Part shown: one piece after another, positions 1-64,000 of the stretch
How positions within the stretch are numbered: position 1 is the stretch's first letter
How the letters are laid out: every line of letters starts with the position of its first letter
Source: a virus
DNA length: 64,000 nucleotides
Direction: 5' to 3' (one strand)
IMG/VR virus record: IMGVR_UViG_3300009184_000041
Span: 1-64,000 of that record
Notes under the pieces: generated by a model
The model's input: only the letters and a program-made list of their open reading frames with translations
What the model was told of the DNA's origin: nothing
Database searches by the model: none
Made by a program: the position numbers and the translations under genes

Positions 1-1595
1 AACTCTTGATGGTCCTGTACTTTGGTCAGTTCGTTGATTCGATTGTAGTCTACTGTTTGCAAGGCCTGTTGTTGCATGTCCTCAATCTGTTCGCTGTAGG
101 GATCAGTTTCGGCATGCTTGCTGGTAATTTGTTGTAGTAAATTATTTACCTGGGTAGAGTGCTTGATAGCCTGTGCTTCGGTATCATAGTGTGTGGCAGG
201 TTGTGCGCCCAGTTCCACTGCTACATAACCTAAGAGTTGTTCAGCATAAGGATCAGTTTCGGCTGATTTGGCTGTGATCTTTTGCTGTATGTTTTCTAGT
301 TCACTGCTGTGACGAATGGCTTCAGCTTCGGTCTTATAATGTGTAACTGGTTTGATGTCCAGTTCACCCAATGCGTTCAATGCATCAGTATTCTCCATCC
401 ACTGTCCATTGGTGGCCAAGGCTTGCAGTGCTGACTCTTGCAGACTTTTACGTTTGGCTTCCAGCACTTGCTCGTGTTTGGCATCATGCATTTCCTGCCC
501 ACAAGCATAGCACTTGTGATCTTCTAGTTGTGCAATTTCTGCTTTTAACTTGTCAATGATCTTTTGTTCTTTGGCTTCATCAGCCACACAACGAGCAATG
601 AGTTTTTCAAGATCAGCAATGTCTTTGGTCCGTTGATTGTATGCTGCCAAGTCTTGATGTGCTTGCAGTTCACCAGCAATATCAATGTGACTGAGTTGAT
701 TGTAACTGGCTTGCAATGCGGCAATGTCTTTGGCTTGAGTTTGCTGCCATGCAGTTTGATATGCCAGCAATCGATCATGTGCGTCTGCTGCCTTCTTGCG
801 TTCAGTCCATAGTGCAAGCTCTTTGTGTGCCAACAACTCTGCTTCGATGTTTACTTTAGCCAGTTCGTCGTATTGCCCCACAAGGTATGCAAGGTCGCTG
901 TCGTATTTCTTTTGCCACAGGCCTTGACGCCGACGCAAGCTCTCGATCTGTTCTTCAATGCGCCGGTTGGCTTCTTGCACAGCACGTACTCTGAACTCTT
1001 CGGCTGTGATGGCATCCTTGGTGGCTTTGTTGAGTTCTTTGATGCGTTCAGCACGTTCGCTGAGGACAGTGATGCCCAGCAACTGCTCAATGATGGTACG
1101 CTGTTCATTGGCTTTCAAACTCAAGAACGGTTCTGTGTAGGTGTTCAAGGCTAGGATGTGCTTGAACATGTCATGACTCATACCAAACACACGTTCAATA
1201 GCATCCTGTGTTTCTCTGCTGTCGCCTTGTGCATCATCTGTGGCAGTTTGTTCTTCACTGTCCACATAGAAGCGCAACACATTGGGTTTGCGCCCACGTT
1301 CAATCTTGTATGTTTTGCCATTGACAGAGAAGTCAAGACTGACCAACATGCCCTTGCCGTTGGTTTTGTTTACCAAATTATCCTTGCGAATGTTTGACAA
1401 TGCTTGCCCGTACATGGCATAACTCAAGGCATTGATGATTGTGGTCTTGCCTGTGCCATTGCGGCTGCCATCGCCGCCCAAGTCCAAATTCTCACCTAAT
1501 ACCAACGTTAAGTCTTGACGGTCAAAGTCAATGCCTTGTGTGGCGTTGCCCACACTCATAAAGTTCTTAACGGTAAGGTTTTTTATGTTAATCAT
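1..1595 (-). CDS. 46: gp46-like recombination endonuclease subunit (Rad50/SbcC family), 5' part of gene, runs off left edge
   Basis: ATPase subunit of the Mre11/Rad50-type nuclease that resects DNA ends for T4-type recombination-dependent replication. I translated the minus strand from an ATG at 1595. It opens MINIKNLTVKNFMSVG, as gp46/SbcC proteins do. A Walker A motif (NGTGKTT) lies near residues 46-52, followed by long helical, coiled-coil-like sequence. A zinc-hook CYAC at residues 362-365 is flanked by more coiled coil. The ATP-binding C-terminal lobe lies beyond base 1, so 531 codons are visible. The start overlaps the end of the upstream gene by 8 bases, suggesting translational coupling. 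Its partner gp47 is at 3556-4572, separated by two inserted loci. Assignment is firm because Walker A and zinc hook are in the right order next to a gp47 gene. Confidence 0.93.
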   Translation of the reverse strand, partial: MINIKNLTVKNFMSVGNATQGIDFDRQDLTLVLGENLDLGGDGSRNGTGKTTIINALSYAMYGQALSNIRKDNLVNKTNGKGMLVSLDFSVNGKTYKIERGRKPNVLRFYVDSEEQTATDDAQGDSRETQDAIERVFGMSHDMFKHILALNTYTEPFLSLKANEQRTIIEQLLGITVLSERAERIKELNKATKDAITAEEFRVRAVQEANRRIEEQIESLRRRQGLWQKKYDSDLAYLVGQYDELAKVNIEAELLAHKELALWTERKKAADAHDRLLAYQTAWQQTQAKDIAALQASYNQLSHIDIAGELQAHQDLAAYNQRTKDIADLEKLIARCVADEAKEQKIIDKLKAEIAQLEDHKCYACGQEMHDAKHEQVLEAKRKSLQESALQALATNGQWMENTDALNALGELDIKPVTHYKTEAEAIRHSSELENIQQKITAKSAETDPYAEQLLGYVAVELGAQPATHYDTEAQAIKHSTQVNNLLQQITSKHAETDPYSEQIEDMQQQALQTVDYNRINELTKVQDHQE

Positions 1596-2166
1596 ATCTT
1601 GATTTTAAATTTTCAATACAGGCCTGTTCAAACTTTTGTAATTCAATATTTTCCAGCTCGTTGACATAGTAATTGAAATTGTAGTTTAACACATCTTCCA
1701 TCTTGACACAAAGAGATTGGAGTTCTTGAATTGAATATCCGCATACAGTCTCGACTATAGTAACTACAGCAGTGATACGATCTTCAAATGAGTCTATGAC
1801 ATCGTAGCTCTCATCCCAAAAGTCTGAAAATGTTTTAAACCCCAATGACTGCAACCGAGCGAGAGATCCTACTGGTCCCACAATAACAAACGGACGCTTG
1901 TTCACAATAGGTTTGATGGTTTTCTCACTAATAAAGGTAGATGGATAGTTGCATACTGTTTCAGTTACCACTTGTAAAAAGGCCTGTTGGTACAGTGCAT
2001 TGTCCATTCCTGTTATACTATAAGAATCTTCAAAATTTTTGAATTTTTGCTGTGATGGAAATTCTGCAATAATTTCTCTTAATTGATTGCTTTGTATCAA
2101 CACTTTTTCGTTGATACGAGTGTTTGATGTTAATTGCAACAAATCAATTGTTGGTAACATGGTCAT
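1588..2166 (-). CDS. C-terminal half of a TEKTxKPI-family (putative glycosyltransferase) protein, split by frame change
   Basis: The 192-residue product carries the family block seen five more times in this window: VVTETV near residue 66, SEKTIKPI at 80-87, PFVIVGP and GSL soon after, then GFKTF and DFWDESYD. It lacks the N-terminal half. That half is in the preceding ORF (2144-2698), which overlaps by 23 bases in another frame. In the complete relative at 57706-58893 the NR motif and the TEK motif are 107 residues apart. Joining the two halves here gives about 110, so they look like one broken or frameshifted gene. The TEK loop resembles that of GT10 fucosyltransferases, which suggests a GT-B transferase, but this is inference. 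A start at the 2166 ATG may simply be an internal methionine. The sequence is visibly more AT-rich than gp46/gp47. Confidence 0.6.
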   Translation of the reverse strand: MTMLPTIDLLQLTSNTRINEKVLIQSNQLREIIAEFPSQQKFKNFEDSYSITGMDNALYQQAFLQVVTETVCNYPSTFISEKTIKPIVNKRPFVIVGPVGSLARLQSLGFKTFSDFWDESYDVIDSFEDRITAVVTIVETVCGYSIQELQSLCVKMEDVLNYNFNYYVNELENIELQKFEQACIENLKSRYD

Positions 2167-2698
2167 TTCCCAAATAACTTACTATTCCAAATTTCAATAA
2201 GTTTTTATGTTTTAACAGTGCCACAAGTGTTTGACGATGAAATCGTCCAACTCTGTTTAACGACAAATATTTTTTTGTTATAGCAGTTGCATTCAATTCT
2301 AAATTTTTATTTTCTACTGATGGATAACATGGGGTGTGTAATAAATTGGTAATGGTTTTGATACTACAAACATCCGTGGAAAGCAAGTCTCTAGCTTGTT
2401 GACATTGTTTTTGCAAAGTTTGTTGAGTCAATACAAGGCAAAAATAATTTGAGATATCTAAACTTTCTAATATTTTTTGTAAATTAATAATAGTAATTCC
2501 TGGTGAATCTTGTGTGATGTAATATTCAGTATCATAATGTAAAAAAATAAATCTATAATTAGATTCAAAATGATCTTTACGTAACAATTTTAGTTCCTGG
2601 TACAACTGATCCATGTTTAGATCATATTCAACCAGATCAAATACTCGATCAAAAACAAAATATTTTTTTAAAATTGCAACAGTCGATTCAGATAACAT
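2144..2698 (-). CDS. N-terminal half of the split TEKTxKPI-family protein
   Basis: The 184-codon ORF from the ATG at 2698 overlaps the stop of the upstream gene (TAATG). A longer reading from a TTG at 2707 is possible. It contains the family's N-terminal features: an aromatic HYDTEYYI stretch that parallels WDQEP in the 57706-58893 relative, and the LNRxGRxHRxxLVALL motif near residues 150-166. The reading frame stops right after GIVSYLGND, at the point where relatives continue into the TEK-containing lobe. That lobe is found in the +1 frame in the next ORF. Without it the product is probably not a working transferase, unless a ribosomal frameshift or two-chain assembly restores it. A sequencing or assembly indel is the simplest alternative. 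Confidence 0.55.
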   Translation of the reverse strand: MLSESTVAILKKYFVFDRVFDLVEYDLNMDQLYQELKLLRKDHFESNYRFIFLHYDTEYYITQDSPGITIINLQKILESLDISNYFCLVLTQQTLQKQCQQARDLLSTDVCSIKTITNLLHTPCYPSVENKNLELNATAITKKYLSLNRVGRFHRQTLVALLKHKNLLKFGIVSYLGNDHVTNN

Positions 2699-3525
2699 TA
2701 TGTACAATACTTAAAATTGTGACACGATAACCAGTGTGCCTGCCCGCTACGAACAATTTCTTCGGGCACTGGCAGAAAATCTAATTCTTTACAAATTCTG
2801 TTGACACTAGCAATACAAGACTCAACAGTCAGCAGATCTGACAGATTGACAAATGATCTAAAAATATTATTATCAAAGTTATTTTTGTCTGTGTACTGTT
2901 TTTTAAATTGATTTTTTACAATTTCTCTTTTGACAAAACTAAAAAAAGGTTCATCTGAATACATTGGATTGTTGAACTTTTTAACATATTGATGCATAAA
3001 GGGATGAAATTCTGGATCATTATCTTTGAGATGTATTTTGCCATCTTTGCAGCCATACAATTTTAACCATAACGCTCGATGAAACCATTTTTCTGCTTTT
3101 TTATCTATTATGATAGTTACAATTTTTGAATCAGCATAGTATTCTGGAATATGAGTTTTATGCCATGCTACTGTGATTATTTTTTCGTCGGCAACTTGTT
3201 CCCAAAAATATTCCGAAGCGTCTTGACGAGCATGAGTCATAAACTGATCATATGACAAGTCATTGCCACGACTGTACTTAGTACTAACAAAATGCAAATT
3301 CCAAGAACTGTTGTGATGTGGTTCATACTTACACCATTCACCTATTGGTTGTTTAAAGTGTTGTAAAATATAGGAGATGCATCCGTTGATTGTTTTATTT
3401 TGATTGACCACTGGATCAAAATGAGCAAGGTCATTGCTTCCTGTTAGCAATGACATTAAAAATTTTCCGGCACTGCCTGGAGCAAATTGAACAAGTAAAA
3501 ATTTAGGTTTTTTTGTAAAGGTCAT
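2698..3525 (-). CDS. Unknown protein with an N-terminal P-loop-like PGSAGKFL motif, possible sulfotransferase-like fold
   Basis: About 275 residues from the ATG at 3525; a TTG at 3537 would add four. The N-terminus has a beta-strand followed by APGSAGKFLMSLL, a glycine-rich turn and helix like the nucleotide or PAPS loop of sulfotransferase-type P-loop folds. A second gene with the same kind of start (LPGAAGNML) is at 46442-47077 inside the sugar cassette. I see no other decisive motif, and the function is not recognised. The gene lies between gp47 and the split TEKTxKPI gene, is AT-rich with many Lys and Asn codons, and looks like inserted cargo within the recombination module. Modification of a glycan or of host surface material is only a guess from the company it keeps. 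Confidence 0.55.
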   Translation of the reverse strand: MTFTKKPKFLLVQFAPGSAGKFLMSLLTGSNDLAHFDPVVNQNKTINGCISYILQHFKQPIGEWCKYEPHHNSSWNLHFVSTKYSRGNDLSYDQFMTHARQDASEYFWEQVADEKIITVAWHKTHIPEYYADSKIVTIIIDKKAEKWFHRALWLKLYGCKDGKIHLKDNDPEFHPFMHQYVKKFNNPMYSDEPFFSFVKREIVKNQFKKQYTDKNNFDNNIFRSFVNLSDLLTVESCIASVNRICKELDFLPVPEEIVRSGQAHWLSCHNFKYCT

Positions 3526-3555
3526 TGCATGATCCAAATTTTTGGTATCATTGTT

Positions 3556-4572
3556 TTATAAATTTTGATAAATTTGCAACAGTAATTTGTTGTCGTAAAA
3601 TTCTGATTCAATGTTGGTGAGTTGGTCGGTGACAATTTGATCCACACTTTCAAACTTGACATCGCCGGGCGCAAGGTCCACATCCACACCCGAAGTCTTG
3701 TTGGGTATTAATGCCATTTCACGCAGGCTGTAATCTTTGATAAAAGTCTCTTTGACAAAATTGGCTTCTTCGTACGAGATCTCAATATCCAGATTTACGC
3801 GAACATGCATCCGGGGTGCAAGCAATGTGGCTGCATTGTCAATTAGGTTGGCCAGGCCATGTACTCGATATCTGGGTTGGTCCGGCCAAGCATGATACTC
3901 GGGCTCTCGGCCCCATTCAAGTATCATCATGCCACGTTCATCATCTCCAGCATCAGCATAGTTGTGCGGAAAGCAGTTGCCAATGTAGGTGATGTTGTTG
4001 GCTGTTTGACGTTTGTGAAAGTGTCCAGTAAACACATGATCAAATCCACCAAAGTCGCCACGTTGTACTGTGCCATGGTCTGGCATCTGTACCATGGCAT
4101 TCATGTAGTAGCCTGGCAGTTCAAAATGCCCAAACATGTATTTGCCCTTTAATTTTGGAATGCGTTTGTGGTCATCGCCGCATAGCCAAGGAGCAATAAC
4201 AACGTCACCATGACTGAACCAATCATTGCAAATTTCAACTTTTGGCAAATGTTTGGCCCACTCCACACTTTGAATATCGCGCTTGTCTCGATAATAAAGA
4301 TCATGATTGCCAGGAATAAAGTATACCCGATCAAAGTTGTCATTCATGTGCTCCAGGGCCCGGAGACTGTAACTCAGGGTAACAATATTTAAGCTGGCCC
4401 TGTTGTTGTGCCAGTCGCCAAGGAAGAAGCAGGTTTCACAACCTTCTTCTTTTGCTTTAGCGATAGCCCATTTCACAAAGTCCAAACAGTCATCGTTGTG
4501 CGTTTGACTGTTGGACTTCAATCCAAAATGTATGTCTGTGAAGACCGCGGCCTTCTTGAATAGATTTGTCAT
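3556..4572 (-). CDS. 47: gp47-like recombination endonuclease subunit (Mre11/SbcD metallophosphoesterase)
   Basis: Nuclease subunit that pairs with gp46 to process DNA ends. At 338 residues it is almost the length of T4 gp47. The calcineurin-type metal motifs are all present in order: DxH at residues 13-15, GD at 52-53, GNHD at 88-91, GHF at 148-150 and GHFHKR at 183-188. It lies 12 bases downstream of gp55 on the same strand, so the two are probably co-transcribed from the sigma70-type promoter near 5509-5536. In T4 gene 46 lies close by. Here two extra loci (1588-3525) separate the subunits. Confidence 0.95.
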   Translation of the reverse strand: MTNLFKKAAVFTDIHFGLKSNSQTHNDDCLDFVKWAIAKAKEEGCETCFFLGDWHNNRASLNIVTLSYSLRALEHMNDNFDRVYFIPGNHDLYYRDKRDIQSVEWAKHLPKVEICNDWFSHGDVVIAPWLCGDDHKRIPKLKGKYMFGHFELPGYYMNAMVQMPDHGTVQRGDFGGFDHVFTGHFHKRQTANNITYIGNCFPHNYADAGDDERGMMILEWGREPEYHAWPDQPRYRVHGLANLIDNAATLLAPRMHVRVNLDIEISYEEANFVKETFIKDYSLREMALIPNKTSGVDVDLAPGDVKFESVDQIVTDQLTNIESEFYDNKLLLQIYQNL

Positions 4573-4584
4573 CTACCTAGTATA

Positions 4585-5481
4585 CTACTCTTCGTAGGTA
4601 GTTACAACCGGTCCGGACATGGCGGCCATGCTGGCCTTGCCAGAGTTCTGACGTGTCCAGGACGGATTGAGTCCGTTCATTTCAAGAATGTCATCACGTA
4701 TGTTTTGATTTTTCTTTTCAATGTTCAGGATGCGAGTAAAGCTATTGGTAATAGCGGCAGTATAATACGCAAAAGGGTTCTGCGATTTGGACTCGTCAAA
4801 TTGCAGGCCGATTTGACTGAGTTGCAACAGGGCTTGTCCGCGCATTTCTTCATTGTAAGTGTATCCTCTCCAGTTTGATCTTGTGGCATAGCGTTCGCAC
4901 AGTTTCATAAACATAGTGGCCAGTTTGCGTGTCATCATGCCATGATCCTTGCAGAACTCGCCGGTGTCCAAATCACCCCGCCAGTGGCTTTTGCCCACCA
5001 GTGCAGGGTTCTTGTCTTCGTCCAGTCTGTAGTGCCAAAACGGGGGGAAGTTCACTCGCATGTGTGTGGGATCCAGCACAACGTCTTCAATCAAGTCTGC
5101 CAGTGGGTCTTCTGTAACGTCATCCAGGTCCAAGATGTCTTCGATCTTTTTCTTTTTGGCAGCAGTTTTAGGCACTTTCTTGGGCGCCATAGGTATGTGT
5201 TCCCAAGTCATCACACGGAAAACCACCTCTGTATTGGGTATTTTTTTGGGATCTATTACTTCGCCAGTTTCACGTTTGTGACGGTCAGCACGATTGCGGC
5301 GTGCTTCTGCAATGGTCTTTTGATTGATTTTGCTTACACTAGGCAGGATCATGTCAAATTGATGATCAGTTGTTCTGTCCCGGAAACTACAGTAGGTATT
5401 TTTGCTTAAATGGATTTCTTTTAAAATGTCACGGTTGTTAAGGTAGTTAACCTTGGCTGCAGGTTTTGCAATTAAAGTCAT
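4585..5481 (-). CDS. 55: gp55-like RNA polymerase sigma factor for late transcription
   Basis: Directs host RNA polymerase to TATAAATA late promoters. The N-terminus VNYLNNRDILKEI (residues 11-23) matches the T4 gp55 start. The sigma region-2-like core is at about 195-265 (NWRGYTYNEEM, LQFDESKSQNPFAYYT, EKKNQNIRDD). At 298 residues it is longer than T4 gp55 (185). The extra part, about residues 30-190, holds a Lys-rich patch, an acidic stretch and FPPFWHYR, and from memory is also present in gp55 of cyanophages and other marine T4-like phages. I do not see an obvious counterpart of the hydrophobic clamp-binding tail of T4 gp55 at the C-terminus (ends GPVVTTYEE). The start is supported by GGAG about 9 bases upstream. 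T4-type late boxes in this window fit its role. Confidence 0.9.
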   Translation of the reverse strand: MTLIAKPAAKVNYLNNRDILKEIHLSKNTYCSFRDRTTDHQFDMILPSVSKINQKTIAEARRNRADRHKRETGEVIDPKKIPNTEVVFRVMTWEHIPMAPKKVPKTAAKKKKIEDILDLDDVTEDPLADLIEDVVLDPTHMRVNFPPFWHYRLDEDKNPALVGKSHWRGDLDTGEFCKDHGMMTRKLATMFMKLCERYATRSNWRGYTYNEEMRGQALLQLSQIGLQFDESKSQNPFAYYTAAITNSFTRILNIEKKNQNIRDDILEMNGLNPSWTRQNSGKASMAAMSGPVVTTYEE

Positions 5482-5508
5482 TGTTGGGGTTTCTCCAGAT
5501 ATGTACTT

Positions 5509-5536
5509 ATTGTAGCATATCTACAACAGTTGTCAA
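5509..5536 (-). promoter_or_regulatory. sigma70-type promoter driving the gp55-gp47-gp46 minus operon
   Basis: On the minus strand there is a perfect -35 hexamer TTGACA (plus positions 5531-5536), a 16-base spacer and a TACAAT -10 box (5509-5514). It ends about 28 bases before the gp55 ATG. A GGAGAA ribosome-binding site lies at 5491-5496. The promoter has the host early type rather than the late type, as expected for a gene that must act before late transcription. Confidence 0.75.
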
Positions 5537-5568
5537 CCTCTTCTTAAACTACGCGGTTAAAAAAATGG

Positions 5569-5576
5569 GTAAATAA
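5569..5576 (+). promoter_or_regulatory. Weak late-promoter-like box before the tail gene block
   Basis: GGTAAATAAG just before the ATG at 5581 matches the TAAATA core of the late box but lacks its first two bases. It sits in the only intergenic gap at the divergent gp55/tail junction, so some plus-strand promoter is expected here. The match itself is imperfect. Confidence 0.35.
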
Positions 5577-5580
5577 GATT

Positions 5581-7338
5581 ATGGCCGATATCAACCTACC
5601 ACCCAATGTCAAACAAGACCCAAACACGGGCTTGTACCTTATTACCAATTCGCAAGGCAAGACGGTGCGTGTCAATGCGGACACACAAGAACAATTAAAT
5701 CAATACGTAAATTCTGTCAACACTGGGGTTCCTGCTACTGTTACTGTAACAGATCCTAACACAGGCAATCCAAGAACTAGAACGTTTGATTCTACTGCCA
5801 TGATCGCTCAACAAGAGTCAGTGGCCAATCAACAGCAGTTGTTGACAGCCGGAAAAAGACAAGCAGGGGTAATAGGCAACCGCGATGGGTCATACCAAGA
5901 TTTAAGAACTGGTGAAACAATTAGCAAAGAAGCAGCAGAAGCAAAAATACAAGCTGCTGGTTTGCCACCTGAAACCCTTGCCGCAGTGACTCCCAAAGAC
6001 TCTCCAGCGTATGCAGCCGCACAACAAAGCATAAATCAAACAGCAACAGTGCCCAGTAATATACCTCCTGCTGAGACATTGCAACCAAGTCAATCAGCAG
6101 GTGGAAACAGCACCAGTGCTGACGTAACAGCATCTGTACCAGCACCTGCTGCTGAACCTACTGCCGCAGCCATAATTGCGGAACCACAACAAGTGCCAGT
6201 ACAAGACAGCCTTGCTCCAGGCGAAGAGTTAGTTAACACTTCTGCGCCTGAGCCGCAACAAATTGAAACTTTTAACGAAGGTCAGAGCACAATTACCACA
6301 GTGACCGATGCTCCAGCGGCCGTGCCGGAAACATTTGAAGCCGGTGGCGGTGGTGGCAATCAAGGCACAATCACTAGAGTAACGTACCAACCCGAAGACG
6401 TTCCGCCCACTGTTGATCCTGCTGCTGGTGAAGCTGACTCAGCCGCCAACCCACAACAAAGCACAGTGAACATTGGCACAGATGAGAATCGTGGTGGTAA
6501 CCTTGAAGCAGCCACACTGCAACGAGCACGAGAACAACAGGCCATACAAGCACAGTTCCAAGCACCTGCTGATGGCGACTGGCGTGTGCGACTCAAACTG
6601 GCTCCCAGTGCTACCTATCTGTACATGGATGACAACAATAAACTATTGGCTCCGTTGAAAGCCAGCAATGGTGTGGTGTTTCCATACATGCCCAGCATAC
6701 AAACCAGTTACAATGCTGACTACTCAGAAACAGCACTCACACACAGCAACTACAAAGGTTATTTCTACAACAGCAGTCATGTTGGTGATGTGCAAATCAC
6801 AGGCATATTCACAGCACAAGACACAAGAGAAGCCAACTATTTGTTGGCAGTGATACACTTTTTTCGCTCAGTGACAAAAATGTTCTACGGTCAAGATCCA
6901 CAGCGTGGCGCTCCGCCGCCACTGGTATACATTCAAGGTCTAGGCGAATATCAATTCAACAATCAACCTTGTGTGGTCAAGTCATTCTCATACAGCTTGC
7001 CCAGCGATGTTGATTATATTCGCACCAAGCCCAACAACTACAACATCAATCTAAACAACAGACTGGTCAAGTCACAAAACGCACCAGCCAACAGCATTGC
7101 ATCTGTGGTCAATCGTTTGAAAAATGCACTGCTGCCCAAAGGGGCATTGCCCAGCGTGGGTGCGCAAGAACTAACGGTTGAACAAAGTGTGACCAACATA
7201 GCCAACGACACTTATGTTCCCACCAAGATAGAAATACAGATAACTTTATTGCCTATACAAACACGCAGTCAACAAAGTCAACAGTTCAGTGTGAGAGATT
7301 TCAGCAATGGTAAACTGTTAAGCGGAGGGTTCTGGTAA
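5581..7338 (+). CDS. Baseplate/tail-tube junction protein, gp48-like (tail tube cap) C-terminal domain with long low-complexity N-terminal half
   Basis: 585 residues. The first ~330 are low-complexity sequence rich in Ala, Pro, Gln and Thr with a glycine run. The C-terminal ~250 residues look structured. They contain AVIHFFRSVTKMFYGQD, a PPLVYIQGLGEYQFNNQPCVV segment and an end of the form EIQITLLP followed by a basic tail. This arrangement resembles the T4 gp48/gp54 class that caps the baseplate and starts the tail tube. It is the first gene of the tail block and is joined by TAATG to the LysM-like gene. I favour gp48 over gp54 because of the C-terminal beta-strand ending, but the distinction is uncertain. 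The disordered half is unusual for the family. Confidence 0.55.
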   Translation: MADINLPPNVKQDPNTGLYLITNSQGKTVRVNADTQEQLNQYVNSVNTGVPATVTVTDPNTGNPRTRTFDSTAMIAQQESVANQQQLLTAGKRQAGVIGNRDGSYQDLRTGETISKEAAEAKIQAAGLPPETLAAVTPKDSPAYAAAQQSINQTATVPSNIPPAETLQPSQSAGGNSTSADVTASVPAPAAEPTAAAIIAEPQQVPVQDSLAPGEELVNTSAPEPQQIETFNEGQSTITTVTDAPAAVPETFEAGGGGGNQGTITRVTYQPEDVPPTVDPAAGEADSAANPQQSTVNIGTDENRGGNLEAATLQRAREQQAIQAQFQAPADGDWRVRLKLAPSATYLYMDDNNKLLAPLKASNGVVFPYMPSIQTSYNADYSETALTHSNYKGYFYNSSHVGDVQITGIFTAQDTREANYLLAVIHFFRSVTKMFYGQDPQRGAPPPLVYIQGLGEYQFNNQPCVVKSFSYSLPSDVDYIRTKPNNYNINLNNRLVKSQNAPANSIASVVNRLKNALLPKGALPSVGAQELTVEQSVTNIANDTYVPTKIEIQITLLPIQTRSQQSQQFSVRDFSNGKLLSGGFW

Positions 7339-7637
7339 TGGCCAACTATGATGCAACCAGCCCGTATTTTAACACAGGGTACAGCCAGTTCTTTTTGGAT
7401 GTCATGGTCGACAGACCTTTCCCCCAGGAAAGCGATGATCTAAAGTTCAAATTGAATCTCACATATCAGTATAGACCTGACTTGTTGGCACATGATTTGT
7501 ATGGCGATGCCAGATTATGGTGGGTGTTCTATCAACGCAATCCCAACACACTGACCAAACCTCCTTTGGATTTTGTGGCCAATACAGAAATATATCTGCC
7601 CAAAATTACCACACTTAAATCTGCACTGGGGTTCTAA
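7338..7637 (+). CDS. 53: gp53-like baseplate wedge protein with LysM-like fold
   Basis: 99 residues with the typical sequence YRPDLLAHDLYGDARLWWVF, then NPNTLTKPP and an IYLP near the C-terminus. These are hallmarks of small LysM-type tail proteins (gp53 in T4-like phages, gpX-like proteins in others). T4 gp53 is about twice as long, so this is a compact version holding mainly the LysM part. Its start overlaps the previous stop (TAATG), and the next gene begins three bases after its own stop, so it is translated with the baseplate genes. A role in wedge assembly follows from the family. Confidence 0.75.
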   Translation: MANYDATSPYFNTGYSQFFLDVMVDRPFPQESDDLKFKLNLTYQYRPDLLAHDLYGDARLWWVFYQRNPNTLTKPPLDFVANTEIYLPKITTLKSALGF

Positions 7638-7640
7638 TCA

Positions 7641-10598
7641 ATGGCAACTTATAGACCAGCAGTACCACCAACCTTGCCAGACAACGCTGAACAGCAACGT
7701 CGACAAATTGGTGACTATCAAGTACAAACACCAAAAAATTCTGTAACTGGGCAAGGGTTTGTGAATGATACCAACACAAACATTTTAAACACAATTGCAC
7801 CCAATCGTGCCAATGATGACAACCCACAAACACAGAACCAAGGTGCCACTGCTGCCAGCACTCAAGGACCTGCTAACACTTCGCCAGGCGCCGATGTGTC
7901 GGGCACACTGAACACAAAAACAGAAGTAATACCGCAACCCAACGTACTAGACAGATTTGCCAGTTATACCTGGCAAGCCAGTGTGTACTTGATGAGTACC
8001 AGGCAATATCTTCAACTGTTGCGCAGTAAGAAAAAAAATATCAATGGTTATAACCTGTTGTTTCAAAGCGGCGGCGCACCTCCCAATACCGGCGGGTTTT
8101 TAGGAGCCCTTGGCCCAGGACAACAAAGCAGCACCGGAGGTGACGGCAGCGTGAACACAGCACCACCAGGCGGTGTGTTGGGAACCAACAGTGTGGATCG
8201 TGGTCGCAATCCTGCGTTTCCTGTGGACTTTTATATTGATTCAATCACCATTGACAATTTATTGCCAGGACGCCAAACAAAAAGCCCGCACATGGTAACT
8301 GATTTGAAATTCACAGTGATTGAGCCAGGCAATATTTCACTGTTGGATAGAATACACAAAGCAGTGCAGGACATGGGGCAAGTCAGTGAAAAAAATCAAC
8401 CTATAAATTATACTGCGGCAGCGTATCTCATGGTCATACGCTGGTATGGCTATGACCAAAATGGTGTGTTGGTCCCTGTGGGCGCAGCCGATCCCAACAC
8501 AGGATTGACTGACCCCAACGCTGTGGTTGAAAAATTTATACCTTTTTTGATCAAAAAAATCAAATGGCAAGTGACTTCAAAACTGGTATCATATGATTTT
8601 GACTGCGCACCTATCAATCAAATGGTAGCTGGCGGGACTCGTCGTGGTACCATACCTTATGACGTGCAACTCACTGACGGCAATGTGGGGAAACTACTGG
8701 GCGGGGATTTAGTGTATGCATCTACTGCACCTCCCACGGCTCCAGCGGATGCACCAGGAGCAAGCACCACGCCCAACACTGATGCCTCTGGACGCCAGAC
8801 TGCGGCCACTGATTCTAGAACTTTTGCCAATCAAGCGCAACAACGTATGCCAGTTAAATCTACGCAAGCATCAGTGCGGGCGGTAGACAACGCCATTGAT
8901 GCCGCAGCAGCACCCCCCAAAGCCAATGCAGCCTCGTCAGCTCAAAACACAGTCAAACAAGGATTGGTAGGAGCTATGAATGCATATCAACAATACCTAG
9001 TTGATGAAAAAATATACGAGATTCCGGATACCTATGAAATTGTTTTTGTAGAAGATGCTCAAGGGCGGCAGCCAATTCGCGACGCCAAAATTAGTAACCC
9101 TTCAAATAGGATAGTGGCGCAAGATCAAACAGCAATGAAACCTGGGCCAACACAAGTAGGAGGCCAAGCGTTTAACGAAGCTGCCAATGTCATGGACATC
9201 AGCAATCGCAACTGGAGTATCACCGCAGGTATGCAAATGGTACAAGTGATCGACTTGGCCATTAGAAATTCAACTTATATTACTGACCAAGCTATATTAA
9301 ATTATGATGAAAAAACTGGCTCAGAAGTTCTCAATCCCAAGTTTGATAACACTGCCGATGCTCGTATTCAATGGTTCCAGATCAGCATGGAGGCCACTCA
9401 AGGCAGGTACGATGAAGCTAGAAATGATTATGCATACCACATCAAGTTTATTATCAGCCCGTATGAACTCATTGACTTTGACAGCAAATATTTTCCATTG
9501 ACTAAGTTTCGGGGAGTGCATAAAAGTTACCCATTTTGGTTCACTGGGCAAAATACCGCAGTGATAGATTACAATGCAAACTTTGATGGATTGTACAACA
9601 TCACTGTCACAGGCACACATGCTGATGACAGCGCAGCGGCCAAACTGCGTAAAAAATATTTGTCCAGCATGCGAGACATTCCCAAATACACCTATGCTCC
9701 GGCCAGCAATGCCAGTCGTCAGGGTGCTGACCGCAAAACCAACGAAGTCAGTGCCAGCGCCGCTGAATATTTGTACAGCCCTGGAGACATGGCCATTGGC
9801 AAACTTCGTATCATTGGTGATCCTGCCTGGATACAACAAGGCAGCTTGGCCGGCGGTGTGAACGCACAAGAATTTGGATACTCGGCATTTTTGCCCGACG
9901 GAACAATCAACTTTGATGCCAGCCAAGTCATGTTTGAAATAGCATGGCAGCGCCCTGAAGACTATGATCTTGGTACCGGCCTGGCAGATCCTTACGCACG
10001 CCCAGGCAATGAAGCACGACAACCATTGCAAAGCACAGTGTATAGAGCCTACAAAGTGGTCAGCGAATTCAAAGGCGGAAAATTTGAACAAGCACTGGAA
10101 GGCACACTGTATATGTTTCCAGTGCCGTCTGGCAAAAACACCGCAGCAGCCACACCCAATCAAAGTGCTGCTGAAGATTCTCGATTGGCTAGACAAAATG
10201 CTCAAGCAACCACCACAAGGACCAACACCGGCGGCGGACAAAGCTCAGCGGCATTTGCTAACATAGATCCAAGAAGAATTGACAAGGCTCTTGACAACGG
10301 TGCTGGGTCGGCCAGTGCAATTACCACAGATAAGCTAAGAGCAACATCAACAGCGGCAAGACTCAGTGGCACAAAACCAGCACCGTCTCCTGCGTTGGCA
10401 GTGACCAACACAGCCTCATCTGGAGGGTCATCGTTGCCTGCACCAAATGTCTCCAATTTGTCAGCAGCCAAATCGGTCACTAGCAATGGGCAAACAGTTG
10501 GTGGGATTTTTAGTGTATTTGCCCCTGTTAATACACCTAAAAAGATAGCTGATAATGCAAATCGTGGCGGCACACAGCCAGGCGCACACGAATACTAA
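7641..10598 (+). CDS. Large baseplate structural protein, candidate central hub (gp27 position)
   Basis: 985 residues. Structured sequence from about 100 to 360 (TWQASVYLMST, FYIDSITIDNLLPGR, MVTDLKFTVIEP, IKWQVTSKLVSYDFDC) and from about 440 to 830 (NWSITAGMQMVQVIDLAIRN, DEARNDYAYHIKFIISPYEL, then DFDSKYFPLT) is separated and ended by low-complexity Ala/Thr/Gln linkers. It lies directly before the gp5-like spike gene, the place of a hub protein in related phages. The repeated beta-rich domains would suit a hub that joins tube and spike. I could not recognise gp27 by motif, so the hub role is positional inference. A long antisense ORF inside it is a shadow. Confidence 0.5.
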   Translation: MATYRPAVPPTLPDNAEQQRRQIGDYQVQTPKNSVTGQGFVNDTNTNILNTIAPNRANDDNPQTQNQGATAASTQGPANTSPGADVSGTLNTKTEVIPQPNVLDRFASYTWQASVYLMSTRQYLQLLRSKKKNINGYNLLFQSGGAPPNTGGFLGALGPGQQSSTGGDGSVNTAPPGGVLGTNSVDRGRNPAFPVDFYIDSITIDNLLPGRQTKSPHMVTDLKFTVIEPGNISLLDRIHKAVQDMGQVSEKNQPINYTAAAYLMVIRWYGYDQNGVLVPVGAADPNTGLTDPNAVVEKFIPFLIKKIKWQVTSKLVSYDFDCAPINQMVAGGTRRGTIPYDVQLTDGNVGKLLGGDLVYASTAPPTAPADAPGASTTPNTDASGRQTAATDSRTFANQAQQRMPVKSTQASVRAVDNAIDAAAAPPKANAASSAQNTVKQGLVGAMNAYQQYLVDEKIYEIPDTYEIVFVEDAQGRQPIRDAKISNPSNRIVAQDQTAMKPGPTQVGGQAFNEAANVMDISNRNWSITAGMQMVQVIDLAIRNSTYITDQAILNYDEKTGSEVLNPKFDNTADARIQWFQISMEATQGRYDEARNDYAYHIKFIISPYELIDFDSKYFPLTKFRGVHKSYPFWFTGQNTAVIDYNANFDGLYNITVTGTHADDSAAAKLRKKYLSSMRDIPKYTYAPASNASRQGADRKTNEVSASAAEYLYSPGDMAIGKLRIIGDPAWIQQGSLAGGVNAQEFGYSAFLPDGTINFDASQVMFEIAWQRPEDYDLGTGLADPYARPGNEARQPLQSTVYRAYKVVSEFKGGKFEQALEGTLYMFPVPSGKNTAAATPNQSAAEDSRLARQNAQATTTRTNTGGGQSSAAFANIDPRRIDKALDNGAGSASAITTDKLRATSTAARLSGTKPAPSPALAVTNTASSGGSSLPAPNVSNLSAAKSVTSNGQTVGGIFSVFAPVNTPKKIADNANRGGTQPGAHEY

Positions 10599-10606
10599 GG
10601 ATAGAG

Positions 10607-12109
10607 ATGTCAACAGAAATACAACGCAGTACAGGTAAACCGTCAAACTATAAACTGGATCGTGGCGGAACGCCAGCGGAGTTTGGGCCATTTGTTGGCA
10701 TAGTGAAAAACAACGTTGACCCCACTCGTGCTGGACGCTTGCAAGTATACATTGAAACATTTGCTGGCGGCAACCCTGATGATCCAACCAAATGGACCAC
10801 AGTGAGATACCTGCCAGGTTTCTACGGGTATACTCCAGCAGGAAAAACTGCAGATAACAATGTTGGTGACTACACCCAAAATCAAAATGCCTATGGCATG
10901 TGGTTCACACCGCCAGACATTGGTATCACAGTGTTGTGTGTGTTTGCCAATGGTGATCGACAACTAGGGTACTACATTGGTGTTGTTCCTGACGATGGGT
11001 TAGGACACATGGTACCTGCCATTGGCGGCAGCGCAAACTATGTCACTGGTAATAAAAATCAAGAAACTTATTTTGCAGACAATACACTGCTGCCAGTAAT
11101 TGAAGTAAACACCAACAATGAAAAATTAATAAACTCAGACAACTTTTTTAGACAACTCAAACCAGTTCATAATGTGGTAGCCGGCGCCATGTTCCAACAA
11201 GGACTCAATGGAGACATTGAACGTGGTCCTATTCGCTCAAGCAGTCAACGAGAAACTCCCAGTACAGTATTTGGTATCAGCACCCCGGGTATTCCGGTAT
11301 ACCAAGGTGGCATGAAACCCAATGATATCCGAAAGAAAATTCAAAACAATGAAATCAGACCCGACCAGGCACAAGTGACAGGCCGCATGGGAGGTCACAC
11401 ACTTGTGATGGATGATGGCGACCTGGAAGGCAACAATGCCCTGTTCCGTTTGCGCACACCTAAAGGTCATCAGATCACAATGAATGACTCGGGCAACTTT
11501 TTTTACATCACGCATGCCAATGGGCAGACTTGGTTGGAGTTTGGCGCAGAGGGCACAGTGGATGTGTTCTCAACCAACTCGGTGAACATACGCACCAATG
11601 GTGACATCAACCTGCATGCTGACCGTGACATCAACATGTATGCTGGCGGCAATATACAGGTCAAAAGTGAAAAAAGCACCACCATGGAAGCTGTCACCGA
11701 CTTGAACATCACTGCGCAGAAAGATTTTAAAATCTACAGCAAAGCCACACTGGGAGTCAAGGCAGATGGTACCATGGCGTTACAAAGCGCAAGCGGTTCG
11801 TGGGCCGGCGGCAGTGATTTGAAGTTCACAGCTGGTGGAATAGACTTAAATGGGCCAACAGCACCCACAGTTGAAAAACCCAAACCCATTGCCAAAATCA
11901 TGCTGGATGACACAGCTTTTGACACAGCCAAAGGTTGGCAAGTCAAAAGCAAAGCACTAGAAACCATTGTGCCCAGGGCGCCCACACATGAACCATATCC
12001 TTATCATAACAAAGGTGTTGATGTCAAAATCAAATTTGAAGAAGGCAAACCCAAACCACCGCCAGGTGCAGTGCCAGTGCCTGCTGGAGTAACCATCAAA
12101 GCACTATGA
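10607..12109 (+). CDS. 5: gp5-like baseplate central spike (OB domain and beta-helix)
   Basis: 500 residues. The N-terminal part (about 20-140) is a gp5/VgrG-type OB domain: GPFVGIVKNNVDPTRAGRLQV, WTTVRYLPGFYG, GMWFTPPDIGITVLCVF and GYYIGVVP. About residues 250-420 form a beta-helix needle with repeats such as VNIRTNGDINLHADRDINMYAGG and IQVKSEKSTTMEAV. The C-terminus is Pro/Lys-rich (GKPKPPPGAVPVPAG), perhaps binding a PAAR-like tip. No lysozyme domain lies between OB and helix, unlike T4 gp5. SD-like AAGGA lies before the ATG. It overlaps the next gene by ATGA. Confidence 0.85.
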   Translation: MSTEIQRSTGKPSNYKLDRGGTPAEFGPFVGIVKNNVDPTRAGRLQVYIETFAGGNPDDPTKWTTVRYLPGFYGYTPAGKTADNNVGDYTQNQNAYGMWFTPPDIGITVLCVFANGDRQLGYYIGVVPDDGLGHMVPAIGGSANYVTGNKNQETYFADNTLLPVIEVNTNNEKLINSDNFFRQLKPVHNVVAGAMFQQGLNGDIERGPIRSSSQRETPSTVFGISTPGIPVYQGGMKPNDIRKKIQNNEIRPDQAQVTGRMGGHTLVMDDGDLEGNNALFRLRTPKGHQITMNDSGNFFYITHANGQTWLEFGAEGTVDVFSTNSVNIRTNGDINLHADRDINMYAGGNIQVKSEKSTTMEAVTDLNITAQKDFKIYSKATLGVKADGTMALQSASGSWAGGSDLKFTAGGIDLNGPTAPTVEKPKPIAKIMLDDTAFDTAKGWQVKSKALETIVPRAPTHEPYPYHNKGVDVKIKFEEGKPKPPPGAVPVPAGVTIKAL

Positions 12110-13818
12110 GTACATTTGTATTTGATCTTAACAGTTTGAGTGGAATCAGCAGTTCAGCAGCATCTTTTGAGTCTGGTCTAGCGTCAGGTACTCCTGATGA
12201 TAAACTCACGTATTCAGGCAATGACCCTATTGTTTGGGATAGAGTAAACAACGAGCGCCTGCGCAGAGGATTAAGCCCATTGCCCAATCCCAGACCCATA
12301 GATGATGGCCGAACATATCCCACTGGCCGCGGCGGAGCAGTTGCCACCACCCAGTCTGACAGGCCATTAACCGAAGAAGAAAAAGCCAGGGCTGCTGCCA
12401 TAGCCAAAAATTTTGGTCTGCCTGATCCCAACGCAGCCGCAAAAACATTTGAAGTCAGCTGTCCTCCAGGTACAACCAGAGAACAGGCTTTTAAAATATT
12501 TCAAGACCAGGCCAAGACAGGCGGCCTAAATGGTTTTACATCGGGCGATATACTCAACGCACAGACTCAAGCAGCCGACGGATTAGCATCTGCCCAAGCA
12601 CAATTATCTCAAGGATTGGCTGGATTTCCTGGGTCAGACAAAGGTGCATTGAACTCGTTTAAAAGTATTGCAGACACTGCCAAACAATCACTGGCAGCAG
12701 GCACCACTGGCAGTTTGCAATCTAGAATCACCAATGGTGGATCAATACTGCAACAAACAGCAGGCAAAATAGGAAGTTTGTTTGGTGCACCAGTTACCAA
12801 TGGTATCAACACAGCTGACTTTGCAAAAACAACCACGGCATTGGTACCAATGGCCGGGCTTGGCACCACTGATGTTCGTGCCACAGTGGCCGCAGTGGGT
12901 ACTTCTACAGGGCAAGACTTTAGTCAGTTTACCAATTCAGTAGGAGTAGGTAAATTTGGATTCAACGCCACACAACTAGAAACAGCAGGCCTTCTCAAAC
13001 CCGGAACAGCAAGTACATATCTTGCCAGCGGCTCAAATCAACTAACAGATGTATTAAAAAGTCCTGCGGTGTGGACCGGCAAAGGTGGCATCAACAATCT
13101 TGACAGTTTGTTGAGCAATCCTGCAGCACAAAATTTAACGCAACAAAACTTAATGAGTTCGGGACTGGCAGCCGCAGGCACACTTGGTGTGCCTATCAAC
13201 AGTCTTATTCCCAAAGATCTGTCTGGAATATCAGCAAACTTTGCCAAATCGTCTGCAGAAAGTGCAGATTGGTTACGAGGCAAATTGCCAGCAGACAAGC
13301 AGGCAGATTTTGACAAACGTTTTGCTGATGCAAAATTTGCTATTGGTACAGCGGAACAAAAACTAAATGATTCTATTAAGCAAGAAGCTCCTCCAGGAGA
13401 AGCCACTGACACAGTCAATAGAGACACACTAACAGGTGCTGTGAGTCGAGTGTTTGGCAATGACAAAATTCCTTCTATAGACTACAATGGCCCGCCGCAA
13501 CCCCCAAGCACACTGGTAGCAGAATTTAGACGATTGAATACTTTGTCTAAAGAACAACAAGTTAAACTAGTCAATCTTTCTGGTCAAGAAATTACGTCAA
13601 AAACTGTGGATCCGTTGATTGCACAGTACGATGCCATTCGCAAATATTTAGATAAGTTGGTCAAAGACTTTGAAAGTTTGAAAAAAGATTTACTGGCACA
13701 GCCTTATACATATGATCTCACCAGTGAAGTTGATGCAGTATTGGCCACAATACTAGGATTAATATCAGACATTTCAAAATTGTTTATTCCAAATCTGCGT
13801 AAATCCAAAGCAAATTAA
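12106..13818 (+). CDS. Virion structural protein of unknown function in the baseplate operon
   Basis: 570 residues, starting at an ATGA overlap with the spike gene. It is rich in Gly, Ser, Ala and Thr with many short helices. The C-terminal ~90 residues look helical and coiled-coil-like (LSKEQQVKLVNLS, DAIRKYLDKLVKDFESLKKDLL, then a hydrophobic helix AVLATILGLISDISKLF). Proteins of this kind sit between the spike and gp25 in other T4-like marine phages. A hub-associated, tape-measure-like or spike-chaperone role is possible, but no motif proves one. Confidence 0.5.
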   Translation: MSTFVFDLNSLSGISSSAASFESGLASGTPDDKLTYSGNDPIVWDRVNNERLRRGLSPLPNPRPIDDGRTYPTGRGGAVATTQSDRPLTEEEKARAAAIAKNFGLPDPNAAAKTFEVSCPPGTTREQAFKIFQDQAKTGGLNGFTSGDILNAQTQAADGLASAQAQLSQGLAGFPGSDKGALNSFKSIADTAKQSLAAGTTGSLQSRITNGGSILQQTAGKIGSLFGAPVTNGINTADFAKTTTALVPMAGLGTTDVRATVAAVGTSTGQDFSQFTNSVGVGKFGFNATQLETAGLLKPGTASTYLASGSNQLTDVLKSPAVWTGKGGINNLDSLLSNPAAQNLTQQNLMSSGLAAAGTLGVPINSLIPKDLSGISANFAKSSAESADWLRGKLPADKQADFDKRFADAKFAIGTAEQKLNDSIKQEAPPGEATDTVNRDTLTGAVSRVFGNDKIPSIDYNGPPQPPSTLVAEFRRLNTLSKEQQVKLVNLSGQEITSKTVDPLIAQYDAIRKYLDKLVKDFESLKKDLLAQPYTYDLTSEVDAVLATILGLISDISKLFIPNLRKSKAN

Positions 13819-13820
13819 CC

Positions 13821-13828
13821 TATAAATA
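13821..13828 (+). promoter_or_regulatory. T4-type late promoter box (TATAAATA) before gp25
   Basis: An exact TATAAATA lies in the 15-base gap between the previous stop and the gp25 ATG at 13834. The box ends 5 bases before the ATG. Transcription from it would begin at or next to the start codon and give a nearly leaderless gp25 message. No Shine-Dalgarno sequence is visible in the gap. Confidence 0.65.
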
Positions 13829-13833
13829 TCAAC

Positions 13834-14208
13834 ATGACCACATTCATCGGCTTCAACACCATCAATCAAAACAAAAAGTTTACTCTGACAGATTTTGATT
13901 TGATTCAGCGTGACCTGTTGAATGCATTTAGTATTCGACAAGGTGAACTGCCCGGTCGTCCAGGGTACGGCACAGTGCTATGGGATTTTTTGTTTGAAAA
14001 TCAAATAGAACAATTACAACAAGATATCCGTGCCGAAGTACAACGTATGGCAGGTGGCGATCCCAGACTAACTATCAACGATGTACAAGTGTATCCGCAA
14101 GACAATGGTATTTTGATACAGTTACAAATCACCATTGTAAACACCACTAACGCTGAAATTCTCAGCATATTCTTTGACGAACAAACTCGCAGTGCCAGCT
14201 ACGTATAA
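13834..14208 (+). CDS. 25: gp25-like baseplate wedge protein
   Basis: 124 residues, the usual length of gp25. The core motif LPGRPGYGT at residues 39-47 is the region of the conserved EPR-type core found in sheath-initiating wedge proteins of phages and type VI secretion systems. It is followed by a helix (IEQLQQDIRAEVQRMA) and a C-terminal beta-sheet (IQLQITIVNT). It assembles with gp6 and starts sheath polymerisation at the baseplate. gp6 follows directly, preceded by its own late box. The call is firm. Confidence 0.92.
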   Translation: MTTFIGFNTINQNKKFTLTDFDLIQRDLLNAFSIRQGELPGRPGYGTVLWDFLFENQIEQLQQDIRAEVQRMAGGDPRLTINDVQVYPQDNGILIQLQITIVNTTNAEILSIFFDEQTRSASYV

Positions 14209-14227
14209 CTACGCCGTTTTTATTATC

Positions 14228-14235
14228 AATAAATA
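14228..14235 (+). promoter_or_regulatory. Late promoter box (AATAAATA) before gp6
   Basis: AATAAATA, a one-base variant of the late consensus, lies 19 bases before the gp6 ATG in the 46-base gap after gp25. Its spacing is normal for a leader that starts downstream of the box. Confidence 0.6.
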
Positions 14236-14254
14236 AAGCACGGACAATACAAAA

Positions 14255-17200
14255 ATGGCAACAACCACAAGACAAACAGCAATATTTGGCGTAGAAGATT
14301 GGAAACAAATCTACCAAACCTACCGCGAAGCTGATTTTCAAAGTTACGATTTTGAAACTCTTCGTAAAAGTTTCATTGACTATTTGCGCCTGTACTACCC
14401 TGAAACATTCAATGACTACATTGAATCGTCAGAATTCATTGCCTTGCTGGACGTCATGGCATTCATGGGTCAAGCACTGGCATTCCGCACCGACTTAAAC
14501 ACTCGTGAAAACTACATTGACACTGCTGAACGTAGAGACAGTGTCACACGATTGGCCAATTTAGTAAGCTACACAGCCAAACGCAACACAGCCGCTGAAG
14601 GTTATCTAAAAGTGTTCAATGTCACAACAACTGAAAATGTTGTGGATTATAATGGTGTAAATTTGAGTAATGTCACAATCAACTGGGCGGATCCTACCAA
14701 TCCAGATTGGCAAGAGCAGTTTACTGCCATCATCAATGCCAGCCTAGTAGACAGTCAGCGTGTGGGTCGCCCAGGCAATCGTCAAACCATCTTGGGTGTA
14801 AACACTGCTGAATATGCTATCAACTTGGTGCCAGGATTTTTGCCTGTGATTCCTTACAATGCCACTGTGGATGGAATCAACATGCCTTTTGAGGCCATGA
14901 CATCAACTTCAGCAGGCAGAGACTATGTGTATGAGCCGGCGCCAACGCCCAGCACAAGTTTTAACGTGCTGTACAGAAATGATCAACTGGGCTACCAATC
15001 AGCCAACACAGGTTACTTCTTTTTGTTCAAACAAGGTGTGCTGCAAAATCAAGACTTTAACCTAGCTGAACGCATTGCTAACCGTACTGTGGACATCAAC
15101 ATTGAAGGTGTTAACAACCAAGATCGTTGGTTGTTCCAGCTAGACAATGTGGGCAACATTGCACGAGAATGGCAATTTGTGGAAAACGTTTATACTGCCG
15201 CCGCTCAACGCAACAATGTGTTACAGCCTATCTACAGTGTAACTTCCAGGGCCAACGATCAAATCACCATGGTATTTGGTGATGGTGTGTTTAGCGAAAT
15301 TCCTGTGGGCACTTATCGTGCTTATGTACGTGCATCAAACGGGTTACAATACATCATCAACCCTGAAGAAATGCAAAACGTAGTTTTGCCCATCAGTTAC
15401 ACTGACCGAAACGGCAACTTGCAGACTATCACATTCACCTGCGGCATCACACGCCCTGTGTCAAACAGCCAAGCACGTGAACCTATTGCTGAAATCAAAC
15501 AACGTGCTCCTGCACGTTACTACACACAGAACCGCATGGTCAACGGAGAAGACTACACTCTTTTTCCATACACTCAGTACAACAGCATTATTAAATCAAA
15601 AGCCCTGAACCGTGCCAGCATTGGTACCAGCCGCTATCTTGATCTTGTGGACAACACCGGCAAGTACAGTTCAACCAATACATTTTCAAGTGACGGCGGA
15701 CTGTGGCGTCAAAATATTTTACCAACCATTCTGTTCTCGTGGACCAACCGCAATGAGATTGCAGACGTAATTACCAATCAGGTGCAACCGGACATTGGTA
15801 GCGCAACAGTTCGACAGTTTTACTATGCCAACTTTCCACGTATTACATCTACAACTACTCCCAATGGGATAACATGGTTGCCCAACTATCAATGGCATCA
15901 AAGCACCACATTGGCCAATGAAACCACTGGATATTTTACCAATGCCACTGGCACGCCAATTCCCATTGGCGTTACAACTACTACAATGTTCCAGTATGCT
16001 ATTGTGGGCAGTTTGATCAAATTTGTGCCGCCCACAGGCTATTACTTTGACCGCAACAACAAACTGGTACAAGGTAGCCCAACCCGTGCAGACGAACGAC
16101 TAGAAATCTGGGCCAGCCCGCAGCAAATTGTAGGCGACGGCTACAACAACGGTGTAGGTAACTTGACTACAGGCGCTGGCCCTGTGACTATCAACAACTT
16201 TGTGCCCACTGGCGCACTGGTAGACACTATTATTCCGTTGTTTGTAACAGACTTGCCCAATGCAGTTGAACAAGCCATGGCCGAACAAATTTTGTTGTAT
16301 CGCAATTTTGGTCTTGGCTACGACAGCAATGGAGATATCACTGGCACTCCTTACACTTGGTATCTTATCACACAGCAAAATCTTGATGCATACTCACAGA
16401 CCAACTCTGCGCCCTGGAGCCAACAATTTGCCGGTGACACATCTGGCGCCAACAAAGATGCCAGTTGGATGGTACAGTTTGTTGTGCAAAATCAAAATTA
16501 CACAATCACATTTCGTGGATTGAGCTACAACTTTGGGTCAGTGTTGCAAACACGTTTCTTCTTTTACGAAGATCAACTGGTATATGACAGCCGCACAGGC
16601 ACAATCATCAAAGACTTTATCAATGTGCTGTCAGTGAATACCCAGCCAGACAGTACCAACCCTTTGCCTGGCGACATCTATACCACAATCATTGGCCAGC
16701 CTGTAGAAAGCGACGGCTATGTTGACGACTTCCAGGTGTTGGTAAGCTATCGTGATTCAGACAATGACGGCGTACCTGACAATCCTGACTTCTTTGACGA
16801 AATAGTTGGAACTGCTACCGCAGCTGGTCCATATGTGTTCTTGCAACAAACTGTGGATTTTGATAACTTGCAACGTTATTTGCTGGTAGAACAAGACAGA
16901 GTGACATACGACTATGGCACATTGGATGAAATTGAACTGGCCAAAACCGAATGGACGCCAGGCCAGGTATTCTACGCCTACAATGAAGATGCATTTTATG
17001 AACTCAGTATCAGTACCACTGGTGTCAGAACCATTGTTGCAGTCAGTGGATGGATTGCAAAAATTGGTAGACAAAATTTGTACTTTCAGTATCGCCACAA
17101 CTCACCATTGACCAATCGTATTGATCCCGGATCTACCAACATCATTGACTTGTATGTGGTCACACAGAACTACTACACAGCATATCAAAACTGGTTGCGT

Positions 17201-17710
17201 GACACCACAGGCACAGTGATAGAACCAGCTGTCCCTACCATCAATGAACTCAGTACCGAATACCAGTCGCTAGAAGATTATAAAATGATTTCAGACAACA
17301 TTGTGGTCAATTCAGTGATATTCAAACCATTGTTTGGTGCCAAGGCAGCCGCAGAACTTCGTGCCACAATCAAAGTGATCCGTGCGCAAAATTCAAACGC
17401 CAGCACCAGCGAAATCAAAAGTTCAGTGCTGGCAGAGATGAACAACTATTTCTCCATTGACAAATGGAACTTTGGAGACACATTCTACTTCAGTGAGTTG
17501 GCAGCATATTTGCACAGCCAGCTGGGCACAATTATCAGTTCAGTGGTACTAGTGCCCTTGGACCAACAAAAGAGTTTTGGTGATCTGTATGAAATCCGCA
17601 GCCAACCAAACGAAATTTTTGCCAATGGTGCTACCATTGACAATATTGATGTAATTGAAGCATTGACCAGCACCAACTTGCGTACTGCCCCAGGCAGCGG
17701 AGTAATTTAA
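14255..17710 (+). CDS. 6: gp6-like baseplate wedge protein
   Basis: 1151 residues. The N-terminus has the gp6/gpJ-type signature: DFETLRKSFIDYLRLYYPETF, then SSEFIALLDVMAFMGQALAFRTDLNTREN and RRDSVTRLANLVSY (residues ~30-115). The C-terminus has the conserved helical dimerisation-type region (AAAELRATIKVIRAQN, ending with DIYEIRSQPNEIF-like sequence). T4 gp6 is about 660 residues, so the middle ~450 residues are extra beta-rich domains. It forms the wedge ring together with gp25 and gp7. Its stop overlaps the start of the giant gene by one base (TAATG). Confidence 0.9.
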   Translation: MATTTRQTAIFGVEDWKQIYQTYREADFQSYDFETLRKSFIDYLRLYYPETFNDYIESSEFIALLDVMAFMGQALAFRTDLNTRENYIDTAERRDSVTRLANLVSYTAKRNTAAEGYLKVFNVTTTENVVDYNGVNLSNVTINWADPTNPDWQEQFTAIINASLVDSQRVGRPGNRQTILGVNTAEYAINLVPGFLPVIPYNATVDGINMPFEAMTSTSAGRDYVYEPAPTPSTSFNVLYRNDQLGYQSANTGYFFLFKQGVLQNQDFNLAERIANRTVDINIEGVNNQDRWLFQLDNVGNIAREWQFVENVYTAAAQRNNVLQPIYSVTSRANDQITMVFGDGVFSEIPVGTYRAYVRASNGLQYIINPEEMQNVVLPISYTDRNGNLQTITFTCGITRPVSNSQAREPIAEIKQRAPARYYTQNRMVNGEDYTLFPYTQYNSIIKSKALNRASIGTSRYLDLVDNTGKYSSTNTFSSDGGLWRQNILPTILFSWTNRNEIADVITNQVQPDIGSATVRQFYYANFPRITSTTTPNGITWLPNYQWHQSTTLANETTGYFTNATGTPIPIGVTTTTMFQYAIVGSLIKFVPPTGYYFDRNNKLVQGSPTRADERLEIWASPQQIVGDGYNNGVGNLTTGAGPVTINNFVPTGALVDTIIPLFVTDLPNAVEQAMAEQILLYRNFGLGYDSNGDITGTPYTWYLITQQNLDAYSQTNSAPWSQQFAGDTSGANKDASWMVQFVVQNQNYTITFRGLSYNFGSVLQTRFFFYEDQLVYDSRTGTIIKDFINVLSVNTQPDSTNPLPGDIYTTIIGQPVESDGYVDDFQVLVSYRDSDNDGVPDNPDFFDEIVGTATAAGPYVFLQQTVDFDNLQRYLLVEQDRVTYDYGTLDEIELAKTEWTPGQVFYAYNEDAFYELSISTTGVRTIVAVSGWIAKIGRQNLYFQYRHNSPLTNRIDPGSTNIIDLYVVTQNYYTAYQNWLRDTTGTVIEPAVPTINELSTEYQSLEDYKMISDNIVVNSVIFKPLFGAKAAAELRATIKVIRAQNSNASTSEIKSSVLAEMNNYFSIDKWNFGDTFYFSELAAYLHSQLGTIISSVVLVPLDQQKSFGDLYEIRSQPNEIFANGATIDNIDVIEALTSTNLRTAPGSGVI

Positions 17711-20700
17711 TGGCACGAACCAGATCAGTTGATTTTTTACCAGAGATTTTTAGAACTCCAGTTAACAAGCAGTTTTTGGCTGCCACACTGGATCAAATGG
17801 TTCAAGAACCCAAGTTTAAAAAGACACAGGGTTTTATTGGACGCACTGTGGGTCCAGGGGTCAACCCCAATGACAAGTATGTGGTTGAACCCAGCGAAGT
17901 ACGTCAAGAGTATCAGTTAGAACCTGGTGTTGTGAGTTTGGTACCAGACACAAAAACAATTAAAAATGTCATTACCTATCCAGGCATGAATGATGCCATT
18001 GGATTTCAAGGTGGCAATGAGAATCGTGCTGACCAGCTGTACAACAGTGAATACTATACCTGGGACCCATTTGTTGACTATGACAGTTTCATCAACTTTA
18101 GCCAATACTTTTGGTTGCCCAGCGGTCCAGAAACTGTGGATGTTGCTGCACTTGGTGTGCCCACCAATGACAATTTTGTAGTCAATAGAGAAAATGGCGT
18201 TTACACTTTTTCAGGATTGGCCGGCGATAACCCCATTATAGATCTAGTGCGTGGCGGCAGTTACACATTCCAGGTGGCACAAAACGCCAAAGAAACTGTG
18301 AACTACCGTGTGACCAACAATGGCATCACGTCTTATCAAATTGATTTTCAACCCAACCCAACACTGACCCTGACTCGTGGCAATACCTATGTGTTTAACA
18401 TCACACTCAATGGTGTTTATCCATTCTGGATCAAAACTGCCCTGAGTCTTGGCACCGCTGATGCCTACAACTCTGGCGTATTACGCAATGGTAGCAGTTT
18501 TGGTCTTGTGACATTTACAGTGCCACAAGATGCTCCTGACACACTGTATTACGTTAGTGAAAATCAAACCAACTTGCGCGGTACTATCAACGTTGTTGAT
18601 GGTACTCCAGGAACTGGCCCTGGATTTTGGATTCAGACATCTCCGGGTGTGGCAGGTGTTGTACCAACCACTCCTAATATCAGCAACCGAGATGTGTATG
18701 GCGTTGCCAACAATGGCGAAGATCTTGGTGTTGTGTCTTTTAACGTACCACAAAAAACAGCGCAACAATTCTACTATGATCTTCCTGATGTGGGGCCAAT
18801 TGATTTGTTGACAGAATTAAAATTTGACCAAATCAACAATCAACCTTTGGAGCAGTTTATCGCCACATATGGCGGTATTGATGGCACCACATATCTTGAC
18901 ACTCGCACTTTAGTTTTTACAAATCCCATTGCCGACGACACCGATGGCGGTTGGTTAATAACTTCATTCTATGACCCATTGCCTAGATTAGATTCACAAA
19001 ATGGTCAAGTGGGCAGTTATGACACAGTAAACTATGACCAAACTGACGTTGTACCTATTGCAGACCGATATCAAGTGTGGCAAATCAGTATTGTAAATCG
19101 CAACGGCGTTGATTACATCAGCTTGTCTAAAATTGCTGATGTTGGACTCAATCAAAAGTTCACCATCAGTTACGGCAATACCTATAGCAATACCAGCTGG
19201 TATAAAAACTCCACAGGATATTTTCAACGCATACCTCTGTTGACAGCAGTATTCAACGAACTGTATTATCAAGACGGGACAGACCCTGCAATATTTGGTC
19301 GAATCAGATTGTTGGATCAAACAGAAACCAGCACACTTTTTATTGATCAAATTGTTGGCCAAAAGAACTATACCAGTCCCAATGGGGTGACATTTACCAA
19401 TGGACTCAAAGTACGTTTCACTGGTGATGTGTTGCCAGTGAATTACGGGTCAGGCACAACTACATTTACTTGTACTGCTACACAAGCAGGCAGTAACTAT
19501 ATCACATGCAGTTCAACCGCAGGGTTGTACGAAGGTGAGGAGATTGTATTTTCAGGTACCACTGCTGGCGGTATTGTGGCAGGTGTAACATATTATATTA
19601 AAACCATATCAGCCAATGGTATACAGTTTTCAATAGCCACAGTGGCTGATGGGGCAACTTTTGAATTGAGCACTGCCACAGTGGTAGGATTTACTGCTGT
19701 GGCATTTGCCAACAATGAATTTTATGTGGCAGGAGTGGGCACAGCAATTGAATTGCTGCCAGTGCGGAACTTTATCACTCCTGAAACTTATGTGGTTGAT
19801 GCTAAAGATAGCACCATTGCATCTGAACCTGGTGAAGTGGATTACCTTACTATTGATCGTGCCAGCAAAGATCTAAACGCTTGGACTCGTAGCAATCGCT
19901 GGTTCCATGTGGATGTTATTCAAGCCAGTGCTGCTTACAACAACACCGTGACCACACTGGACAACAACTATCGTGCCAAACGACCCATCATTAACTTTAG
20001 ACCAAACATTAGATTATACAACTTTGGTACTCAAGGCAAGGACCCAGTTGATATCATTGACTTCTCAGCAACTGATGCATTCAGCAACATTGAAGGCAGT
20101 ACAGGATACAGTGTAGATGGATACACATTTGTTGATGGCACACGAGTAATTTTTGCTGCTGACGCAGATCCTGATGTACGCAATAAGATTTATGTGGTGC
20201 AGTTTATCACACCAGACAGTGTGGCACCATTGATTGCACAACCTATTATTAATCTTGTAGTGGCCAGTGACGGAGTAGTGTTGGTTGATCAGACCACAGT
20301 TTGCCTCAACGGTACCACGCAAAAAGGTTTGTCATTTTGGTACGATGGTGTTGAATGGACCGAAGCACAACAAAAAACTGGTGTACAACAAGCACCATTG
20401 TTTGATGTGTATGACTTGTCTGGCATCAGTTTTGGCAACCGAGCCAAGTATCCATCCAGCACATTTACGGGCAGCAAGTTGTTTAGTTACGCCGTGGGCG
20501 ACACAGGCATACTTGATCCTATTTTACAATTCCCACTACAATATTTGAACATCAACAACGTTGGTGATATTGTGTTTGAAAACAATCTCTACAAAGATAC
20601 ATTCTTGTATGTAGAAGACAATGTTTCTATTACATCAGACATCAGTTCAGGTGTGGCCAGAGAATATGTAGACCGTACAGTGTTTGACAAACTCATTGGT

Positions 20701-23700
20701 TGGCAAACTGCTGCTGCAACCAGCCAACAATACCAACAATTTAAATTTACCTATACTGGTCAATCATTAAAGTTAGATGTAGCAGTAGGAACCACTACAG
20801 TATTGCCTCCAATTAAAATTTATGTAAGCTCAGAATTTATTCAACCCAGCAAATACAGTTATATTGTAAGCACTGACAGCACTAGTATTACTTTAACTGA
20901 TACATATTTGCCCACAGATGTTATTGAAGTATTGGTATTGAGTGATCAAACCAGTGCTACTGCGTTTTATCAAGTACCGATCAATTTACAAAACAATCCG
21001 CTGAACAACAACAGTCCTAGTTTTACACTGGGTACTATTCGTACTCAATATGAAACCATCTGCGAAAACTTATCTAGCAAATTAGTGGGCCCAATCAATG
21101 GTGCCAACAACACCAGAGACCTGAGCAATATTGTGCCTTACGGCGCTACTATACTGCAACAAAGCGCACCTATGACCCTGGCCGGATATTTCTTGCGCAG
21201 CGAAGCATACAATATTTTTTCAAGTTTGCAGTTCAACAGCCAAGAATATTTGAAATTCAAAGGTCAACTACTGAACGCCGCCACTCAACAAGTGGTACAG
21301 AATCAAACTGCCGGTGAAGTACTCGATACTGCCTTGGCAGATATCACATTGGGACGAGTAGAATCACAGCCATTCTACTGGAGCGACATGATTCCCGCAG
21401 GGTCTGTATATCAACAAACTTCATACACTGTGTCAAATACCACATCAACAGTATTTGATACCATACAAGTTTACAACTACACTTCGGCCAACTACTTTGG
21501 TATGAATGTTTATTTGAATGGTGTTATTCTTTTGCGCGATAGAGATTACATAGTGGCCACTGACGGTCCTCGCATCACAGTGCTGGTAGATCTTGTGCTG
21601 GGCGACCAACTGCTATTGAAAGAATACAATGCAACTTATGGTAGTTTTGTTCCAAACACTCCTTCTAAACTGGGCTTGTATCCTGCTTACCGCCCAGAGA
21701 TTGAGGTACAAAAAACCAGCAATGGAACTCAAACTGTTATCATTGGTCACGACGGTAGTGTAACAAAAACGTTTGGCGATATTCGCGACAGTGTGCTGCT
21801 AGAGTTTGAAACACGCATTTTCAACAATCTCAAACTGGACGGCAATCCTGTGCCACTGTCAGTCACTGATGTGTTGCCAGGGCAATTTAGAACCACCGGT
21901 TACAGCATCAATGATATCAACAACATATTGGCAACAGACTTTTTGAGTTACGTGGCCTGGAACAAACTAGATTATCGAACACAAAACTATTCTGTTGCCA
22001 ATGAGTTTTCTTGGAACTACAGCAGCAGCCAAAGCAAATTAGACAATGCCACATTACCAGGTGCCTGGCGTGGTATCTATCGCTACTACTACGACACCCA
22101 ACAACCTGAACTAACTCCTTGGGAAATGTTGGGATTCACAATTCGTCCTGACTGGTGGATTGACAACTACGGCCCTGGACCTTACACACAAGATAACTTG
22201 GTGCTATGGGATGATTTAGAAGCTGGTTATGTAGCAGATCCAGTGGCACCTTACTACTTGCCCAAATATGCTCGCCCAGGATTGACCACGGTGATACCCA
22301 CAGGTACAGAAGGCGAGCTGATCAGTCCTTTTGACAGTGTGGTAGGAAACTACAACGAAAATACTTTCCGTAAGAGTTGGGCTGTGGGCGATGGTGGTCC
22401 TGTAGAAGCATCATGGTGGAATTCAAGTGCATATCCATTTGCTGTCATGCGACTGTTGGCATTGACTCGTCCTGCTAAATTCTTTGCACTTTTTGCTGAT
22501 CGTGATTTGTACAAGTTTGATACTGATTTAAATCAATATCTCTACAACAATCGTTATCGTCTCAATGCCAAAGACCTTGTGATCTATGGCAACGGCATCA
22601 GCAAAGCCAGTTACATCGATTGGATTGTAGATTACAACCGCCAAAGTGGTTTAGATAGCACCGCTGACCTCACGGCTGATCTTGGAGCATTGGACGTTAG
22701 ATTGTGCTATAGAATGGCCAGCTTTTCAGACAAACAATATATCAAAATATACACTGAAAAATCCAGTCCTAACTCAACCAACACAACTTTTTTGATTCCC
22801 GATGAAAGTTATGATTTGTTGTTGTACAAGAATCAACCATTTGACCGTGCCAGTTATTCGTCAGTTGTGGTACAAAAAGTTGCAGGCGGATATGCAGTGT
22901 TTGGTTACAGCACCACGCAACCGTATTTTAATGTGATACAAAGTCAATACACTGGACAACTACAGACTTACAGTGCTGGAGGTGCAACAGTTCGTGTGCC
23001 CACCTTCTACACCAATACAATAACACAGATACCTTACGGTTATATTTTTGCAGACGAAACGTCAGTGTCAGATTTCTTGTTGAGTTATGGCAAATATTTA
23101 GAACGCCAAGGTTTGACTTTTGAAGATGTTGTCAATGGTTATATTTTGACCTGGGGGCAAATGGTCAATGAATTCCTATACTGGAGTCAACAAGGATGGG
23201 ACGAACAGGCACTGATCAATCTCAATCCATTGGCGTTTAAACTCAGCATTTCTCGTGATCAGGCCGTGGTCGACAGCATTCAAGCACAAACTGCTGATAA
23301 CATATTGTTGGACCAAAACAAAAAAGAACTGCCAACTCGCAATTTGATTATTACTCGAATTGACAATACCTTTACTTGCGAACCTGCCACAGATCAAACA
23401 TTGAGCTATATTGATTTGAAATACACTTCCTATGAGCACATGATTGTGTTAAACAATGCCAGTGTTTTTGGTGATTTGATTTATCAACCTACCACTGGTG
23501 CTCGTCAAAGTCGTTTGAATCTAGTTGCTGTAACTTCAACCGAATGGAATGGCAATGTGGATGCACAAGGCTTTATTCTCAATCAAAACAATATCGAAGA
23601 GTGGAATTCATATTCCACATATACCAAAGGGCAGATTGTCAAATACAAAGGGGCATATTGGTCAGCGGCCAGTATTATACAGCCTACCATGGTATTCAAC

Positions 23701-26700
23701 GCCAACGACTGGTTGGTCAGCGACTACACACAGATTGAACTGGGTCTGCTGCCTAACTTGGCCAACAAAGCAAACCAACTGCAAAACAGTTACAACATCA
23801 ACACAGCCAATCTTGAATCAGACAACGACTTGTTGAGTTATGGATTGATTGGGTTCCGCCCTCGACAATATATGACATCTCTGAACCTTGACGATGTCAG
23901 CCAGTTAAACGTATACAGACAATTCCTTGGCAGCAAAGGTACCATACTCAGCGCCGAGTTGTTTGCACAGGCCAACCTTGGCAAAGAATCTGCTGATTAC
24001 AGTATCTATGAGAACTGGGCTGTACAACGTGCAGTGTACGGAGCCAATGCCAACCGCAGTTTCTTTCAGTTGCGATTGAATCGTGCATTGTTGGATTCCA
24101 ATCCCAGTTTGGTACAGATTATCAATCCGCAAGAAACCAGCCAAGCAGATCAAACAATTTTAGTGTCAGACATCTGGAGAGAAAGTTATAACATTACTTC
24201 CCCAGATATACTGCCCACTACTACCACACTGCCTACAGACACTGCATTACCAAGTGCAGGCTATGTAAATCTTGACGATGTTGATATCACAGTGTTTGAC
24301 ATTGACAATTCAGACAGTCTGGCCGCTAACATTGACAGCATCGGAGTTGGCACCAATATTTGGGTTGCCAAAACCAATGCATACGATTGGGCAATTTATA
24401 GATCACAAGCAGTACCTGGAGTTATTGCACACGTTTGTGACAATTTAGACGGCACCAGTTTGGTTATTTTTACAAAACAACATGGACTTGCTGTAGATAA
24501 TAAATTAATCATACGTTTCTTTGATGCTGAAGTCAATGGTGTTTACACTGTTCTCAGCGTGGTAGATCTCAACACAGTTACTATTGCATTTAGTTTTGTG
24601 GGTGATCGTACCGTGGTCAACGGCACAGGTCTTGGATTTACACTGGAAACGCAGCGTGTGGCACAGGCCAGCGATGTTTTGAATCTACCATATGCCAACA
24701 CCATTGCCCCGGGTGCCAAAGTTTGGGTGGACGATAATGGCGCGGGCTTATGGACTGTGTTACAAAAACAAGAAGTGTTTACTGAACTGCTGGGGTTAAG
24801 CCCATCAGAAGTAGACGAAGGCGAACAATACGGTAGCGCAGTAGCACAAGCACAAAATCGCTTTGCTGCCTTGGTAGGCAGTCCACGATATCGTTTCCCT
24901 GTGGGTGCAACAAAATGGAACATTGCCAACGAATACGTAGAAGATGCCATTGTGTATGTGCCAGATCCTTATCAAACTGAATTTTACATTGCCAATGTTG
25001 GCGGAACACCTGCACCTGTACCACAAGGCATCAGCATTTACAATACCGCATACTGGACTCCTTACTCATTGAATACATTGCCCAAACGTGGTGGTATGTA
25101 CGTGTATGTCAAGAGTGACAGCAATGTATACGCACCAATCAGTCCACTGGCACCTCTGGATTCTGTACTGAGTCTAGCCGTCACAGACAAGAGTGGCGGA
25201 TTGTATGATGGCGAATCGGCTGCTCGTGGTTATGGTACCAGTGTGGACTTTGGCAATCAATCCTGGGCAGCAGCCGGTGCACCCGGCAGTTTGGGTGCCA
25301 ATGGTATGCCCAACAATGGATATGCTGTGGTCATCTACAAAGACCCACAACTGTCCGCACCGGGTAATATCCCTTACGGACAGTGGCAACTACTTACATC
25401 TCCAAACTCAATCACTGCGCCTGAAGAATTTGGTCAAAATGTTGCTGTGAGCTTGGACGAACGCTGGCTGTATGTTGGTGCGCCAGGCGCCAATGCAGTG
25501 TATGCATATGGTCGAGTTGACTGGGAACGTCAACGTTTGCAAACTCTAGGCGATGGCGCAACCACAAGTTATTTCATTGGCGATACAATCAAAATTGATG
25601 CCAACACACAACTGACTGTGAGTGTTGCTGGTGATGAACAAGTGCTGGGCACCAATTACACAGTGGTCAACTCATTCACTGCGGTGGTGTTTGCCACAGC
25701 GCCTGCTGCGGGCGACGCAATCGAAATCATTAGAACCAGCCGTAAACTGCTGGACTATCAAGTGTATTATGGAGTGGCAGGCACTGGCGGGTCAGGATCA
25801 AATGCAACTTTTGTTGTGACTCGTGTCAGAGGAACAGTCACAGTCAGCATTGAAAACGGCGGTACAGCTTACACCACAGGCAATACCATAACAATTCCAG
25901 CAGCAAGTTTTGGTGGCGGCTCAAGTCCGGCTAACAATATAACTTTTACCATCACAGCAAACAGCGGAGTTATTGTTGCAATCAATGGAACACCAAGCTA
26001 CACTCCGCCTCCATTGACAGTGTCATTCTCGTTGAATGAATACTTCTACACTGTGGACAACTTGTACAGTTTTTCAGTGTTAGTTGATGATGTGTTACAA
26101 CGTCCTGAAATTGACTACATCTTCAGTGGCGACAGCACCTTGGGCAATGACCTAACATTCTTGAATTCTCCAGCAGCTGGTTCTACCATACTGGTACGTG
26201 CCGAAGGGTACTTTCAGTATGCAGGCACAATCTCCAATGCTGGCAGTGTAGCAGGCGATGACTTTGGTTACTCAGTCAGCACCAGCACAGACGGTCGACA
26301 AGTGCTGATCGGAGCACCCAACAACACAGTCAATGGTGATGTTGAAGCCGGCACTGTGTATGTGTATGACCGAGATGTTCAACGTTTTATCTACGGCACT
26401 GATGCATCAAGTGTGACATTCACTGTGTTAGGCTCAGTGTCTGCACCAGTCAGTGTGTTGGTCAACAACACATTCCTGGTCAACGAGCAAGCAGCCGCTC
26501 CCAATCAAACCAACACTTTTGCGGTAAGTGGTAATACCATTACTATTCTAGCTGATCTGCAAGTGGGCGATATCATTGAAATTGAAACCAATAGATTCAG
26601 TCTGGTTCAAGAAATAGCTCAAGACACTGTGGCAGAGTTTAGTAACTATGGCTATGACACTGACCTGTGCAGTTACAATTGCAGTCTGTACGTAGGTGCA

Positions 26701-29700
26701 CCCAACAGCAGTGTACAACAATTCAAAGCTGGTGCAGTTGAACGTAGTGTCAATCAAAGTCGCGCATTTGGTATCACTACCAACACAGTGGCCAATGCAG
26801 TGCTGACCAGTGGAAACACACTACGAGTCAACAATCAAGATGTTGCGGTACCTGGTTCTTGGAATAATTCAACTGTGTATGCTACAAACACTGTGGTGTA
26901 TAACACTGACAACAGTGTAACTACCATTTACTTGAGTCTGCAATCAGTACCAGCAGGCACAGCACTGACCAATACTTCATATTGGAAAACAATTACCACC
27001 ACCACAATCACTGCCAGCGCACAAGTGCGCAGTTTAGCCGCACAAATCAATGCGGAGGTGCCCAATGTACAAGCCACAGTTGATGCCACAGGGTACTTGA
27101 CCATTGCTGTTAAAAATTCAGCTGCTGCACCTGTGGGCAACAAATTAAATGTAGCTCCGGGTTCTGTTGGCACTGCATTTGCTGATCTTGTTTTTGAAAC
27201 ATTTGTGTTTACACAAACTATTGTGAGTCCATATCCTGTGGACTTTGCTGGATTTGGAACCAGTGTCAGCATTGATGACAGTGCTGTGAATTTGGTAGTT
27301 GGATCACCGCGTGGCACACTGTATTTGATCACGGTGTGGGACTTGAATACCACGGTGTGGGATGAAGGTGCTACAGATTTCTTTGATCAAGTGCTTCAAA
27401 GTGGAGCAGTTTACACCTATGACTTGTTGTCAAGTTCCAGCTCATCAGTGGCCAATCCTGACAAGTTTGTGTTTGGCCAACAAATTGATAATCCAGACAT
27501 ACAATCATATGATCAATACGGTGCTGCTGTTGACTACACCGACGGGGTGTTGTTTACCGGTGCACCAGGCAACGAATTAGAAGACAGTACAATGTTGGCC
27601 AACTATGGCCGCGTGTTTGTCAGCAGCAATGACGCTCGCACCCCTGCGTGGACAGTATTGAGAGAAGAACGCCCAGTGGTGGATATTAGACTGTTGAATT
27701 CTGTGTATTCTTATGATAGAATCACATCAGCCACCACACAGTACTATGACTTCTTTGACCCATTACAAGGAAAAATTCTTGGCGCAGCCCGTCAGAATTT
27801 AGACTATATTGGAGCAGTGGATCCTGCCAGTTACAATGTGGGACCAGTTGGTATTCGTGGCACCACCTGGGGCCAAGACCGCGTGGGCGAAACTTGGTGG
27901 GATACCAGCACAGTGAGATTCATTGATCCCAACCAAGATGACATTGTGTATGCCAGCCGCCGTTGGGGACAAACATTCCCAGGCAGCAGTGTAGATGTTT
28001 ATCAATGGATTGTTAGTCCAAACACTCCTTCAAACTACGTTGGTGAAGGCATACCATTGAACACCGTCAGTTACGTTGTAAACACAGTGCTGAGTAAAAA
28101 TGGAGTGTTTACCACAGAATATTATTTCTGGGTCCGCGGCATTACCACAACTGCCACACAAAAAGGCAAAACATTGCCAGTGAGCACTGTGGCTAATTAT
28201 ATTGAGAACCCCAGAGGATCAGGCATTGCCTATTTGGCACCCATCAATTCCAGTACCATTGCACTGTATAATGCTGGTGATTTTATTGAAGCCGAAGATA
28301 CAATTATTAGCATTGAATTTGACAAAGAACTTACCAACGATAACGTTCATGTTGAATACGAGTTAATTGCACAAGACCGTGAAGACTCATTTATTAGCAG
28401 TAACTTGTATCGCAAAATGCAAGACAGTTTCTGCGGGGTAGACACACAAGGTAACCTAGTGCCAGACATTAATCTTGGTGTGGCAGAACGATATGGTGTA
28501 CAATTCCGCCCACGTCAAAGCATGTTTGTGGATAGATTTGCCGCACTAAAAAATTATCTAACTCGTGTTAATTCAGTGTTGTCTTTGTATGCAATTTCTG
28601 AAAGTCGTCAATTTAATTTGCTAAACAGCAGTGAGCCTGAACCCAGTGCAGGATCTGGCGAATGGAACAAGCGTGTGGCCAACTTGGAAATTTTAGGCTT
28701 CCAAAATATTAACATTGTGCCGTTGGGTTACAAATATCTAGTGGTCAGCGATTCAAGCAACCGAGGATTGTGGACAATTTATCAAGTTGAACAACGAGTT
28801 ACTATTGCCGGCACAGTAAGAGTATTGCAATTGACTCGTGTGCAAAATTATGACACAGCTCAGTACTGGAGTTATATTAACTGGTATCTACCAGGGTATA
28901 ACAGCAGCAGCAAAATTATTGCTGAAGTTTCTTCAGTGTCAGCATTAAACACCCTGGATGTTACTGTAGGCAGCAGTGTCAAAGTCACTGCCAATAGCCA
29001 AGGTAAGTTTGAGATCTATCTTCGTACTGACACTGGATTTGACCGCGTGGGATTACAAGATGGCACAATTGAATTTTCTGCAGAATTATGGGATTATGCT
29101 ATCGGACGATTTGGGTTTGACGTTGAAGTATTTGATGCACAGTACTATGATCAAGAGCCAGTGATTGAAACTCGTAAGATTATCCAGGCCATCAATGAAG
29201 AACTGTTCATTGATGATCTACAGATTGAACGAAACCGTAGTTTAACGTCAATGTTCAACTTTGTGCTCAGTGAATTTGCTGCACCTGAGTGGTTGATTAA
29301 AACGTCATTGATTGATGTTGAACACAGAATTCGTAGTTTGACTCCTTTCCAAAACTACAGCCGTGACAACCAAGAGTTTGTGTTGGACTACATTCAAGAA
29401 GTCAAACCTTACCATGTGCAAATTCGTGAGTTTAACTTGCGATACAACGGTTTTGATCAATGGTTTGGAGATATGACTGACTTTGATGTGCCAGCATACT
29501 ACAATACCAGTTTGCAAGTTCCGCAGTTCACCAGCCCAATATTGTTGCCATATGATCACGGTACGGCATTCAACTCTGAGACCAATGTTCTCAGCGACTT
29601 GCCATCTAATTCCACAGTGTGGAGTTCATGGCCATACAGTCAATGGTTTGGAAATTATTTGTTGAGATTGGATTCTGTTGATCTGATTGAAACAGGGTCT

Positions 29701-32700
29701 GGCTATACTGAACCACCTGAGATTGAAATTATAGCCAACCCCAATGATCCTGCTCCATCAGTTGCTGCAGAGGCAGTTGCAGTGTTAAATGGTCAAGGAC
29801 AAGTTGTTGGCGTAAATGTTACTGTCAATGGATCAGGATATAGATCAACTCCCACAATCACATTTGTTGGTGGGAACGGCACAGGTGCTGTGGCCTACCC
29901 AAGAATGACCAATGATGTTGTTCGACAGTTCCGTACAGTAATCAAGTATGATAGATTCCAATATCAAACCACAATCCAGACCTGGAGCAGTGAAGGTACT
30001 TACGAAAACGGAACTTTGGTTCGCTATGACAATCGTGTATGGTCCGCACTCAATGCTGACGGAAGTTCAGCAGTGGTGGGCCCAACGTTTGATTTAGAAA
30101 ACTGGCAATTGGTCAATGCAGCCACCTACACCTATCCTGGCAGCACACAAGCAACTGGTTTAACCGGCGTAGACCGTACCATGGGCCTGTATGTGCCTGG
30201 CGCCAATGAGTACGGACTAGAACTACCGCTGTTGGTAGATGGTGTTGACTATCCTGGTGTGCAAGTTTGGGGCGATTACTTCACAGGCACACAAACACTG
30301 GATGCCAACTATCAAAGCGAGTTTGCTGACATATATCTTGGAGAGCGTTTCTCAGATATCAATGTTGATGGTGGTGAGTTTATCGGGCCTTACGAAGGTC
30401 ATGCGCCAGAAGAATTGGTCAATGGATCAGAGTATGATACAATGGATATGCGTATATACACTCGGCCAGGTTCTGACTGGCAGAACGACGGCCACGGATT
30501 CCAAATTGGCACAATTCGTTACACTTTTGAACCAGGCATTACATTTGATTACAGTTGGGCAGGAGTTGTTGACCATCCATTCAATTTGATCGTGTCTAAC
30601 TTGACCACGGGCCGTGTGCTTGTTCCAGAAATTGATTATAGTATAAATTGGGTCAATCAATCAGTAACAGTGATTAATAATGTCGATGCTTTTGATATTA
30701 TCAGCATTGATGTGTATGAAATTGGTGGCGGTAGCCAACTGTTTAGAGAAAACTACTCTGGTGCCGAAGTCATAGCAGACAACAACGTTATAATTTTACC
30801 AGTAAGATATGCCGAAATAGTTGAGGCATACGTGTTCATCAACGGCCAACAAGTGGCATTGCCAGAGTTGCAACCATATACCACTAGTCAAGTTTGGAAT
30901 CAAAACAACACATATCAATCCATTGATATTGTGTTCAACAACAATGAAATCACAGTGACCAGCAGCACAGCAGTATACAATGTGTTGACCTGTAACAACA
31001 CCAGTGCATTAACAGTGGGACAACCTATTGTATTTTCTGGCACAGTGTTTGGGGGAATAGTGTCTGGACAAAAATACTATGTGCAAAGCATAGTCAATAG
31101 CACACAGTTTTATATTACTACCATTGCAGGTAGTGATACTCCATTGACCCTGACCACAAATTCAGGCACAATGACTGGTACTCCTGAAGGCAGTTACTAC
31201 AGAGCCATTCAAACCGTTCCTGCTGGCATTGTATTAACCAACACTAACTATTGGTTACCTTTTGTACCATCCGTTCAGACCAAATTGACAATCACCGCAA
31301 CGGTCAGTGCCACTGATGGTATAGCAATTGTGGTGCTCGGCAATGCTACAAGTGTTGCAGTGTCGGACACTCTGGCACAAGGCAATGCTATTGTATTGTT
31401 GGGATCTACTGCTTTGTTGAGTGTGGGACAAACTGTAACATTTTCGGGATACAGCCTAGGCGGTGTGTTGACCGAGACTAATTACAAAATCTTAACCATT
31501 GTTGATGACTCAATGAGTGCCATTACCATAACAGAAGATGGCACCACAGAAGTTGCATTGATTGACGATCAAGCCAGTTGGATAGGAGAACTGTCTGCAA
31601 AATTTGTTCCAGTAAATTATCAAAGTTGGAGCACGCCGGTGATTGAAACATTTGTTGTCAATCAAGAAGTGATTGACAACAGTGCAATCACATTGTCTCA
31701 AACTCCAATTGCTACCAATCCTGCCAATATGATTGTGATGATCAATGGAAATAGAATATTAGGTCCAAGTGGCATAGAATGGATTGGTGACGGTACTACT
31801 TCTAGCTTTGGGTTGCCACAGCGTTTTGGTAGTAGTTTTTCGCAGGCTTCAATCGATGCAACCAACGATATTCAGGTATGGGTTGATGGTATACTACAAA
31901 AACAATCATTTGGTGCAGAGATTGGCACTTACAGTGTCACAAACTACGATGGCAGCAATACCCCAGGTCGTCAGGTAATATTTGACACTGTGCCTGCCAG
32001 TGGTGCAGTAATCCTAATTTCTGTAAGCACGTTGGCACAGTGCGAGTTTGCTTATGATCCCTCAGCACCTGCGTTTACTTCATTGTTGCAAATCTCATCT
32101 ACTTTAAACTTGGATGATGTTATTGAAGTTGTTACTTGGAATGATACCAGCCAACAAAATGCATTGACACTGACATTTGCTGGCCCAGTACAAACAGGTA
32201 TAACAATTTATCAAGCATACGACGAAACTGATTACGACAGTCCAACGCTGAATGATCCAACACAACCATTGCCTGGCGAGTTTGCTTTTGAAGTAGGAAC
32301 ATCGAGCCCAACTAACGATTTTGATTTGTTACGCAACAACATTGATGCTAGTAGATTATGGGTAACGCTGGATGGCGCAAGACTGTTTGAAGGCAGCGAT
32401 TATACCATTCAAGGACAATATCTAATACTGGCCCAGGGAGCCATTGATACTAATCAAATATTGATTGTGACTGAATTCACTAATTCAGTAGTGCCCGAAT
32501 CGTTGGCGTTCCGCATATTCCAAGACATGCGTGGTGTGCAAGCCACTTACCGAATGACTGCAAGCACTACCACAGTGTTGACACAATCACTTAGTGCAAC
32601 AGCTGATATAATTTATGTAGAAAATGCAACAAGGCTTACCGAACCTGATTTACCTGCTGGAGTATTTGGAATTATAACAATTGATGGTGAGCGTATCATG

Positions 32701-33219
32701 TATCGTTATAGAGATTTGGTAACAAACACAATATCTGGTTTACAACGCGGCACCGCCGGTACCGCAGCGGCCAGTCATAATATAGGCGCAATAGTATATG
32801 ACATTGGTCGTGGTAATTTGTTGAATATAAATTATCAAGATTACGTGGTAAAAGACTCTGGCATGGGCGATGGCACCACGGCAGTGTTCTACGCACCCAA
32901 TATTGATATTGCGGATTTTGGTGATTCTAGTACAGTGTATGTGGAAAGCATTGAAGTTTATGTTGGCGGAGTTCGCCAATACAACTATAGTGATACCACA
33001 GCTGATAGTCAATATCGTTGGATTGTGTCATTGTTTGAACCTTTGGCCGTTGAATTCATAGTAGACGATACATATCCTGCTCCGGCAGCCGGCAGTGCAG
33101 TGACTATCTTGCAACGCCGGGGCAAGACCTGGTACGAGCCAGGCATTGGCACCCCCAGTGACGGTATAGCACTGCAAGAAACCAACACTGTGGCCGCAAG
33201 GTTTTTGTGTGACAGATAA
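17710..33219 (+). CDS. Giant modular tail/baseplate structural protein (5169 aa) in the gp7 position
   Basis: One uninterrupted reading frame of 15.5 kb, about five times the length of T4 gp7, which holds this place after gp6. The N-terminal ~170 residues (SVDFLPEIFRTPVNKQFLAATL, FVDYDSFINFSQYFWLPSGP) and a segment near residue 3850 (LTSMFNFVLSEFAAPEWLIK, LDYIQEVKPYHVQIREFNL) look like the conserved wedge-type parts. Most of the rest is beta-sandwich modules rich in Thr, Asn, Gly and Tyr. Seven FG-GAP-like repeats lie at about 2373-3290, and a YYIKTI-type module occurs three times (about 585, 4422, 4560). No transmembrane or catalytic motif was seen. It most likely forms an enlarged wedge or an adhesin-like skirt. 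The promoter must lie upstream, as the start is coupled to gp6. Confidence 0.8.
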   Translation: MARTRSVDFLPEIFRTPVNKQFLAATLDQMVQEPKFKKTQGFIGRTVGPGVNPNDKYVVEPSEVRQEYQLEPGVVSLVPDTKTIKNVITYPGMNDAIGFQGGNENRADQLYNSEYYTWDPFVDYDSFINFSQYFWLPSGPETVDVAALGVPTNDNFVVNRENGVYTFSGLAGDNPIIDLVRGGSYTFQVAQNAKETVNYRVTNNGITSYQIDFQPNPTLTLTRGNTYVFNITLNGVYPFWIKTALSLGTADAYNSGVLRNGSSFGLVTFTVPQDAPDTLYYVSENQTNLRGTINVVDGTPGTGPGFWIQTSPGVAGVVPTTPNISNRDVYGVANNGEDLGVVSFNVPQKTAQQFYYDLPDVGPIDLLTELKFDQINNQPLEQFIATYGGIDGTTYLDTRTLVFTNPIADDTDGGWLITSFYDPLPRLDSQNGQVGSYDTVNYDQTDVVPIADRYQVWQISIVNRNGVDYISLSKIADVGLNQKFTISYGNTYSNTSWYKNSTGYFQRIPLLTAVFNELYYQDGTDPAIFGRIRLLDQTETSTLFIDQIVGQKNYTSPNGVTFTNGLKVRFTGDVLPVNYGSGTTTFTCTATQAGSNYITCSSTAGLYEGEEIVFSGTTAGGIVAGVTYYIKTISANGIQFSIATVADGATFELSTATVVGFTAVAFANNEFYVAGVGTAIELLPVRNFITPETYVVDAKDSTIASEPGEVDYLTIDRASKDLNAWTRSNRWFHVDVIQASAAYNNTVTTLDNNYRAKRPIINFRPNIRLYNFGTQGKDPVDIIDFSATDAFSNIEGSTGYSVDGYTFVDGTRVIFAADADPDVRNKIYVVQFITPDSVAPLIAQPIINLVVASDGVVLVDQTTVCLNGTTQKGLSFWYDGVEWTEAQQKTGVQQAPLFDVYDLSGISFGNRAKYPSSTFTGSKLFSYAVGDTGILDPILQFPLQYLNINNVGDIVFENNLYKDTFLYVEDNVSITSDISSGVAREYVDRTVFDKLIGWQTAAATSQQYQQFKFTYTGQSLKLDVAVGTTTVLPPIKIYVSSEFIQPSKYSYIVSTDSTSITLTDTYLPTDVIEVLVLSDQTSATAFYQVPINLQNNPLNNNSPSFTLGTIRTQYETICENLSSKLVGPINGANNTRDLSNIVPYGATILQQSAPMTLAGYFLRSEAYNIFSSLQFNSQEYLKFKGQLLNAATQQVVQNQTAGEVLDTALADITLGRVESQPFYWSDMIPAGSVYQQTSYTVSNTTSTVFDTIQVYNYTSANYFGMNVYLNGVILLRDRDYIVATDGPRITVLVDLVLGDQLLLKEYNATYGSFVPNTPSKLGLYPAYRPEIEVQKTSNGTQTVIIGHDGSVTKTFGDIRDSVLLEFETRIFNNLKLDGNPVPLSVTDVLPGQFRTTGYSINDINNILATDFLSYVAWNKLDYRTQNYSVANEFSWNYSSSQSKLDNATLPGAWRGIYRYYYDTQQPELTPWEMLGFTIRPDWWIDNYGPGPYTQDNLVLWDDLEAGYVADPVAPYYLPKYARPGLTTVIPTGTEGELISPFDSVVGNYNENTFRKSWAVGDGGPVEASWWNSSAYPFAVMRLLALTRPAKFFALFADRDLYKFDTDLNQYLYNNRYRLNAKDLVIYGNGISKASYIDWIVDYNRQSGLDSTADLTADLGALDVRLCYRMASFSDKQYIKIYTEKSSPNSTNTTFLIPDESYDLLLYKNQPFDRASYSSVVVQKVAGGYAVFGYSTTQPYFNVIQSQYTGQLQTYSAGGATVRVPTFYTNTITQIPYGYIFADETSVSDFLLSYGKYLERQGLTFEDVVNGYILTWGQMVNEFLYWSQQGWDEQALINLNPLAFKLSISRDQAVVDSIQAQTADNILLDQNKKELPTRNLIITRIDNTFTCEPATDQTLSYIDLKYTSYEHMIVLNNASVFGDLIYQPTTGARQSRLNLVAVTSTEWNGNVDAQGFILNQNNIEEWNSYSTYTKGQIVKYKGAYWSAASIIQPTMVFNANDWLVSDYTQIELGLLPNLANKANQLQNSYNINTANLESDNDLLSYGLIGFRPRQYMTSLNLDDVSQLNVYRQFLGSKGTILSAELFAQANLGKESADYSIYENWAVQRAVYGANANRSFFQLRLNRALLDSNPSLVQIINPQETSQADQTILVSDIWRESYNITSPDILPTTTTLPTDTALPSAGYVNLDDVDITVFDIDNSDSLAANIDSIGVGTNIWVAKTNAYDWAIYRSQAVPGVIAHVCDNLDGTSLVIFTKQHGLAVDNKLIIRFFDAEVNGVYTVLSVVDLNTVTIAFSFVGDRTVVNGTGLGFTLETQRVAQASDVLNLPYANTIAPGAKVWVDDNGAGLWTVLQKQEVFTELLGLSPSEVDEGEQYGSAVAQAQNRFAALVGSPRYRFPVGATKWNIANEYVEDAIVYVPDPYQTEFYIANVGGTPAPVPQGISIYNTAYWTPYSLNTLPKRGGMYVYVKSDSNVYAPISPLAPLDSVLSLAVTDKSGGLYDGESAARGYGTSVDFGNQSWAAAGAPGSLGANGMPNNGYAVVIYKDPQLSAPGNIPYGQWQLLTSPNSITAPEEFGQNVAVSLDERWLYVGAPGANAVYAYGRVDWERQRLQTLGDGATTSYFIGDTIKIDANTQLTVSVAGDEQVLGTNYTVVNSFTAVVFATAPAAGDAIEIIRTSRKLLDYQVYYGVAGTGGSGSNATFVVTRVRGTVTVSIENGGTAYTTGNTITIPAASFGGGSSPANNITFTITANSGVIVAINGTPSYTPPPLTVSFSLNEYFYTVDNLYSFSVLVDDVLQRPEIDYIFSGDSTLGNDLTFLNSPAAGSTILVRAEGYFQYAGTISNAGSVAGDDFGYSVSTSTDGRQVLIGAPNNTVNGDVEAGTVYVYDRDVQRFIYGTDASSVTFTVLGSVSAPVSVLVNNTFLVNEQAAAPNQTNTFAVSGNTITILADLQVGDIIEIETNRFSLVQEIAQDTVAEFSNYGYDTDLCSYNCSLYVGAPNSSVQQFKAGAVERSVNQSRAFGITTNTVANAVLTSGNTLRVNNQDVAVPGSWNNSTVYATNTVVYNTDNSVTTIYLSLQSVPAGTALTNTSYWKTITTTTITASAQVRSLAAQINAEVPNVQATVDATGYLTIAVKNSAAAPVGNKLNVAPGSVGTAFADLVFETFVFTQTIVSPYPVDFAGFGTSVSIDDSAVNLVVGSPRGTLYLITVWDLNTTVWDEGATDFFDQVLQSGAVYTYDLLSSSSSSVANPDKFVFGQQIDNPDIQSYDQYGAAVDYTDGVLFTGAPGNELEDSTMLANYGRVFVSSNDARTPAWTVLREERPVVDIRLLNSVYSYDRITSATTQYYDFFDPLQGKILGAARQNLDYIGAVDPASYNVGPVGIRGTTWGQDRVGETWWDTSTVRFIDPNQDDIVYASRRWGQTFPGSSVDVYQWIVSPNTPSNYVGEGIPLNTVSYVVNTVLSKNGVFTTEYYFWVRGITTTATQKGKTLPVSTVANYIENPRGSGIAYLAPINSSTIALYNAGDFIEAEDTIISIEFDKELTNDNVHVEYELIAQDREDSFISSNLYRKMQDSFCGVDTQGNLVPDINLGVAERYGVQFRPRQSMFVDRFAALKNYLTRVNSVLSLYAISESRQFNLLNSSEPEPSAGSGEWNKRVANLEILGFQNINIVPLGYKYLVVSDSSNRGLWTIYQVEQRVTIAGTVRVLQLTRVQNYDTAQYWSYINWYLPGYNSSSKIIAEVSSVSALNTLDVTVGSSVKVTANSQGKFEIYLRTDTGFDRVGLQDGTIEFSAELWDYAIGRFGFDVEVFDAQYYDQEPVIETRKIIQAINEELFIDDLQIERNRSLTSMFNFVLSEFAAPEWLIKTSLIDVEHRIRSLTPFQNYSRDNQEFVLDYIQEVKPYHVQIREFNLRYNGFDQWFGDMTDFDVPAYYNTSLQVPQFTSPILLPYDHGTAFNSETNVLSDLPSNSTVWSSWPYSQWFGNYLLRLDSVDLIETGSGYTEPPEIEIIANPNDPAPSVAAEAVAVLNGQGQVVGVNVTVNGSGYRSTPTITFVGGNGTGAVAYPRMTNDVVRQFRTVIKYDRFQYQTTIQTWSSEGTYENGTLVRYDNRVWSALNADGSSAVVGPTFDLENWQLVNAATYTYPGSTQATGLTGVDRTMGLYVPGANEYGLELPLLVDGVDYPGVQVWGDYFTGTQTLDANYQSEFADIYLGERFSDINVDGGEFIGPYEGHAPEELVNGSEYDTMDMRIYTRPGSDWQNDGHGFQIGTIRYTFEPGITFDYSWAGVVDHPFNLIVSNLTTGRVLVPEIDYSINWVNQSVTVINNVDAFDIISIDVYEIGGGSQLFRENYSGAEVIADNNVIILPVRYAEIVEAYVFINGQQVALPELQPYTTSQVWNQNNTYQSIDIVFNNNEITVTSSTAVYNVLTCNNTSALTVGQPIVFSGTVFGGIVSGQKYYVQSIVNSTQFYITTIAGSDTPLTLTTNSGTMTGTPEGSYYRAIQTVPAGIVLTNTNYWLPFVPSVQTKLTITATVSATDGIAIVVLGNATSVAVSDTLAQGNAIVLLGSTALLSVGQTVTFSGYSLGGVLTETNYKILTIVDDSMSAITITEDGTTEVALIDDQASWIGELSAKFVPVNYQSWSTPVIETFVVNQEVIDNSAITLSQTPIATNPANMIVMINGNRILGPSGIEWIGDGTTSSFGLPQRFGSSFSQASIDATNDIQVWVDGILQKQSFGAEIGTYSVTNYDGSNTPGRQVIFDTVPASGAVILISVSTLAQCEFAYDPSAPAFTSLLQISSTLNLDDVIEVVTWNDTSQQNALTLTFAGPVQTGITIYQAYDETDYDSPTLNDPTQPLPGEFAFEVGTSSPTNDFDLLRNNIDASRLWVTLDGARLFEGSDYTIQGQYLILAQGAIDTNQILIVTEFTNSVVPESLAFRIFQDMRGVQATYRMTASTTTVLTQSLSATADIIYVENATRLTEPDLPAGVFGIITIDGERIMYRYRDLVTNTISGLQRGTAGTAAASHNIGAIVYDIGRGNLLNINYQDYVVKDSGMGDGTTAVFYAPNIDIADFGDSSTVYVESIEVYVGGVRQYNYSDTTADSQYRWIVSLFEPLAVEFIVDDTYPAPAAGSAVTILQRRGKTWYEPGIGTPSDGIALQETNTVAARFLCDR
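24820..27590 (+). repeat. Seven FG-GAP-like repeats (integrin-type beta-propeller) inside the giant gene
   Basis: Seven segments share the pattern (F/Y)Gxx(V/D)...(L/V)xVGxP. They are YGSAV..LVGSP at 24826, YGTSV..AAGAPG at 25231, FGQNV..YVGAPG at 25426, FGYSV..LIGAPN at 26257, YGYDT..YVGAPN at 26641, FGTSV..VVGSPR at 27250 and YGAAV..FTGAPG at 27511. Seven is the blade number of integrin-type propellers. Spacing is irregular (about 65 to 280 residues), so several blades carry inserted domains. Confidence 0.7.
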
Positions 33220-33223
33220 CACG

Positions 33224-33231
33224 GATAAATA
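33224..33231 (+). promoter_or_regulatory. Late promoter box (GATAAATA)
   Basis: GATAAATA lies in the short gap after the giant gene and 7 bases before the ATG at 33239. AAAGGA directly follows it and could serve as the ribosome-binding site. It would drive the small gene and the tail-fibre genes behind it. Confidence 0.6.
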
Positions 33232-33238
33232 AAGGACC

Positions 33239-33388
33239 ATGGCAAATACATCACAAGATCAGAACAAACCACAGACTCAACCATCTGCCCCACGTCGTCC
33301 TAACGAAACAGGCAGCATAAGTGTTCAGGCTCACATGCGCATTTTTGATCCAAAAACTCAAAAAACTTACGTGGAGGGACGAGCATGA
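33239..33388 (+). CDS. Small virion-associated protein of 49 residues
   Basis: The ORF starts with ATG at 33239 behind AAAGGA and ends with TGA at 33388, overlapping the next start by ATGA. The product opens with a Gln/Pro-rich stretch (NKPQTQPSAPRRP) and closes with a structured HMRIFDPKTQKTYVEGRA. The last part resembles the opening of the next protein (KIHDPNTGEVLVDKKNAIHY), hinting at a shared strand or an interaction. Function unknown. The late promoter, ribosome-binding site and coupling make it a real gene. Confidence 0.7.
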   Translation: MANTSQDQNKPQTQPSAPRRPNETGSISVQAHMRIFDPKTQKTYVEGRA

Positions 33389-33993
33389 TTATTCAGCCCG
33401 GACTGTGCAAAATTGAAGGATTTGTAAAGATACACGATCCCAATACTGGTGAAGTGCTGGTGGACAAAAAGAACGCTATTCACTACGAAAATATCAGTTT
33501 GGCCATGGCTCAAACTTTAAGTGATCGCAACACCGGGTACATTTATCAAATGGCATTTGGCAACGGCGGCAGCTCAGTAGACCCCACTGGTGTTATCACA
33601 TATTTGCCCCCAAATACCACAGGTCAAAATGCTGACTTGTACAACGAAACTTATGCCAAGGTAGTTGACGACAACTCAGCAGCTGACACAGACCCTGAAA
33701 ATAACAAAATGACTCCGTTGCACACCAGCGGTAATGTTTACAGTGACATTCTTGTGACATGTTTGTTGGACTACGGCGAACCGCCAGAACAACAAGCATT
33801 TGATAATTCAACCAATTTCAGTGGTGAATTTGTGTTTGACGAACTTGGATTAAAAACATGGAATGGGTCAGTAGATAATTTACGCTTGATTACACACGTG
33901 ATTTTCCATCCTGTACAAAAGAGTTTGAATCGTCAGATTCAAATTGATTACACCCTGCGTATACAGACGCTGAGTAACATAAATGCTGTATAA
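33385..33993 (+). CDS. Virion structural protein, tail or baseplate, unknown role
   Basis: 202 residues, coupled by ATGA to the 49-residue gene. It begins with GLCKIEGFVKIHDPNTGEVL, has an alpha-helical MAQTLSDRN stretch followed by IYQMAFGNGGS, and ends with beta strands (GEFVFDELGLKTW, IQIDYTLRIQTL). Similar proteins occur next to tail-fibre genes of marine T4-like phages. I could not match it to a numbered T4 gene; gp8 has been considered but is longer (334 aa) and shows no obvious match. Confidence 0.55.
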   Translation: MIIQPGLCKIEGFVKIHDPNTGEVLVDKKNAIHYENISLAMAQTLSDRNTGYIYQMAFGNGGSSVDPTGVITYLPPNTTGQNADLYNETYAKVVDDNSAADTDPENNKMTPLHTSGNVYSDILVTCLLDYGEPPEQQAFDNSTNFSGEFVFDELGLKTWNGSVDNLRLITHVIFHPVQKSLNRQIQIDYTLRIQTLSNINAV

Positions 33994-33996
33994 ATA
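33989..33996 (+). promoter_or_regulatory. T4-type late promoter box (TATAAATA) before the tail-fibre gene
   Basis: An exact TATAAATA overlaps the stop codon of the preceding gene and lies 21 bases before the ATG at 34018. CTAGGAAC (34002-34009) offers a Shine-Dalgarno-like GGA. The layout is that of a standard late promoter. Confidence 0.7.
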
Positions 33997-34017
33997 TAGC
34001 AACTAGGAACCTTTGAC

Positions 34018-35805
34018 ATGGCATATACAATCAATCTAACAGACGGCACAGTTTTTGCTACCATCAGTGATGGTACCATTAATACATCAAGTTCGATGAT
34101 CTTGGTGGGCAAAAACTATGCTGGATACGGTGAATTTTTGGACGAAAACTTTATCCACCTGTTGGAAAATGGTTCAAATACCACTGCACCAGCATCGCCC
34201 TTGACAGGACAACTTTGGTGGGACAAAACCAATAACTTGCTAAAAGTTTACAACGGTTCTATTTTCAAAACAATTTCGGCTGCCACGGCTTCCGCTAGTC
34301 AGCCCGCCAGCAATGTAACAGGTGACTTGTGGTATGATACCACAAATCAACAATTGAAAGTTTATACTGGCGCGGCATTCTTGGTTGTGGGTCCAGGATA
34401 TTCCAGCGCACAAGGCACATCAGGTGCCATTCCTGAAACCATCTTAAATTCAGTTGGTGCTACACGATACATTACCAGTTTGTATGTGAACAACGTGCGT
34501 GTGGCCATAGTCTATGATGGTGCAAGTTTTACCCCCGAGGCAGCATTAGTTGTGGCATTCCCAACCATCTATCCCGGTGTAACATTGAGTGCAAGTGTAT
34601 CTGGCGCAGTATTTGCTGGATCAGCTACTAACGCACAGTTGCTGGACAGTTTGGACAGTAGTCAATTCATGCGTACTGACACAAACACTTCTACCACTGG
34701 TATTTTGCGTGTGCAAAACAACACTGGATTATTTGTTGGTGCTGCCAACGTATTCAACGTCAATACCACTGCTACAGACGCCAACATCAAGAGCAATATT
34801 TCTGGTGGTAATTTGATCATTCAAGCCAATGTGTCAGGCACAACATACAATGTAGCAACTGCATTAGGTGCCAGCGGGACATTTGCAATTGCCAACGCTG
34901 GTACTGTAGGAACAACACTGACAGTGACTGGCAACAGTTCAGGTGGCAACTTGACCACAGCAGGACAAGTAAGTGCAATTGGCAATGTCACTGGTGGCAA
35001 TATTATCACTGCGGCCTTGATACAAGGCGCCACAGTCAGTGCCACAGCCAACGTTCAAGCTGGTAACTTACGCACCGCAGGACAAGTGAGTGCTACAGGT
35101 AATATCACATCAGCAGCCAACATTGCAGGTACTTATTTCTTGGGCAACGGCTCACAACTCACAGGATTGAGTTTGGGTGTTAGTGTTACTAAATTTGAAA
35201 ATGGTACAACAGAAGGCAATGTTGGTGCACCAAACGGCAACATTGCATTTACTGTGGCCGGAACTGCCAACGTGCTGGTACTTACAACCGGTACTGCATA
35301 CTTTGCCGGCAACGTCAGCACAATTGGTATTGAGAAAACTGGAACCAACGCAATTGGTAATATTGGCTCCAGTAGCAATTACTTCAACCGTGTGTTTGCC
35401 ACTGCTACCACAGCACTTTACGCTGACGTTGCAGAACGCTTTGCAGCCGACGAACTGTTGGAACCTGGTACAGTGGTTGAATTGGGCGGCACAAAAGAAA
35501 TCACTCGTTCAACACAAGATTTAAGCGAAAATGTATTTGGTGTTATAAGTACAAGACCAGCCTACACCATGAACGGCGGAGCCGGCGAAGATGACACTCA
35601 TCCAGCAGTTGCAATGACCGGACGAGTTCCTGTAAAATGTGTGGGCACAGTACGCAAAGGTGATCGACTTGTGAGTGCTGGCGAAGGTGTTGCAAGAGCA
35701 GCCCTGCCAGGAGAAGCCACAGCATTCAATGTGATTGGTCGCTCATTGGAAAACAAACATACCCCAGAACTAGGAACAATCGAAGCGATTGTAACGATCA
35801 AATAA
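34018..35805 (+). CDS. Tail-fibre-like protein with C-terminal auto-processing/chaperone-like domain
   Basis: 595 residues. The N-terminus contains two GxLWxDxxNxxLKVYxGxxF units (GQLWWDKTNNLLKVYNGS and GDLWYDTTNQQLKVYTGA), common in phage fibres. The middle (about 270-420) is a shaft of short Gly/Asn/Thr repeats such as GGNLTTAGQVSATGNI. The C-terminal ~130 residues (YADVAERFAADELLEPGTVVELGG, FGVISTRPAYTMN, GRVPVKCVGTVRKGDRLV) form a domain often placed at fibre ends and related to peptidase-G2-type intramolecular chaperone domains. It is probably a receptor-facing fibre or a fibre-network protein. A late promoter precedes it. Confidence 0.7.
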   Translation: MAYTINLTDGTVFATISDGTINTSSSMILVGKNYAGYGEFLDENFIHLLENGSNTTAPASPLTGQLWWDKTNNLLKVYNGSIFKTISAATASASQPASNVTGDLWYDTTNQQLKVYTGAAFLVVGPGYSSAQGTSGAIPETILNSVGATRYITSLYVNNVRVAIVYDGASFTPEAALVVAFPTIYPGVTLSASVSGAVFAGSATNAQLLDSLDSSQFMRTDTNTSTTGILRVQNNTGLFVGAANVFNVNTTATDANIKSNISGGNLIIQANVSGTTYNVATALGASGTFAIANAGTVGTTLTVTGNSSGGNLTTAGQVSAIGNVTGGNIITAALIQGATVSATANVQAGNLRTAGQVSATGNITSAANIAGTYFLGNGSQLTGLSLGVSVTKFENGTTEGNVGAPNGNIAFTVAGTANVLVLTTGTAYFAGNVSTIGIEKTGTNAIGNIGSSSNYFNRVFATATTALYADVAERFAADELLEPGTVVELGGTKEITRSTQDLSENVFGVISTRPAYTMNGGAGEDDTHPAVAMTGRVPVKCVGTVRKGDRLVSAGEGVARAALPGEATAFNVIGRSLENKHTPELGTIEAIVTIK

Positions 35806-35818
35806 TTAGGAACGAGAT

Positions 35819-36775
35819 ATGACATATTCAAGTGGCGGCTTAATTCAAGCAGCAGATTACAATGGTTTTGTAAGTACCAACGTGGGTGCCAATCTCAATG
35901 CAACGCTGAACACCGCATACGGACAAACTGCAATAGCTACTGTGGCTGCGGCAGGAACTGTCACTGCCACTCAGTGGGCCAGTTTGGTCAACAGCACTGC
36001 CAGCATGGGCGCACATACAAATACCACAATCACTGCAAGAACAGCACCCACCACTGGCGCTACCATCAACGTGTTGGCCGCTGTCAACACTGATTTGACC
36101 AACATCTATAACAATCGCTACAATGCTTTTGCAGTGGGAACTCAATACACTGCCTGGACTGGTACAAATAGCAAAACCGCAGCCACATCAGGTGCAAACT
36201 GGGCCATTACATTTACCAACACAGTGACATTTGCATCATCTGCTGCCGCCCAGTATTTTTTCAATGCTGGCGGACTTATCAAAATTGATGTGGCAAAGAG
36301 TTCAACTGGTGCCACAGGTGACCCAGAATGGAATGATTTGGCCACCACCTTGTGCGGTGACATTTGGATTTCTGGACTGGCCACTGCACATACCATAGCT
36401 AGTGTTTCATACACAGGTACAACCAAAGTGGGCGGCACAGGTTTACCGACCACACTGAGCACCGGCACTGGTTGGGACGCTCTTGTAGCCGGCGCCGCTG
36501 CTACCATTGTTTACAAACAGTTTGCTGATACTGCTCCTTACACCAGTAATTTTATTCAACATAGCATTGCCAAAAATGCAGGATCAACTACATTGACCAT
36601 TACTACATTGTGGCAAGCAGCCGACGCTGAAAGTGACCCAATCACAGGCGGCACAGCAGCCTCGGGTGCCACACCCGGCACAGCACCTTGCACCATTGTA
36701 ACATACTACCCACCAGAAACCACTAATCTCTCCAACACCTGGGGCACTCCCACTGTGGTTGCCACAACAGTCTAA
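35819..36775 (+). CDS. Putative tail-fibre or receptor-binding structural protein
   Basis: 318 residues, Thr-, Ala- and Gly-rich, nearly without charged residues, preceded by TTAGGAACGAG as ribosome-binding site. A helical N-terminal part (GGLIQAADYNGFVSTNVGANLN) is followed by beta-rich sequence (WAITFTNTVTFASSAAAQYFFNAGGLIKIDV). AQYFFNAGG-type signatures occur in fibre proteins of marine phages. It is the last gene of the tail block and is followed by a terminator. The position next to a fibre gene suggests a receptor-binding role. No enzymatic motif is seen. Confidence 0.55.
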   Translation: MTYSSGGLIQAADYNGFVSTNVGANLNATLNTAYGQTAIATVAAAGTVTATQWASLVNSTASMGAHTNTTITARTAPTTGATINVLAAVNTDLTNIYNNRYNAFAVGTQYTAWTGTNSKTAATSGANWAITFTNTVTFASSAAAQYFFNAGGLIKIDVAKSSTGATGDPEWNDLATTLCGDIWISGLATAHTIASVSYTGTTKVGGTGLPTTLSTGTGWDALVAGAAATIVYKQFADTAPYTSNFIQHSIAKNAGSTTLTITTLWQAADAESDPITGGTAASGATPGTAPCTIVTYYPPETTNLSNTWGTPTVVATTV

Positions 36776-36780
36776 CCAAA

Positions 36781-36805
36781 AGGGGCCACAGCCCCTAGAC
36801 TTTTC
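36781..36805 (+). terminator. Rho-independent terminator closing the tail operon
   Basis: A perfect 6-base-pair stem AGGGGC/GCCCCT (36781-36786 with 36791-36796) encloses a CACA loop and is followed by AGAC and a T-rich run TTTTCTT. It starts 6 bases after the last tail gene's stop, marking the boundary between the structural block and the sugar cassette. Confidence 0.8.
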
Positions 36806-36824
36806 TTCACTTTCTCTGTATAAT
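36796..36824 (+). promoter_or_regulatory. sigma70-type promoter for the sugar-modification operon
   Basis: A consensus -10 box TATAAT (36819-36824) has a TAGACT hexamer (four of six bases match TTGACA) 17 bases upstream. The -35 box touches the terminator stem. The first gene begins 5 bases after the -10 box, so its message would be leaderless or start at the ATG. The box is of the host type, unlike the TATAAATA boxes of the tail block, so this operon may be expressed before late time. Confidence 0.6.
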
Positions 36825-36829
36825 GCATT

Positions 36830-37138
36830 ATGAATACTGATGCCCTAGTTGCTCACGCACGAGCAAGATTTGATCACGCAGCCGCACGACGGGTGCTGAA
36901 AGAAAAATATCAAGCAAAAATGGTGTTTGCCCATGGCGGCGGAATGTGGCGTGCTGGACCTGAATTGCTGACTGTGTTATTGGCCTGCGCACAAGACAAA
37001 GATGTTGTGATACTAGACTTGTACGAAACCCCAGTAAGGATCACAGTGACAGACTTGTTTGCTAAGGCGCACGAACGTTGGCAAGAACAAATGAACGCAT
37101 GGCAGGTAGAATGGCAAGATTTAAATCAAAAACGTTGA
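36830..37138 (+). CDS. Small protein of unknown function, first gene of the sugar operon
   Basis: 102 residues beginning MNTDALVAHARARFDHAAARRVL. It has an alpha-helical N-terminus, a central FAHGGGMWRAGPELLTVLL segment, a short strand pair (KDVVILDLYETPVRITV) and a Trp-rich helical end. I do not recognise it. It starts directly after a TATAAT box without a visible ribosome-binding site. It overlaps the next gene by 28 bases if that gene starts at 37111. Position suggests late virion or early operon regulation, but nothing in the sequence shows this. Confidence 0.6.
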   Translation: MNTDALVAHARARFDHAAARRVLKEKYQAKMVFAHGGGMWRAGPELLTVLLACAQDKDVVILDLYETPVRITVTDLFAKAHERWQEQMNAWQVEWQDLNQKR

Positions 37139-37932
37139 GTCAAGGTGTGTTGATCTTTGCATTCAACAACGAAGCAACAGATTACATTGCCATGGCTGCT
37201 TGGAGTGCTCGAAACATTCGCAGGCATCTAAACCTGCCAGTGGCCTTGGTCACCGACGATCCAGTGGCAGCCGCACAGTATGATTTTGAACACATCATTT
37301 CAACTGTGCCTGACACTGGTGGGTCACGATACTTTGCTGATTATGATGCCACAGTGACTTGGCACAATGCCGGACGCATTAATGCTTACGAACTGTCGCC
37401 GTTTGAACAAACCTTGGTGCTGGATGCTGACTATGTGATAGCCAGTGATAGATTATTGCAAGTACTAGAACTACCACAACAGTTTGCAGCCTTCAAGGAT
37501 GGATTTGATCCCAGCAGTATGACCAATCTTGACACATTTGGTGCGTACAATATGCCCATGTGGTGGGCCACTGTGATGATGTTCCGTCGTGGCAACATCA
37601 GCCAATACATATTTGATAGTATGCAAATGATACGCAACAACTGGCAACACTACCGTGACTTGTATGGCATTCATCAAAGCAACTATCGCAATGACTATGC
37701 CTTGAGCATTGCCCTGGGCTTGGTAGCAGGTGCTGAACAATCAGTGCATGAGATATTTTTTCCCATGCTCAACGTCATGCCAGATCATGGATTGACCTGG
37801 GTAGAACAAGATCATTATGAAATTGAATACACCAACACTGAAGGTCGACTCAAAACTCTGAGTTGGGCTGGATTAGATTTTCATGCCATGTGTAAAAAAC
37901 ACTTGGAGGTGATAGTTGCAGCCCATGGATGA
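37111..37932 (+). CDS. GT-A-type glycosyltransferase-like protein
   Basis: About 273 residues from the ATG at 37111. A longer frame back to 37078 would overlap the upstream gene by 61 bases. The N-terminus is an alpha/beta nucleotide-sugar-binding type (VLIFAFNNEATDYIAMA, LPVALVTDD). The sequence LSPFEQTLVLDADYV gives a DAD motif at residues 105-107, matching the DxD metal/nucleotide-sugar site of GT-A enzymes such as GT8. The second half has MWWATVMMFRRG and FFPMLNVMPDHG. The next gene is a diverged copy. Donor and acceptor are unknown. A sugar transferase acting in the cytoplasm on a glycan, lipid or virion protein is likely. Confidence 0.6.
   Translation: MARFKSKTLSQGVLIFAFNNEATDYIAMAAWSARNIRRHLNLPVALVTDDPVAAAQYDFEHIISTVPDTGGSRYFADYDATVTWHNAGRINAYELSPFEQTLVLDADYVIASDRLLQVLELPQQFAAFKDGFDPSSMTNLDTFGAYNMPMWWATVMMFRRGNISQYIFDSMQMIRNNWQHYRDLYGIHQSNYRNDYALSIALGLVAGAEQSVHEIFFPMLNVMPDHGLTWVEQDHYEIEYTNTEGRLKTLSWAGLDFHAMCKKHLEVIVAAHG
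37905..37910 (+). promoter_or_regulatory. Strong Shine-Dalgarno GGAGGT deciding a TTG start
   Basis: GGAGGT lies 5 bases before TTG at 37916 but 14 bases before the first in-frame ATG at 37925. Its spacing favours the TTG as start of the downstream gene, inside the end of the upstream gene. Confidence 0.55.
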
Positions 37933-38686
37933 ACAAGGTTACTTAATTGTTGCTGTCAACAGCGACACAGTGGATTATCAGGACTGTGCCCGTACCTTGG
38001 CCAAGACCATACGCTACTGGGATCCGTCAGCACGGATCTGTTTGATAACAGACAGCGAATACACCGATCCCATATACGACCATCACAGACAACTAGTGCC
38101 GCAGGCCAATCCATTTGCCAATGACGCACAGTTATTCAAACTTACCCCATTTCGTGAAACCATCAAACTAGAAGCAGACATGTTTGTTGTAAGTCCCATT
38201 GCACACTGGTGGACGCAGTTTAGACACAAAGATGTTGTGATCTCAACAGGCTGTAGAGACTGGCAGGACCGTGTGAGCACAGCAAGACACTATCGCCGTG
38301 TATTTGATGCCAACAACTTGCCCGATGTTTACAATGCCATCACATACTGGCGGCGCAGTGAAACTGCTCGGGAGTTCTTTGGCTGGGTCAGCAACATATT
38401 TGCCAACTGGGCAGAGTTTAAGAAACTGTTAAAGTTTCCAGATGAGACGCCGTCCACTGACCTGGTATATGCCATGGCAGCAGAGATCATGGGCAGAGAT
38501 CGTGTGACCTTGCCATTCAGTACATATCCACGAATTGTGCATATGAAACGACACATAGCAGGGACGCACACTGAAGCCTGGACTCGAGAACTAGTTTGGG
38601 AATATCAAGACATGCGCCTGCGTGTGCAAACTGTAGCACAAACAGGTGCGTTTCATTACAATGTCAAAGAATGGCGAGCACAATGA
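37916..38686 (+). CDS. Second GT-A-type glycosyltransferase-like protein with ExD in place of DxD
   Basis: 256 residues from a TTG start, or 253 from the ATG at 37925. It parallels the preceding gene: VAVNSDTVDYQDCARTLA, ARICLITDS, then LTPFRETIKLEADMFV, where EAD (residues 86-88) replaces the DAD of its neighbour. Further on are YWRRSETAREFF and TLPFSTYPRIVHMKRH. The tandem arrangement suggests a duplication followed by functional change. The altered acidic triad may change metal use or donor. The stop overlaps the next start (ATGA). Confidence 0.55.
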   Translation: MQPMDEQGYLIVAVNSDTVDYQDCARTLAKTIRYWDPSARICLITDSEYTDPIYDHHRQLVPQANPFANDAQLFKLTPFRETIKLEADMFVVSPIAHWWTQFRHKDVVISTGCRDWQDRVSTARHYRRVFDANNLPDVYNAITYWRRSETAREFFGWVSNIFANWAEFKKLLKFPDETPSTDLVYAMAAEIMGRDRVTLPFSTYPRIVHMKRHIAGTHTEAWTRELVWEYQDMRLRVQTVAQTGAFHYNVKEWRAQ

Positions 38687-39075
38687 AAAAAGTGTTTGTG
38701 AATGGCACATTTGATATCTTGCACCGCGGGCATTTGGAACTGTTGACATTTGCACGAAGTCAAGGCGACTGGTTGACAGTGGCCATTGACAGTGACCGGC
38801 GAGTACAACAATTAAAAGGCCACAGTCGGCCCATAAATGACGCAACAGAACGTGCCAACATGTTGCAACATTTGCGAGCCGTGGATCAAGTCTTGATATT
38901 TGACACTGATGCGGAATTGGTAGAATTTATACAACAACATGACGTCATGGTCAAGGGCAGTGATTACCGCGGTCGACCAATTGTGGGCCAAGACGGTTGC
39001 AAACAACTAATATTTTTTGAGGTAGTCAATGGATACAGCACAACAAACAAAATACAAGATATTATTAATCGGTGA
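38683..39075 (+). CDS. Nucleotidyltransferase, HldE/RfaE domain-II type (ADP-heptose synthase half)
   Basis: 130 residues from the ATG at 38683, coupled by ATGA; the longer frame from 38596 is not needed. The start MKKVFVNGTFDILHRGHLEL has the cytidylyltransferase HRGH motif at residues 14-17. It continues with the RfaE-like pattern SRPINDATERANML and VDQVLIFD. In bacteria this domain adenylylates heptose-1-phosphate to ADP-heptose and is fused behind a kinase domain in HldE. Here the kinase is the next gene. ADP- versus CDP-transfer and the exact sugar are not proven. The product would act in the cytoplasm. Confidence 0.82.
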   Translation: MKKVFVNGTFDILHRGHLELLTFARSQGDWLTVAIDSDRRVQQLKGHSRPINDATERANMLQHLRAVDQVLIFDTDAELVEFIQQHDVMVKGSDYRGRPIVGQDGCKQLIFFEVVNGYSTTNKIQDIINR

Positions 39076-39784
39076 TGCCTGTGAGGACATCTACACATAC
39101 GGATACGTAAACCGCATCAGTCCAGAAGCACCTGTGCCTATCTTTGAACCACATTCGACCATATACCGAGATGGCATGGCTGGAAATGTTCGAAAGAATC
39201 TAGAAGCATTGGGGTGTGAGGTTGACTTCATACGTGGCAAAACTAGCCGAAAGAAACGCCTGATTGATGAACGTACCAAACAACAACTACTGAGACTTGA
39301 TGAGGATGCTGTCAGTGAGCCTGTTACATTTGAAACAGCCATACCTCCCATATACGATGCCATTGTGATCAGTGACTACAACAAAGGCACAGTCAGTTAC
39401 GAACTAATTGAAGAACTGGTTGACGAAGTTGATGTGCCCATTTTTGTTGACACAAAGAAAACAGATCTAGCAAGACTAGCCGGTTGTTATGTGAAGATCA
39501 ATGCACTGGAAAAAAGTCGTGCAACAAGTTTTCCTGACCCAGAACATTTGATTGTCACACACGGCGGCAATGGTGCTTTTTGGAATGGTTGGGTATATCC
39601 TGCTGAAATTGCAGGCGATGTTGTTGATGTATGTGGTGCAGGTGATACGTTTTTGGCAGCACTTGCGTACAAATTTCTAGTGACAAACAACATGCCCACC
39701 GCAGTAAAGTTTGCAAATCAAGCCGCAGCCGTCACGGTGCAACATGTGGGCGTTTATGCACCAAGATTGGACGAAATCAAATGA
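39029..39784 (+). CDS. PfkB-family sugar kinase, HldE/RfaE domain-I type
   Basis: 251 residues. The RfaE signature RISPEAPVPIFE is at residues 29-40, NVRKNLEALG at 53-62, and the catalytic GAGDTFLA at 203-210 with Asp206 as base. The family phosphorylates heptose-7-phosphate to the bisphosphate before the nucleotidyltransferase step. It overlaps the nucleotidyltransferase gene by 47 bases, so the two HldE activities are split and in reversed order. It is slightly shorter than HldE domain I (~310 residues). A related phage substrate cannot be excluded. Confidence 0.82.
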   Translation: MDTAQQTKYKILLIGDACEDIYTYGYVNRISPEAPVPIFEPHSTIYRDGMAGNVRKNLEALGCEVDFIRGKTSRKKRLIDERTKQQLLRLDEDAVSEPVTFETAIPPIYDAIVISDYNKGTVSYELIEELVDEVDVPIFVDTKKTDLARLAGCYVKINALEKSRATSFPDPEHLIVTHGGNGAFWNGWVYPAEIAGDVVDVCGAGDTFLAALAYKFLVTNNMPTAVKFANQAAAVTVQHVGVYAPRLDEIK

Positions 39785-40140
39785 CAAGACTGACAGGCAG
39801 AGTAGAAAAAGGGTGGGGCTCAGAAGAAATTTGGGCAACCAATGATCAGTACTGCGGCAAACTAATGCGGTTTAACACTGGCGCACGTTTCAGCATGCAC
39901 TTCCATGCAGAGAAAGATGAGTCTTGGTATGTGCTCGACGGGCTGTTCCGAGTGGTGTTTATTGAAACAAAGGATGCCAGTCAACACGAAGCCATACTCA
40001 AACCTGGTACTACCTGGCGCAATCGTCCACTACAACCACATCAGTTGATCTGTATCGAAGCCGGTACTATCATTGAAGTCAGTACACCAGACTCAGTAGA
40101 AGACAACTACAGAGTAATGCCCGGAGATAGCCAAAAATGA
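39781..40140 (+). CDS. Cupin protein, mannose-6-phosphate isomerase type II-like
   Basis: 119 residues, a single cupin. The start EKGWGSEEIW and YCGKLMRF match the short cupins seen in LPS and capsule clusters. The metal-ligand motif MHFHAEKDESWYVLDG gives His40, His42 and Glu47, with His80 further on (LQPHQLI). Such proteins act as phosphosugar isomerases or sugar epimerases. Neighbouring HldE genes suggest action on a sugar phosphate. ATGA overlap on both sides ties it to the operon. Confidence 0.65.
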   Translation: MTRLTGRVEKGWGSEEIWATNDQYCGKLMRFNTGARFSMHFHAEKDESWYVLDGLFRVVFIETKDASQHEAILKPGTTWRNRPLQPHQLICIEAGTIIEVSTPDSVEDNYRVMPGDSQK

Positions 40141-40454
40141 AATATATAATTGACATTGACGGTACCGTATGTAACAATACCAACGGCAATTATCATGATG
40201 CTGTTCCGTTCGCGGATAGGATTGATCATTTTAACCGACTGTTTGATCAGGGTCATGAAATACACTATTGGACAGCCAGGGGAGGTAATACCGGCACTGA
40301 CTGGACTGTCCTGACCGCACAACAATTTGCTGACTGGCAAGTAAAGTACACCAGTTTGAGTATGCACAAACCAACTTATGATATTTGGATTGATGACAAA
40401 GCAATCAATGTAGAAAATTATTTTGTAGAGAACGCAGCCAACGATGACACCTGA
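40137..40454 (+). CDS. HAD-superfamily phosphatase
   Basis: 105 residues starting MKYIIDIDGTVCNN, the motif-I DxDGT (residues 6-10). HYWTARGG provides motif II, and PTYDIWIDDKAINV (motif IV) ends the domain. There is no cap domain. Small HADs of this type occur in capsule and LPS clusters. In the heptose pathway a GmhB-type phosphatase is needed between kinase and nucleotidyltransferase, and this gene could fill that step. That substrate is inference from position. Confidence 0.7.
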   Translation: MKYIIDIDGTVCNNTNGNYHDAVPFADRIDHFNRLFDQGHEIHYWTARGGNTGTDWTVLTAQQFADWQVKYTSLSMHKPTYDIWIDDKAINVENYFVENAANDDT

Positions 40455-40779
40455 AGAATTTTGGTCTATATTACATGCAGTGCCCGAACCCGCACAGCCA
40501 TTTTATCGCTTGTACCACAATAACCAAGGCCGGCCACTATTCTACAGCATGGAGGATCGGCCTGGTACATACATTGAGATTGATCAAGAGACATTTGCTC
40601 GTAGCGCCACTAATGTGCGTGTAAAAAACGGTCGGTTAATAGAAATAACGTGGGCAACCACAACAAAATTGGTCCCTGGCAACTCTGGATCCCCTTGTCA
40701 TCCTGACAATGTCGCTGTAATCGTTGCTGAGGACCAACCTCATATCAAATGGAGCAAACGCACATATGAATCAAATTGA
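40444..40779 (+). CDS. Unknown protein in the sugar operon
   Basis: 111 residues, no recognised domain. The start MTPEEFWSILHAVPEP overlaps the upstream gene by 11 bases, and the end overlaps the next start by 14. The sequence is beta-rich with FYRLYHNNQGRPLFYSMEDRPGTYIEID and VRVKNGRLIEI. A small adaptor or regulatory partner would fit, but nothing shows it. Confidence 0.5.
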   Translation: MTPEEFWSILHAVPEPAQPFYRLYHNNQGRPLFYSMEDRPGTYIEIDQETFARSATNVRVKNGRLIEITWATTTKLVPGNSGSPCHPDNVAVIVAEDQPHIKWSKRTYESN

Positions 40780-41692
40780 CATTGCAGACTTGGACTGTGT
40801 ATACCTAAGTTATGATGAACCTGAAAAAGAAGAGTTTTGGGTACGGATCAAAAACATGGTACCATGGGCCACCAGAGTTGATGGCATCAAAGGTTCTGAT
40901 GCAGCACACAAAGCCGCAGCCACAGCCAGCACCACTGAACGTTTTATCTTGATTGATGGTGACAACATTCCAGATGCAGCCTTCTTCAATCAAACACTGA
41001 CGTTTGACACGCCAGACTGGGAACAGGCAGTGTTTCGTTGGCGTGCCAGAAATCACATCAACGGACTCATGTACGGCAATGGTGGCTTGAGTTCATGGAC
41101 CCGTGAGTTTGTGTTCAACATGCGCACACATGAAGCCACTGATGGACGTGTGGAAACAGAAGTGGAGTTTTGTTTTGATCCCTTGTACTGGCCCATGTAT
41201 GACTGCTACTCGACTACGTATCCTAATGGGTCAGCATTTCAAGCATGGCGTGCTGGCTTCCGTGAAGGCGTAAAAATGTGCCTGAACCGAGGGGCAAAGC
41301 CCACAGTGGAAGAATTTCAACAACAAGTACATCAACGCAACCTAGATCATTTGACCATATGGCACAACATTGGTGCTGACGTCAACAACGGTCAGTGGGC
41401 CATGGCTGGCGCTAGACAAGGCACATACATGACCATGCTCACAAACTGGGATCACCGACTGGTACAAGACTTTGATGCTCTAGCCGAGATATGGGAAACT
41501 GTAAAAGATGCAGAACCAAGGCTGTTGGGCGGGCGTGTGGCAGATGATTTGCACGGTCAACTGGACTTGCCCATGGCCATATTTGAAGGCGAACAAAGTC
41601 GGTTTTTCAAACAACACTATCGATCAAACTGGCACAATCGTGGTCTCATGGTTAGAGAGATTGATGTTATCAGACAGCAAGAAGGCTGGTAA
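40766..41692 (+). CDS. Glycosyltransferase-like protein (GT-A type), related to the 667-aa repeat protein
   Basis: 308 residues from the ATG at 40766. The N-terminus CVYLSYDEPEKEEFW, DGIKGSDAAHKAA and ERFILIDGDNIPD contains a DGDN motif (64-67) where GT2-like enzymes have DxD. The second half (NHINGLMYGNGGLSSW, then FQAWRAGFREGVKMCL) has a clear counterpart in the C-terminus of the protein at 58892-60895 (NPVNGLVYGHQAM, CWRTAFREVLKL). The two therefore share a catalytic-type domain. Acceptor and donor are unknown. It is joined to the next gene by TAATG. Confidence 0.6.
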   Translation: MNQIDIADLDCVYLSYDEPEKEEFWVRIKNMVPWATRVDGIKGSDAAHKAAATASTTERFILIDGDNIPDAAFFNQTLTFDTPDWEQAVFRWRARNHINGLMYGNGGLSSWTREFVFNMRTHEATDGRVETEVEFCFDPLYWPMYDCYSTTYPNGSAFQAWRAGFREGVKMCLNRGAKPTVEEFQQQVHQRNLDHLTIWHNIGADVNNGQWAMAGARQGTYMTMLTNWDHRLVQDFDALAEIWETVKDAEPRLLGGRVADDLHGQLDLPMAIFEGEQSRFFKQHYRSNWHNRGLMVREIDVIRQQEGW

Positions 41693-42627
41693 TGTATATT
41701 TTAGGATGTACAAGTGATCGTATATGGAATATTCCAGCATTGATTCAATACCTTACACACCGCCAATGCCAACCGATTATCATTGATATCCAGCCCGAAG
41801 CAATATGTTTACATAATCTTGGATTGTATGATATACTAGATTGTTTTAATTTTGAATCAGTGACCATACACACTTGGAATCCGCTTGAAACACATCCTCA
41901 ATATACCGTTAAGTATAAAGGTAAAAACTTTTGGTTTGATCGTCAAGCAGATATAACAGATACTCAACGTGAATACACTGGGGCAAAAACTTTTTTGTGC
42001 TTGTACCATAGGCCCACTGCCGGACGACTAGCACTAGCTGGATACCTACAGCAATATTATGCCAATTCGAGCCTTATTCATTTTAGCACTAGTACAACAT
42101 ATGACAATCTTATTCAATTTGAGTTTGATAAACTACTAAGTTGGCATTTGCCAAGTGTATCAAATGCAAGTAAATTATTGTCACAGTTGCCTATATTATT
42201 ATTGTCTAATAATCAGTACACAAGCACTCAAGGATATTTTTATAATGATCCGTTAACTAACTTATATCGTGATATTTTAATTGATGTGGTAGTAGAAAGT
42301 CATGTGATTGGTAATACATTTTTTCCTACAGAAAAAACTGTAAGACCTATGTTGTTAGGAAAACCTTTTTTGGCATTTGCCAGTGTTGACTATTTGGCAT
42401 ATTTGCGTCAAATGGGATTTAGAACTTTTGCAGATTTTTGGTCTGAAGATTACGACGGCTACGAGGGAAGAGAAAGATTGGTTAGAATGTTAGCAGTCAT
42501 AGATGAAATATCTGCTCTGACTGCTAACCAGCGAGAAACAATGTTTTGGGACATGCAATATACTTTGCAACATAACCGCCAGATACTATTACAACAATCT
42601 TGGAACAATACCATTACAAAAATATGA
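41692..42627 (+). CDS. TEKTxKPI-family protein (putative glycosyltransferase), copy 2
   Basis: 311 residues. The family block lies at about 195-255: IDVVVES, FFPTEKTVRPM, GKPFLAFASVDYLAYLRQMGFRTFADFW and SEDYD. The N-terminal 150 residues are specific to this copy (YILGCTSDRIWNIPALIQYL). The sequence is AT-rich. It is followed by a radical SAM gene with an ATGA overlap, a pairing that repeats twice more in this window. Family assignment is by the shared motif, and transferase function is inference from the GT10-like TEK loop and the sugar context. Confidence 0.6.
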   Translation: MYILGCTSDRIWNIPALIQYLTHRQCQPIIIDIQPEAICLHNLGLYDILDCFNFESVTIHTWNPLETHPQYTVKYKGKNFWFDRQADITDTQREYTGAKTFLCLYHRPTAGRLALAGYLQQYYANSSLIHFSTSTTYDNLIQFEFDKLLSWHLPSVSNASKLLSQLPILLLSNNQYTSTQGYFYNDPLTNLYRDILIDVVVESHVIGNTFFPTEKTVRPMLLGKPFLAFASVDYLAYLRQMGFRTFADFWSEDYDGYEGRERLVRMLAVIDEISALTANQRETMFWDMQYTLQHNRQILLQQSWNNTITKI

Positions 42628-44021
42628 ACAAAGGTGACGAATCAGTAGACAACAAAAGCAAGTTTCTTAGCTCTGCCGAGCTGATGAAGGAACAACTGGG
42701 TCCTGCACTGTGCCTGGCAAAATGGAAACAGGTAAGTTTGCATTTACCCACCGGGCTCAACAACAGTTGTTATCATCCTCCCTTGCACCCAATTAATCCT
42801 GCAGAAATTGCAATAGATGTGTCAGCATTGCACAACACCGCACACAAAAAACAACAACGCCAAATGATGTTGACAGGAGAAAAACCCACGGAATGCCAGT
42901 ACTGCTGGAACATGGAAGATGCGGGCAAACTAAGTGACAGACACTATCGTTCAGGCGAGCCCTGGGCCTCAATGGATTTTGAATCAATAAAGACGAGCAC
43001 AGGAGAAGAAAATGTTATCCCCAGTTATGTTGAAGTTAATTTTAATCACGCTTGTAATCTTAAGTGTAGTTATTGTAGCCCTCAGTTTTCGAGCTCATGG
43101 GCAGATGAGGTTGCACGACTGGGCGCTTTTCCTACTAGCAGTCCACACAACTCTCCTGATCATTTTATGGGCCAGCGTAGACCAATTCCAGTCAGAGACA
43201 CCAACCCTTATGTTGAGGCCTTCTGGCAATGGTGGCCAGACTTGTACCCTCACCTAAAACATTTTCGCATGACTGGTGGTGAGCCATTGCTGGACAAAAA
43301 TACCTATCGTGTGTTTGATTACGTGTTGGCCATGCCTAATCCTCAACTACATTTGAATGTCACAAGTAACTTTTCAGTAGATGAAAAGTCATGGCAAAAG
43401 TATTTGACCTATGTCAAAGCCATATGCGATGGACGCATTGAACACTTCATGCAGTATGTGAGCCTGGATGGTTGGGGCGAGCAAGCAGAGTACATGCGCC
43501 ATGGCCTGGACTTTGACTTGCTGTGGGATCGAGTAAATCAATTCTTAACTGAAGTACCCAACTACTCAAGTCTTACATTTATCATCACAATGAACAACTT
43601 GAGTGTCACGAGTTTAGACAAACTGTTTGCTGGCATACTGGGCTTGAGAAAAGTGTACAGCACGGACTATCAACGTGTGTGGTTTGACACACCGGTGTTG
43701 CGCGAGCCTGCCTGGCAGAGTCTACAGATATTGCCCGAAAGTTATGCTGAACGACTGGAATGGCTATGGGCTTGGATGGTGCGACAGATTGAAACTGAAG
43801 AGGCACCGTTCAAAGGATTCAAAGATTACGAACTGCACAGATTGGATCGTGACATTGCTTGGATGCGATCAGCACAGTTAGAAAATCACCATCAAGCCAA
43901 GGCAGACTTTTATCGTTTCTTCAGTGAACATGATCGTCGCCGTGGCACAGATTTCTTGAAGACATTTCCTGAAATGCGATCATGGTGGGAGGAGTGTGCA
44001 TACCATGCTAGGCAATCGTAA
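42624..44021 (+). CDS. Radical SAM protein with N-terminal twitch-type cysteines, subgroup A
   Basis: 465 residues from the ATG at 42624. The [4Fe-4S]/SAM motif CNLKCSYC has cysteines at 144, 148 and 151, followed by MTGGEPLL, a GGE motif. Before it is a second cysteine set (NNSCYHPP near 42 and TECQYCW near 92-95) that fits the N-terminal twitch type, in which an auxiliary cluster precedes the radical SAM barrel. The close relative at 45101-46438 shares SCxHPP and SPQFSSSW-type sequences. The reaction is unknown. It is coupled to TEKTxKPI genes on both sides and is larger than minimal radical SAM enzymes. Confidence 0.8.
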   Translation: MNKGDESVDNKSKFLSSAELMKEQLGPALCLAKWKQVSLHLPTGLNNSCYHPPLHPINPAEIAIDVSALHNTAHKKQQRQMMLTGEKPTECQYCWNMEDAGKLSDRHYRSGEPWASMDFESIKTSTGEENVIPSYVEVNFNHACNLKCSYCSPQFSSSWADEVARLGAFPTSSPHNSPDHFMGQRRPIPVRDTNPYVEAFWQWWPDLYPHLKHFRMTGGEPLLDKNTYRVFDYVLAMPNPQLHLNVTSNFSVDEKSWQKYLTYVKAICDGRIEHFMQYVSLDGWGEQAEYMRHGLDFDLLWDRVNQFLTEVPNYSSLTFIITMNNLSVTSLDKLFAGILGLRKVYSTDYQRVWFDTPVLREPAWQSLQILPESYAERLEWLWAWMVRQIETEEAPFKGFKDYELHRLDRDIAWMRSAQLENHHQAKADFYRFFSEHDRRRGTDFLKTFPEMRSWWEECAYHARQS

Positions 44022-45108
44022 AGTCATTGTGGATGAGTGGGCCGAAGTATGGGACTTGCTCAAGACACATGCAGATGGCAGTTTCTGGCAATGGTCAGAC
44101 GTTGTGCTTGACCCAGACAATATTTACATTGTTGGGCGTGTGATATTAAAAGACAACTGGACAGAAATAACAGAGTGGGCACGCCGGTATCCTGGACGCA
44201 TTGTGTTTTCAAATCCTGCCGAAGGCAGTGAAACCATACTGTTGCAACTCACACGCCTGCGCATCAAAGAACAAGTTCGCCGGGGCGACATCTTGTTGTT
44301 GACATCAGGCGACTTGGAACCAGGCTGGAACTATTGCAAAACAGACTGTTATTTCTCCAACATTGTGGAGTATTTGGAAAACTTACATGCGCATGAGTCT
44401 TATCCCGAAGTGTATCACAAAATCAACAAGCCTTACGACTTCCTGTTCCTAAATGGCCGGCTACGTCCACATCGCAAGTATCTAATAGATGCCATGCGTG
44501 ATCGACAGTTGCTGGATCGAGCACTGTGGACCAATCTCAATGACCGTGTGGAAATGGCCTGGAGTAGTCAGTTACCAATCAGCAACTCAGAACCCGTACG
44601 ATTGTTGCCCCCACAATACGAGATTGATCGCGCACTGCCTAATATGGACACAGTCCCCACAGGATTTGTAAAACATCATTTGTTTGGCAACACCTGGGGC
44701 GATGCCGAAGTCAATCCTGCTGCCTACATTGACACTTACTTCAGTGTGATTACAGAGACTATATACGACTATCCTTATACATTCCGTACTGAAAAGATTT
44801 GGAAACCCATGATCATGTGCCATCCGTTTGTGGCAGCAGCCAACCGCGGTTATTATAGGGATTTACACAGTGCAGGATTCCAAACATTCGGGCACCTGAT
44901 TGATGAAAGTTTTGATCAGATCGATGATCCCCGAGATCGTGCCAATCGCATTGTTGACACAGTAGCAGATATATGTTACAATGGTGCTGCCAGTTTCTTG
45001 GAGAGTGCTAGATCCGTTTGTAAATACAACTATCAACAACTTCGCGAACACAATCGTCGTGAACGTGCAGAACTCCCAGAACGTTTGGCCCAATACATCA
45101 ATGAATGA
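44005..45108 (+). CDS. TEKTxKPI-family protein (putative glycosyltransferase), copy 3
   Basis: 367 residues from the ATG at 44005, placed about 10 bases behind GGAG at 43991-43994; a GTG at 43996 is the alternative. FLFLNGRLRPHRKYLIDAM is the family's NR/HR region. The block YFSVITETIYDYPYTF, RTEKIWKPM, HPFVAAANRGYYRDL and GFQTFGHLIDESFD follows near residues 245-305. It overlaps the next radical SAM gene by 8 bases. The N-terminal ~130 residues (VIVDEWAEVWDLLKTHADG) have no match that I recognise. Confidence 0.6.
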   Translation: MLGNRKVIVDEWAEVWDLLKTHADGSFWQWSDVVLDPDNIYIVGRVILKDNWTEITEWARRYPGRIVFSNPAEGSETILLQLTRLRIKEQVRRGDILLLTSGDLEPGWNYCKTDCYFSNIVEYLENLHAHESYPEVYHKINKPYDFLFLNGRLRPHRKYLIDAMRDRQLLDRALWTNLNDRVEMAWSSQLPISNSEPVRLLPPQYEIDRALPNMDTVPTGFVKHHLFGNTWGDAEVNPAAYIDTYFSVITETIYDYPYTFRTEKIWKPMIMCHPFVAAANRGYYRDLHSAGFQTFGHLIDESFDQIDDPRDRANRIVDTVADICYNGAASFLESARSVCKYNYQQLREHNRRERAELPERLAQYINE

Positions 45109-46438
45109 TTTAGAATTTAAACAACAGGTGTTAGATCCTGTATCCGCAAGTTTTTGTGCAGCGAAGTGGTACAATGCTACCATTTGGTTAGGAAGTGGGC
45201 AGACCACAAGTTGCCATCACCCGCCAGCCCATTTGATTGACGTTGATAAAGTCAATAACAACTCTAGGCTGCTGCACAATACTGATCAAAAGAAAGCGGA
45301 CCGGCAACAGATGTTGGCTGGTGAACGCCCAGCAGGCTGTGAATACTGCTGGAAGATTGAGGACATGGACACCAACGCTGTGAGTGACCGTGTGTACAAA
45401 TCAAAAATTTACCCCATAGAGGCACTACATGAAGCAGTTAAAACTCCCGTCACCGATGACGTTAATCTTAGAACACTGGAAATCAGTTTCGATCGCACTT
45501 GTCAATTTGCTTGTTCTTATTGCAATCCTGCTTTTAGTTCCACTTGGGTCAATGATATACGCCAGCATGGACCCTACAACGGGTTGGTTAGCGATGGCCG
45601 GAACCATTTTACTCACACTCATGATAGCAGTCAACTTTATAAATTCGGTGAGACTAATCCTTACGTGGAAGCTTTCTTCGACTGGTGGGAACGAGACCTC
45701 CACCATACCCTCCAAGAACTCCGAATAACCGGCGGTGAGCCCTTGATGTCAGGCTACACCTGGAAACTGATAGAGTGGTTCAAAATCAATCAAGGGCGCA
45801 GTACCACACGCCTGGCTATTAATTCAAACTTGGGAATCGAACTGCCTAAAATGATGGAGTTTGCTGATGCCATACGCACTCTCCCAGACGTTGAGTTATA
45901 CACCAGTATGGAAGCTACATGGACGCAGGCTGAGTACATACGCGATGGCCTGGACTTTGATCAGTGGTTTGGCAATATGCTGTATTTGCTGGAAGGCGAC
46001 TTTGTCAACAAGATACATGTTATGGGCACAATCAATGCTTTGTGTTTGACCACTTTGGTCAATAACTTGAACATGTTGTTGGCCTTTAAACAAAAATACG
46101 GTCGTGACCGAGTGAACTTTACACTGAACATTTTGCGTTTCCCCAGTTTCCAAAGTGCGCTGGTATTACCAGACAATCTGCGCAATCAATATCGATTGCA
46201 ATTACAGGCTTGGTTGTTTCACAATCAAGATAATCCTTGTTTGCACGAACACGAAGTAAATCATGTGCAACGTCTGATTGATTATTTGGACATAGTAAAA
46301 ACTCCACACTCAGAAGCATTTGAGCTGCCTAAACTGTTGAATGATTTTAAGCAGTTCTACACACAATATGATCAACGCCGTGGCAAGAATTTTACAGCAA
46401 CATTTCCGTTATTGGCAGATTGGTACCATACTCTCTGA
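45101..46438 (+). CDS. Radical SAM protein with N-terminal twitch-type cysteines, subgroup A
   Basis: 446 residues from the ATG at 45101. The radical SAM motif CQFACSYC has cysteines at 134, 138 and 141, and ELRITGGEPLM is the GGE motif. The N-terminal half has CAAKWYNATIW, TSCHHPP and GCEYCWKIED. It is nearest to the 42624-44021 protein, so these two likely arose by duplication. AKW and HPP elements distinguish them from the three subgroup B copies. Substrate unknown. The next gene begins only three bases after its stop. Confidence 0.8.
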   Translation: MNDLEFKQQVLDPVSASFCAAKWYNATIWLGSGQTTSCHHPPAHLIDVDKVNNNSRLLHNTDQKKADRQQMLAGERPAGCEYCWKIEDMDTNAVSDRVYKSKIYPIEALHEAVKTPVTDDVNLRTLEISFDRTCQFACSYCNPAFSSTWVNDIRQHGPYNGLVSDGRNHFTHTHDSSQLYKFGETNPYVEAFFDWWERDLHHTLQELRITGGEPLMSGYTWKLIEWFKINQGRSTTRLAINSNLGIELPKMMEFADAIRTLPDVELYTSMEATWTQAEYIRDGLDFDQWFGNMLYLLEGDFVNKIHVMGTINALCLTTLVNNLNMLLAFKQKYGRDRVNFTLNILRFPSFQSALVLPDNLRNQYRLQLQAWLFHNQDNPCLHEHEVNHVQRLIDYLDIVKTPHSEAFELPKLLNDFKQFYTQYDQRRGKNFTATFPLLADWYHTL

Positions 46439-46441
46439 GCC

Positions 46442-47077
46442 ATGTTAAAAGCAACAATCATTTATTTGCCTGGTGCTGCCGGCAATATGTTATATAAAAC
46501 ATTAACTCTCAGCGAAAAAACAATCACTGGCACAGCTGGCAAAGATCTCAACGAATATAATAAAAAACTAACTGCGGAAGAAAAGTTCAATCGATATTCA
46601 GTATGGGACAGTTACAATTGGAAAAAAGAAGAGACAAAAGATTGTTTAAATTTTAAACTGGGGTTGGTCGATTTTTATCATTATGAACAATGCCAGCTAT
46701 GGCTGATAGATCATTGGCATCCTGTTGAATTCTACAATCAATACACGACAAATATTTTGTGGGGCGATGTTTTCTATGAAAAAGTTATTTTAATTCAAGT
46801 TAATCCAGGCCACAGAGAGTTTTTGATAAACAATCAAACTGCCAAACAATATTGCCTTGACTTTGATGATGAGTATCAACACCAACTCAAACTACAGAAT
46901 ATGTTTCAAGATCGACTGCTAGTGATTCCGTTTGATAGTTTTTTTGATAAACAGGCATATCTGGACCAAATTATCCTATTGGACACAAAATTAAATTTAG
47001 AACTAGATATGGACCTGGTTGCAAAACTATGGCAAAATTGGTTTCGGGAAAGTTTTCGTCTGTGGAGATCTCAATGA
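46442..47077 (+). CDS. P-loop-like protein (LPGAAGNML), possible sulfotransferase-like fold
   Basis: 211 residues. The start IIYLPGAAGNMLYKTL has the same glycine-rich turn as the gene at 2698-3525 (APGSAGKFL). The rest is rich in Trp, Lys and Asn (WDSYNWKKEE, LWLIDHWHPVEFYNQYTTNI). No catalytic motif was recognised. It lies between radical SAM genes in the cassette, and the pairing of such genes with sugar loci here hints at a modifying role. The gene is AT-rich. It overlaps the next start by ATGA. Confidence 0.5.
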   Translation: MLKATIIYLPGAAGNMLYKTLTLSEKTITGTAGKDLNEYNKKLTAEEKFNRYSVWDSYNWKKEETKDCLNFKLGLVDFYHYEQCQLWLIDHWHPVEFYNQYTTNILWGDVFYEKVILIQVNPGHREFLINNQTAKQYCLDFDDEYQHQLKLQNMFQDRLLVIPFDSFFDKQAYLDQIILLDTKLNLELDMDLVAKLWQNWFRESFRLWRSQ

Positions 47078-48336
47078 GTGATTACAAATATAACAGTACA
47101 AATTTAGTAAAGCCAGTAGCTCTCACAGAACGTGAAGAATTTTTGCTAACAGATTCAAAAACATTCTGCATTTATCCATGGATACATCTACACGCTTACC
47201 CTACTGGGGAGGCATATCCTTGTTGTCATGCTGAAATGGGCATAGGACAAGTTGGTAATTGTCGCAAAAATACCTTAGAAAAAATATGGACTGACACTCC
47301 CATGCAACAACTGCGTGAGGACATGTTGACAGAAACTCCAAATGCCACTTGTGGTCGTTGTTACGAGCAAGAACAATCTGGATTCTTTTCGGGCCGTAAA
47401 AGTGCTAATAAACATCACGGGCATCACATCAAAAAGTTAGATGAGAATCCGTTTGAAATGACTTATTGGGATATTCGTTTCAGTAACCTGTGCAATTTAA
47501 AATGTCGCAGTTGTGGGCATATATTCAGTAGCCAATGGTACCAAGACCAAGCACGATTGGTAGGTGGTAAATGGAAAGAGCAGAACTCAGTATTGAATTA
47601 TGCAGGACGTACTGAAACTGACATGTGGCAACAGTTAGAAACACACCTGGATTATGTAGAGCAGATTTACTTTGCTGGCGGCGAGCCATTGCTGATGGAA
47701 GAACATTACCGCATCTTAGAGGAGTTGGTTCGAAGAAAACGCTTTGATGTACGATTGATCTACAACACAAACTTCACACACACTGAACTCAAAGGCAAAA
47801 GTGTGTTTGAGTACTGGAAACAATTTGATAGTGTAGCAGTAGGTGCAAGCCTGGACGACTCGGGCACACGAGGCGAATACATTCGCAAAGGCACAGACTG
47901 GGCAGTGGTAGAACAGAATCGCAGAGACATGTTGCGTATATGTCCCGAAGTAGACTTTTATATCAGTCCCACATTAAGCATTATGAATGCATGGCACCTG
48001 CCAGACTTTCACCGCAACTGGACAGAACGTGGGTTGATTCGAGCACAAGATCTAAATGTAAATATCTTGCAAGATCCATTGTATTATAGAATTGACATTG
48101 CACCTGCAGAATACAAAGAAGAATTAAGTACAAGATACTTGAATCATATCATGTGGTTGCAAGATCAGGATCCATTGGGCCGTGCCACACAAGGATTTGA
48201 ATCGGCCATTACTTTCATGATGGCCACAGACAACACTCATCTAATAGACACATTTTGGCGCAAAACACATGAACTTGATGAGATCAGAAAAGAAAATATC
48301 ATGGAAGTAATTCCAGAATTGGCAGCACTCAAATGA
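47074..48336 (+). CDS. Radical SAM protein with N-terminal twitch domain, subgroup B
   Basis: 420 residues from the ATG at 47074. The twitch-type part is FCIYPWIHLHAYPTGEAYPCCHAE, then ATCGRCYEQE. The radical SAM motif CNLKCRSC has cysteines 140, 144 and 147, with FAGGEPLLM as GGE motif. Subgroup B proteins (this, 48333-49550, 51485-52762) have an aromatic-rich PW and CC before the first motif. They resemble the family called twitch domain-containing radical SAM proteins, which often sit in polysaccharide or peptide modification loci. The reaction is unknown. Confidence 0.82.
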   Translation: MSDYKYNSTNLVKPVALTEREEFLLTDSKTFCIYPWIHLHAYPTGEAYPCCHAEMGIGQVGNCRKNTLEKIWTDTPMQQLREDMLTETPNATCGRCYEQEQSGFFSGRKSANKHHGHHIKKLDENPFEMTYWDIRFSNLCNLKCRSCGHIFSSQWYQDQARLVGGKWKEQNSVLNYAGRTETDMWQQLETHLDYVEQIYFAGGEPLLMEEHYRILEELVRRKRFDVRLIYNTNFTHTELKGKSVFEYWKQFDSVAVGASLDDSGTRGEYIRKGTDWAVVEQNRRDMLRICPEVDFYISPTLSIMNAWHLPDFHRNWTERGLIRAQDLNVNILQDPLYYRIDIAPAEYKEELSTRYLNHIMWLQDQDPLGRATQGFESAITFMMATDNTHLIDTFWRKTHELDEIRKENIMEVIPELAALK

Positions 48337-49550
48337 ACATACCACATGACAAATTCTGTGTACTGCCTTGGGTCAGCATCGAAGCCTCACCAATAGGTAC
48401 TGTGCGTCCTTGCTGTCTAGCCGATGATGAAATCCTAGACAATGAGGGCAACAAGTTTGAATTGAGTACTGCTGACTTTGCTGATATACAAAACAGTGGC
48501 CACATGCGCCGACTACGTGAACAGTTTCTTGCAGGAGAACGTCCACAAACTTGTCGCAAGTGCTGGAATGAAGAACGTGGCGGTCGCACTAGTAAACGTA
48601 TGCATACCTTGGATAGACTCAAGCATAGTATTGCAGACACTGAATGGACAGCGGATGCCAAACCCTTGATGTTTTTGGACTTGAAGCTGGGCAACATTTG
48701 CAACTTGAAATGCCGTATATGTGGCTCATGGTCCAGCAGTCAGTTTGCCACAGAAGAAATCAATCAACTACCACGCGAACAACAAAAGTCAAGTCATGCA
48801 TACCAAATGTTACGTGCTGGCGCCTGGCCCAGAGAGAACGCTCAGTTCTGGCAACAGATTGACAGTGTGTTGACAGACATTCACTACATTGAATTCACAG
48901 GTGGCGAGCCGTTCATGATTGACGAGCACTTTGACATGTTGCAAGGCATGGTTGATCGTGGTATTGCACACCAGGTTGAAATACACTACAACACCAATGG
49001 CACACAATATCCTGCCAGAGGCGAAGCAATTTGGCGGCACTTTAAAACTGTAGAAATTGCATTCAGTATTGATGACATTGGTAGCCGATTTGAATATCAA
49101 CGTAGCAATGCCAATTGGCAGGAAGTCTGCGCAAATCTAGATCGTTTTAGAGATCTCAAAGAATGCCACAAAAACATAGTGCTTCAAATTTGCACCACAG
49201 TGAACGTGTTCAATGTGCGTTACCTAGATCAAGTGGCCCAATGGATTGATCAAAATAAAGAAAGTTTTAATTTTGTGTATTGGAACATGATGCACGATGC
49301 ATGGTATTTTAGTATTGCCACACTGCCTGACACAGCCAAGGCTGCGATTACCAAACATCTACGCTCAGCAGATGTACCACCACAATACCGTGAGGAGTTT
49401 GATCGTATTGTGGACTTTATGAACACTGGTGCGTCAACAGATGGTTTCATGTTGCGTATGAAGATTGCAGACCTAGATCGCAAGCGCAATCAAAACATGT
49501 GTGATGTGGCTCCCGAATTGGCCTCTCTAATAGATTATGTTAAAACGTAA
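48333..49550 (+). CDS. Radical SAM protein with N-terminal twitch domain, subgroup B
   Basis: 405 residues. The twitch part has FCVLPW (Cys9), RPCCLAD (Cys27, Cys28) and TCRKCWNEE (Cys74, Cys77), a clean CxxxxW-CC-CxxC layout. CNLKCRIC follows with cysteines 123, 127 and 130, then EFTGGEPFMI. It is coupled by ATGA to the previous radical SAM gene, so two copies stand in tandem. A 34-base gap separates it from the epimerase gene, the only break in this part of the operon. Confidence 0.83.
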   Translation: MNIPHDKFCVLPWVSIEASPIGTVRPCCLADDEILDNEGNKFELSTADFADIQNSGHMRRLREQFLAGERPQTCRKCWNEERGGRTSKRMHTLDRLKHSIADTEWTADAKPLMFLDLKLGNICNLKCRICGSWSSSQFATEEINQLPREQQKSSHAYQMLRAGAWPRENAQFWQQIDSVLTDIHYIEFTGGEPFMIDEHFDMLQGMVDRGIAHQVEIHYNTNGTQYPARGEAIWRHFKTVEIAFSIDDIGSRFEYQRSNANWQEVCANLDRFRDLKECHKNIVLQICTTVNVFNVRYLDQVAQWIDQNKESFNFVYWNMMHDAWYFSIATLPDTAKAAITKHLRSADVPPQYREEFDRIVDFMNTGASTDGFMLRMKIADLDRKRNQNMCDVAPELASLIDYVKT

Positions 49551-49584
49551 ACTGATTTATTGTAACAGGAATTGAAAAGATATT

Positions 49585-50550
49585 ATGAAACAGGTATTAG
49601 TGTGTGGTGCAGGTGGGTTTATAGGCAGCCATCTTGTGCGCAGTCTAAAAGCACAAGGGCACTATGTGATCGGTGCTGACCTCAAACTACCGGAGTTTAG
49701 TACAACTGCGGCAGATGAGTTCTATCAAGTTGATTTACGCAATCAACAACAAGTCACCAAGTTGATTACGCCCAACATGGATGAAATATATCAATTGGCT
49801 GCAGACATGGGCGGCGCTGGATTTGTGTTTGTAGGTAACAATGACGCAGACATCATGCACAACAGTGCCCTAATCAATTTAAATATCCTGCACGAGATTG
49901 CATTTAAAAAGACTCCCAAGATCTTTTACAGTAGTAGTGCTTGCGTCTACCCAGAACACAATCAACTGGATGCCAATGATCCGTTGACCGCAGAAGCCAG
50001 TGCATATCCTGCTGACCCTGACAGTGAATATGGTTGGGAAAAATTATTCAGTGAGCGACTGTATCAAGCATTTGCCAGAAACTACGGTATAGATGTACGC
50101 ATAGCTAGACTGCACAATGTGTTTGGTCCCGAAAGTACTTGGCAGGGCGGTAGAGAAAAAGCACCTGCTGCCTTGTGTCGCAAAGTGGCTGAGAGTCAAG
50201 GCACAGTAGAAGTCTGGGGCCCAGGCACACAAACACGCAGTTTCATGTACATTGATGATTGTATTGAAGGTATACACCGACTCATGGCCAGCGATTATTC
50301 CCAACCTATCAACATAGGTTCTAACAGAATGATATCTATTAATAATCTGGTACAGTTAATCAGTAACATAGTCCGCAAGCCGGTGTCTATTAGCAACATA
50401 CCTGGGCCCATGGGTGTGATGGGACGCACTAGCGACAACACACTTATCCGTCAAGTATTGAACTGGGCACCACCAGACAATCTTGAATCTGGACTAGAAA
50501 AAACTTACCGCTGGATTGAGTCAGAACTTGCGGCTTCAATTGCTTTATGA
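49585..50550 (+). CDS. GDP-mannose 3,5-epimerase-like SDR enzyme
   Basis: 321 residues, extended SDR fold. The NAD motif GAGGFIG is at 8-14. SSSACVYPE puts Cys120 where plant GDP-mannose 3,5-epimerase has its catalytic Cys. YGWEK (Tyr149, Lys153) is the SDR dyad, and GGREKAPAALCRK holds Lys192, matching the enzyme's second acid/base lysine. DMGGAGF and RSFMYIDDCIEGI are also typical. It would convert GDP-mannose to GDP-L-galactose or GDP-L-gulose. A related phage substrate is possible. It stands between radical SAM and TEKTxKPI genes. Confidence 0.85.
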   Translation: MKQVLVCGAGGFIGSHLVRSLKAQGHYVIGADLKLPEFSTTAADEFYQVDLRNQQQVTKLITPNMDEIYQLAADMGGAGFVFVGNNDADIMHNSALINLNILHEIAFKKTPKIFYSSSACVYPEHNQLDANDPLTAEASAYPADPDSEYGWEKLFSERLYQAFARNYGIDVRIARLHNVFGPESTWQGGREKAPAALCRKVAESQGTVEVWGPGTQTRSFMYIDDCIEGIHRLMASDYSQPINIGSNRMISINNLVQLISNIVRKPVSISNIPGPMGVMGRTSDNTLIRQVLNWAPPDNLESGLEKTYRWIESELAASIAL

Positions 50551-51488
50551 ACAAACTCAAATTGTTGTCTTGGAAAGATGCCCAACCGACATTTTATCAA
50601 CTGTATTGGCAATCATCTCTAAATCCCTATTTTGATTTAGTCTGGTTAGATGATCAACCGACTGGACATAGCTCTAAAAATAGCATAGTAATAATACGTC
50701 CATATATTGATGGCTGGCAAGAAAAAATAACACAATATCAGGCACAAGGGTTCAAAGTGATTCTTGAAGATTTGTGGGAACTCCCAATTGATAGTATCAT
50801 AGATAATAACGTGTTAACCTTGAGATCTAAAAATTTTTTTAGAATAAATGAAAGTTTATGGTGGCATTATTTAAATTTTGATCAATATGTTCCTACCGGG
50901 CAAAAGTCAAAGAAGTTTTTGTTGTTGATGCGAATGAGAAAGACTCACAGAGATCGTGTATACAGAAATCTAAATTCAATTTTAGATCAAAGTGTTTACA
51001 GTTATGTTGATAGAGGAAAAACACTAGCATCTGACATTGCAGAGACCAATCCAAATTGGCAACGCCATTTTGATCCTGCTTGGTATGACTCTACGTATTT
51101 TAGCGTAGTAGCTGAAACATTAATGCAAACGCCAACTTTTGTTACGGAAAAAACTTACAAACCAATAGCATATTATCACCCATTTGTAGTGGTTGGCTCA
51201 GCAGGTACATTGGCTCATGTTCGTGATCAAGGGTTCGAAACGTTTAGTCATATAATTGATGAAAGTTATGATTTTGAACAAGACAATACTCAGAGGTTGA
51301 TGCAAGTGTGTGATATTGTGTTTGATCTAACAAAACAACTAGAAAAAAATTCAATGCTGTTTCAAGATTCATTAACACAGCAAAAACTTCAACACAATCA
51401 CAATACATTTTTTAATCGCAGCCTAGTAGAAAAATTGTTTTGTGATGATATACTAACACAAATTTTAAACTTTGTTGAGGCACCATGA
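50547..51488 (+). CDS. TEKTxKPI-family protein (putative glycosyltransferase), copy 4
   Basis: 313 residues. The family block is complete at about 188-245: YFSVVAETL, TFVTEKTYKPI, HPFVVVGSAGTLAHVRDQGFETF and IIDESYD. LLLMRMRKTHRDRV replaces the usual NR/HR motif. The sequence is visibly AT-rich and richer in Asn and Gln than its neighbours, which may mean a different origin. It is joined by ATGA to a radical SAM gene, the third such pair in the window. Confidence 0.6.
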   Translation: MNKLKLLSWKDAQPTFYQLYWQSSLNPYFDLVWLDDQPTGHSSKNSIVIIRPYIDGWQEKITQYQAQGFKVILEDLWELPIDSIIDNNVLTLRSKNFFRINESLWWHYLNFDQYVPTGQKSKKFLLLMRMRKTHRDRVYRNLNSILDQSVYSYVDRGKTLASDIAETNPNWQRHFDPAWYDSTYFSVVAETLMQTPTFVTEKTYKPIAYYHPFVVVGSAGTLAHVRDQGFETFSHIIDESYDFEQDNTQRLMQVCDIVFDLTKQLEKNSMLFQDSLTQQKLQHNHNTFFNRSLVEKLFCDDILTQILNFVEAP

Positions 51489-52762
51489 GTCTATGCATGG
51501 CACCTTGGGTGCATACTTACTTGAGTCCACAAACAGAACGGCGCATGTGTTGTGCGTCACGAGAACCTGCACAAAACTTTGAGCAGTATATAGACACAGC
51601 CGCAGGCTCTGGTGAATACCGTCCCATCACACTAGAACAACACTGGAACTCGCCACACATGATGAGTGTGCGCAGTAGAATGATGGCCGGCGAAACGCTA
51701 CCCGAGTGCGAAGTATGCAATGACAAACTGTTAAACACTGACGTTTACCGCACATATTTTTGGCAGTTGTTCAAACATAAGTATCCTGACATCTGGGAAA
51801 CCACCGACACAGCAGGTCGCACCACAATGCAACCTGTGAGTTGGGATTATAGATTTTCAAACTTGTGCAATTTCAAATGTCGTACCTGCGGTGACATGTT
51901 GAGTAGTGCATGGGAAACAGAACAAAAGCAGCACAACATGGTTGACTGGTCTAATCCCAAAAATGCCTGGATGAGGCCTGAAGTGCGTCGAAACATAAGT
52001 GCATTTCAAGACAGTCAAATTGAGGCGGAGTTTGCCGAGGCAGTGGAACAGCATCGTGTTGAAGAAGTATACTGGGTAGGTGGCGAGCCCTTGATGTACG
52101 AACAACATTGGCGTTACATGCGCCGCATAGTTGAATTAGGGGATGGACCAAGAGTATATGCTAGATACAATACAAATTTATCCAGAGTGGATTATCGAGG
52201 TATTAACTTATATCGCGATATTCTCAGTGGGCTGCGTGATTGGCAGATATGCGCAAGCCTCGACGGTACAGGCGCGATTGGCGAATACATTAGAACAGGC
52301 CTTGACTATGATCAATGGCTTGACAATTTTGGTGCGGCAGTTGCGATCCAACGTAACAGACGTCAAGTACGAATTGACTTTACGCTCACTCTGCCCGGAA
52401 TGTTCGAAGTTACACGCATTAGACAACTTGCCCACGAATTCGGAGTCGAAGTCCTTGCTAAAGTAATATTCTCATTCACGCCAGACATTGTGATGAGCCC
52501 ATTGGCCTTGCCTAGACATCTATTAGACCCTTGGATAGATGAACTAGTGCTCCAAGTAGACGGTGCATTGCGAGATATCCTTGTGCAGTTAAAGACACGC
52601 CCTACTTTTGAAGAACAATGGCCCAATCAGTATGCAAAAGGCCTTGCAAAAGGTCGGGCTCGTGTGTTACAATTAGAAAGCATACGCACACAGTCAATCA
52701 CAATGGAACAAATACTTGCTGATCGTCCCGCGGTGCTAGAATGGTGGAACAACATTGCTTGA
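51485..52762 (+). CDS. Radical SAM protein with N-terminal twitch domain, subgroup B
   Basis: 425 residues. It starts SLCMAPWVHTYLSP, with MCC near residue 22 and ECEVCND near 75-80. The radical SAM motif CNFKCRTC has cysteines at 128, 132 and 135, then WVGGEPLMY. It matches the other subgroup B copies in layout. It is followed by an unknown gene that overlaps its stop and then by the carbamoyltransferase group, so this copy is the one nearest to carbamoylation. Confidence 0.82.
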   Translation: MSLCMAPWVHTYLSPQTERRMCCASREPAQNFEQYIDTAAGSGEYRPITLEQHWNSPHMMSVRSRMMAGETLPECEVCNDKLLNTDVYRTYFWQLFKHKYPDIWETTDTAGRTTMQPVSWDYRFSNLCNFKCRTCGDMLSSAWETEQKQHNMVDWSNPKNAWMRPEVRRNISAFQDSQIEAEFAEAVEQHRVEEVYWVGGEPLMYEQHWRYMRRIVELGDGPRVYARYNTNLSRVDYRGINLYRDILSGLRDWQICASLDGTGAIGEYIRTGLDYDQWLDNFGAAVAIQRNRRQVRIDFTLTLPGMFEVTRIRQLAHEFGVEVLAKVIFSFTPDIVMSPLALPRHLLDPWIDELVLQVDGALRDILVQLKTRPTFEEQWPNQYAKGLAKGRARVLQLESIRTQSITMEQILADRPAVLEWWNNIA

Positions 52763-53780
52763 TAGAATTGAAATAGATCTGCGTGGCGCAGATAATCTAA
52801 CGCTGTATATAGATGTCATAGACAACAGCCTCAGTCGCAAATGGCTGGCGGCATTGAACAACATCTTGCGTAGTGATTTACACCTAGAAAAGAATTATTG
52901 CTGGTTGGGTTGGACCGAAAGCGAACGTACAGCTGAGTACATAATAGATCAAATCAACCACAGTATTCAACACATCAACTCAGCCAATATAGGTTACACC
53001 ATTGACGATCATTTCACAGTAGAAAGCACAATACAAGACAATTTGGATGTGGATCATGAGCGCATGAATCGGTTGCATCGGTACTTTGAAGATCTACAAG
53101 GGCATTCGGGACACATGAGCTCCTATTGGCAACGTGCAGATGCTGCCACACGCTGGCACATACGTCAACTCAATTTGCTGTGTCATGAATACGAAAGTCT
53201 TGTGTTGAGCATGCGCAAAGTTGTACAAGCGCCCGAATGGCGTAGACCCAGTCAACTCATGTGCTGGCTCGATGCACCGCGATTTGCGTTAGACACAGAA
53301 GATTATGAACTGTTTGGCATAGACACACTCAACAGAAACATGGGCGGAGTTTATGTAGGAGTCAACAAAGCAGTGAGCAAAGCACACTGGGAAGTGTTCA
53401 ATGATGAAGGCCGCAGTGTAGATGAGTTAATAACCACCAGCCTACGTAATCAAACTGAAGCCGCTGGAGACTTTGACATAGAGTGGGCTAGAGATCCCGG
53501 TGCATATCATTGGCAAATTAAAAAACTAGCAGACTTTCGTGCATGGTTGACCAACAACGGGTTTGATCCCGAAGACCGGAGTCTTACCATTGGACATCCA
53601 AAAGTAGCACAGGTTAATTTGACAAAGAGTTTTGGCACACTGGATTACAATCAAGTTTGGCAACAGATTGCCGCTGGTCTTGATGTGTATAAAATACGGA
53701 CCAGTGATGCTGAGGCTACATATGAATATCGTTGGAGCGATGCAGACTATGCTGAACAGCAAATAAGGAGATTGGGATGA
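52755..53780 (+). CDS. Unknown protein upstream of the carbamoyltransferase
   Basis: 341 residues from a TTG at 52755, inside the radical SAM gene's end; no in-frame ATG appears for about 100 residues. The sequence is charged and Trp/Tyr-rich (CWLGWTESERTAEYIIDQINHS, WQRADAATRWHIRQLNLLCHEYE, then FDIEWARDPGAYHW). I recognise no domain and no metal or nucleotide motif. The next gene, a 33-residue ORF, starts at an ATGA overlap. The gene probably works with the radical SAM or carbamoyl transfer step, by position only. Confidence 0.55.
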   Translation: MLDRIEIDLRGADNLTLYIDVIDNSLSRKWLAALNNILRSDLHLEKNYCWLGWTESERTAEYIIDQINHSIQHINSANIGYTIDDHFTVESTIQDNLDVDHERMNRLHRYFEDLQGHSGHMSSYWQRADAATRWHIRQLNLLCHEYESLVLSMRKVVQAPEWRRPSQLMCWLDAPRFALDTEDYELFGIDTLNRNMGGVYVGVNKAVSKAHWEVFNDEGRSVDELITTSLRNQTEAAGDFDIEWARDPGAYHWQIKKLADFRAWLTNNGFDPEDRSLTIGHPKVAQVNLTKSFGTLDYNQVWQQIAAGLDVYKIRTSDAEATYEYRWSDADYAEQQIRRLG

Positions 53781-53878
53781 ATTGGATACGCAGACTTTGG
53801 GCAAGAATCACACTGGAAATTCGTTATCGTAAAAAATTAAAAGAACTTCGCAAACGAGATCCGTTTATCTACAAATGA
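53777..53878 (+). CDS. 33-residue basic protein before the carbamoyltransferase
   Basis: ATG at 53777 follows AAGGAG (53765-53770) by 6 bases, a near-ideal ribosome-binding site. The frame ends with TGA at 53878 and overlaps the carbamoyltransferase start (ATGA). The product MNWIRRLWARITLEIRYRKK continues with LKELRKRDPFIYK: about one third of its residues are Arg or Lys, and the N-terminus looks amphipathic. It may be a membrane-surface anchor or a partner of the enzyme. The strong signal and coupling make it a real gene despite its length. Confidence 0.7.
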   Translation: MNWIRRLWARITLEIRYRKKLKELRKRDPFIYK

Positions 53879-55350
53879 ATATATTAGGTATCAGTGCCGG
53901 CTATCATGATGCCGCTGCCTCTGTTGTAAACACTCAGGGCGATATATTGTTTGCTGGCCATGCAGAACGCTACAGCAAACGCAAAAACGATGCCGAACTA
54001 TGCAATGGCCTGCTAGACGATGTGTTAGAGTATGCTCCAGACGTAGTCGCATATTATGAACGTCCCTGGGCCAAACAACTACGCAGACTCTACAGTGGCG
54101 AAGGTATACAGTGGAATAAACTAACTGTTCGACAAGTTTTAAAAGGTGTAACTGACTGGATTGAACCTGACAAGATTGTTAGTTACAATCATCATCTCAG
54201 CCATGCAGCTGGTGGCTTTCAAACAAGTCCATATGATCGCGCCACTGTGGTGGTAATAGATGCTATAGGTGAGTGGGACACAATCACAATCTGGGGAGCA
54301 GAGTATGACAAGCAAGGACGAGCACAGTACCGGCGACTGTGGGCACAACGATACCCTCACAGCCTGGGTCTCTTTTATAGTGCAATTACTAAGCGTGTGG
54401 GCCTACACCCACTAGATGAAGAATACATTACCATGGGCATGGCTGCGTATGGTAGTGATCATTACAATCATGTGATGGAAGCAGTGTTGATTCGTGACCC
54501 ATACGAAATAGAGTTTGGTCAAAACTTACACGCCGGAGTCAACGACACATTCATGGGTGGTCTAGACGATGCGGACATTGCTGCCAGTGCTCAACGATTG
54601 TTAACACGTTTGATAGGCAATGTCATGCGTAGGGCCAGAGACTTTGGATGGTCAACAAATCTTGTGTATCAAGGTGGTGTTGCACTCAACTGCGTGGCCA
54701 ATAGACAACTAGGAAAATATTTTGAAAACATCTGGATCATGCCCAACCCTGGAGACGCAGGGTCAAGTCTCGGAGCCGCTGCCCTTGCGTATGGTAAACG
54801 TTTGCATTGGCACAATGCGTACCTTGGTCACGATATCGCTGGCACTTATCCTGTTGATCGTATTGTCAGTACTTTACTTGGTACTGGCATTGTTGGAGTG
54901 GCCTCTGGCAAAGCTGAATTTGGTCCCAGAGCACTGGGTAACCGAAGCCTACTCGCCGACCCGCGTGGCGCAGAAATCAAAGACCGAGTAAATGAAATCA
55001 AACGCAGACAAAAGTTTAGACCCTTCGCCCCTGTCATACTGGCTGAGATGGCTGATGACTATTTTTACATGCAGCCTGGCTGGCATACTCACAGTTATAT
55101 GCAGTCAGTCGCTGGTTGCCGCCAACCTGATGTTTACCCTGCTATATGTCATGTTGATGGCACCAGTAGAGTACAAACGGTGGCGAAAGATGGATCAGGA
55201 ATAAGACAGTTGTTGGAAGCATGGTATGCTCGAACAGGTTGTCCCATGTTGCTCAACACCAGTCTCAACATACGCGGTGAACCCATGGTCAACGATCGTG
55301 CAGACGCTGATCGTTTTGAAACACAGTATGGTGTAAAAGTCTTGTCATGA
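53875..55350 (+). CDS. NodU/CmcH-type carbamoyltransferase
   Basis: 491 residues. It starts MNILGISAGYHDAAASVV, the typical opening of this family. The HHLSH motif (106-110) is a metal/nucleotide site. LVYQGGVALNCVANRQLG, MPNPGDAGSSLGAA and AEFGPRALGNRSLLADPR follow, and the C-terminal MLLNTSLNIRGEPMV is a conserved block. The family transfers a carbamoyl group from carbamoyl phosphate, via carbamoyl-adenylate, to hydroxyls of sugars, Nod factors or antibiotics. It is slightly shorter than the usual 550-600 residues. Neighbours suggest a sugar or cyclitol acceptor in the cytoplasm. Confidence 0.9.
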   Translation: MNILGISAGYHDAAASVVNTQGDILFAGHAERYSKRKNDAELCNGLLDDVLEYAPDVVAYYERPWAKQLRRLYSGEGIQWNKLTVRQVLKGVTDWIEPDKIVSYNHHLSHAAGGFQTSPYDRATVVVIDAIGEWDTITIWGAEYDKQGRAQYRRLWAQRYPHSLGLFYSAITKRVGLHPLDEEYITMGMAAYGSDHYNHVMEAVLIRDPYEIEFGQNLHAGVNDTFMGGLDDADIAASAQRLLTRLIGNVMRRARDFGWSTNLVYQGGVALNCVANRQLGKYFENIWIMPNPGDAGSSLGAAALAYGKRLHWHNAYLGHDIAGTYPVDRIVSTLLGTGIVGVASGKAEFGPRALGNRSLLADPRGAEIKDRVNEIKRRQKFRPFAPVILAEMADDYFYMQPGWHTHSYMQSVAGCRQPDVYPAICHVDGTSRVQTVAKDGSGIRQLLEAWYARTGCPMLLNTSLNIRGEPMVNDRADADRFETQYGVKVLS

Positions 55351-55574
55351 AATCAGCAAAACAACATCTAAAAGATTCGCAAATGGGCTACTGGACTCAT
55401 CTGGCACACAGCTTTCGACAAAGCAATAGGCTGATAGCCATTGCTGTCAAAAGTTACATACATGGCATATTGCCTTGGTTCTTTGCCAACCGTGGACCTG
55501 TGGGGGTGTTCAAGATCTACAGAGAGATCCGTAACCAGCGCCACATTAGAAAAATACTAGACGGTCAAAGGTAA
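55347..55574 (+). CDS. Small DUF6356-like membrane-associated protein
   Basis: 75 residues, coupled by ATGA to the carbamoyltransferase. MGYWTHLAHSFRQSNRLIAIAVKSYIHGILPWFFANRGP resembles short proteins often placed beside carbamoyl or lipid modification genes (DUF6356 from memory). A hydrophobic IHGILPWFFA stretch suggests one membrane-contacting segment, and the tail is basic. It ends the plus operon and overlaps the opposite-strand amidinotransferase by 10 bases. Confidence 0.6.
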   Translation: MKSAKQHLKDSQMGYWTHLAHSFRQSNRLIAIAVKSYIHGILPWFFANRGPVGVFKIYREIRNQRHIRKILDGQR

Positions 55575-56602
55575 GTTTCTAATCCGCCCTGGCGTCGGAT
55601 GTCTTGGGTGCAACAACTGATACCACCATCCCAGAAGTAACTGTGTCGCAGTTCACTAATGATGGGTTCTATACGATGCCGACGGCAGTAGTCAAACACT
55701 TCTCGATTGTAGGCACTGAAGATCACATGCGACTCGTCCAACACCAGGCAGTTGACATCAAACACAGTCTCAGCAACAAAACCAGTCCACTTGGTCAAAT
55801 AAGTGTTCACAAAGTCTGTGAACTCGGGTGTGGGAGTTTGTCCTTGCACATACCAAGCACCTGGTGATTGTTCATACTTGAACTTGCCAACTTCCATGGC
55901 AGCCCATATTGAACTATCCCATATCTTGCAAACATCCCAACCAGGAAAGTCCCCTGCCAAGTTCAAGTTTACATCGTGTTTGCTTGACAACAGAACGCCT
56001 GGCTTGAGAATAGCAAACACAGCATCACCGTGTCCGTCTGTGATGGCTTCGTGTATTCTATATTCAGGACCTAACACATTGTCCACAATCCAACGAGTTT
56101 GATCCGGACGCAAGAAGTCTGAATTGTCAAAAAATACATCACGGCCCACACGCACAATACAACTTGCCGAAGCACCGTTTAAGATGCAGTTCTCATCCCA
56201 GCCTGTGGGACCATGTGGATTGATTACTGTGCCACCAGATTGTGAATATTCTGTGCATAAATCATCAAGTTCCGGCATGGCCAGCACACGCAACAATTTG
56301 TCACCCAGTGTTATCTGCCAGTCTCGTGGGGTCAGTGGCGGCAGTGGCGCACCACTGCCCTTCATTTGATCACGCTGAAAATTGTGTTTGTCGGGCAAGT
56401 CAGGTCTACGCACCCGAGCACCATAAGTCTCAATGGTCTTTTGCAAGTTGGCAAGGTCTTCTTCTGTTTCAGCAAGAATCTGCTGTAGTTGATTGCGCAC
56501 TTGTGCGTTTTCAATAAAGTCAAAATAGTCTGGTGTGTATGCACGGCCCACAATGACTTCTTCCAGTGGTTGCCAACTTGTGTATGAGTTAATGGGATTC
56601 AT
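55565..56602 (-). CDS. Amidinotransferase 1 (glycine/inosamine amidinotransferase family)
   Basis: 345 residues. WQPLEEVIVG at the start, TDGHGD (His191), ETVFDVNCLVLDE (279-290) and FWDGGISCCTQD with Cys330 match the catalytic layout of arginine:glycine and arginine:scyllo-inosamine amidinotransferases. The enzyme forms a Cys-amidino intermediate and moves an amidino group from arginine to an amine. A second copy lies at 61949-62968. It shares a minus-strand group with two TEKTxKPI genes and overlaps the upstream one by 14 bases. The acceptor is likely an amino sugar or amino cyclitol, by inference. Confidence 0.88.
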   Translation of the reverse strand: MNPINSYTSWQPLEEVIVGRAYTPDYFDFIENAQVRNQLQQILAETEEDLANLQKTIETYGARVRRPDLPDKHNFQRDQMKGSGAPLPPLTPRDWQITLGDKLLRVLAMPELDDLCTEYSQSGGTVINPHGPTGWDENCILNGASASCIVRVGRDVFFDNSDFLRPDQTRWIVDNVLGPEYRIHEAITDGHGDAVFAILKPGVLLSSKHDVNLNLAGDFPGWDVCKIWDSSIWAAMEVGKFKYEQSPGAWYVQGQTPTPEFTDFVNTYLTKWTGFVAETVFDVNCLVLDESHVIFSAYNREVFDYCRRHRIEPIISELRHSYFWDGGISCCTQDIRRQGGLETYL

Positions 56603-57746
56603 TGATTTCCTTGATTAGGGTATTTAAACGGTCGGTCTTGCTGGCTTGAAATAACTGCTGGTTGTGTTCAATGTCCGCACGACACAATTCAAACAGTTGT
56701 GGTAAATCTGGCTGAGTAAAAAATATAGATCGAGTCAATGCCTGCCAACGTTGTGTAGCATTGAGCTCCAAGTCATAACTGTTGTCCAACACTGAGTCAA
56801 ACACACGATATCCCAGATCACGCAATACCTGTAGACTGCCCGCAGGGCCTGCAATAAAAAACATTTGTCCATGTTTGATGGGTTTGAACGTTTTTTCAGT
56901 TAAAAATGTTCCACTAGTACCAATGTCAAAGTGTGTTTCCATCACAATGTTGCAATAACTGTTGATATGATATTTGGATATCAGTGTGCTGTGATTGTTG
57001 CGTTGATCAAAATCCAGTTCATCACTGATGTAAGGTGCATGTTGTAAAAACTCTTCTGTGCGTGTGCGCAGTCTAGCAATAGAATCAATTTCAATAGCAC
57101 ACTCTGCATCTACAAATTCTCCAGTCTCGCAGTAACTCCAATACGAGTTATCTAGTATTCCGTTGTGTCGCAAATCTGCCATGGCCATGGCACGCCAACT
57201 CTTGTGCAGTCTGTTGAGCACAGTAAAGTCACGCTCTCTTGGGTTATGATGTATCCTTAATGCAGGACTAGCACGATTGCGTTGATAGTACCAGAGTTCA
57301 AAGTCTGCAAAGTACACAAAGTTTGATAATTCTTTGGCAGCAGTATTGCCACTAACAAATTTGTAACAGTTGTTGCGCAAATTATGTTTGGTGCATAATT
57401 CGTCTAATCTAGATTTGATATGGGACGGGTCATCGCCTTCGTGGTAGTAAAATAACACACGCACATCATCAAAAAACAATCCGGCACGTATGCGTTCAGG
57501 CAAGAGTTCAAAGTAATCAATGCCGAAGTCGAAGAACCCCAATCCCACAGGATACAATGCATCAGACGGCCATTCAGAATTGATGTCCGTGATGTTTAGT
57601 TCGACCCCATGAGCAACACAATATTCTTGCAGTCGCAAAGGCACAGTATAAGGATAATGCTGATCAAAGTCACGGCTTTGCGTTTGAGCCAGTGCAGGAT
57701 ATATCTTACCCCCGACTATTCGGTCCGCTATCAAATTCAATGTCAT
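56589..57746 (-). CDS. TEKTxKPI-family protein (putative glycosyltransferase), copy 5
   Basis: 385 residues. The block is at about 275-330: YCNIVMETHF, TFLTEKTFKPI, MFFIAGPAGSLQVLRDLGYRVF and LDNSYD. Upstream is FTVLNRLHKSWRAMA, the NR motif. This copy has MFFI in place of PFVI and DNSYD in place of DESYD, so it is more diverged. It overlaps the upstream family copy by 41 bases, an unusually long overlap, and a later start may be used. Confidence 0.6.
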   Translation of the reverse strand: MTLNLIADRIVGGKIYPALAQTQSRDFDQHYPYTVPLRLQEYCVAHGVELNITDINSEWPSDALYPVGLGFFDFGIDYFELLPERIRAGLFFDDVRVLFYYHEGDDPSHIKSRLDELCTKHNLRNNCYKFVSGNTAAKELSNFVYFADFELWYYQRNRASPALRIHHNPRERDFTVLNRLHKSWRAMAMADLRHNGILDNSYWSYCETGEFVDAECAIEIDSIARLRTRTEEFLQHAPYISDELDFDQRNNHSTLISKYHINSYCNIVMETHFDIGTSGTFLTEKTFKPIKHGQMFFIAGPAGSLQVLRDLGYRVFDSVLDNSYDLELNATQRWQALTRSIFFTQPDLPQLFELCRADIEHNQQLFQASKTDRLNTLIKEINESH

Positions 57747-58893
57747 TTAACATGCCCTGAAGTTCTTGCCATAATATTTGTTCAAACCCGCCGCCGTAAA
57801 AGTGATTCCAGTTGTGTTTGACAATGTCCCATGCGCTGTCAAATATGGCTTGACGATATTCTCCCAACTCATCCAACAGTTTCAGCGTGTGCGCAATCTT
57901 TTCTATACGCTTTGAATCATCTGGTTCATCATCATAACTTTCGTCCCACAAGTCACCAAACGTTTGGAATCCATAACTGCGCAGATACCGCAAACTGCCT
58001 TGTGTGCCCACAATCACAAACGGCATACCCAGGGCAATGGGTTTGAATGTCTTTTCAGTCAAGTGGTGTCTGCGTCCTGTGGCCACAGTTTCGGTAACCA
58101 AGTATAACAGACTCTCAGCAGATTGGTCAAACAAACTGAGCCAACATGAATGCATGGGATGATCGGTTTCACCCTCAAAGTTTCGTGGCAATGATTGTTG
58201 GGCAAACACTGTTTCAATGTCAGGATACTTGTTTTTAAGAGGTTGTACAGCATCTAGTATGGCAATGTTTTCTGCAGGGCACACAGCAGGGCATGACACG
58301 TGATTGTTGTGCATGCCTAATTTAAAAATCCAGTACAGCATTTCCAATCTATGCTTGCGCTCTCCGGCCACAATGCGATTGGGTGCTAAAAAAGTACGAG
58401 TGATTTGTCGTTGTTTGGGCGGAGTAATTAAAAAAGTCTTGTCATATCCGCGATACCAATCCAGTGCTGCCCAACCGTGAAAAAAATAATAGTAATGTTG
58501 CCAACCAAATTTTTTACACACTGTATCTACAGTGTCACTGTCACGTTCACTGGTAATAATTGCGCCGACTGTTCGATTGGTCTTTAAGGATTTGCTGTAG
58601 CCAGAATCTAAAGCCATCTGATTCAATTGATTGCGACGATCTATCACATTGTGTAAACTTTGATTTTTCACTACAACTTCTTCAAACGTAGGCATGTGTA
58701 CGTTCAAATGAATAGGCTCTTGATCCCATAATAGTGTATAATTGTGTTCAACTAGATCATCGCTGCCATAATTAACTAGACTGTCAGGATCTGTTCTACC
58801 AAAAGGTTCACACCACCATAATCTCACACCAGGGTGATGACGTTTGATCCAAGGCCAGATTGTGTTATCATAAATCTCATCTATTCTAAGCAT
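57706..58893 (-). CDS. TEKTxKPI-family protein (putative glycosyltransferase), copy 6, full-length reference copy
   Basis: 395 residues, the most complete copy. WDQEP is at 56-60, APNRIVAGERKHRLEM at 170-185, LVTETV at 265-270, TEKTFKPI at 279-286, PFVIVG at 291-296, GSLRYLRSYGFQTF at 299-312 and DESYD at 317-321. It is useful for judging the split copy at 1588-2698. The start ATG sits in CATG shared with the divergent plus gene at 58892, so no promoter gap exists between them. The family resembles GT-B transferases in its TEK loop. Confidence 0.62.
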   Translation of the reverse strand: MLRIDEIYDNTIWPWIKRHHPGVRLWWCEPFGRTDPDSLVNYGSDDLVEHNYTLLWDQEPIHLNVHMPTFEEVVVKNQSLHNVIDRRNQLNQMALDSGYSKSLKTNRTVGAIITSERDSDTVDTVCKKFGWQHYYYFFHGWAALDWYRGYDKTFLITPPKQRQITRTFLAPNRIVAGERKHRLEMLYWIFKLGMHNNHVSCPAVCPAENIAILDAVQPLKNKYPDIETVFAQQSLPRNFEGETDHPMHSCWLSLFDQSAESLLYLVTETVATGRRHHLTEKTFKPIALGMPFVIVGTQGSLRYLRSYGFQTFGDLWDESYDDEPDDSKRIEKIAHTLKLLDELGEYRQAIFDSAWDIVKHNWNHFYGGGFEQILWQELQGMLNDIEFDSGPNSRG

Positions 58894-60895
58894 GTTTGAC
58901 GTATTTTATTTTAGTGATGGGCGTAAGCCAAATTTGTTCCCACACGAGCGATCGGTGGATTCCGTCCAGCATGCACAGAAGTTGAGCCGCACACGATTTT
59001 TCTGGATTGTCCATTACTTAGCGGATTACACAGACTGGGACTGGCTTTTTGAACCCCTACCCTGGCAAGCAGATCAACGGCATGCCTGGGCCAGTCAATG
59101 GCAGTCAGATTCGGGCACATACCTTGTGCCATGTGCAGGCTATGAACACACAAACTATCACACAGATCGTGTCATAACAAGACTCAGCAGCCGTGATGGT
59201 TGGCACATACCCTCAAACATAGACACAGACAGTTTTGACTTTTCATGGCATCCTTTGCCCAGCGATCACTATCGGCATCACTTTCCCACACAATGGCAGA
59301 CAGCAGGCGGACCTGTGTATAATTCGGGCGCTGACACAATCAAAATGGAAACCGCCCAGTATGCAGTAGCAAGGCCTACCAAAAAGTGCTGGACTGTGCC
59401 TGCAGGAGTTGAACCTGTAGATCAGTCATGGCACCCAAATCCTTTTGATCCACCCTACCGATATCAGTTCGGCACACAGCATCAACGCACTGGTGGCCCA
59501 GTTTACACTGTGCCTGGTGCAACAGAAGTAAAATATGTGGATCAGATACGTGCCACAACCAACAGAGTGGCCACTGCCGTATATGAAATAGATCACATGT
59601 GTGGGTCAGCAGGGCAAATATCTGGTACCACACGCACTGTGCGTTACTTTGACAACTACAGAGATACCTTGATACGCATTGCCAAGAGCATAGGTACCGA
59701 ACATGAGTTTGTGTGGGTATGCTCAAGTATTTGTGATTACACTGGCTTTGATTTTTCGTGGCATCCTGAGCAATGGCAGGCCACAATGTTGCATGTGTTC
59801 CGATCTAACGATCAAAAGTTTGGTGATACATTCTTCATGCATGTGCCTACCTTTGCTGTGAGAGCAGAAAAGAAAGAACTGCTGGAATGGTATGACATAA
59901 ACTTTGTTGACGTCAGTGTGCCACGCAATGCCATGCCTGTGATTGTGCATAGCGGTGACAGTCAAGTTGACGCTGTAAAGAACATAGAGTGGACAGGACC
60001 CTTGGCCACCTTTACCAACTACGATTACGTGCCCGGCGATCTTGTGACTGTGCCACTGTGGCGTGAACAAACCAAAGCCATTGTGCCCATCAGTGACGGT
60101 GCTGGCACAGTTGTAGTGCCACGTACCGCTGTGCCTTATATCAAAACACAGTTGTATGACTACGCTCATATAGACCGTACACAACGCCTGCTGAAAGATC
60201 CCCTGCTGGACATTGTGTTCATCAGCAATGGTGAAATAAATGCCGACATTTACTTTGAACATTTGGAATACACAGCCCACGACGCAAATCATAAAAATCT
60301 CATGCATCATGTGTCGGGCGTGAATGGCCGTGTGGCAGCATATCAAGCGGCTGCCAGACAAAGCACTACGCCTTGGTTTTTTGCTGTGTTTGCCAAACTA
60401 GAAGTCACTAGAGATTTTGACTGGTCCTGGCAACCTGATCGCATGCAACAGCCCAAACACTATATTTTTCATGCACACAATCCTGTGAACGGATTGGTAT
60501 ATGGGCACCAAGCCATGATTGCTTACAACAAGCAGCTGGTGTTGGAGAATACTGGGCAAGGATTAGACTTTACCTTGGACCAACCACATGAAGTTGTGCC
60601 CATTGTGTCGGGCACAGCCATGTATCATGATTCAGACTGGATGTGCTGGCGTACTGCATTCCGTGAAGTGCTCAAGCTCATGAGTGGTCCGCCGGATGTA
60701 GAAAACGAATATCGTTTACAGCAATGGCTCCTGGTTGATACCACAGAAGGGCAATGGAGTCGCAAAGGTGCAGAAGATGGTGTGGAGTACTATGACTCAG
60801 TTGCGGGCGACTTTGCGGCGCTGAAAAAGAGTTATGAGTGGGAGTGGTTGGCCACGTATGCGTTTGTCAAACGGAATCTATTAACGAATCAATAA
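58892..60895 (+). CDS. 667-aa repeat protein with glycosyltransferase-like C-terminus
   Basis: Five imperfect units share a FDxSWxP core followed by an aromatic and a GxxY-type end. They start near 59030 (DWDWLFEP), 59235 (FDFSWHP), 59425 (QSWHPNP), 59745 (FDFSWHP) and 60415 (FDWSWQP). Units 2 and 3 share QxxGGPVY. The C-terminal ~200 residues (VSGVNGRVAAYQAAARQSTTPWFF, NPVNGLVYGHQ, WRTAFREVLKL) match the protein at 40766-41692 and look like a transferase domain. The repeat part may bind glycans or a polymer. The gene is divergent from 57706-58893 and overlaps the aminotransferase gene at its end. Confidence 0.6.
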   Translation: MFDVFYFSDGRKPNLFPHERSVDSVQHAQKLSRTRFFWIVHYLADYTDWDWLFEPLPWQADQRHAWASQWQSDSGTYLVPCAGYEHTNYHTDRVITRLSSRDGWHIPSNIDTDSFDFSWHPLPSDHYRHHFPTQWQTAGGPVYNSGADTIKMETAQYAVARPTKKCWTVPAGVEPVDQSWHPNPFDPPYRYQFGTQHQRTGGPVYTVPGATEVKYVDQIRATTNRVATAVYEIDHMCGSAGQISGTTRTVRYFDNYRDTLIRIAKSIGTEHEFVWVCSSICDYTGFDFSWHPEQWQATMLHVFRSNDQKFGDTFFMHVPTFAVRAEKKELLEWYDINFVDVSVPRNAMPVIVHSGDSQVDAVKNIEWTGPLATFTNYDYVPGDLVTVPLWREQTKAIVPISDGAGTVVVPRTAVPYIKTQLYDYAHIDRTQRLLKDPLLDIVFISNGEINADIYFEHLEYTAHDANHKNLMHHVSGVNGRVAAYQAAARQSTTPWFFAVFAKLEVTRDFDWSWQPDRMQQPKHYIFHAHNPVNGLVYGHQAMIAYNKQLVLENTGQGLDFTLDQPHEVVPIVSGTAMYHDSDWMCWRTAFREVLKLMSGPPDVENEYRLQQWLLVDTTEGQWSRKGAEDGVEYYDSVAGDFAALKKSYEWEWLATYAFVKRNLLTNQ

Positions 60896-61964
60896 CATAC
60901 TCAACTTCCAAGTCTGTCAGTTCAGGATAGATAGGAAGTGAAAGGCATCTACGTGCCAGACTGCTGCCAGCACTTAGCAAATCCGGACACGGATAGTGTT
61001 GATATGCTGGCAATTCATGCATGGGTGTTGCATAGTGTACTCGGGTTTCAACACCACGCAAGGCAAGATTGCGTTGTAAGATGTCTCGATTGTCCGCATG
61101 GATCACAAACTTGTGAAAGCAATGTGTTTCAAAGTTTGAATCATCAATTAAACAAGTGACATCTGGATGTTTTTTTAACATTTCCACCCAGTGATAAGCA
61201 ATGGTGCGTCTGCGTTGTTGCCACTGATCAATGTAGCGAGTTTTTACCAACATCTGCGCACAGTCAATCTCACTCATTCTGCTGTTGGTGCCTGTCTCAG
61301 CATGATTGGTACGCTTGCCATTGCTGACCCAGTTCCGAGCAAACTCCATCAAGTTGCGACTGGCAGTGACTATGGCACCACCATTGCCATAGTTGGCTAG
61401 ATTTTTTGTGGGGTCAAAACTGATGGCGCAATCGCCCGCACGTTGACATTTGTTGCTGAGCCAATGTTGTGCACCATCTTCTATAATGGGATGAGTTAAT
61501 GACCACACACTTTGTTTCATTTCGTTAAGTGCTTGACCATACAACCCCACAGCACAAATAGCTTGTATATCTGTGCTGTGCGCAAGTTTGGTCATGTCCA
61601 TGATGCCATATTGATCGGTGTCCACAATGTGCAGGTTCCACCCTGCTCGAACAAATGCGTTGAGGGTGGCTGGATACGTCAAGGTAGGTACAGCCACTGT
61701 AGGTGTGTCAGGTCGACCTGCTTGCAGCATGTGCCACTCAGCAATGATTTCCAAGGCCTGTGTGCCAGAGTGGCAGGTCACAGCGTAGGGTTGGTGGTTG
61801 CGACGAGCCAGCCAATCTTCAAATTCATAGGTATAGTTACCACTCATGAGTTGACCTGAACGCAACACAGTATCTGTTGCGTCCAAGACCTCGGTGCGGA
61901 GATTGTTATACTGTCGTCGGATTCCAATAAACGGAACTGTTAAGCCATTCAATTTATTCTCCAA
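60867..61964 (-). CDS. DegT/DnrJ/EryC1/StrS-type sugar aminotransferase
   Basis: 365 residues. The PLP lysine is Lys187 in SFDPTKNLANYGNGG. EDGAQH (162-167) holds the cofactor-contacting Asp, and the start (VPFIGIRRQYNNLRTEVL) and SGTQALE are family traits. The class transfers an amino group from glutamate or glutamine to a keto-sugar or keto-inositol. It follows the amidinotransferase on the same strand with a 16-base overlap. Together they would make an amine and then a guanidino group. The substrate is not identified. Confidence 0.88.
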   Translation of the reverse strand: MENKLNGLTVPFIGIRRQYNNLRTEVLDATDTVLRSGQLMSGNYTYEFEDWLARRNHQPYAVTCHSGTQALEIIAEWHMLQAGRPDTPTVAVPTLTYPATLNAFVRAGWNLHIVDTDQYGIMDMTKLAHSTDIQAICAVGLYGQALNEMKQSVWSLTHPIIEDGAQHWLSNKCQRAGDCAISFDPTKNLANYGNGGAIVTASRNLMEFARNWVSNGKRTNHAETGTNSRMSEIDCAQMLVKTRYIDQWQQRRRTIAYHWVEMLKKHPDVTCLIDDSNFETHCFHKFVIHADNRDILQRNLALRGVETRVHYATPMHELPAYQHYPCPDLLSAGSSLARRCLSLPIYPELTDLEVEYVIDSLIDSV

Positions 61965-62968
61965 AATACACCATTCTCTCCTCTGTTGGGGAATAAATCT
62001 TTAGGTGTATCTTCTCGGTGTACGTCTAGCGTAAAGCAATGCCAACCTCCGTCCCAGAAACTTCTAGTTCGTAGATCAAAAAAGTGAACGGTAATACCAC
62101 GTTTGTCTAGCCATTGAGTCAAAGGAGGATAATCTTTCATAGCAACAACATTCTTTTCATCAAGCACTAACATATTAACTTCAAATACTGTTTCTCTAAA
62201 GTTACCTATCCAATTTTGTGCTACTGTTTGTAAATGTTGGTCAAATGCTTTATTTCCGTCTATTGATAAGTCATTGGCCGTCCATTTTTTTGTATGTCGA
62301 AAATTATGTAAATTATTAGGAATTTTAAATACTTCCCATCCTGGAAAACTTTGACTATAGTCAGTTTTATAATGGGTTGATACAATCAGACCAGGCGACA
62401 CCGGGCAGAAAACACCATCACTGTGTCCGTCGGTGTTGGATATGTTAACTCTATATTTACGCCCAAGTTGATTAACTAGACACTCACAAACAAACCCCCA
62501 AACATGTTTGTGACTCTCAATATCTATAATTATATCTTTACCTAGTCTCACCAGTGCTGGTGGGTGTACACAATTTATAGGTTGATCTTTGGGTGTCAAT
62601 ACATCTAACCCCTGTTGTTGATAATACTCTAACCAATGATACCATGGATCAATTTTTAAATTATTATGTAAACTATATAGAGTTTTGTCTAACACCAAGT
62701 AATCATCTCTTGGTGTTACTGGAGGCTTGGACAATGTACCATTATCATTGATATGATTATCAATGCTTGTAAACACAGGTCGTCTTACTACAATTCCTCT
62801 TGATTCTAAAAATGTCTGTAGCCGCCTGGTGTCTTCTTGAGTCCACGCAGTTATTTGTCTAAATGGGTCAGCAATCTCGTTGGGCAAATGATCGTAATAC
62901 GACTCTGGATAGCAGTCACCAAGCCATACTTCTCGAAGTGGTGTAAATCCAAAGTTCGAATTGATCAT
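61949..62968 (-). CDS. Amidinotransferase 2 (glycine/inosamine amidinotransferase family)
   Basis: 339 residues. Catalytic-type motifs: TDGHSDGVF with His182, ETVFEVNMLVLDE (259-271) and FWDGGWHCFT with Cys311. It shares these with copy 1 but is diverged elsewhere, and its gene is more AT-rich. Copy 2 has WHC before the nucleophile where copy 1 has ISC. It lies between a sugar epimerase (ATGA overlap) and an aminotransferase, the most telling context for a guanidino-sugar step. The donor is presumably arginine. Confidence 0.88.
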   Translation of the reverse strand: MINSNFGFTPLREVWLGDCYPESYYDHLPNEIADPFRQITAWTQEDTRRLQTFLESRGIVVRRPVFTSIDNHINDNGTLSKPPVTPRDDYLVLDKTLYSLHNNLKIDPWYHWLEYYQQQGLDVLTPKDQPINCVHPPALVRLGKDIIIDIESHKHVWGFVCECLVNQLGRKYRVNISNTDGHSDGVFCPVSPGLIVSTHYKTDYSQSFPGWEVFKIPNNLHNFRHTKKWTANDLSIDGNKAFDQHLQTVAQNWIGNFRETVFEVNMLVLDEKNVVAMKDYPPLTQWLDKRGITVHFFDLRTRSFWDGGWHCFTLDVHREDTPKDLFPNRGENGVFWRIN

Positions 62969-63927
62969 TTGCCAGCCCAGTAAACGCTATTTGTAAGCCA
63001 CTCATAATACTTTTGGAATCCTTGTTCTACGTCTACTTTGGGATCAAAACTCAAGATGGTTCTAGCTCGATCAATGTTTAATGCGCCACGGCTGGGAAAG
63101 TCTGCGTCCTTGTCACGCACTTCAATAGTGCCTTTGCCCACAATCTTCACAATCATTTCTGCTGCTTCCAACAGACTCACTGAATGTGACTTGGTAATGT
63201 TGAATGTCATGTTGCGGCACATGATGCGTGTGGCGGCAGCAACAATGCCATCGGCAGCATCATCCACATAGGTAAAGTCTAAGGTTTCATTTGCTCCATT
63301 AACTCGGAGCACTCCGCCGCGCATTGCTGTGAGCATGAATTTGGCAACGACTCGGTCTTCAACATCAAGTGGCCCATAAACAGCACTGGGACGGATAATA
63401 ACATACTCAAAGCCACAACGGCGACTATAATCTTTGACAAGGTCTTCTCCACATAGTTTCATTATTCCATACTGTCCTTGCGGACGGCATTCGTCATCTT
63501 CCAGCACTTGGTCTTCAAAGTCTCCGTACACCATACTGCTACTGATGTACACAAATCGTTCAATCCGGTGTTTTTTGGCACTCTCAAGCAAGTTGATCAG
63601 GCCACGCATCATGACATCTGCGCCATGAGCAGGGTTGGCATTGACCACTTTCTGTCGGGGAAAACTGGCACAGTGGATAATAACTTTTGGCTGTTCTTTA
63701 CCAATCACATAGTCCACAGCGTCTGTGTTTGTGATGTCTGTGTTGTACACAGGATGATTGTTGATCTTGGCCAAGCGTTCGGCCATCAAGTAGTTTATTT
63801 CTGCTTGTGGAATGATACCATAAGTGGTCTTGGTATCCATGATCATGGTTTTCTCACCACGTGCTTGTAGACGTTGTACTATGTTGTGACCAATAAGGCC
63901 AAGGCCGCCTGTTACTAAAAATGTCAT
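62965..63927 (-). CDS. NAD-dependent sugar epimerase/dehydratase (extended SDR)
   Basis: 320 residues. GGLGLIG (7-13) binds NAD. SSSMVYGDF, YGIMK (Tyr and Lys of the catalytic dyad) and IIRPSAVYGP are classical for UDP-glucose 4-epimerase and relatives. LDFTYVDDAADGI is the C-terminal signature. It likely epimerises or oxidises an NDP-sugar to supply the keto-sugar for the downstream aminotransferase. The stop overlaps the amidinotransferase start (ATGA), and its own start overlaps the partial upstream gene. Confidence 0.85.
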   Translation of the reverse strand: MTFLVTGGLGLIGHNIVQRLQARGEKTMIMDTKTTYGIIPQAEINYLMAERLAKINNHPVYNTDITNTDAVDYVIGKEQPKVIIHCASFPRQKVVNANPAHGADVMMRGLINLLESAKKHRIERFVYISSSMVYGDFEDQVLEDDECRPQGQYGIMKLCGEDLVKDYSRRCGFEYVIIRPSAVYGPLDVEDRVVAKFMLTAMRGGVLRVNGANETLDFTYVDDAADGIVAAATRIMCRNMTFNITKSHSVSLLEAAEMIVKIVGKGTIEVRDKDADFPSRGALNIDRARTILSFDPKVDVEQGFQKYYEWLTNSVYWAGK

Positions 63928-64000
63928 ACTAGATTTCTTTCTTTTATAAATGGTACAATCACTTGTTCAACAAACAATTTGTGTTGTGGGTTGCTGGGAT
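63924..64000 (-). CDS. C-terminal end of an unidentified gene, runs off right edge
   Basis: On the minus strand the third frame stays open from the edge to a TGA that overlaps the epimerase ATG (ATGA). Only about 24 residues are visible, ending HKLFVEQVIVPFIKERNLV. This is too short to assign. The coupling suggests it is the previous gene of the epimerase-aminotransferase operon. Confidence 0.5.
   Translation of the reverse strand, partial: PSNPQHKLFVEQVIVPFIKERNLV

Follow-up and report, generated by a model that had tools for sequence, protein, structure and literature searches.

A conserved radical SAM and carbamoyltransferase gene cassette beside the tail-fibre genes of uncultured giant phages, with a possible role in a phage-specific glycoconjugate pathway

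What could a phage make with a block of about 20 enzyme genes next to its tail-fibre genes, and on which acceptor would the product be placed? Such a block is conserved in hundreds of uncultured giant phages, mostly from freshwater, and is described here from the first 64,000 nucleotides of the IMG/VR record IMGVR_UViG_3300009184_000041 (the window). The initial annotation described it as a phage-borne cassette for guanidino- and carbamoyl-decorated sugars, and all enzyme classes listed there (amidinotransferases, aminotransferase, SDRs, carbamoyltransferase, heptose-type genes, HAD and cupin) are present in the window as intact ORFs. The bacterial-type enzymes are numerous, as would be the case in an assembly join with a bacterial contig, but phage genes bracket the cassette on either side and the identical gene order is repeated in more than 100 independent IMG/VR contigs, the largest of 364 kb, which rules out a join (its probability is negligible) and shows that the cassette is phage-borne. 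Since the order is kept in so many contigs and pN/pS is 0.06–0.26 for most core genes, indicating purifying selection, the cassette is not a chance arrangement.

The region upstream of the cassette contains the following features.
17710..36775, +: tail-fibre module with a giant structural protein of 5169 aa, s8, s9 and s10; PHROG virion/tail matches, order the same in 18/18 long contigs; genomic context of the cassette
33989..33996, +: T4-type late promoter TATAAATA, 22 nt upstream of s9; exact in 8/20 s9 orthologues
36781..36797, +: intrinsic-terminator hairpin at the end of the fibre operon; -13.1 kcal/mol, z -3.0, strict stem in 14/19 genomes
36796..36824, +: predicted σ70-type cassette promoter, TAGACT-17-TATAAT with extended -10

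The T4-type late promoter motif is found 10 times on the plus strand versus once on the minus strand across 462 kb. The σ70-type -10 element is located upstream of g01 in the window, in all 18 long relatives and in three marine contigs, and is not seen before other cassette genes. The terminator and the conserved promoter divide the cassette from the T4-late-type fibre operon, so that co-transcription of the two is rejected, and this counts against a role of the cassette in decorating the fibre. The independent promoter had escaped the initial annotation, as had the radical SAM (rSAM) array and the micropeptide listed below.

36830..37138, +: g01, small conserved ORF
37117..37932, +: g02, GT-A-like, DAD motif, core; conserved, without Pfam family
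37925..38686, +: g03, GT-like, core; conserved, a weak PHROG match being the sole match
38674..40454, +: g04–g07, heptose-type nucleotidyltransferase (g04), PfkB kinase (g05), cupin (g06) and HAD (g07); lineage-specific insert
40444..40779, +: g08, small gene, conserved
40763..41692, +: g09, GT-A-like (DGD), core; conserved, homologous to the C-terminus of g26
41692..42627, +: g10, GT-B-like TEKT family, variable; alignment A1
42627..44021, +: g11, twitch rSAM; NF033640 321 bits
43996..45108, +: g12, GT-B-like TEKT family; alignment
45101..46438, +: g13, twitch rSAM; NF033640 290 bits
46442..47077, +: g14, variable gene without assigned function
47074..48336, +: g15, twitch rSAM; NF033640 390 bits
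48333..49550, +: g16, twitch rSAM; NF033640 341 bits
49585..50550, +: g17, SDR nucleotide-sugar epimerase, variable insert found in few relatives; PF01370 1.5e-45
50547..51488, +: g18, GT-B-like TEKT family, variable; alignment
51485..52762, +: g19, twitch rSAM, the best conserved of them; NF033640 267 bits
52755..53780, +: g20, core gene of the freshwater clades with a phage-specific fold; predicted structure, pLDDT 87
53777..53878, +: 33-aa micropeptide MNWIRRLWARITLEIRYRKKLKELRKRDPFIYK; overlapping the stop of g20 with its start and the start of g21 with its stop
53875..55350, +: g21, NodU/TobZ-type carbamoyltransferase; PF02543 and PF16861
55347..55574, +: g22, DUF6356, optional
55565..56602, -: g23 (AT1), amidinotransferase-like; homology, catalytic residues
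56589..57746, -: g24, GT-B-like TEKT family, co-occurs with AT1; alignment
57706..58893, -: g25, GT-B-like TEKT family; AF2 pLDDT 89, Foldseek matches mostly GT-B, weak
58892..60895, +: g26, tandem GT-like protein, core; 532–1855 aa among relatives
60867..61964, -: g27, DegT sugar aminotransferase; PF01041 8.3e-54, PLP lysine Lys187 in PTKN
61949..62968, -: g28 (AT2), amidinotransferase-like, rare insert
62965..63927, -: g29, SDR nucleotide-sugar enzyme; PF01370 3e-42

The cassette is a composite of a fixed core, namely GTs, five rSAMs, g20, the peptide, the carbamoyltransferase, a giant GT, the aminotransferase and an SDR, and of swappable tailoring slots. The order fibre genes–g01–g02–g03–g08–g09–rSAMs is kept in all 18 long contigs as well as in marine ones, and among 46 loci anchored on the carbamoyltransferase g19/g20/g16 are present in 42, g26 in 45, DegT in 41 and the SDR in 39. 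The variable decoration slot contains, depending on the locus, methyltransferase, 2OG-oxygenase-like, sulfotransferase-like or halogenase genes. The heptose genes had been counted as part of one pathway, which does not hold: g04–g07 are inserted between g03 and g08 and missing in 18/18 long relatives, with relatives of g04–g06 present in locus L152, and they are rejected as core. The cupin scores slightly under the Pfam cut-off and the HAD is supported by PHROG only. The core module was not found in the 50,697 phage records searched, and the literature gave nothing relevant on the whole gene combination or on phage RiPPs. The composition appears to be undescribed so far, with precedents in phages CP220/CPt10 and Atu_ph07 (below).

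Five twitch-type rSAM enzymes (g11, g13, g15, g16 and g19) form the backbone of the cassette, each with a CX3CX2C motif and with NF033640 scores of 267–390 bits against a curated cut-off of 170 bits, and long contigs of these phages carry 8–19 such genes. These five had been listed among at least ten transferase-like genes; nine GT-like genes can be supported (g02, g03, g09, g10, g12, g18, g24, g25 and g26), most of them without a Pfam family. Alignments of the TEKT family and of the rSAMs recovered no function from PDB or Pfam, and g25 falls weakly among GT-B enzymes in Foldseek (best E 3.4e-3, TM 0.34). Several GT genes without known family and the weak GT-B support also count against glycosylation of the fibre. 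Related twitch rSAM arrays, a g09-like GT and carbamoyltransferases are found on Bacteriovoracales chromosomes. This would fit an early modification of the host envelope (LPS or capsule) leading to superinfection exclusion or receptor masking, as would the cassette's own σ70-type promoter by allowing early expression, and O-antigen modification by phages is a known theme. However, the cassette has no transmembrane segment, membrane protein, flippase, polymerase or ligase, a lipid-carrier transferase was not found, and an envelope target is considered unlikely.

AT1 and AT2 have no Pfam match, but both match human AGAT in phmmer (1.4e-15 and 1.6e-8 respectively) as well as HsvA, StrB and SxtG, and the A7 profile shows homology over the full protein to AGAT (1.5e-29), HsvA (1.9e-26), SxtG (7.8e-26) and StrB (2e-22) in PDB. 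The catalytic pairs are present (Cys330/His191 in AT1, Cys311/His182 in AT2), and Cys330, His191 and Asp193, corresponding to the catalytic Cys and His-x-Asp of AGAT (C407, H303, D305), are invariant across 19 sequences. The triad acid (Asp254 in AGAT, Asp also in HsvA) is replaced by Ser in AT1, while AT2 and distant relatives in phages have His or Cys there; the proteins are therefore named amidinotransferase-like, their amidination of an acceptor is putative, and the missing acid is a further point against a guanidinylated fibre glycan. AT1 is found in about half of the related loci (28/52 peptide-anchored) and AT2 in few, which rejects a central role of the amidinotransferases in the system. 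What stands of the proposed guanidino/carbamoyl sugar pathway is thus an amino-sugar pathway carried by the phage, including steps that resemble carbamoyl and amidino transfer, not a single pathway with two amidinotransferases. AT1 and an APS-kinase-like gene never co-occur (23 vs 20 loci), but this is confounded by clade and no functional swap is claimed. A GTDB scan with AT1 gave no bacterial relative, and the nearest bacterial amidinotransferases are inosamine-phosphate types of Streptomyces with 23–26% identity. Aminoglycoside clusters combine amidino-, amino- and carbamoyl-transfer, which together with the Streptomyces matches would fit the secreted compound that had been suggested, but no aminoglycoside-core enzyme or transporter is present in the cassette, no Pfam family of a cyclitol (2-deoxy-scyllo-inosose type) synthase is found among its ORFs and no exporter or resistance gene among those scanned, which makes secretion highly improbable.

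The carbamoyltransferase g21 has both Carbam_trans domains above cut-off (N 122.4 and C 161.4 bits), and the apparent 94-nt gap between it and g20 is filled by the micropeptide gene, which is not recorded by any annotation. The C-terminus of the peptide, YRKKLKELRKRDPFIYK, is almost invariant: in 104 nucleotide haplotypes 10 of the last 21 residues, DPFIY included, do not change while synonymous sites vary freely. In 141/150 loci the peptide is encoded no more than 6 kb from the carbamoyltransferase, with no further copy anywhere else in 4.95 Mb, and g19 and g20 accompany it in 80/80 peptide loci. An amphipathic membrane helix was rejected, the signal being no higher than in shuffles. The closest partner of the carbamoyltransferase is thus this peptide and not a fibre gene, which speaks against the fibre as acceptor. 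In PQQ and mycofactocin synthesis rSAM/SPASM enzymes process a short conserved peptide, and mycofactocin is also glycosylated. The 33-aa peptide might in the same manner be a ribosomal scaffold or acceptor from which rSAMs, carbamoyltransferase and GTs make a cofactor, signal or effector, and its conservation, its company and the stop-to-start overlaps with g20 and g21 make this a possible, if doubtful, alternative. Like those systems the cassette has a conserved peptide adjoining rSAMs; it differs in having five rSAMs, a carbamoyltransferase, DegT and many GTs, and in that the peptide is tied most closely to the carbamoyltransferase. No RRE or peptidase was found in Pfam/NCBIfam scans, the g20 structure has no PDB match (the protein matches phage proteins only), the trio peptide–carbamoyltransferase–g26 also exists without the flanking rSAM core (L222–L224, L232, L234), and the micropeptide could instead be a small adaptor. 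A more specific version is rather doubtful: rSAMs, carbamoyltransferase and tandem GTs would mature the peptide with its invariant DPFIYK end, giving a conserved glycopeptide that serves as cofactor or effector and carries a guanidine in one lineage. If true, this would be a viral natural-product class not known so far.

The reading that we tentatively prefer is a phage-specific glycoconjugate pathway that operates in the cytoplasm and modifies a polypeptide made by the phage, most probably a tail-fibre protein encoded directly upstream and possibly the micropeptide. The block seems equipped to make a heavily modified sugar, carbamoylated and sometimes guanidinylated. Judging from the enzyme families, g29 and g27 would give a nucleotide-linked amino sugar, and the twitch rSAMs could perform difficult C–H steps (dehydrogenation, epimerisation or deoxygenation), by analogy with BtrN-like twitch enzymes, which do such steps in aminoglycosides. 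The carbamoyltransferase would add O-carbamoyl groups, AT1 would convert an amine to a guanidine in one sub-lineage, and GT-A-like and GT-B-like enzymes would move the sugar onto the polypeptide in the cytoplasm. With its own host-σ70 promoter, the block could have a sugar pool ready ahead of late virion assembly, and the swappable slots should make decoration differ from lineage to lineage, as would suit a surface exposed to changing selection. This fibre-glycan reading is supported by the position next to the fibre genes, the near-universal core enzymes, the decoration-slot enzymes, the weak GT-B match of g25, purifying selection, the conserved promoter and the lack of membrane or flippase genes. 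It is also supported by the absence of a dCMP/dUMP-hydroxymethylase-type gene from 17/20 long records, which bears on hypermodification of DNA bases with sugars or guanidino groups too. DNA glycosylation is known in T4-type phages, the cassette has GT-B-like paralogues and the thymidylate synthase ThyX is nearby; nevertheless, the three records positive for PF00303 have one gene each, possibly for an ordinary thymidylate synthase, the cassette lacks base-specific kinases and glycosylases, and a DNA target is very unlikely. If the preferred pathway works as proposed, viruses produce elaborately tailored sugars or peptides by reactions known otherwise from the natural products of bacteria, and the position of rSAM arrays next to genes for tail fibres in several T4-like phage lineages would be accounted for.

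The T4-like Campylobacter phages CP220 and CPt10 have an exchangeable cluster near the tail genes with five rSAMs and a putative glycine amidinotransferase (Timms 2010, PMC2853527). The likeness is one of composition: their amidinotransferase is about 24% identical to AT2, no carbamoyltransferase or peptide is reported there, and tblastn with g13 and g19 against INPHARED matched no Campylobacter phage and so gave no homologous rSAM set there. A similar rSAM expansion, of 12 genes, is reported in an Fe-S context for TARA_ERS488813_N000010, a T4-like viral genome from the environment, with no sugar cassette described (Nishimura 2017, PMC5332604). Cyanophages and Pelagibacter phages have NodU/Nol-like carbamoyltransferases, which are the same two-domain enzyme (28–37% identity in HTVC008M and C48C1), but the micropeptide is absent beside the two that were examined. 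In Atu_ph07 (Agrobacterium) and Phosso (Sinorhizobium) the carbamoyltransferase, amidinotransferase and DPFIY peptide were not found at the locus and the rSAMs match the twitch profile only marginally, unlike those of the cassette, but the upstream order gp6–giant–s8–s9 is the same and is followed by 3–4 annotated radical SAM/oxidoreductase genes. Atu_ph07 also encodes a protein with the g20 fold, and as this phage of Agrobacterium tumefaciens C58 is cultured and carries an array of rSAM genes in the corresponding position, it makes the question testable together with the invariant peptide.

The record holding the window belongs to an uncultured virus and is 70,252 bp long. Bases 1-36775 constitute the T4-like part, with recombination genes, baseplate wedge genes, a structural protein of 5,169 aa and the fibre genes s8-s10, and the closest cultured relatives of the wedge protein are found in Sinorhizobium phage Phosso and Agrobacterium phage Atu_ph07 (34%). 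The structural protein is encoded by a single ORF (17710-33219) between gp6 and the fibre genes, and its relatives in Atu_ph07 and Phosso have 4,449 and 4,555 aa. Two further features were delimited:

36830-63927, the cassette (genes g01-g29)
53777-53878, unannotated micropeptide gene (33 aa), overlapping g20 at its stop codon and the carbamoyltransferase gene g21 at its start codon

Downstream of the cassette follow ThyX and a metallopeptidase/VWA gene, and since the same genes follow the cassette in relatives, an assembly join could be ruled out.

The initial annotation had proposed a cassette for guanidinylated and carbamoylated sugars, and all enzyme classes that it named are found among the cassette genes; judged from sequence, the enzyme families support the pathway reading well. 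The products of g11, g13, g15, g16 and g19 are twitch-domain radical SAM enzymes (rSAMs), all exceeding the NCBIfam cut-off and all five with CX3CX2C. A single protein family with the common motif TEKTxKPI comprises g10, g12, g18, g24 and g25, and the AlphaFold model of g25 (pLDDT 89) gives weak structural matches, mostly to GT-B glycosyltransferases (best E 3.4e-3). The product of g09 is similar to the C-terminus of g26, a tandem glycosyltransferase (GT)-like protein. Genes g25 and g26 are divergent with overlapping starts (58892-58893), and the promoters of both must therefore lie inside the coding sequence of the neighbour. The predicted structure of g20 is confident (pLDDT 87) with no match in PDB; the proteins of similar fold come from phages, one of them Atu_ph07, and are uncharacterised.

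The amidinotransferase-like proteins AT1 (g23) and AT2 (g28) are 30% identical, and profile searches match them to AGAT, HsvA, SxtG and StrB. Cys330, His191 and Asp193 of AT1 are invariant across 19 sequences, and its pN/pS is 0.06-0.11. AGAT Asp254, the acid of the catalytic triad in that enzyme, aligns with a Ser of AT1 and a His of AT2, and AGAT-like catalysis should therefore not be assumed. At AT1-positive loci AT1 is the best conserved protein, with a median of 83%; the carbamoyltransferase reaches 67% and ThyX 70%. Distant amidinotransferase loci usually have twitch rSAMs nearby. About five amidinotransferase-like genes are scattered over a 345-kb phage contig (G014, the record that contains L204).

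The interval between s10 and g01 contains a hairpin terminator, with a strict stem in 14/19, and a TATAAT-type -10 region with a 17-nt spacer and a weak -35, found in the window, 18/18 long contigs and three marine contigs; TACAAT or TAAAAT replaces TATAAT in 2/19. No comparable conserved element was found before six other cassette genes, and the cassette therefore very likely has its own promoter, recognized by the host RNA polymerase, and could be expressed early. The sequence TATAAATA lies 22 nt upstream of s9, with an exact copy in 8 of 20 s9 orthologues and near variants in most of the others.

Related loci were gathered with AT1, the carbamoyltransferase and the micropeptide as anchors. 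About 75 AT1-anchored loci have the order ThyX-SDR-DegT-g26-g25-g24-AT1-carbamoyltransferase-g20-rSAMs, and in carbamoyltransferase-anchored loci the rSAMs, g20, g26, DegT and SDR are almost universal, with AT1 in 20 of 46 full loci (28 of 52 with the peptide anchor). The slot next to AT1 also holds methyltransferase, oxygenase-like, sulfotransferase-like and halogenase genes. In the jumbo-phage cassette L204/L207 (11476-14182) tryptophan-halogenase-like and AMP-ligase-like genes adjoin AT1, and in L164, L166, L173, L187 and L211 an APS-kinase-like gene, in some fused to a cytidylyltransferase-like domain, lies directly 3' of the carbamoyltransferase, the AT1 slot of the sister clade. The heptose-type genes g04-g07 are missing from their own place in the cassette in 18/18 long relatives.

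The micropeptide gene occurs on at least 305 contigs of IMG/VR. The peptide belongs to no PHROG or Pfam family, and nothing in INPHARED matches it at E 1. Its C-terminus is almost invariant (KRDPFIYK or near variants), and 10 of the final 21 residues are invariant with variable codons (104 nucleotide haplotypes). Of 150 carbamoyltransferase loci with 3 kb or more of upstream sequence, 141 have the peptide nearby on the same strand, the other nine including unrelated phages and bacteria, and no copy away from a carbamoyltransferase was found in 4.95 Mb. The trio of peptide, carbamoyltransferase and g26 is retained at loci without the flanking rSAM core. An 8-kb single-cell contig (Marine virus AG-345-D19, L238) has amidinotransferase-like, carbamoyltransferase and rSAM genes with a divergent DPYIY peptide. 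Glycosylation of the virion fibres, the putative acceptor, is our tentative first choice. A pathway centred on the peptide ranks second and is rather improbable, and the host envelope as target of the pathway ranks third and is unlikely. The order fibre-GT-rSAM also occurs in marine phage contigs binned into MAGs, and Atu_ph07 and Phosso carry rSAM arrays 3' of s9.

In twenty records of 70-364 kb the number of twitch rSAMs per record is 5-19, and 8-19 if the 19 long records are taken by themselves; 16 of the twenty have amidinotransferase-like genes, some in several copies. A search of open-licence papers found no description of this gene combination; an interchangeable cluster of CP220/CPt10 holds five rSAM genes and a putative amidinotransferase (Timms 2010, PMC2853527), and one T4-like genome has 12 rSAM genes (Nishimura 2017, PMC5332604). 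Related rSAM arrays are present in Bacteriovoracales chromosomes, with 63 of 129 genomes exceeding the cut-off, and these regions also have g09-like GTs, carbamoyltransferases and in one case an AT2-like gene between rSAMs. The arrays of these predatory bacteria (L245, L275-L290) are long, with eight genes on one MAG contig, and some directly adjoin the g09-like GTs.
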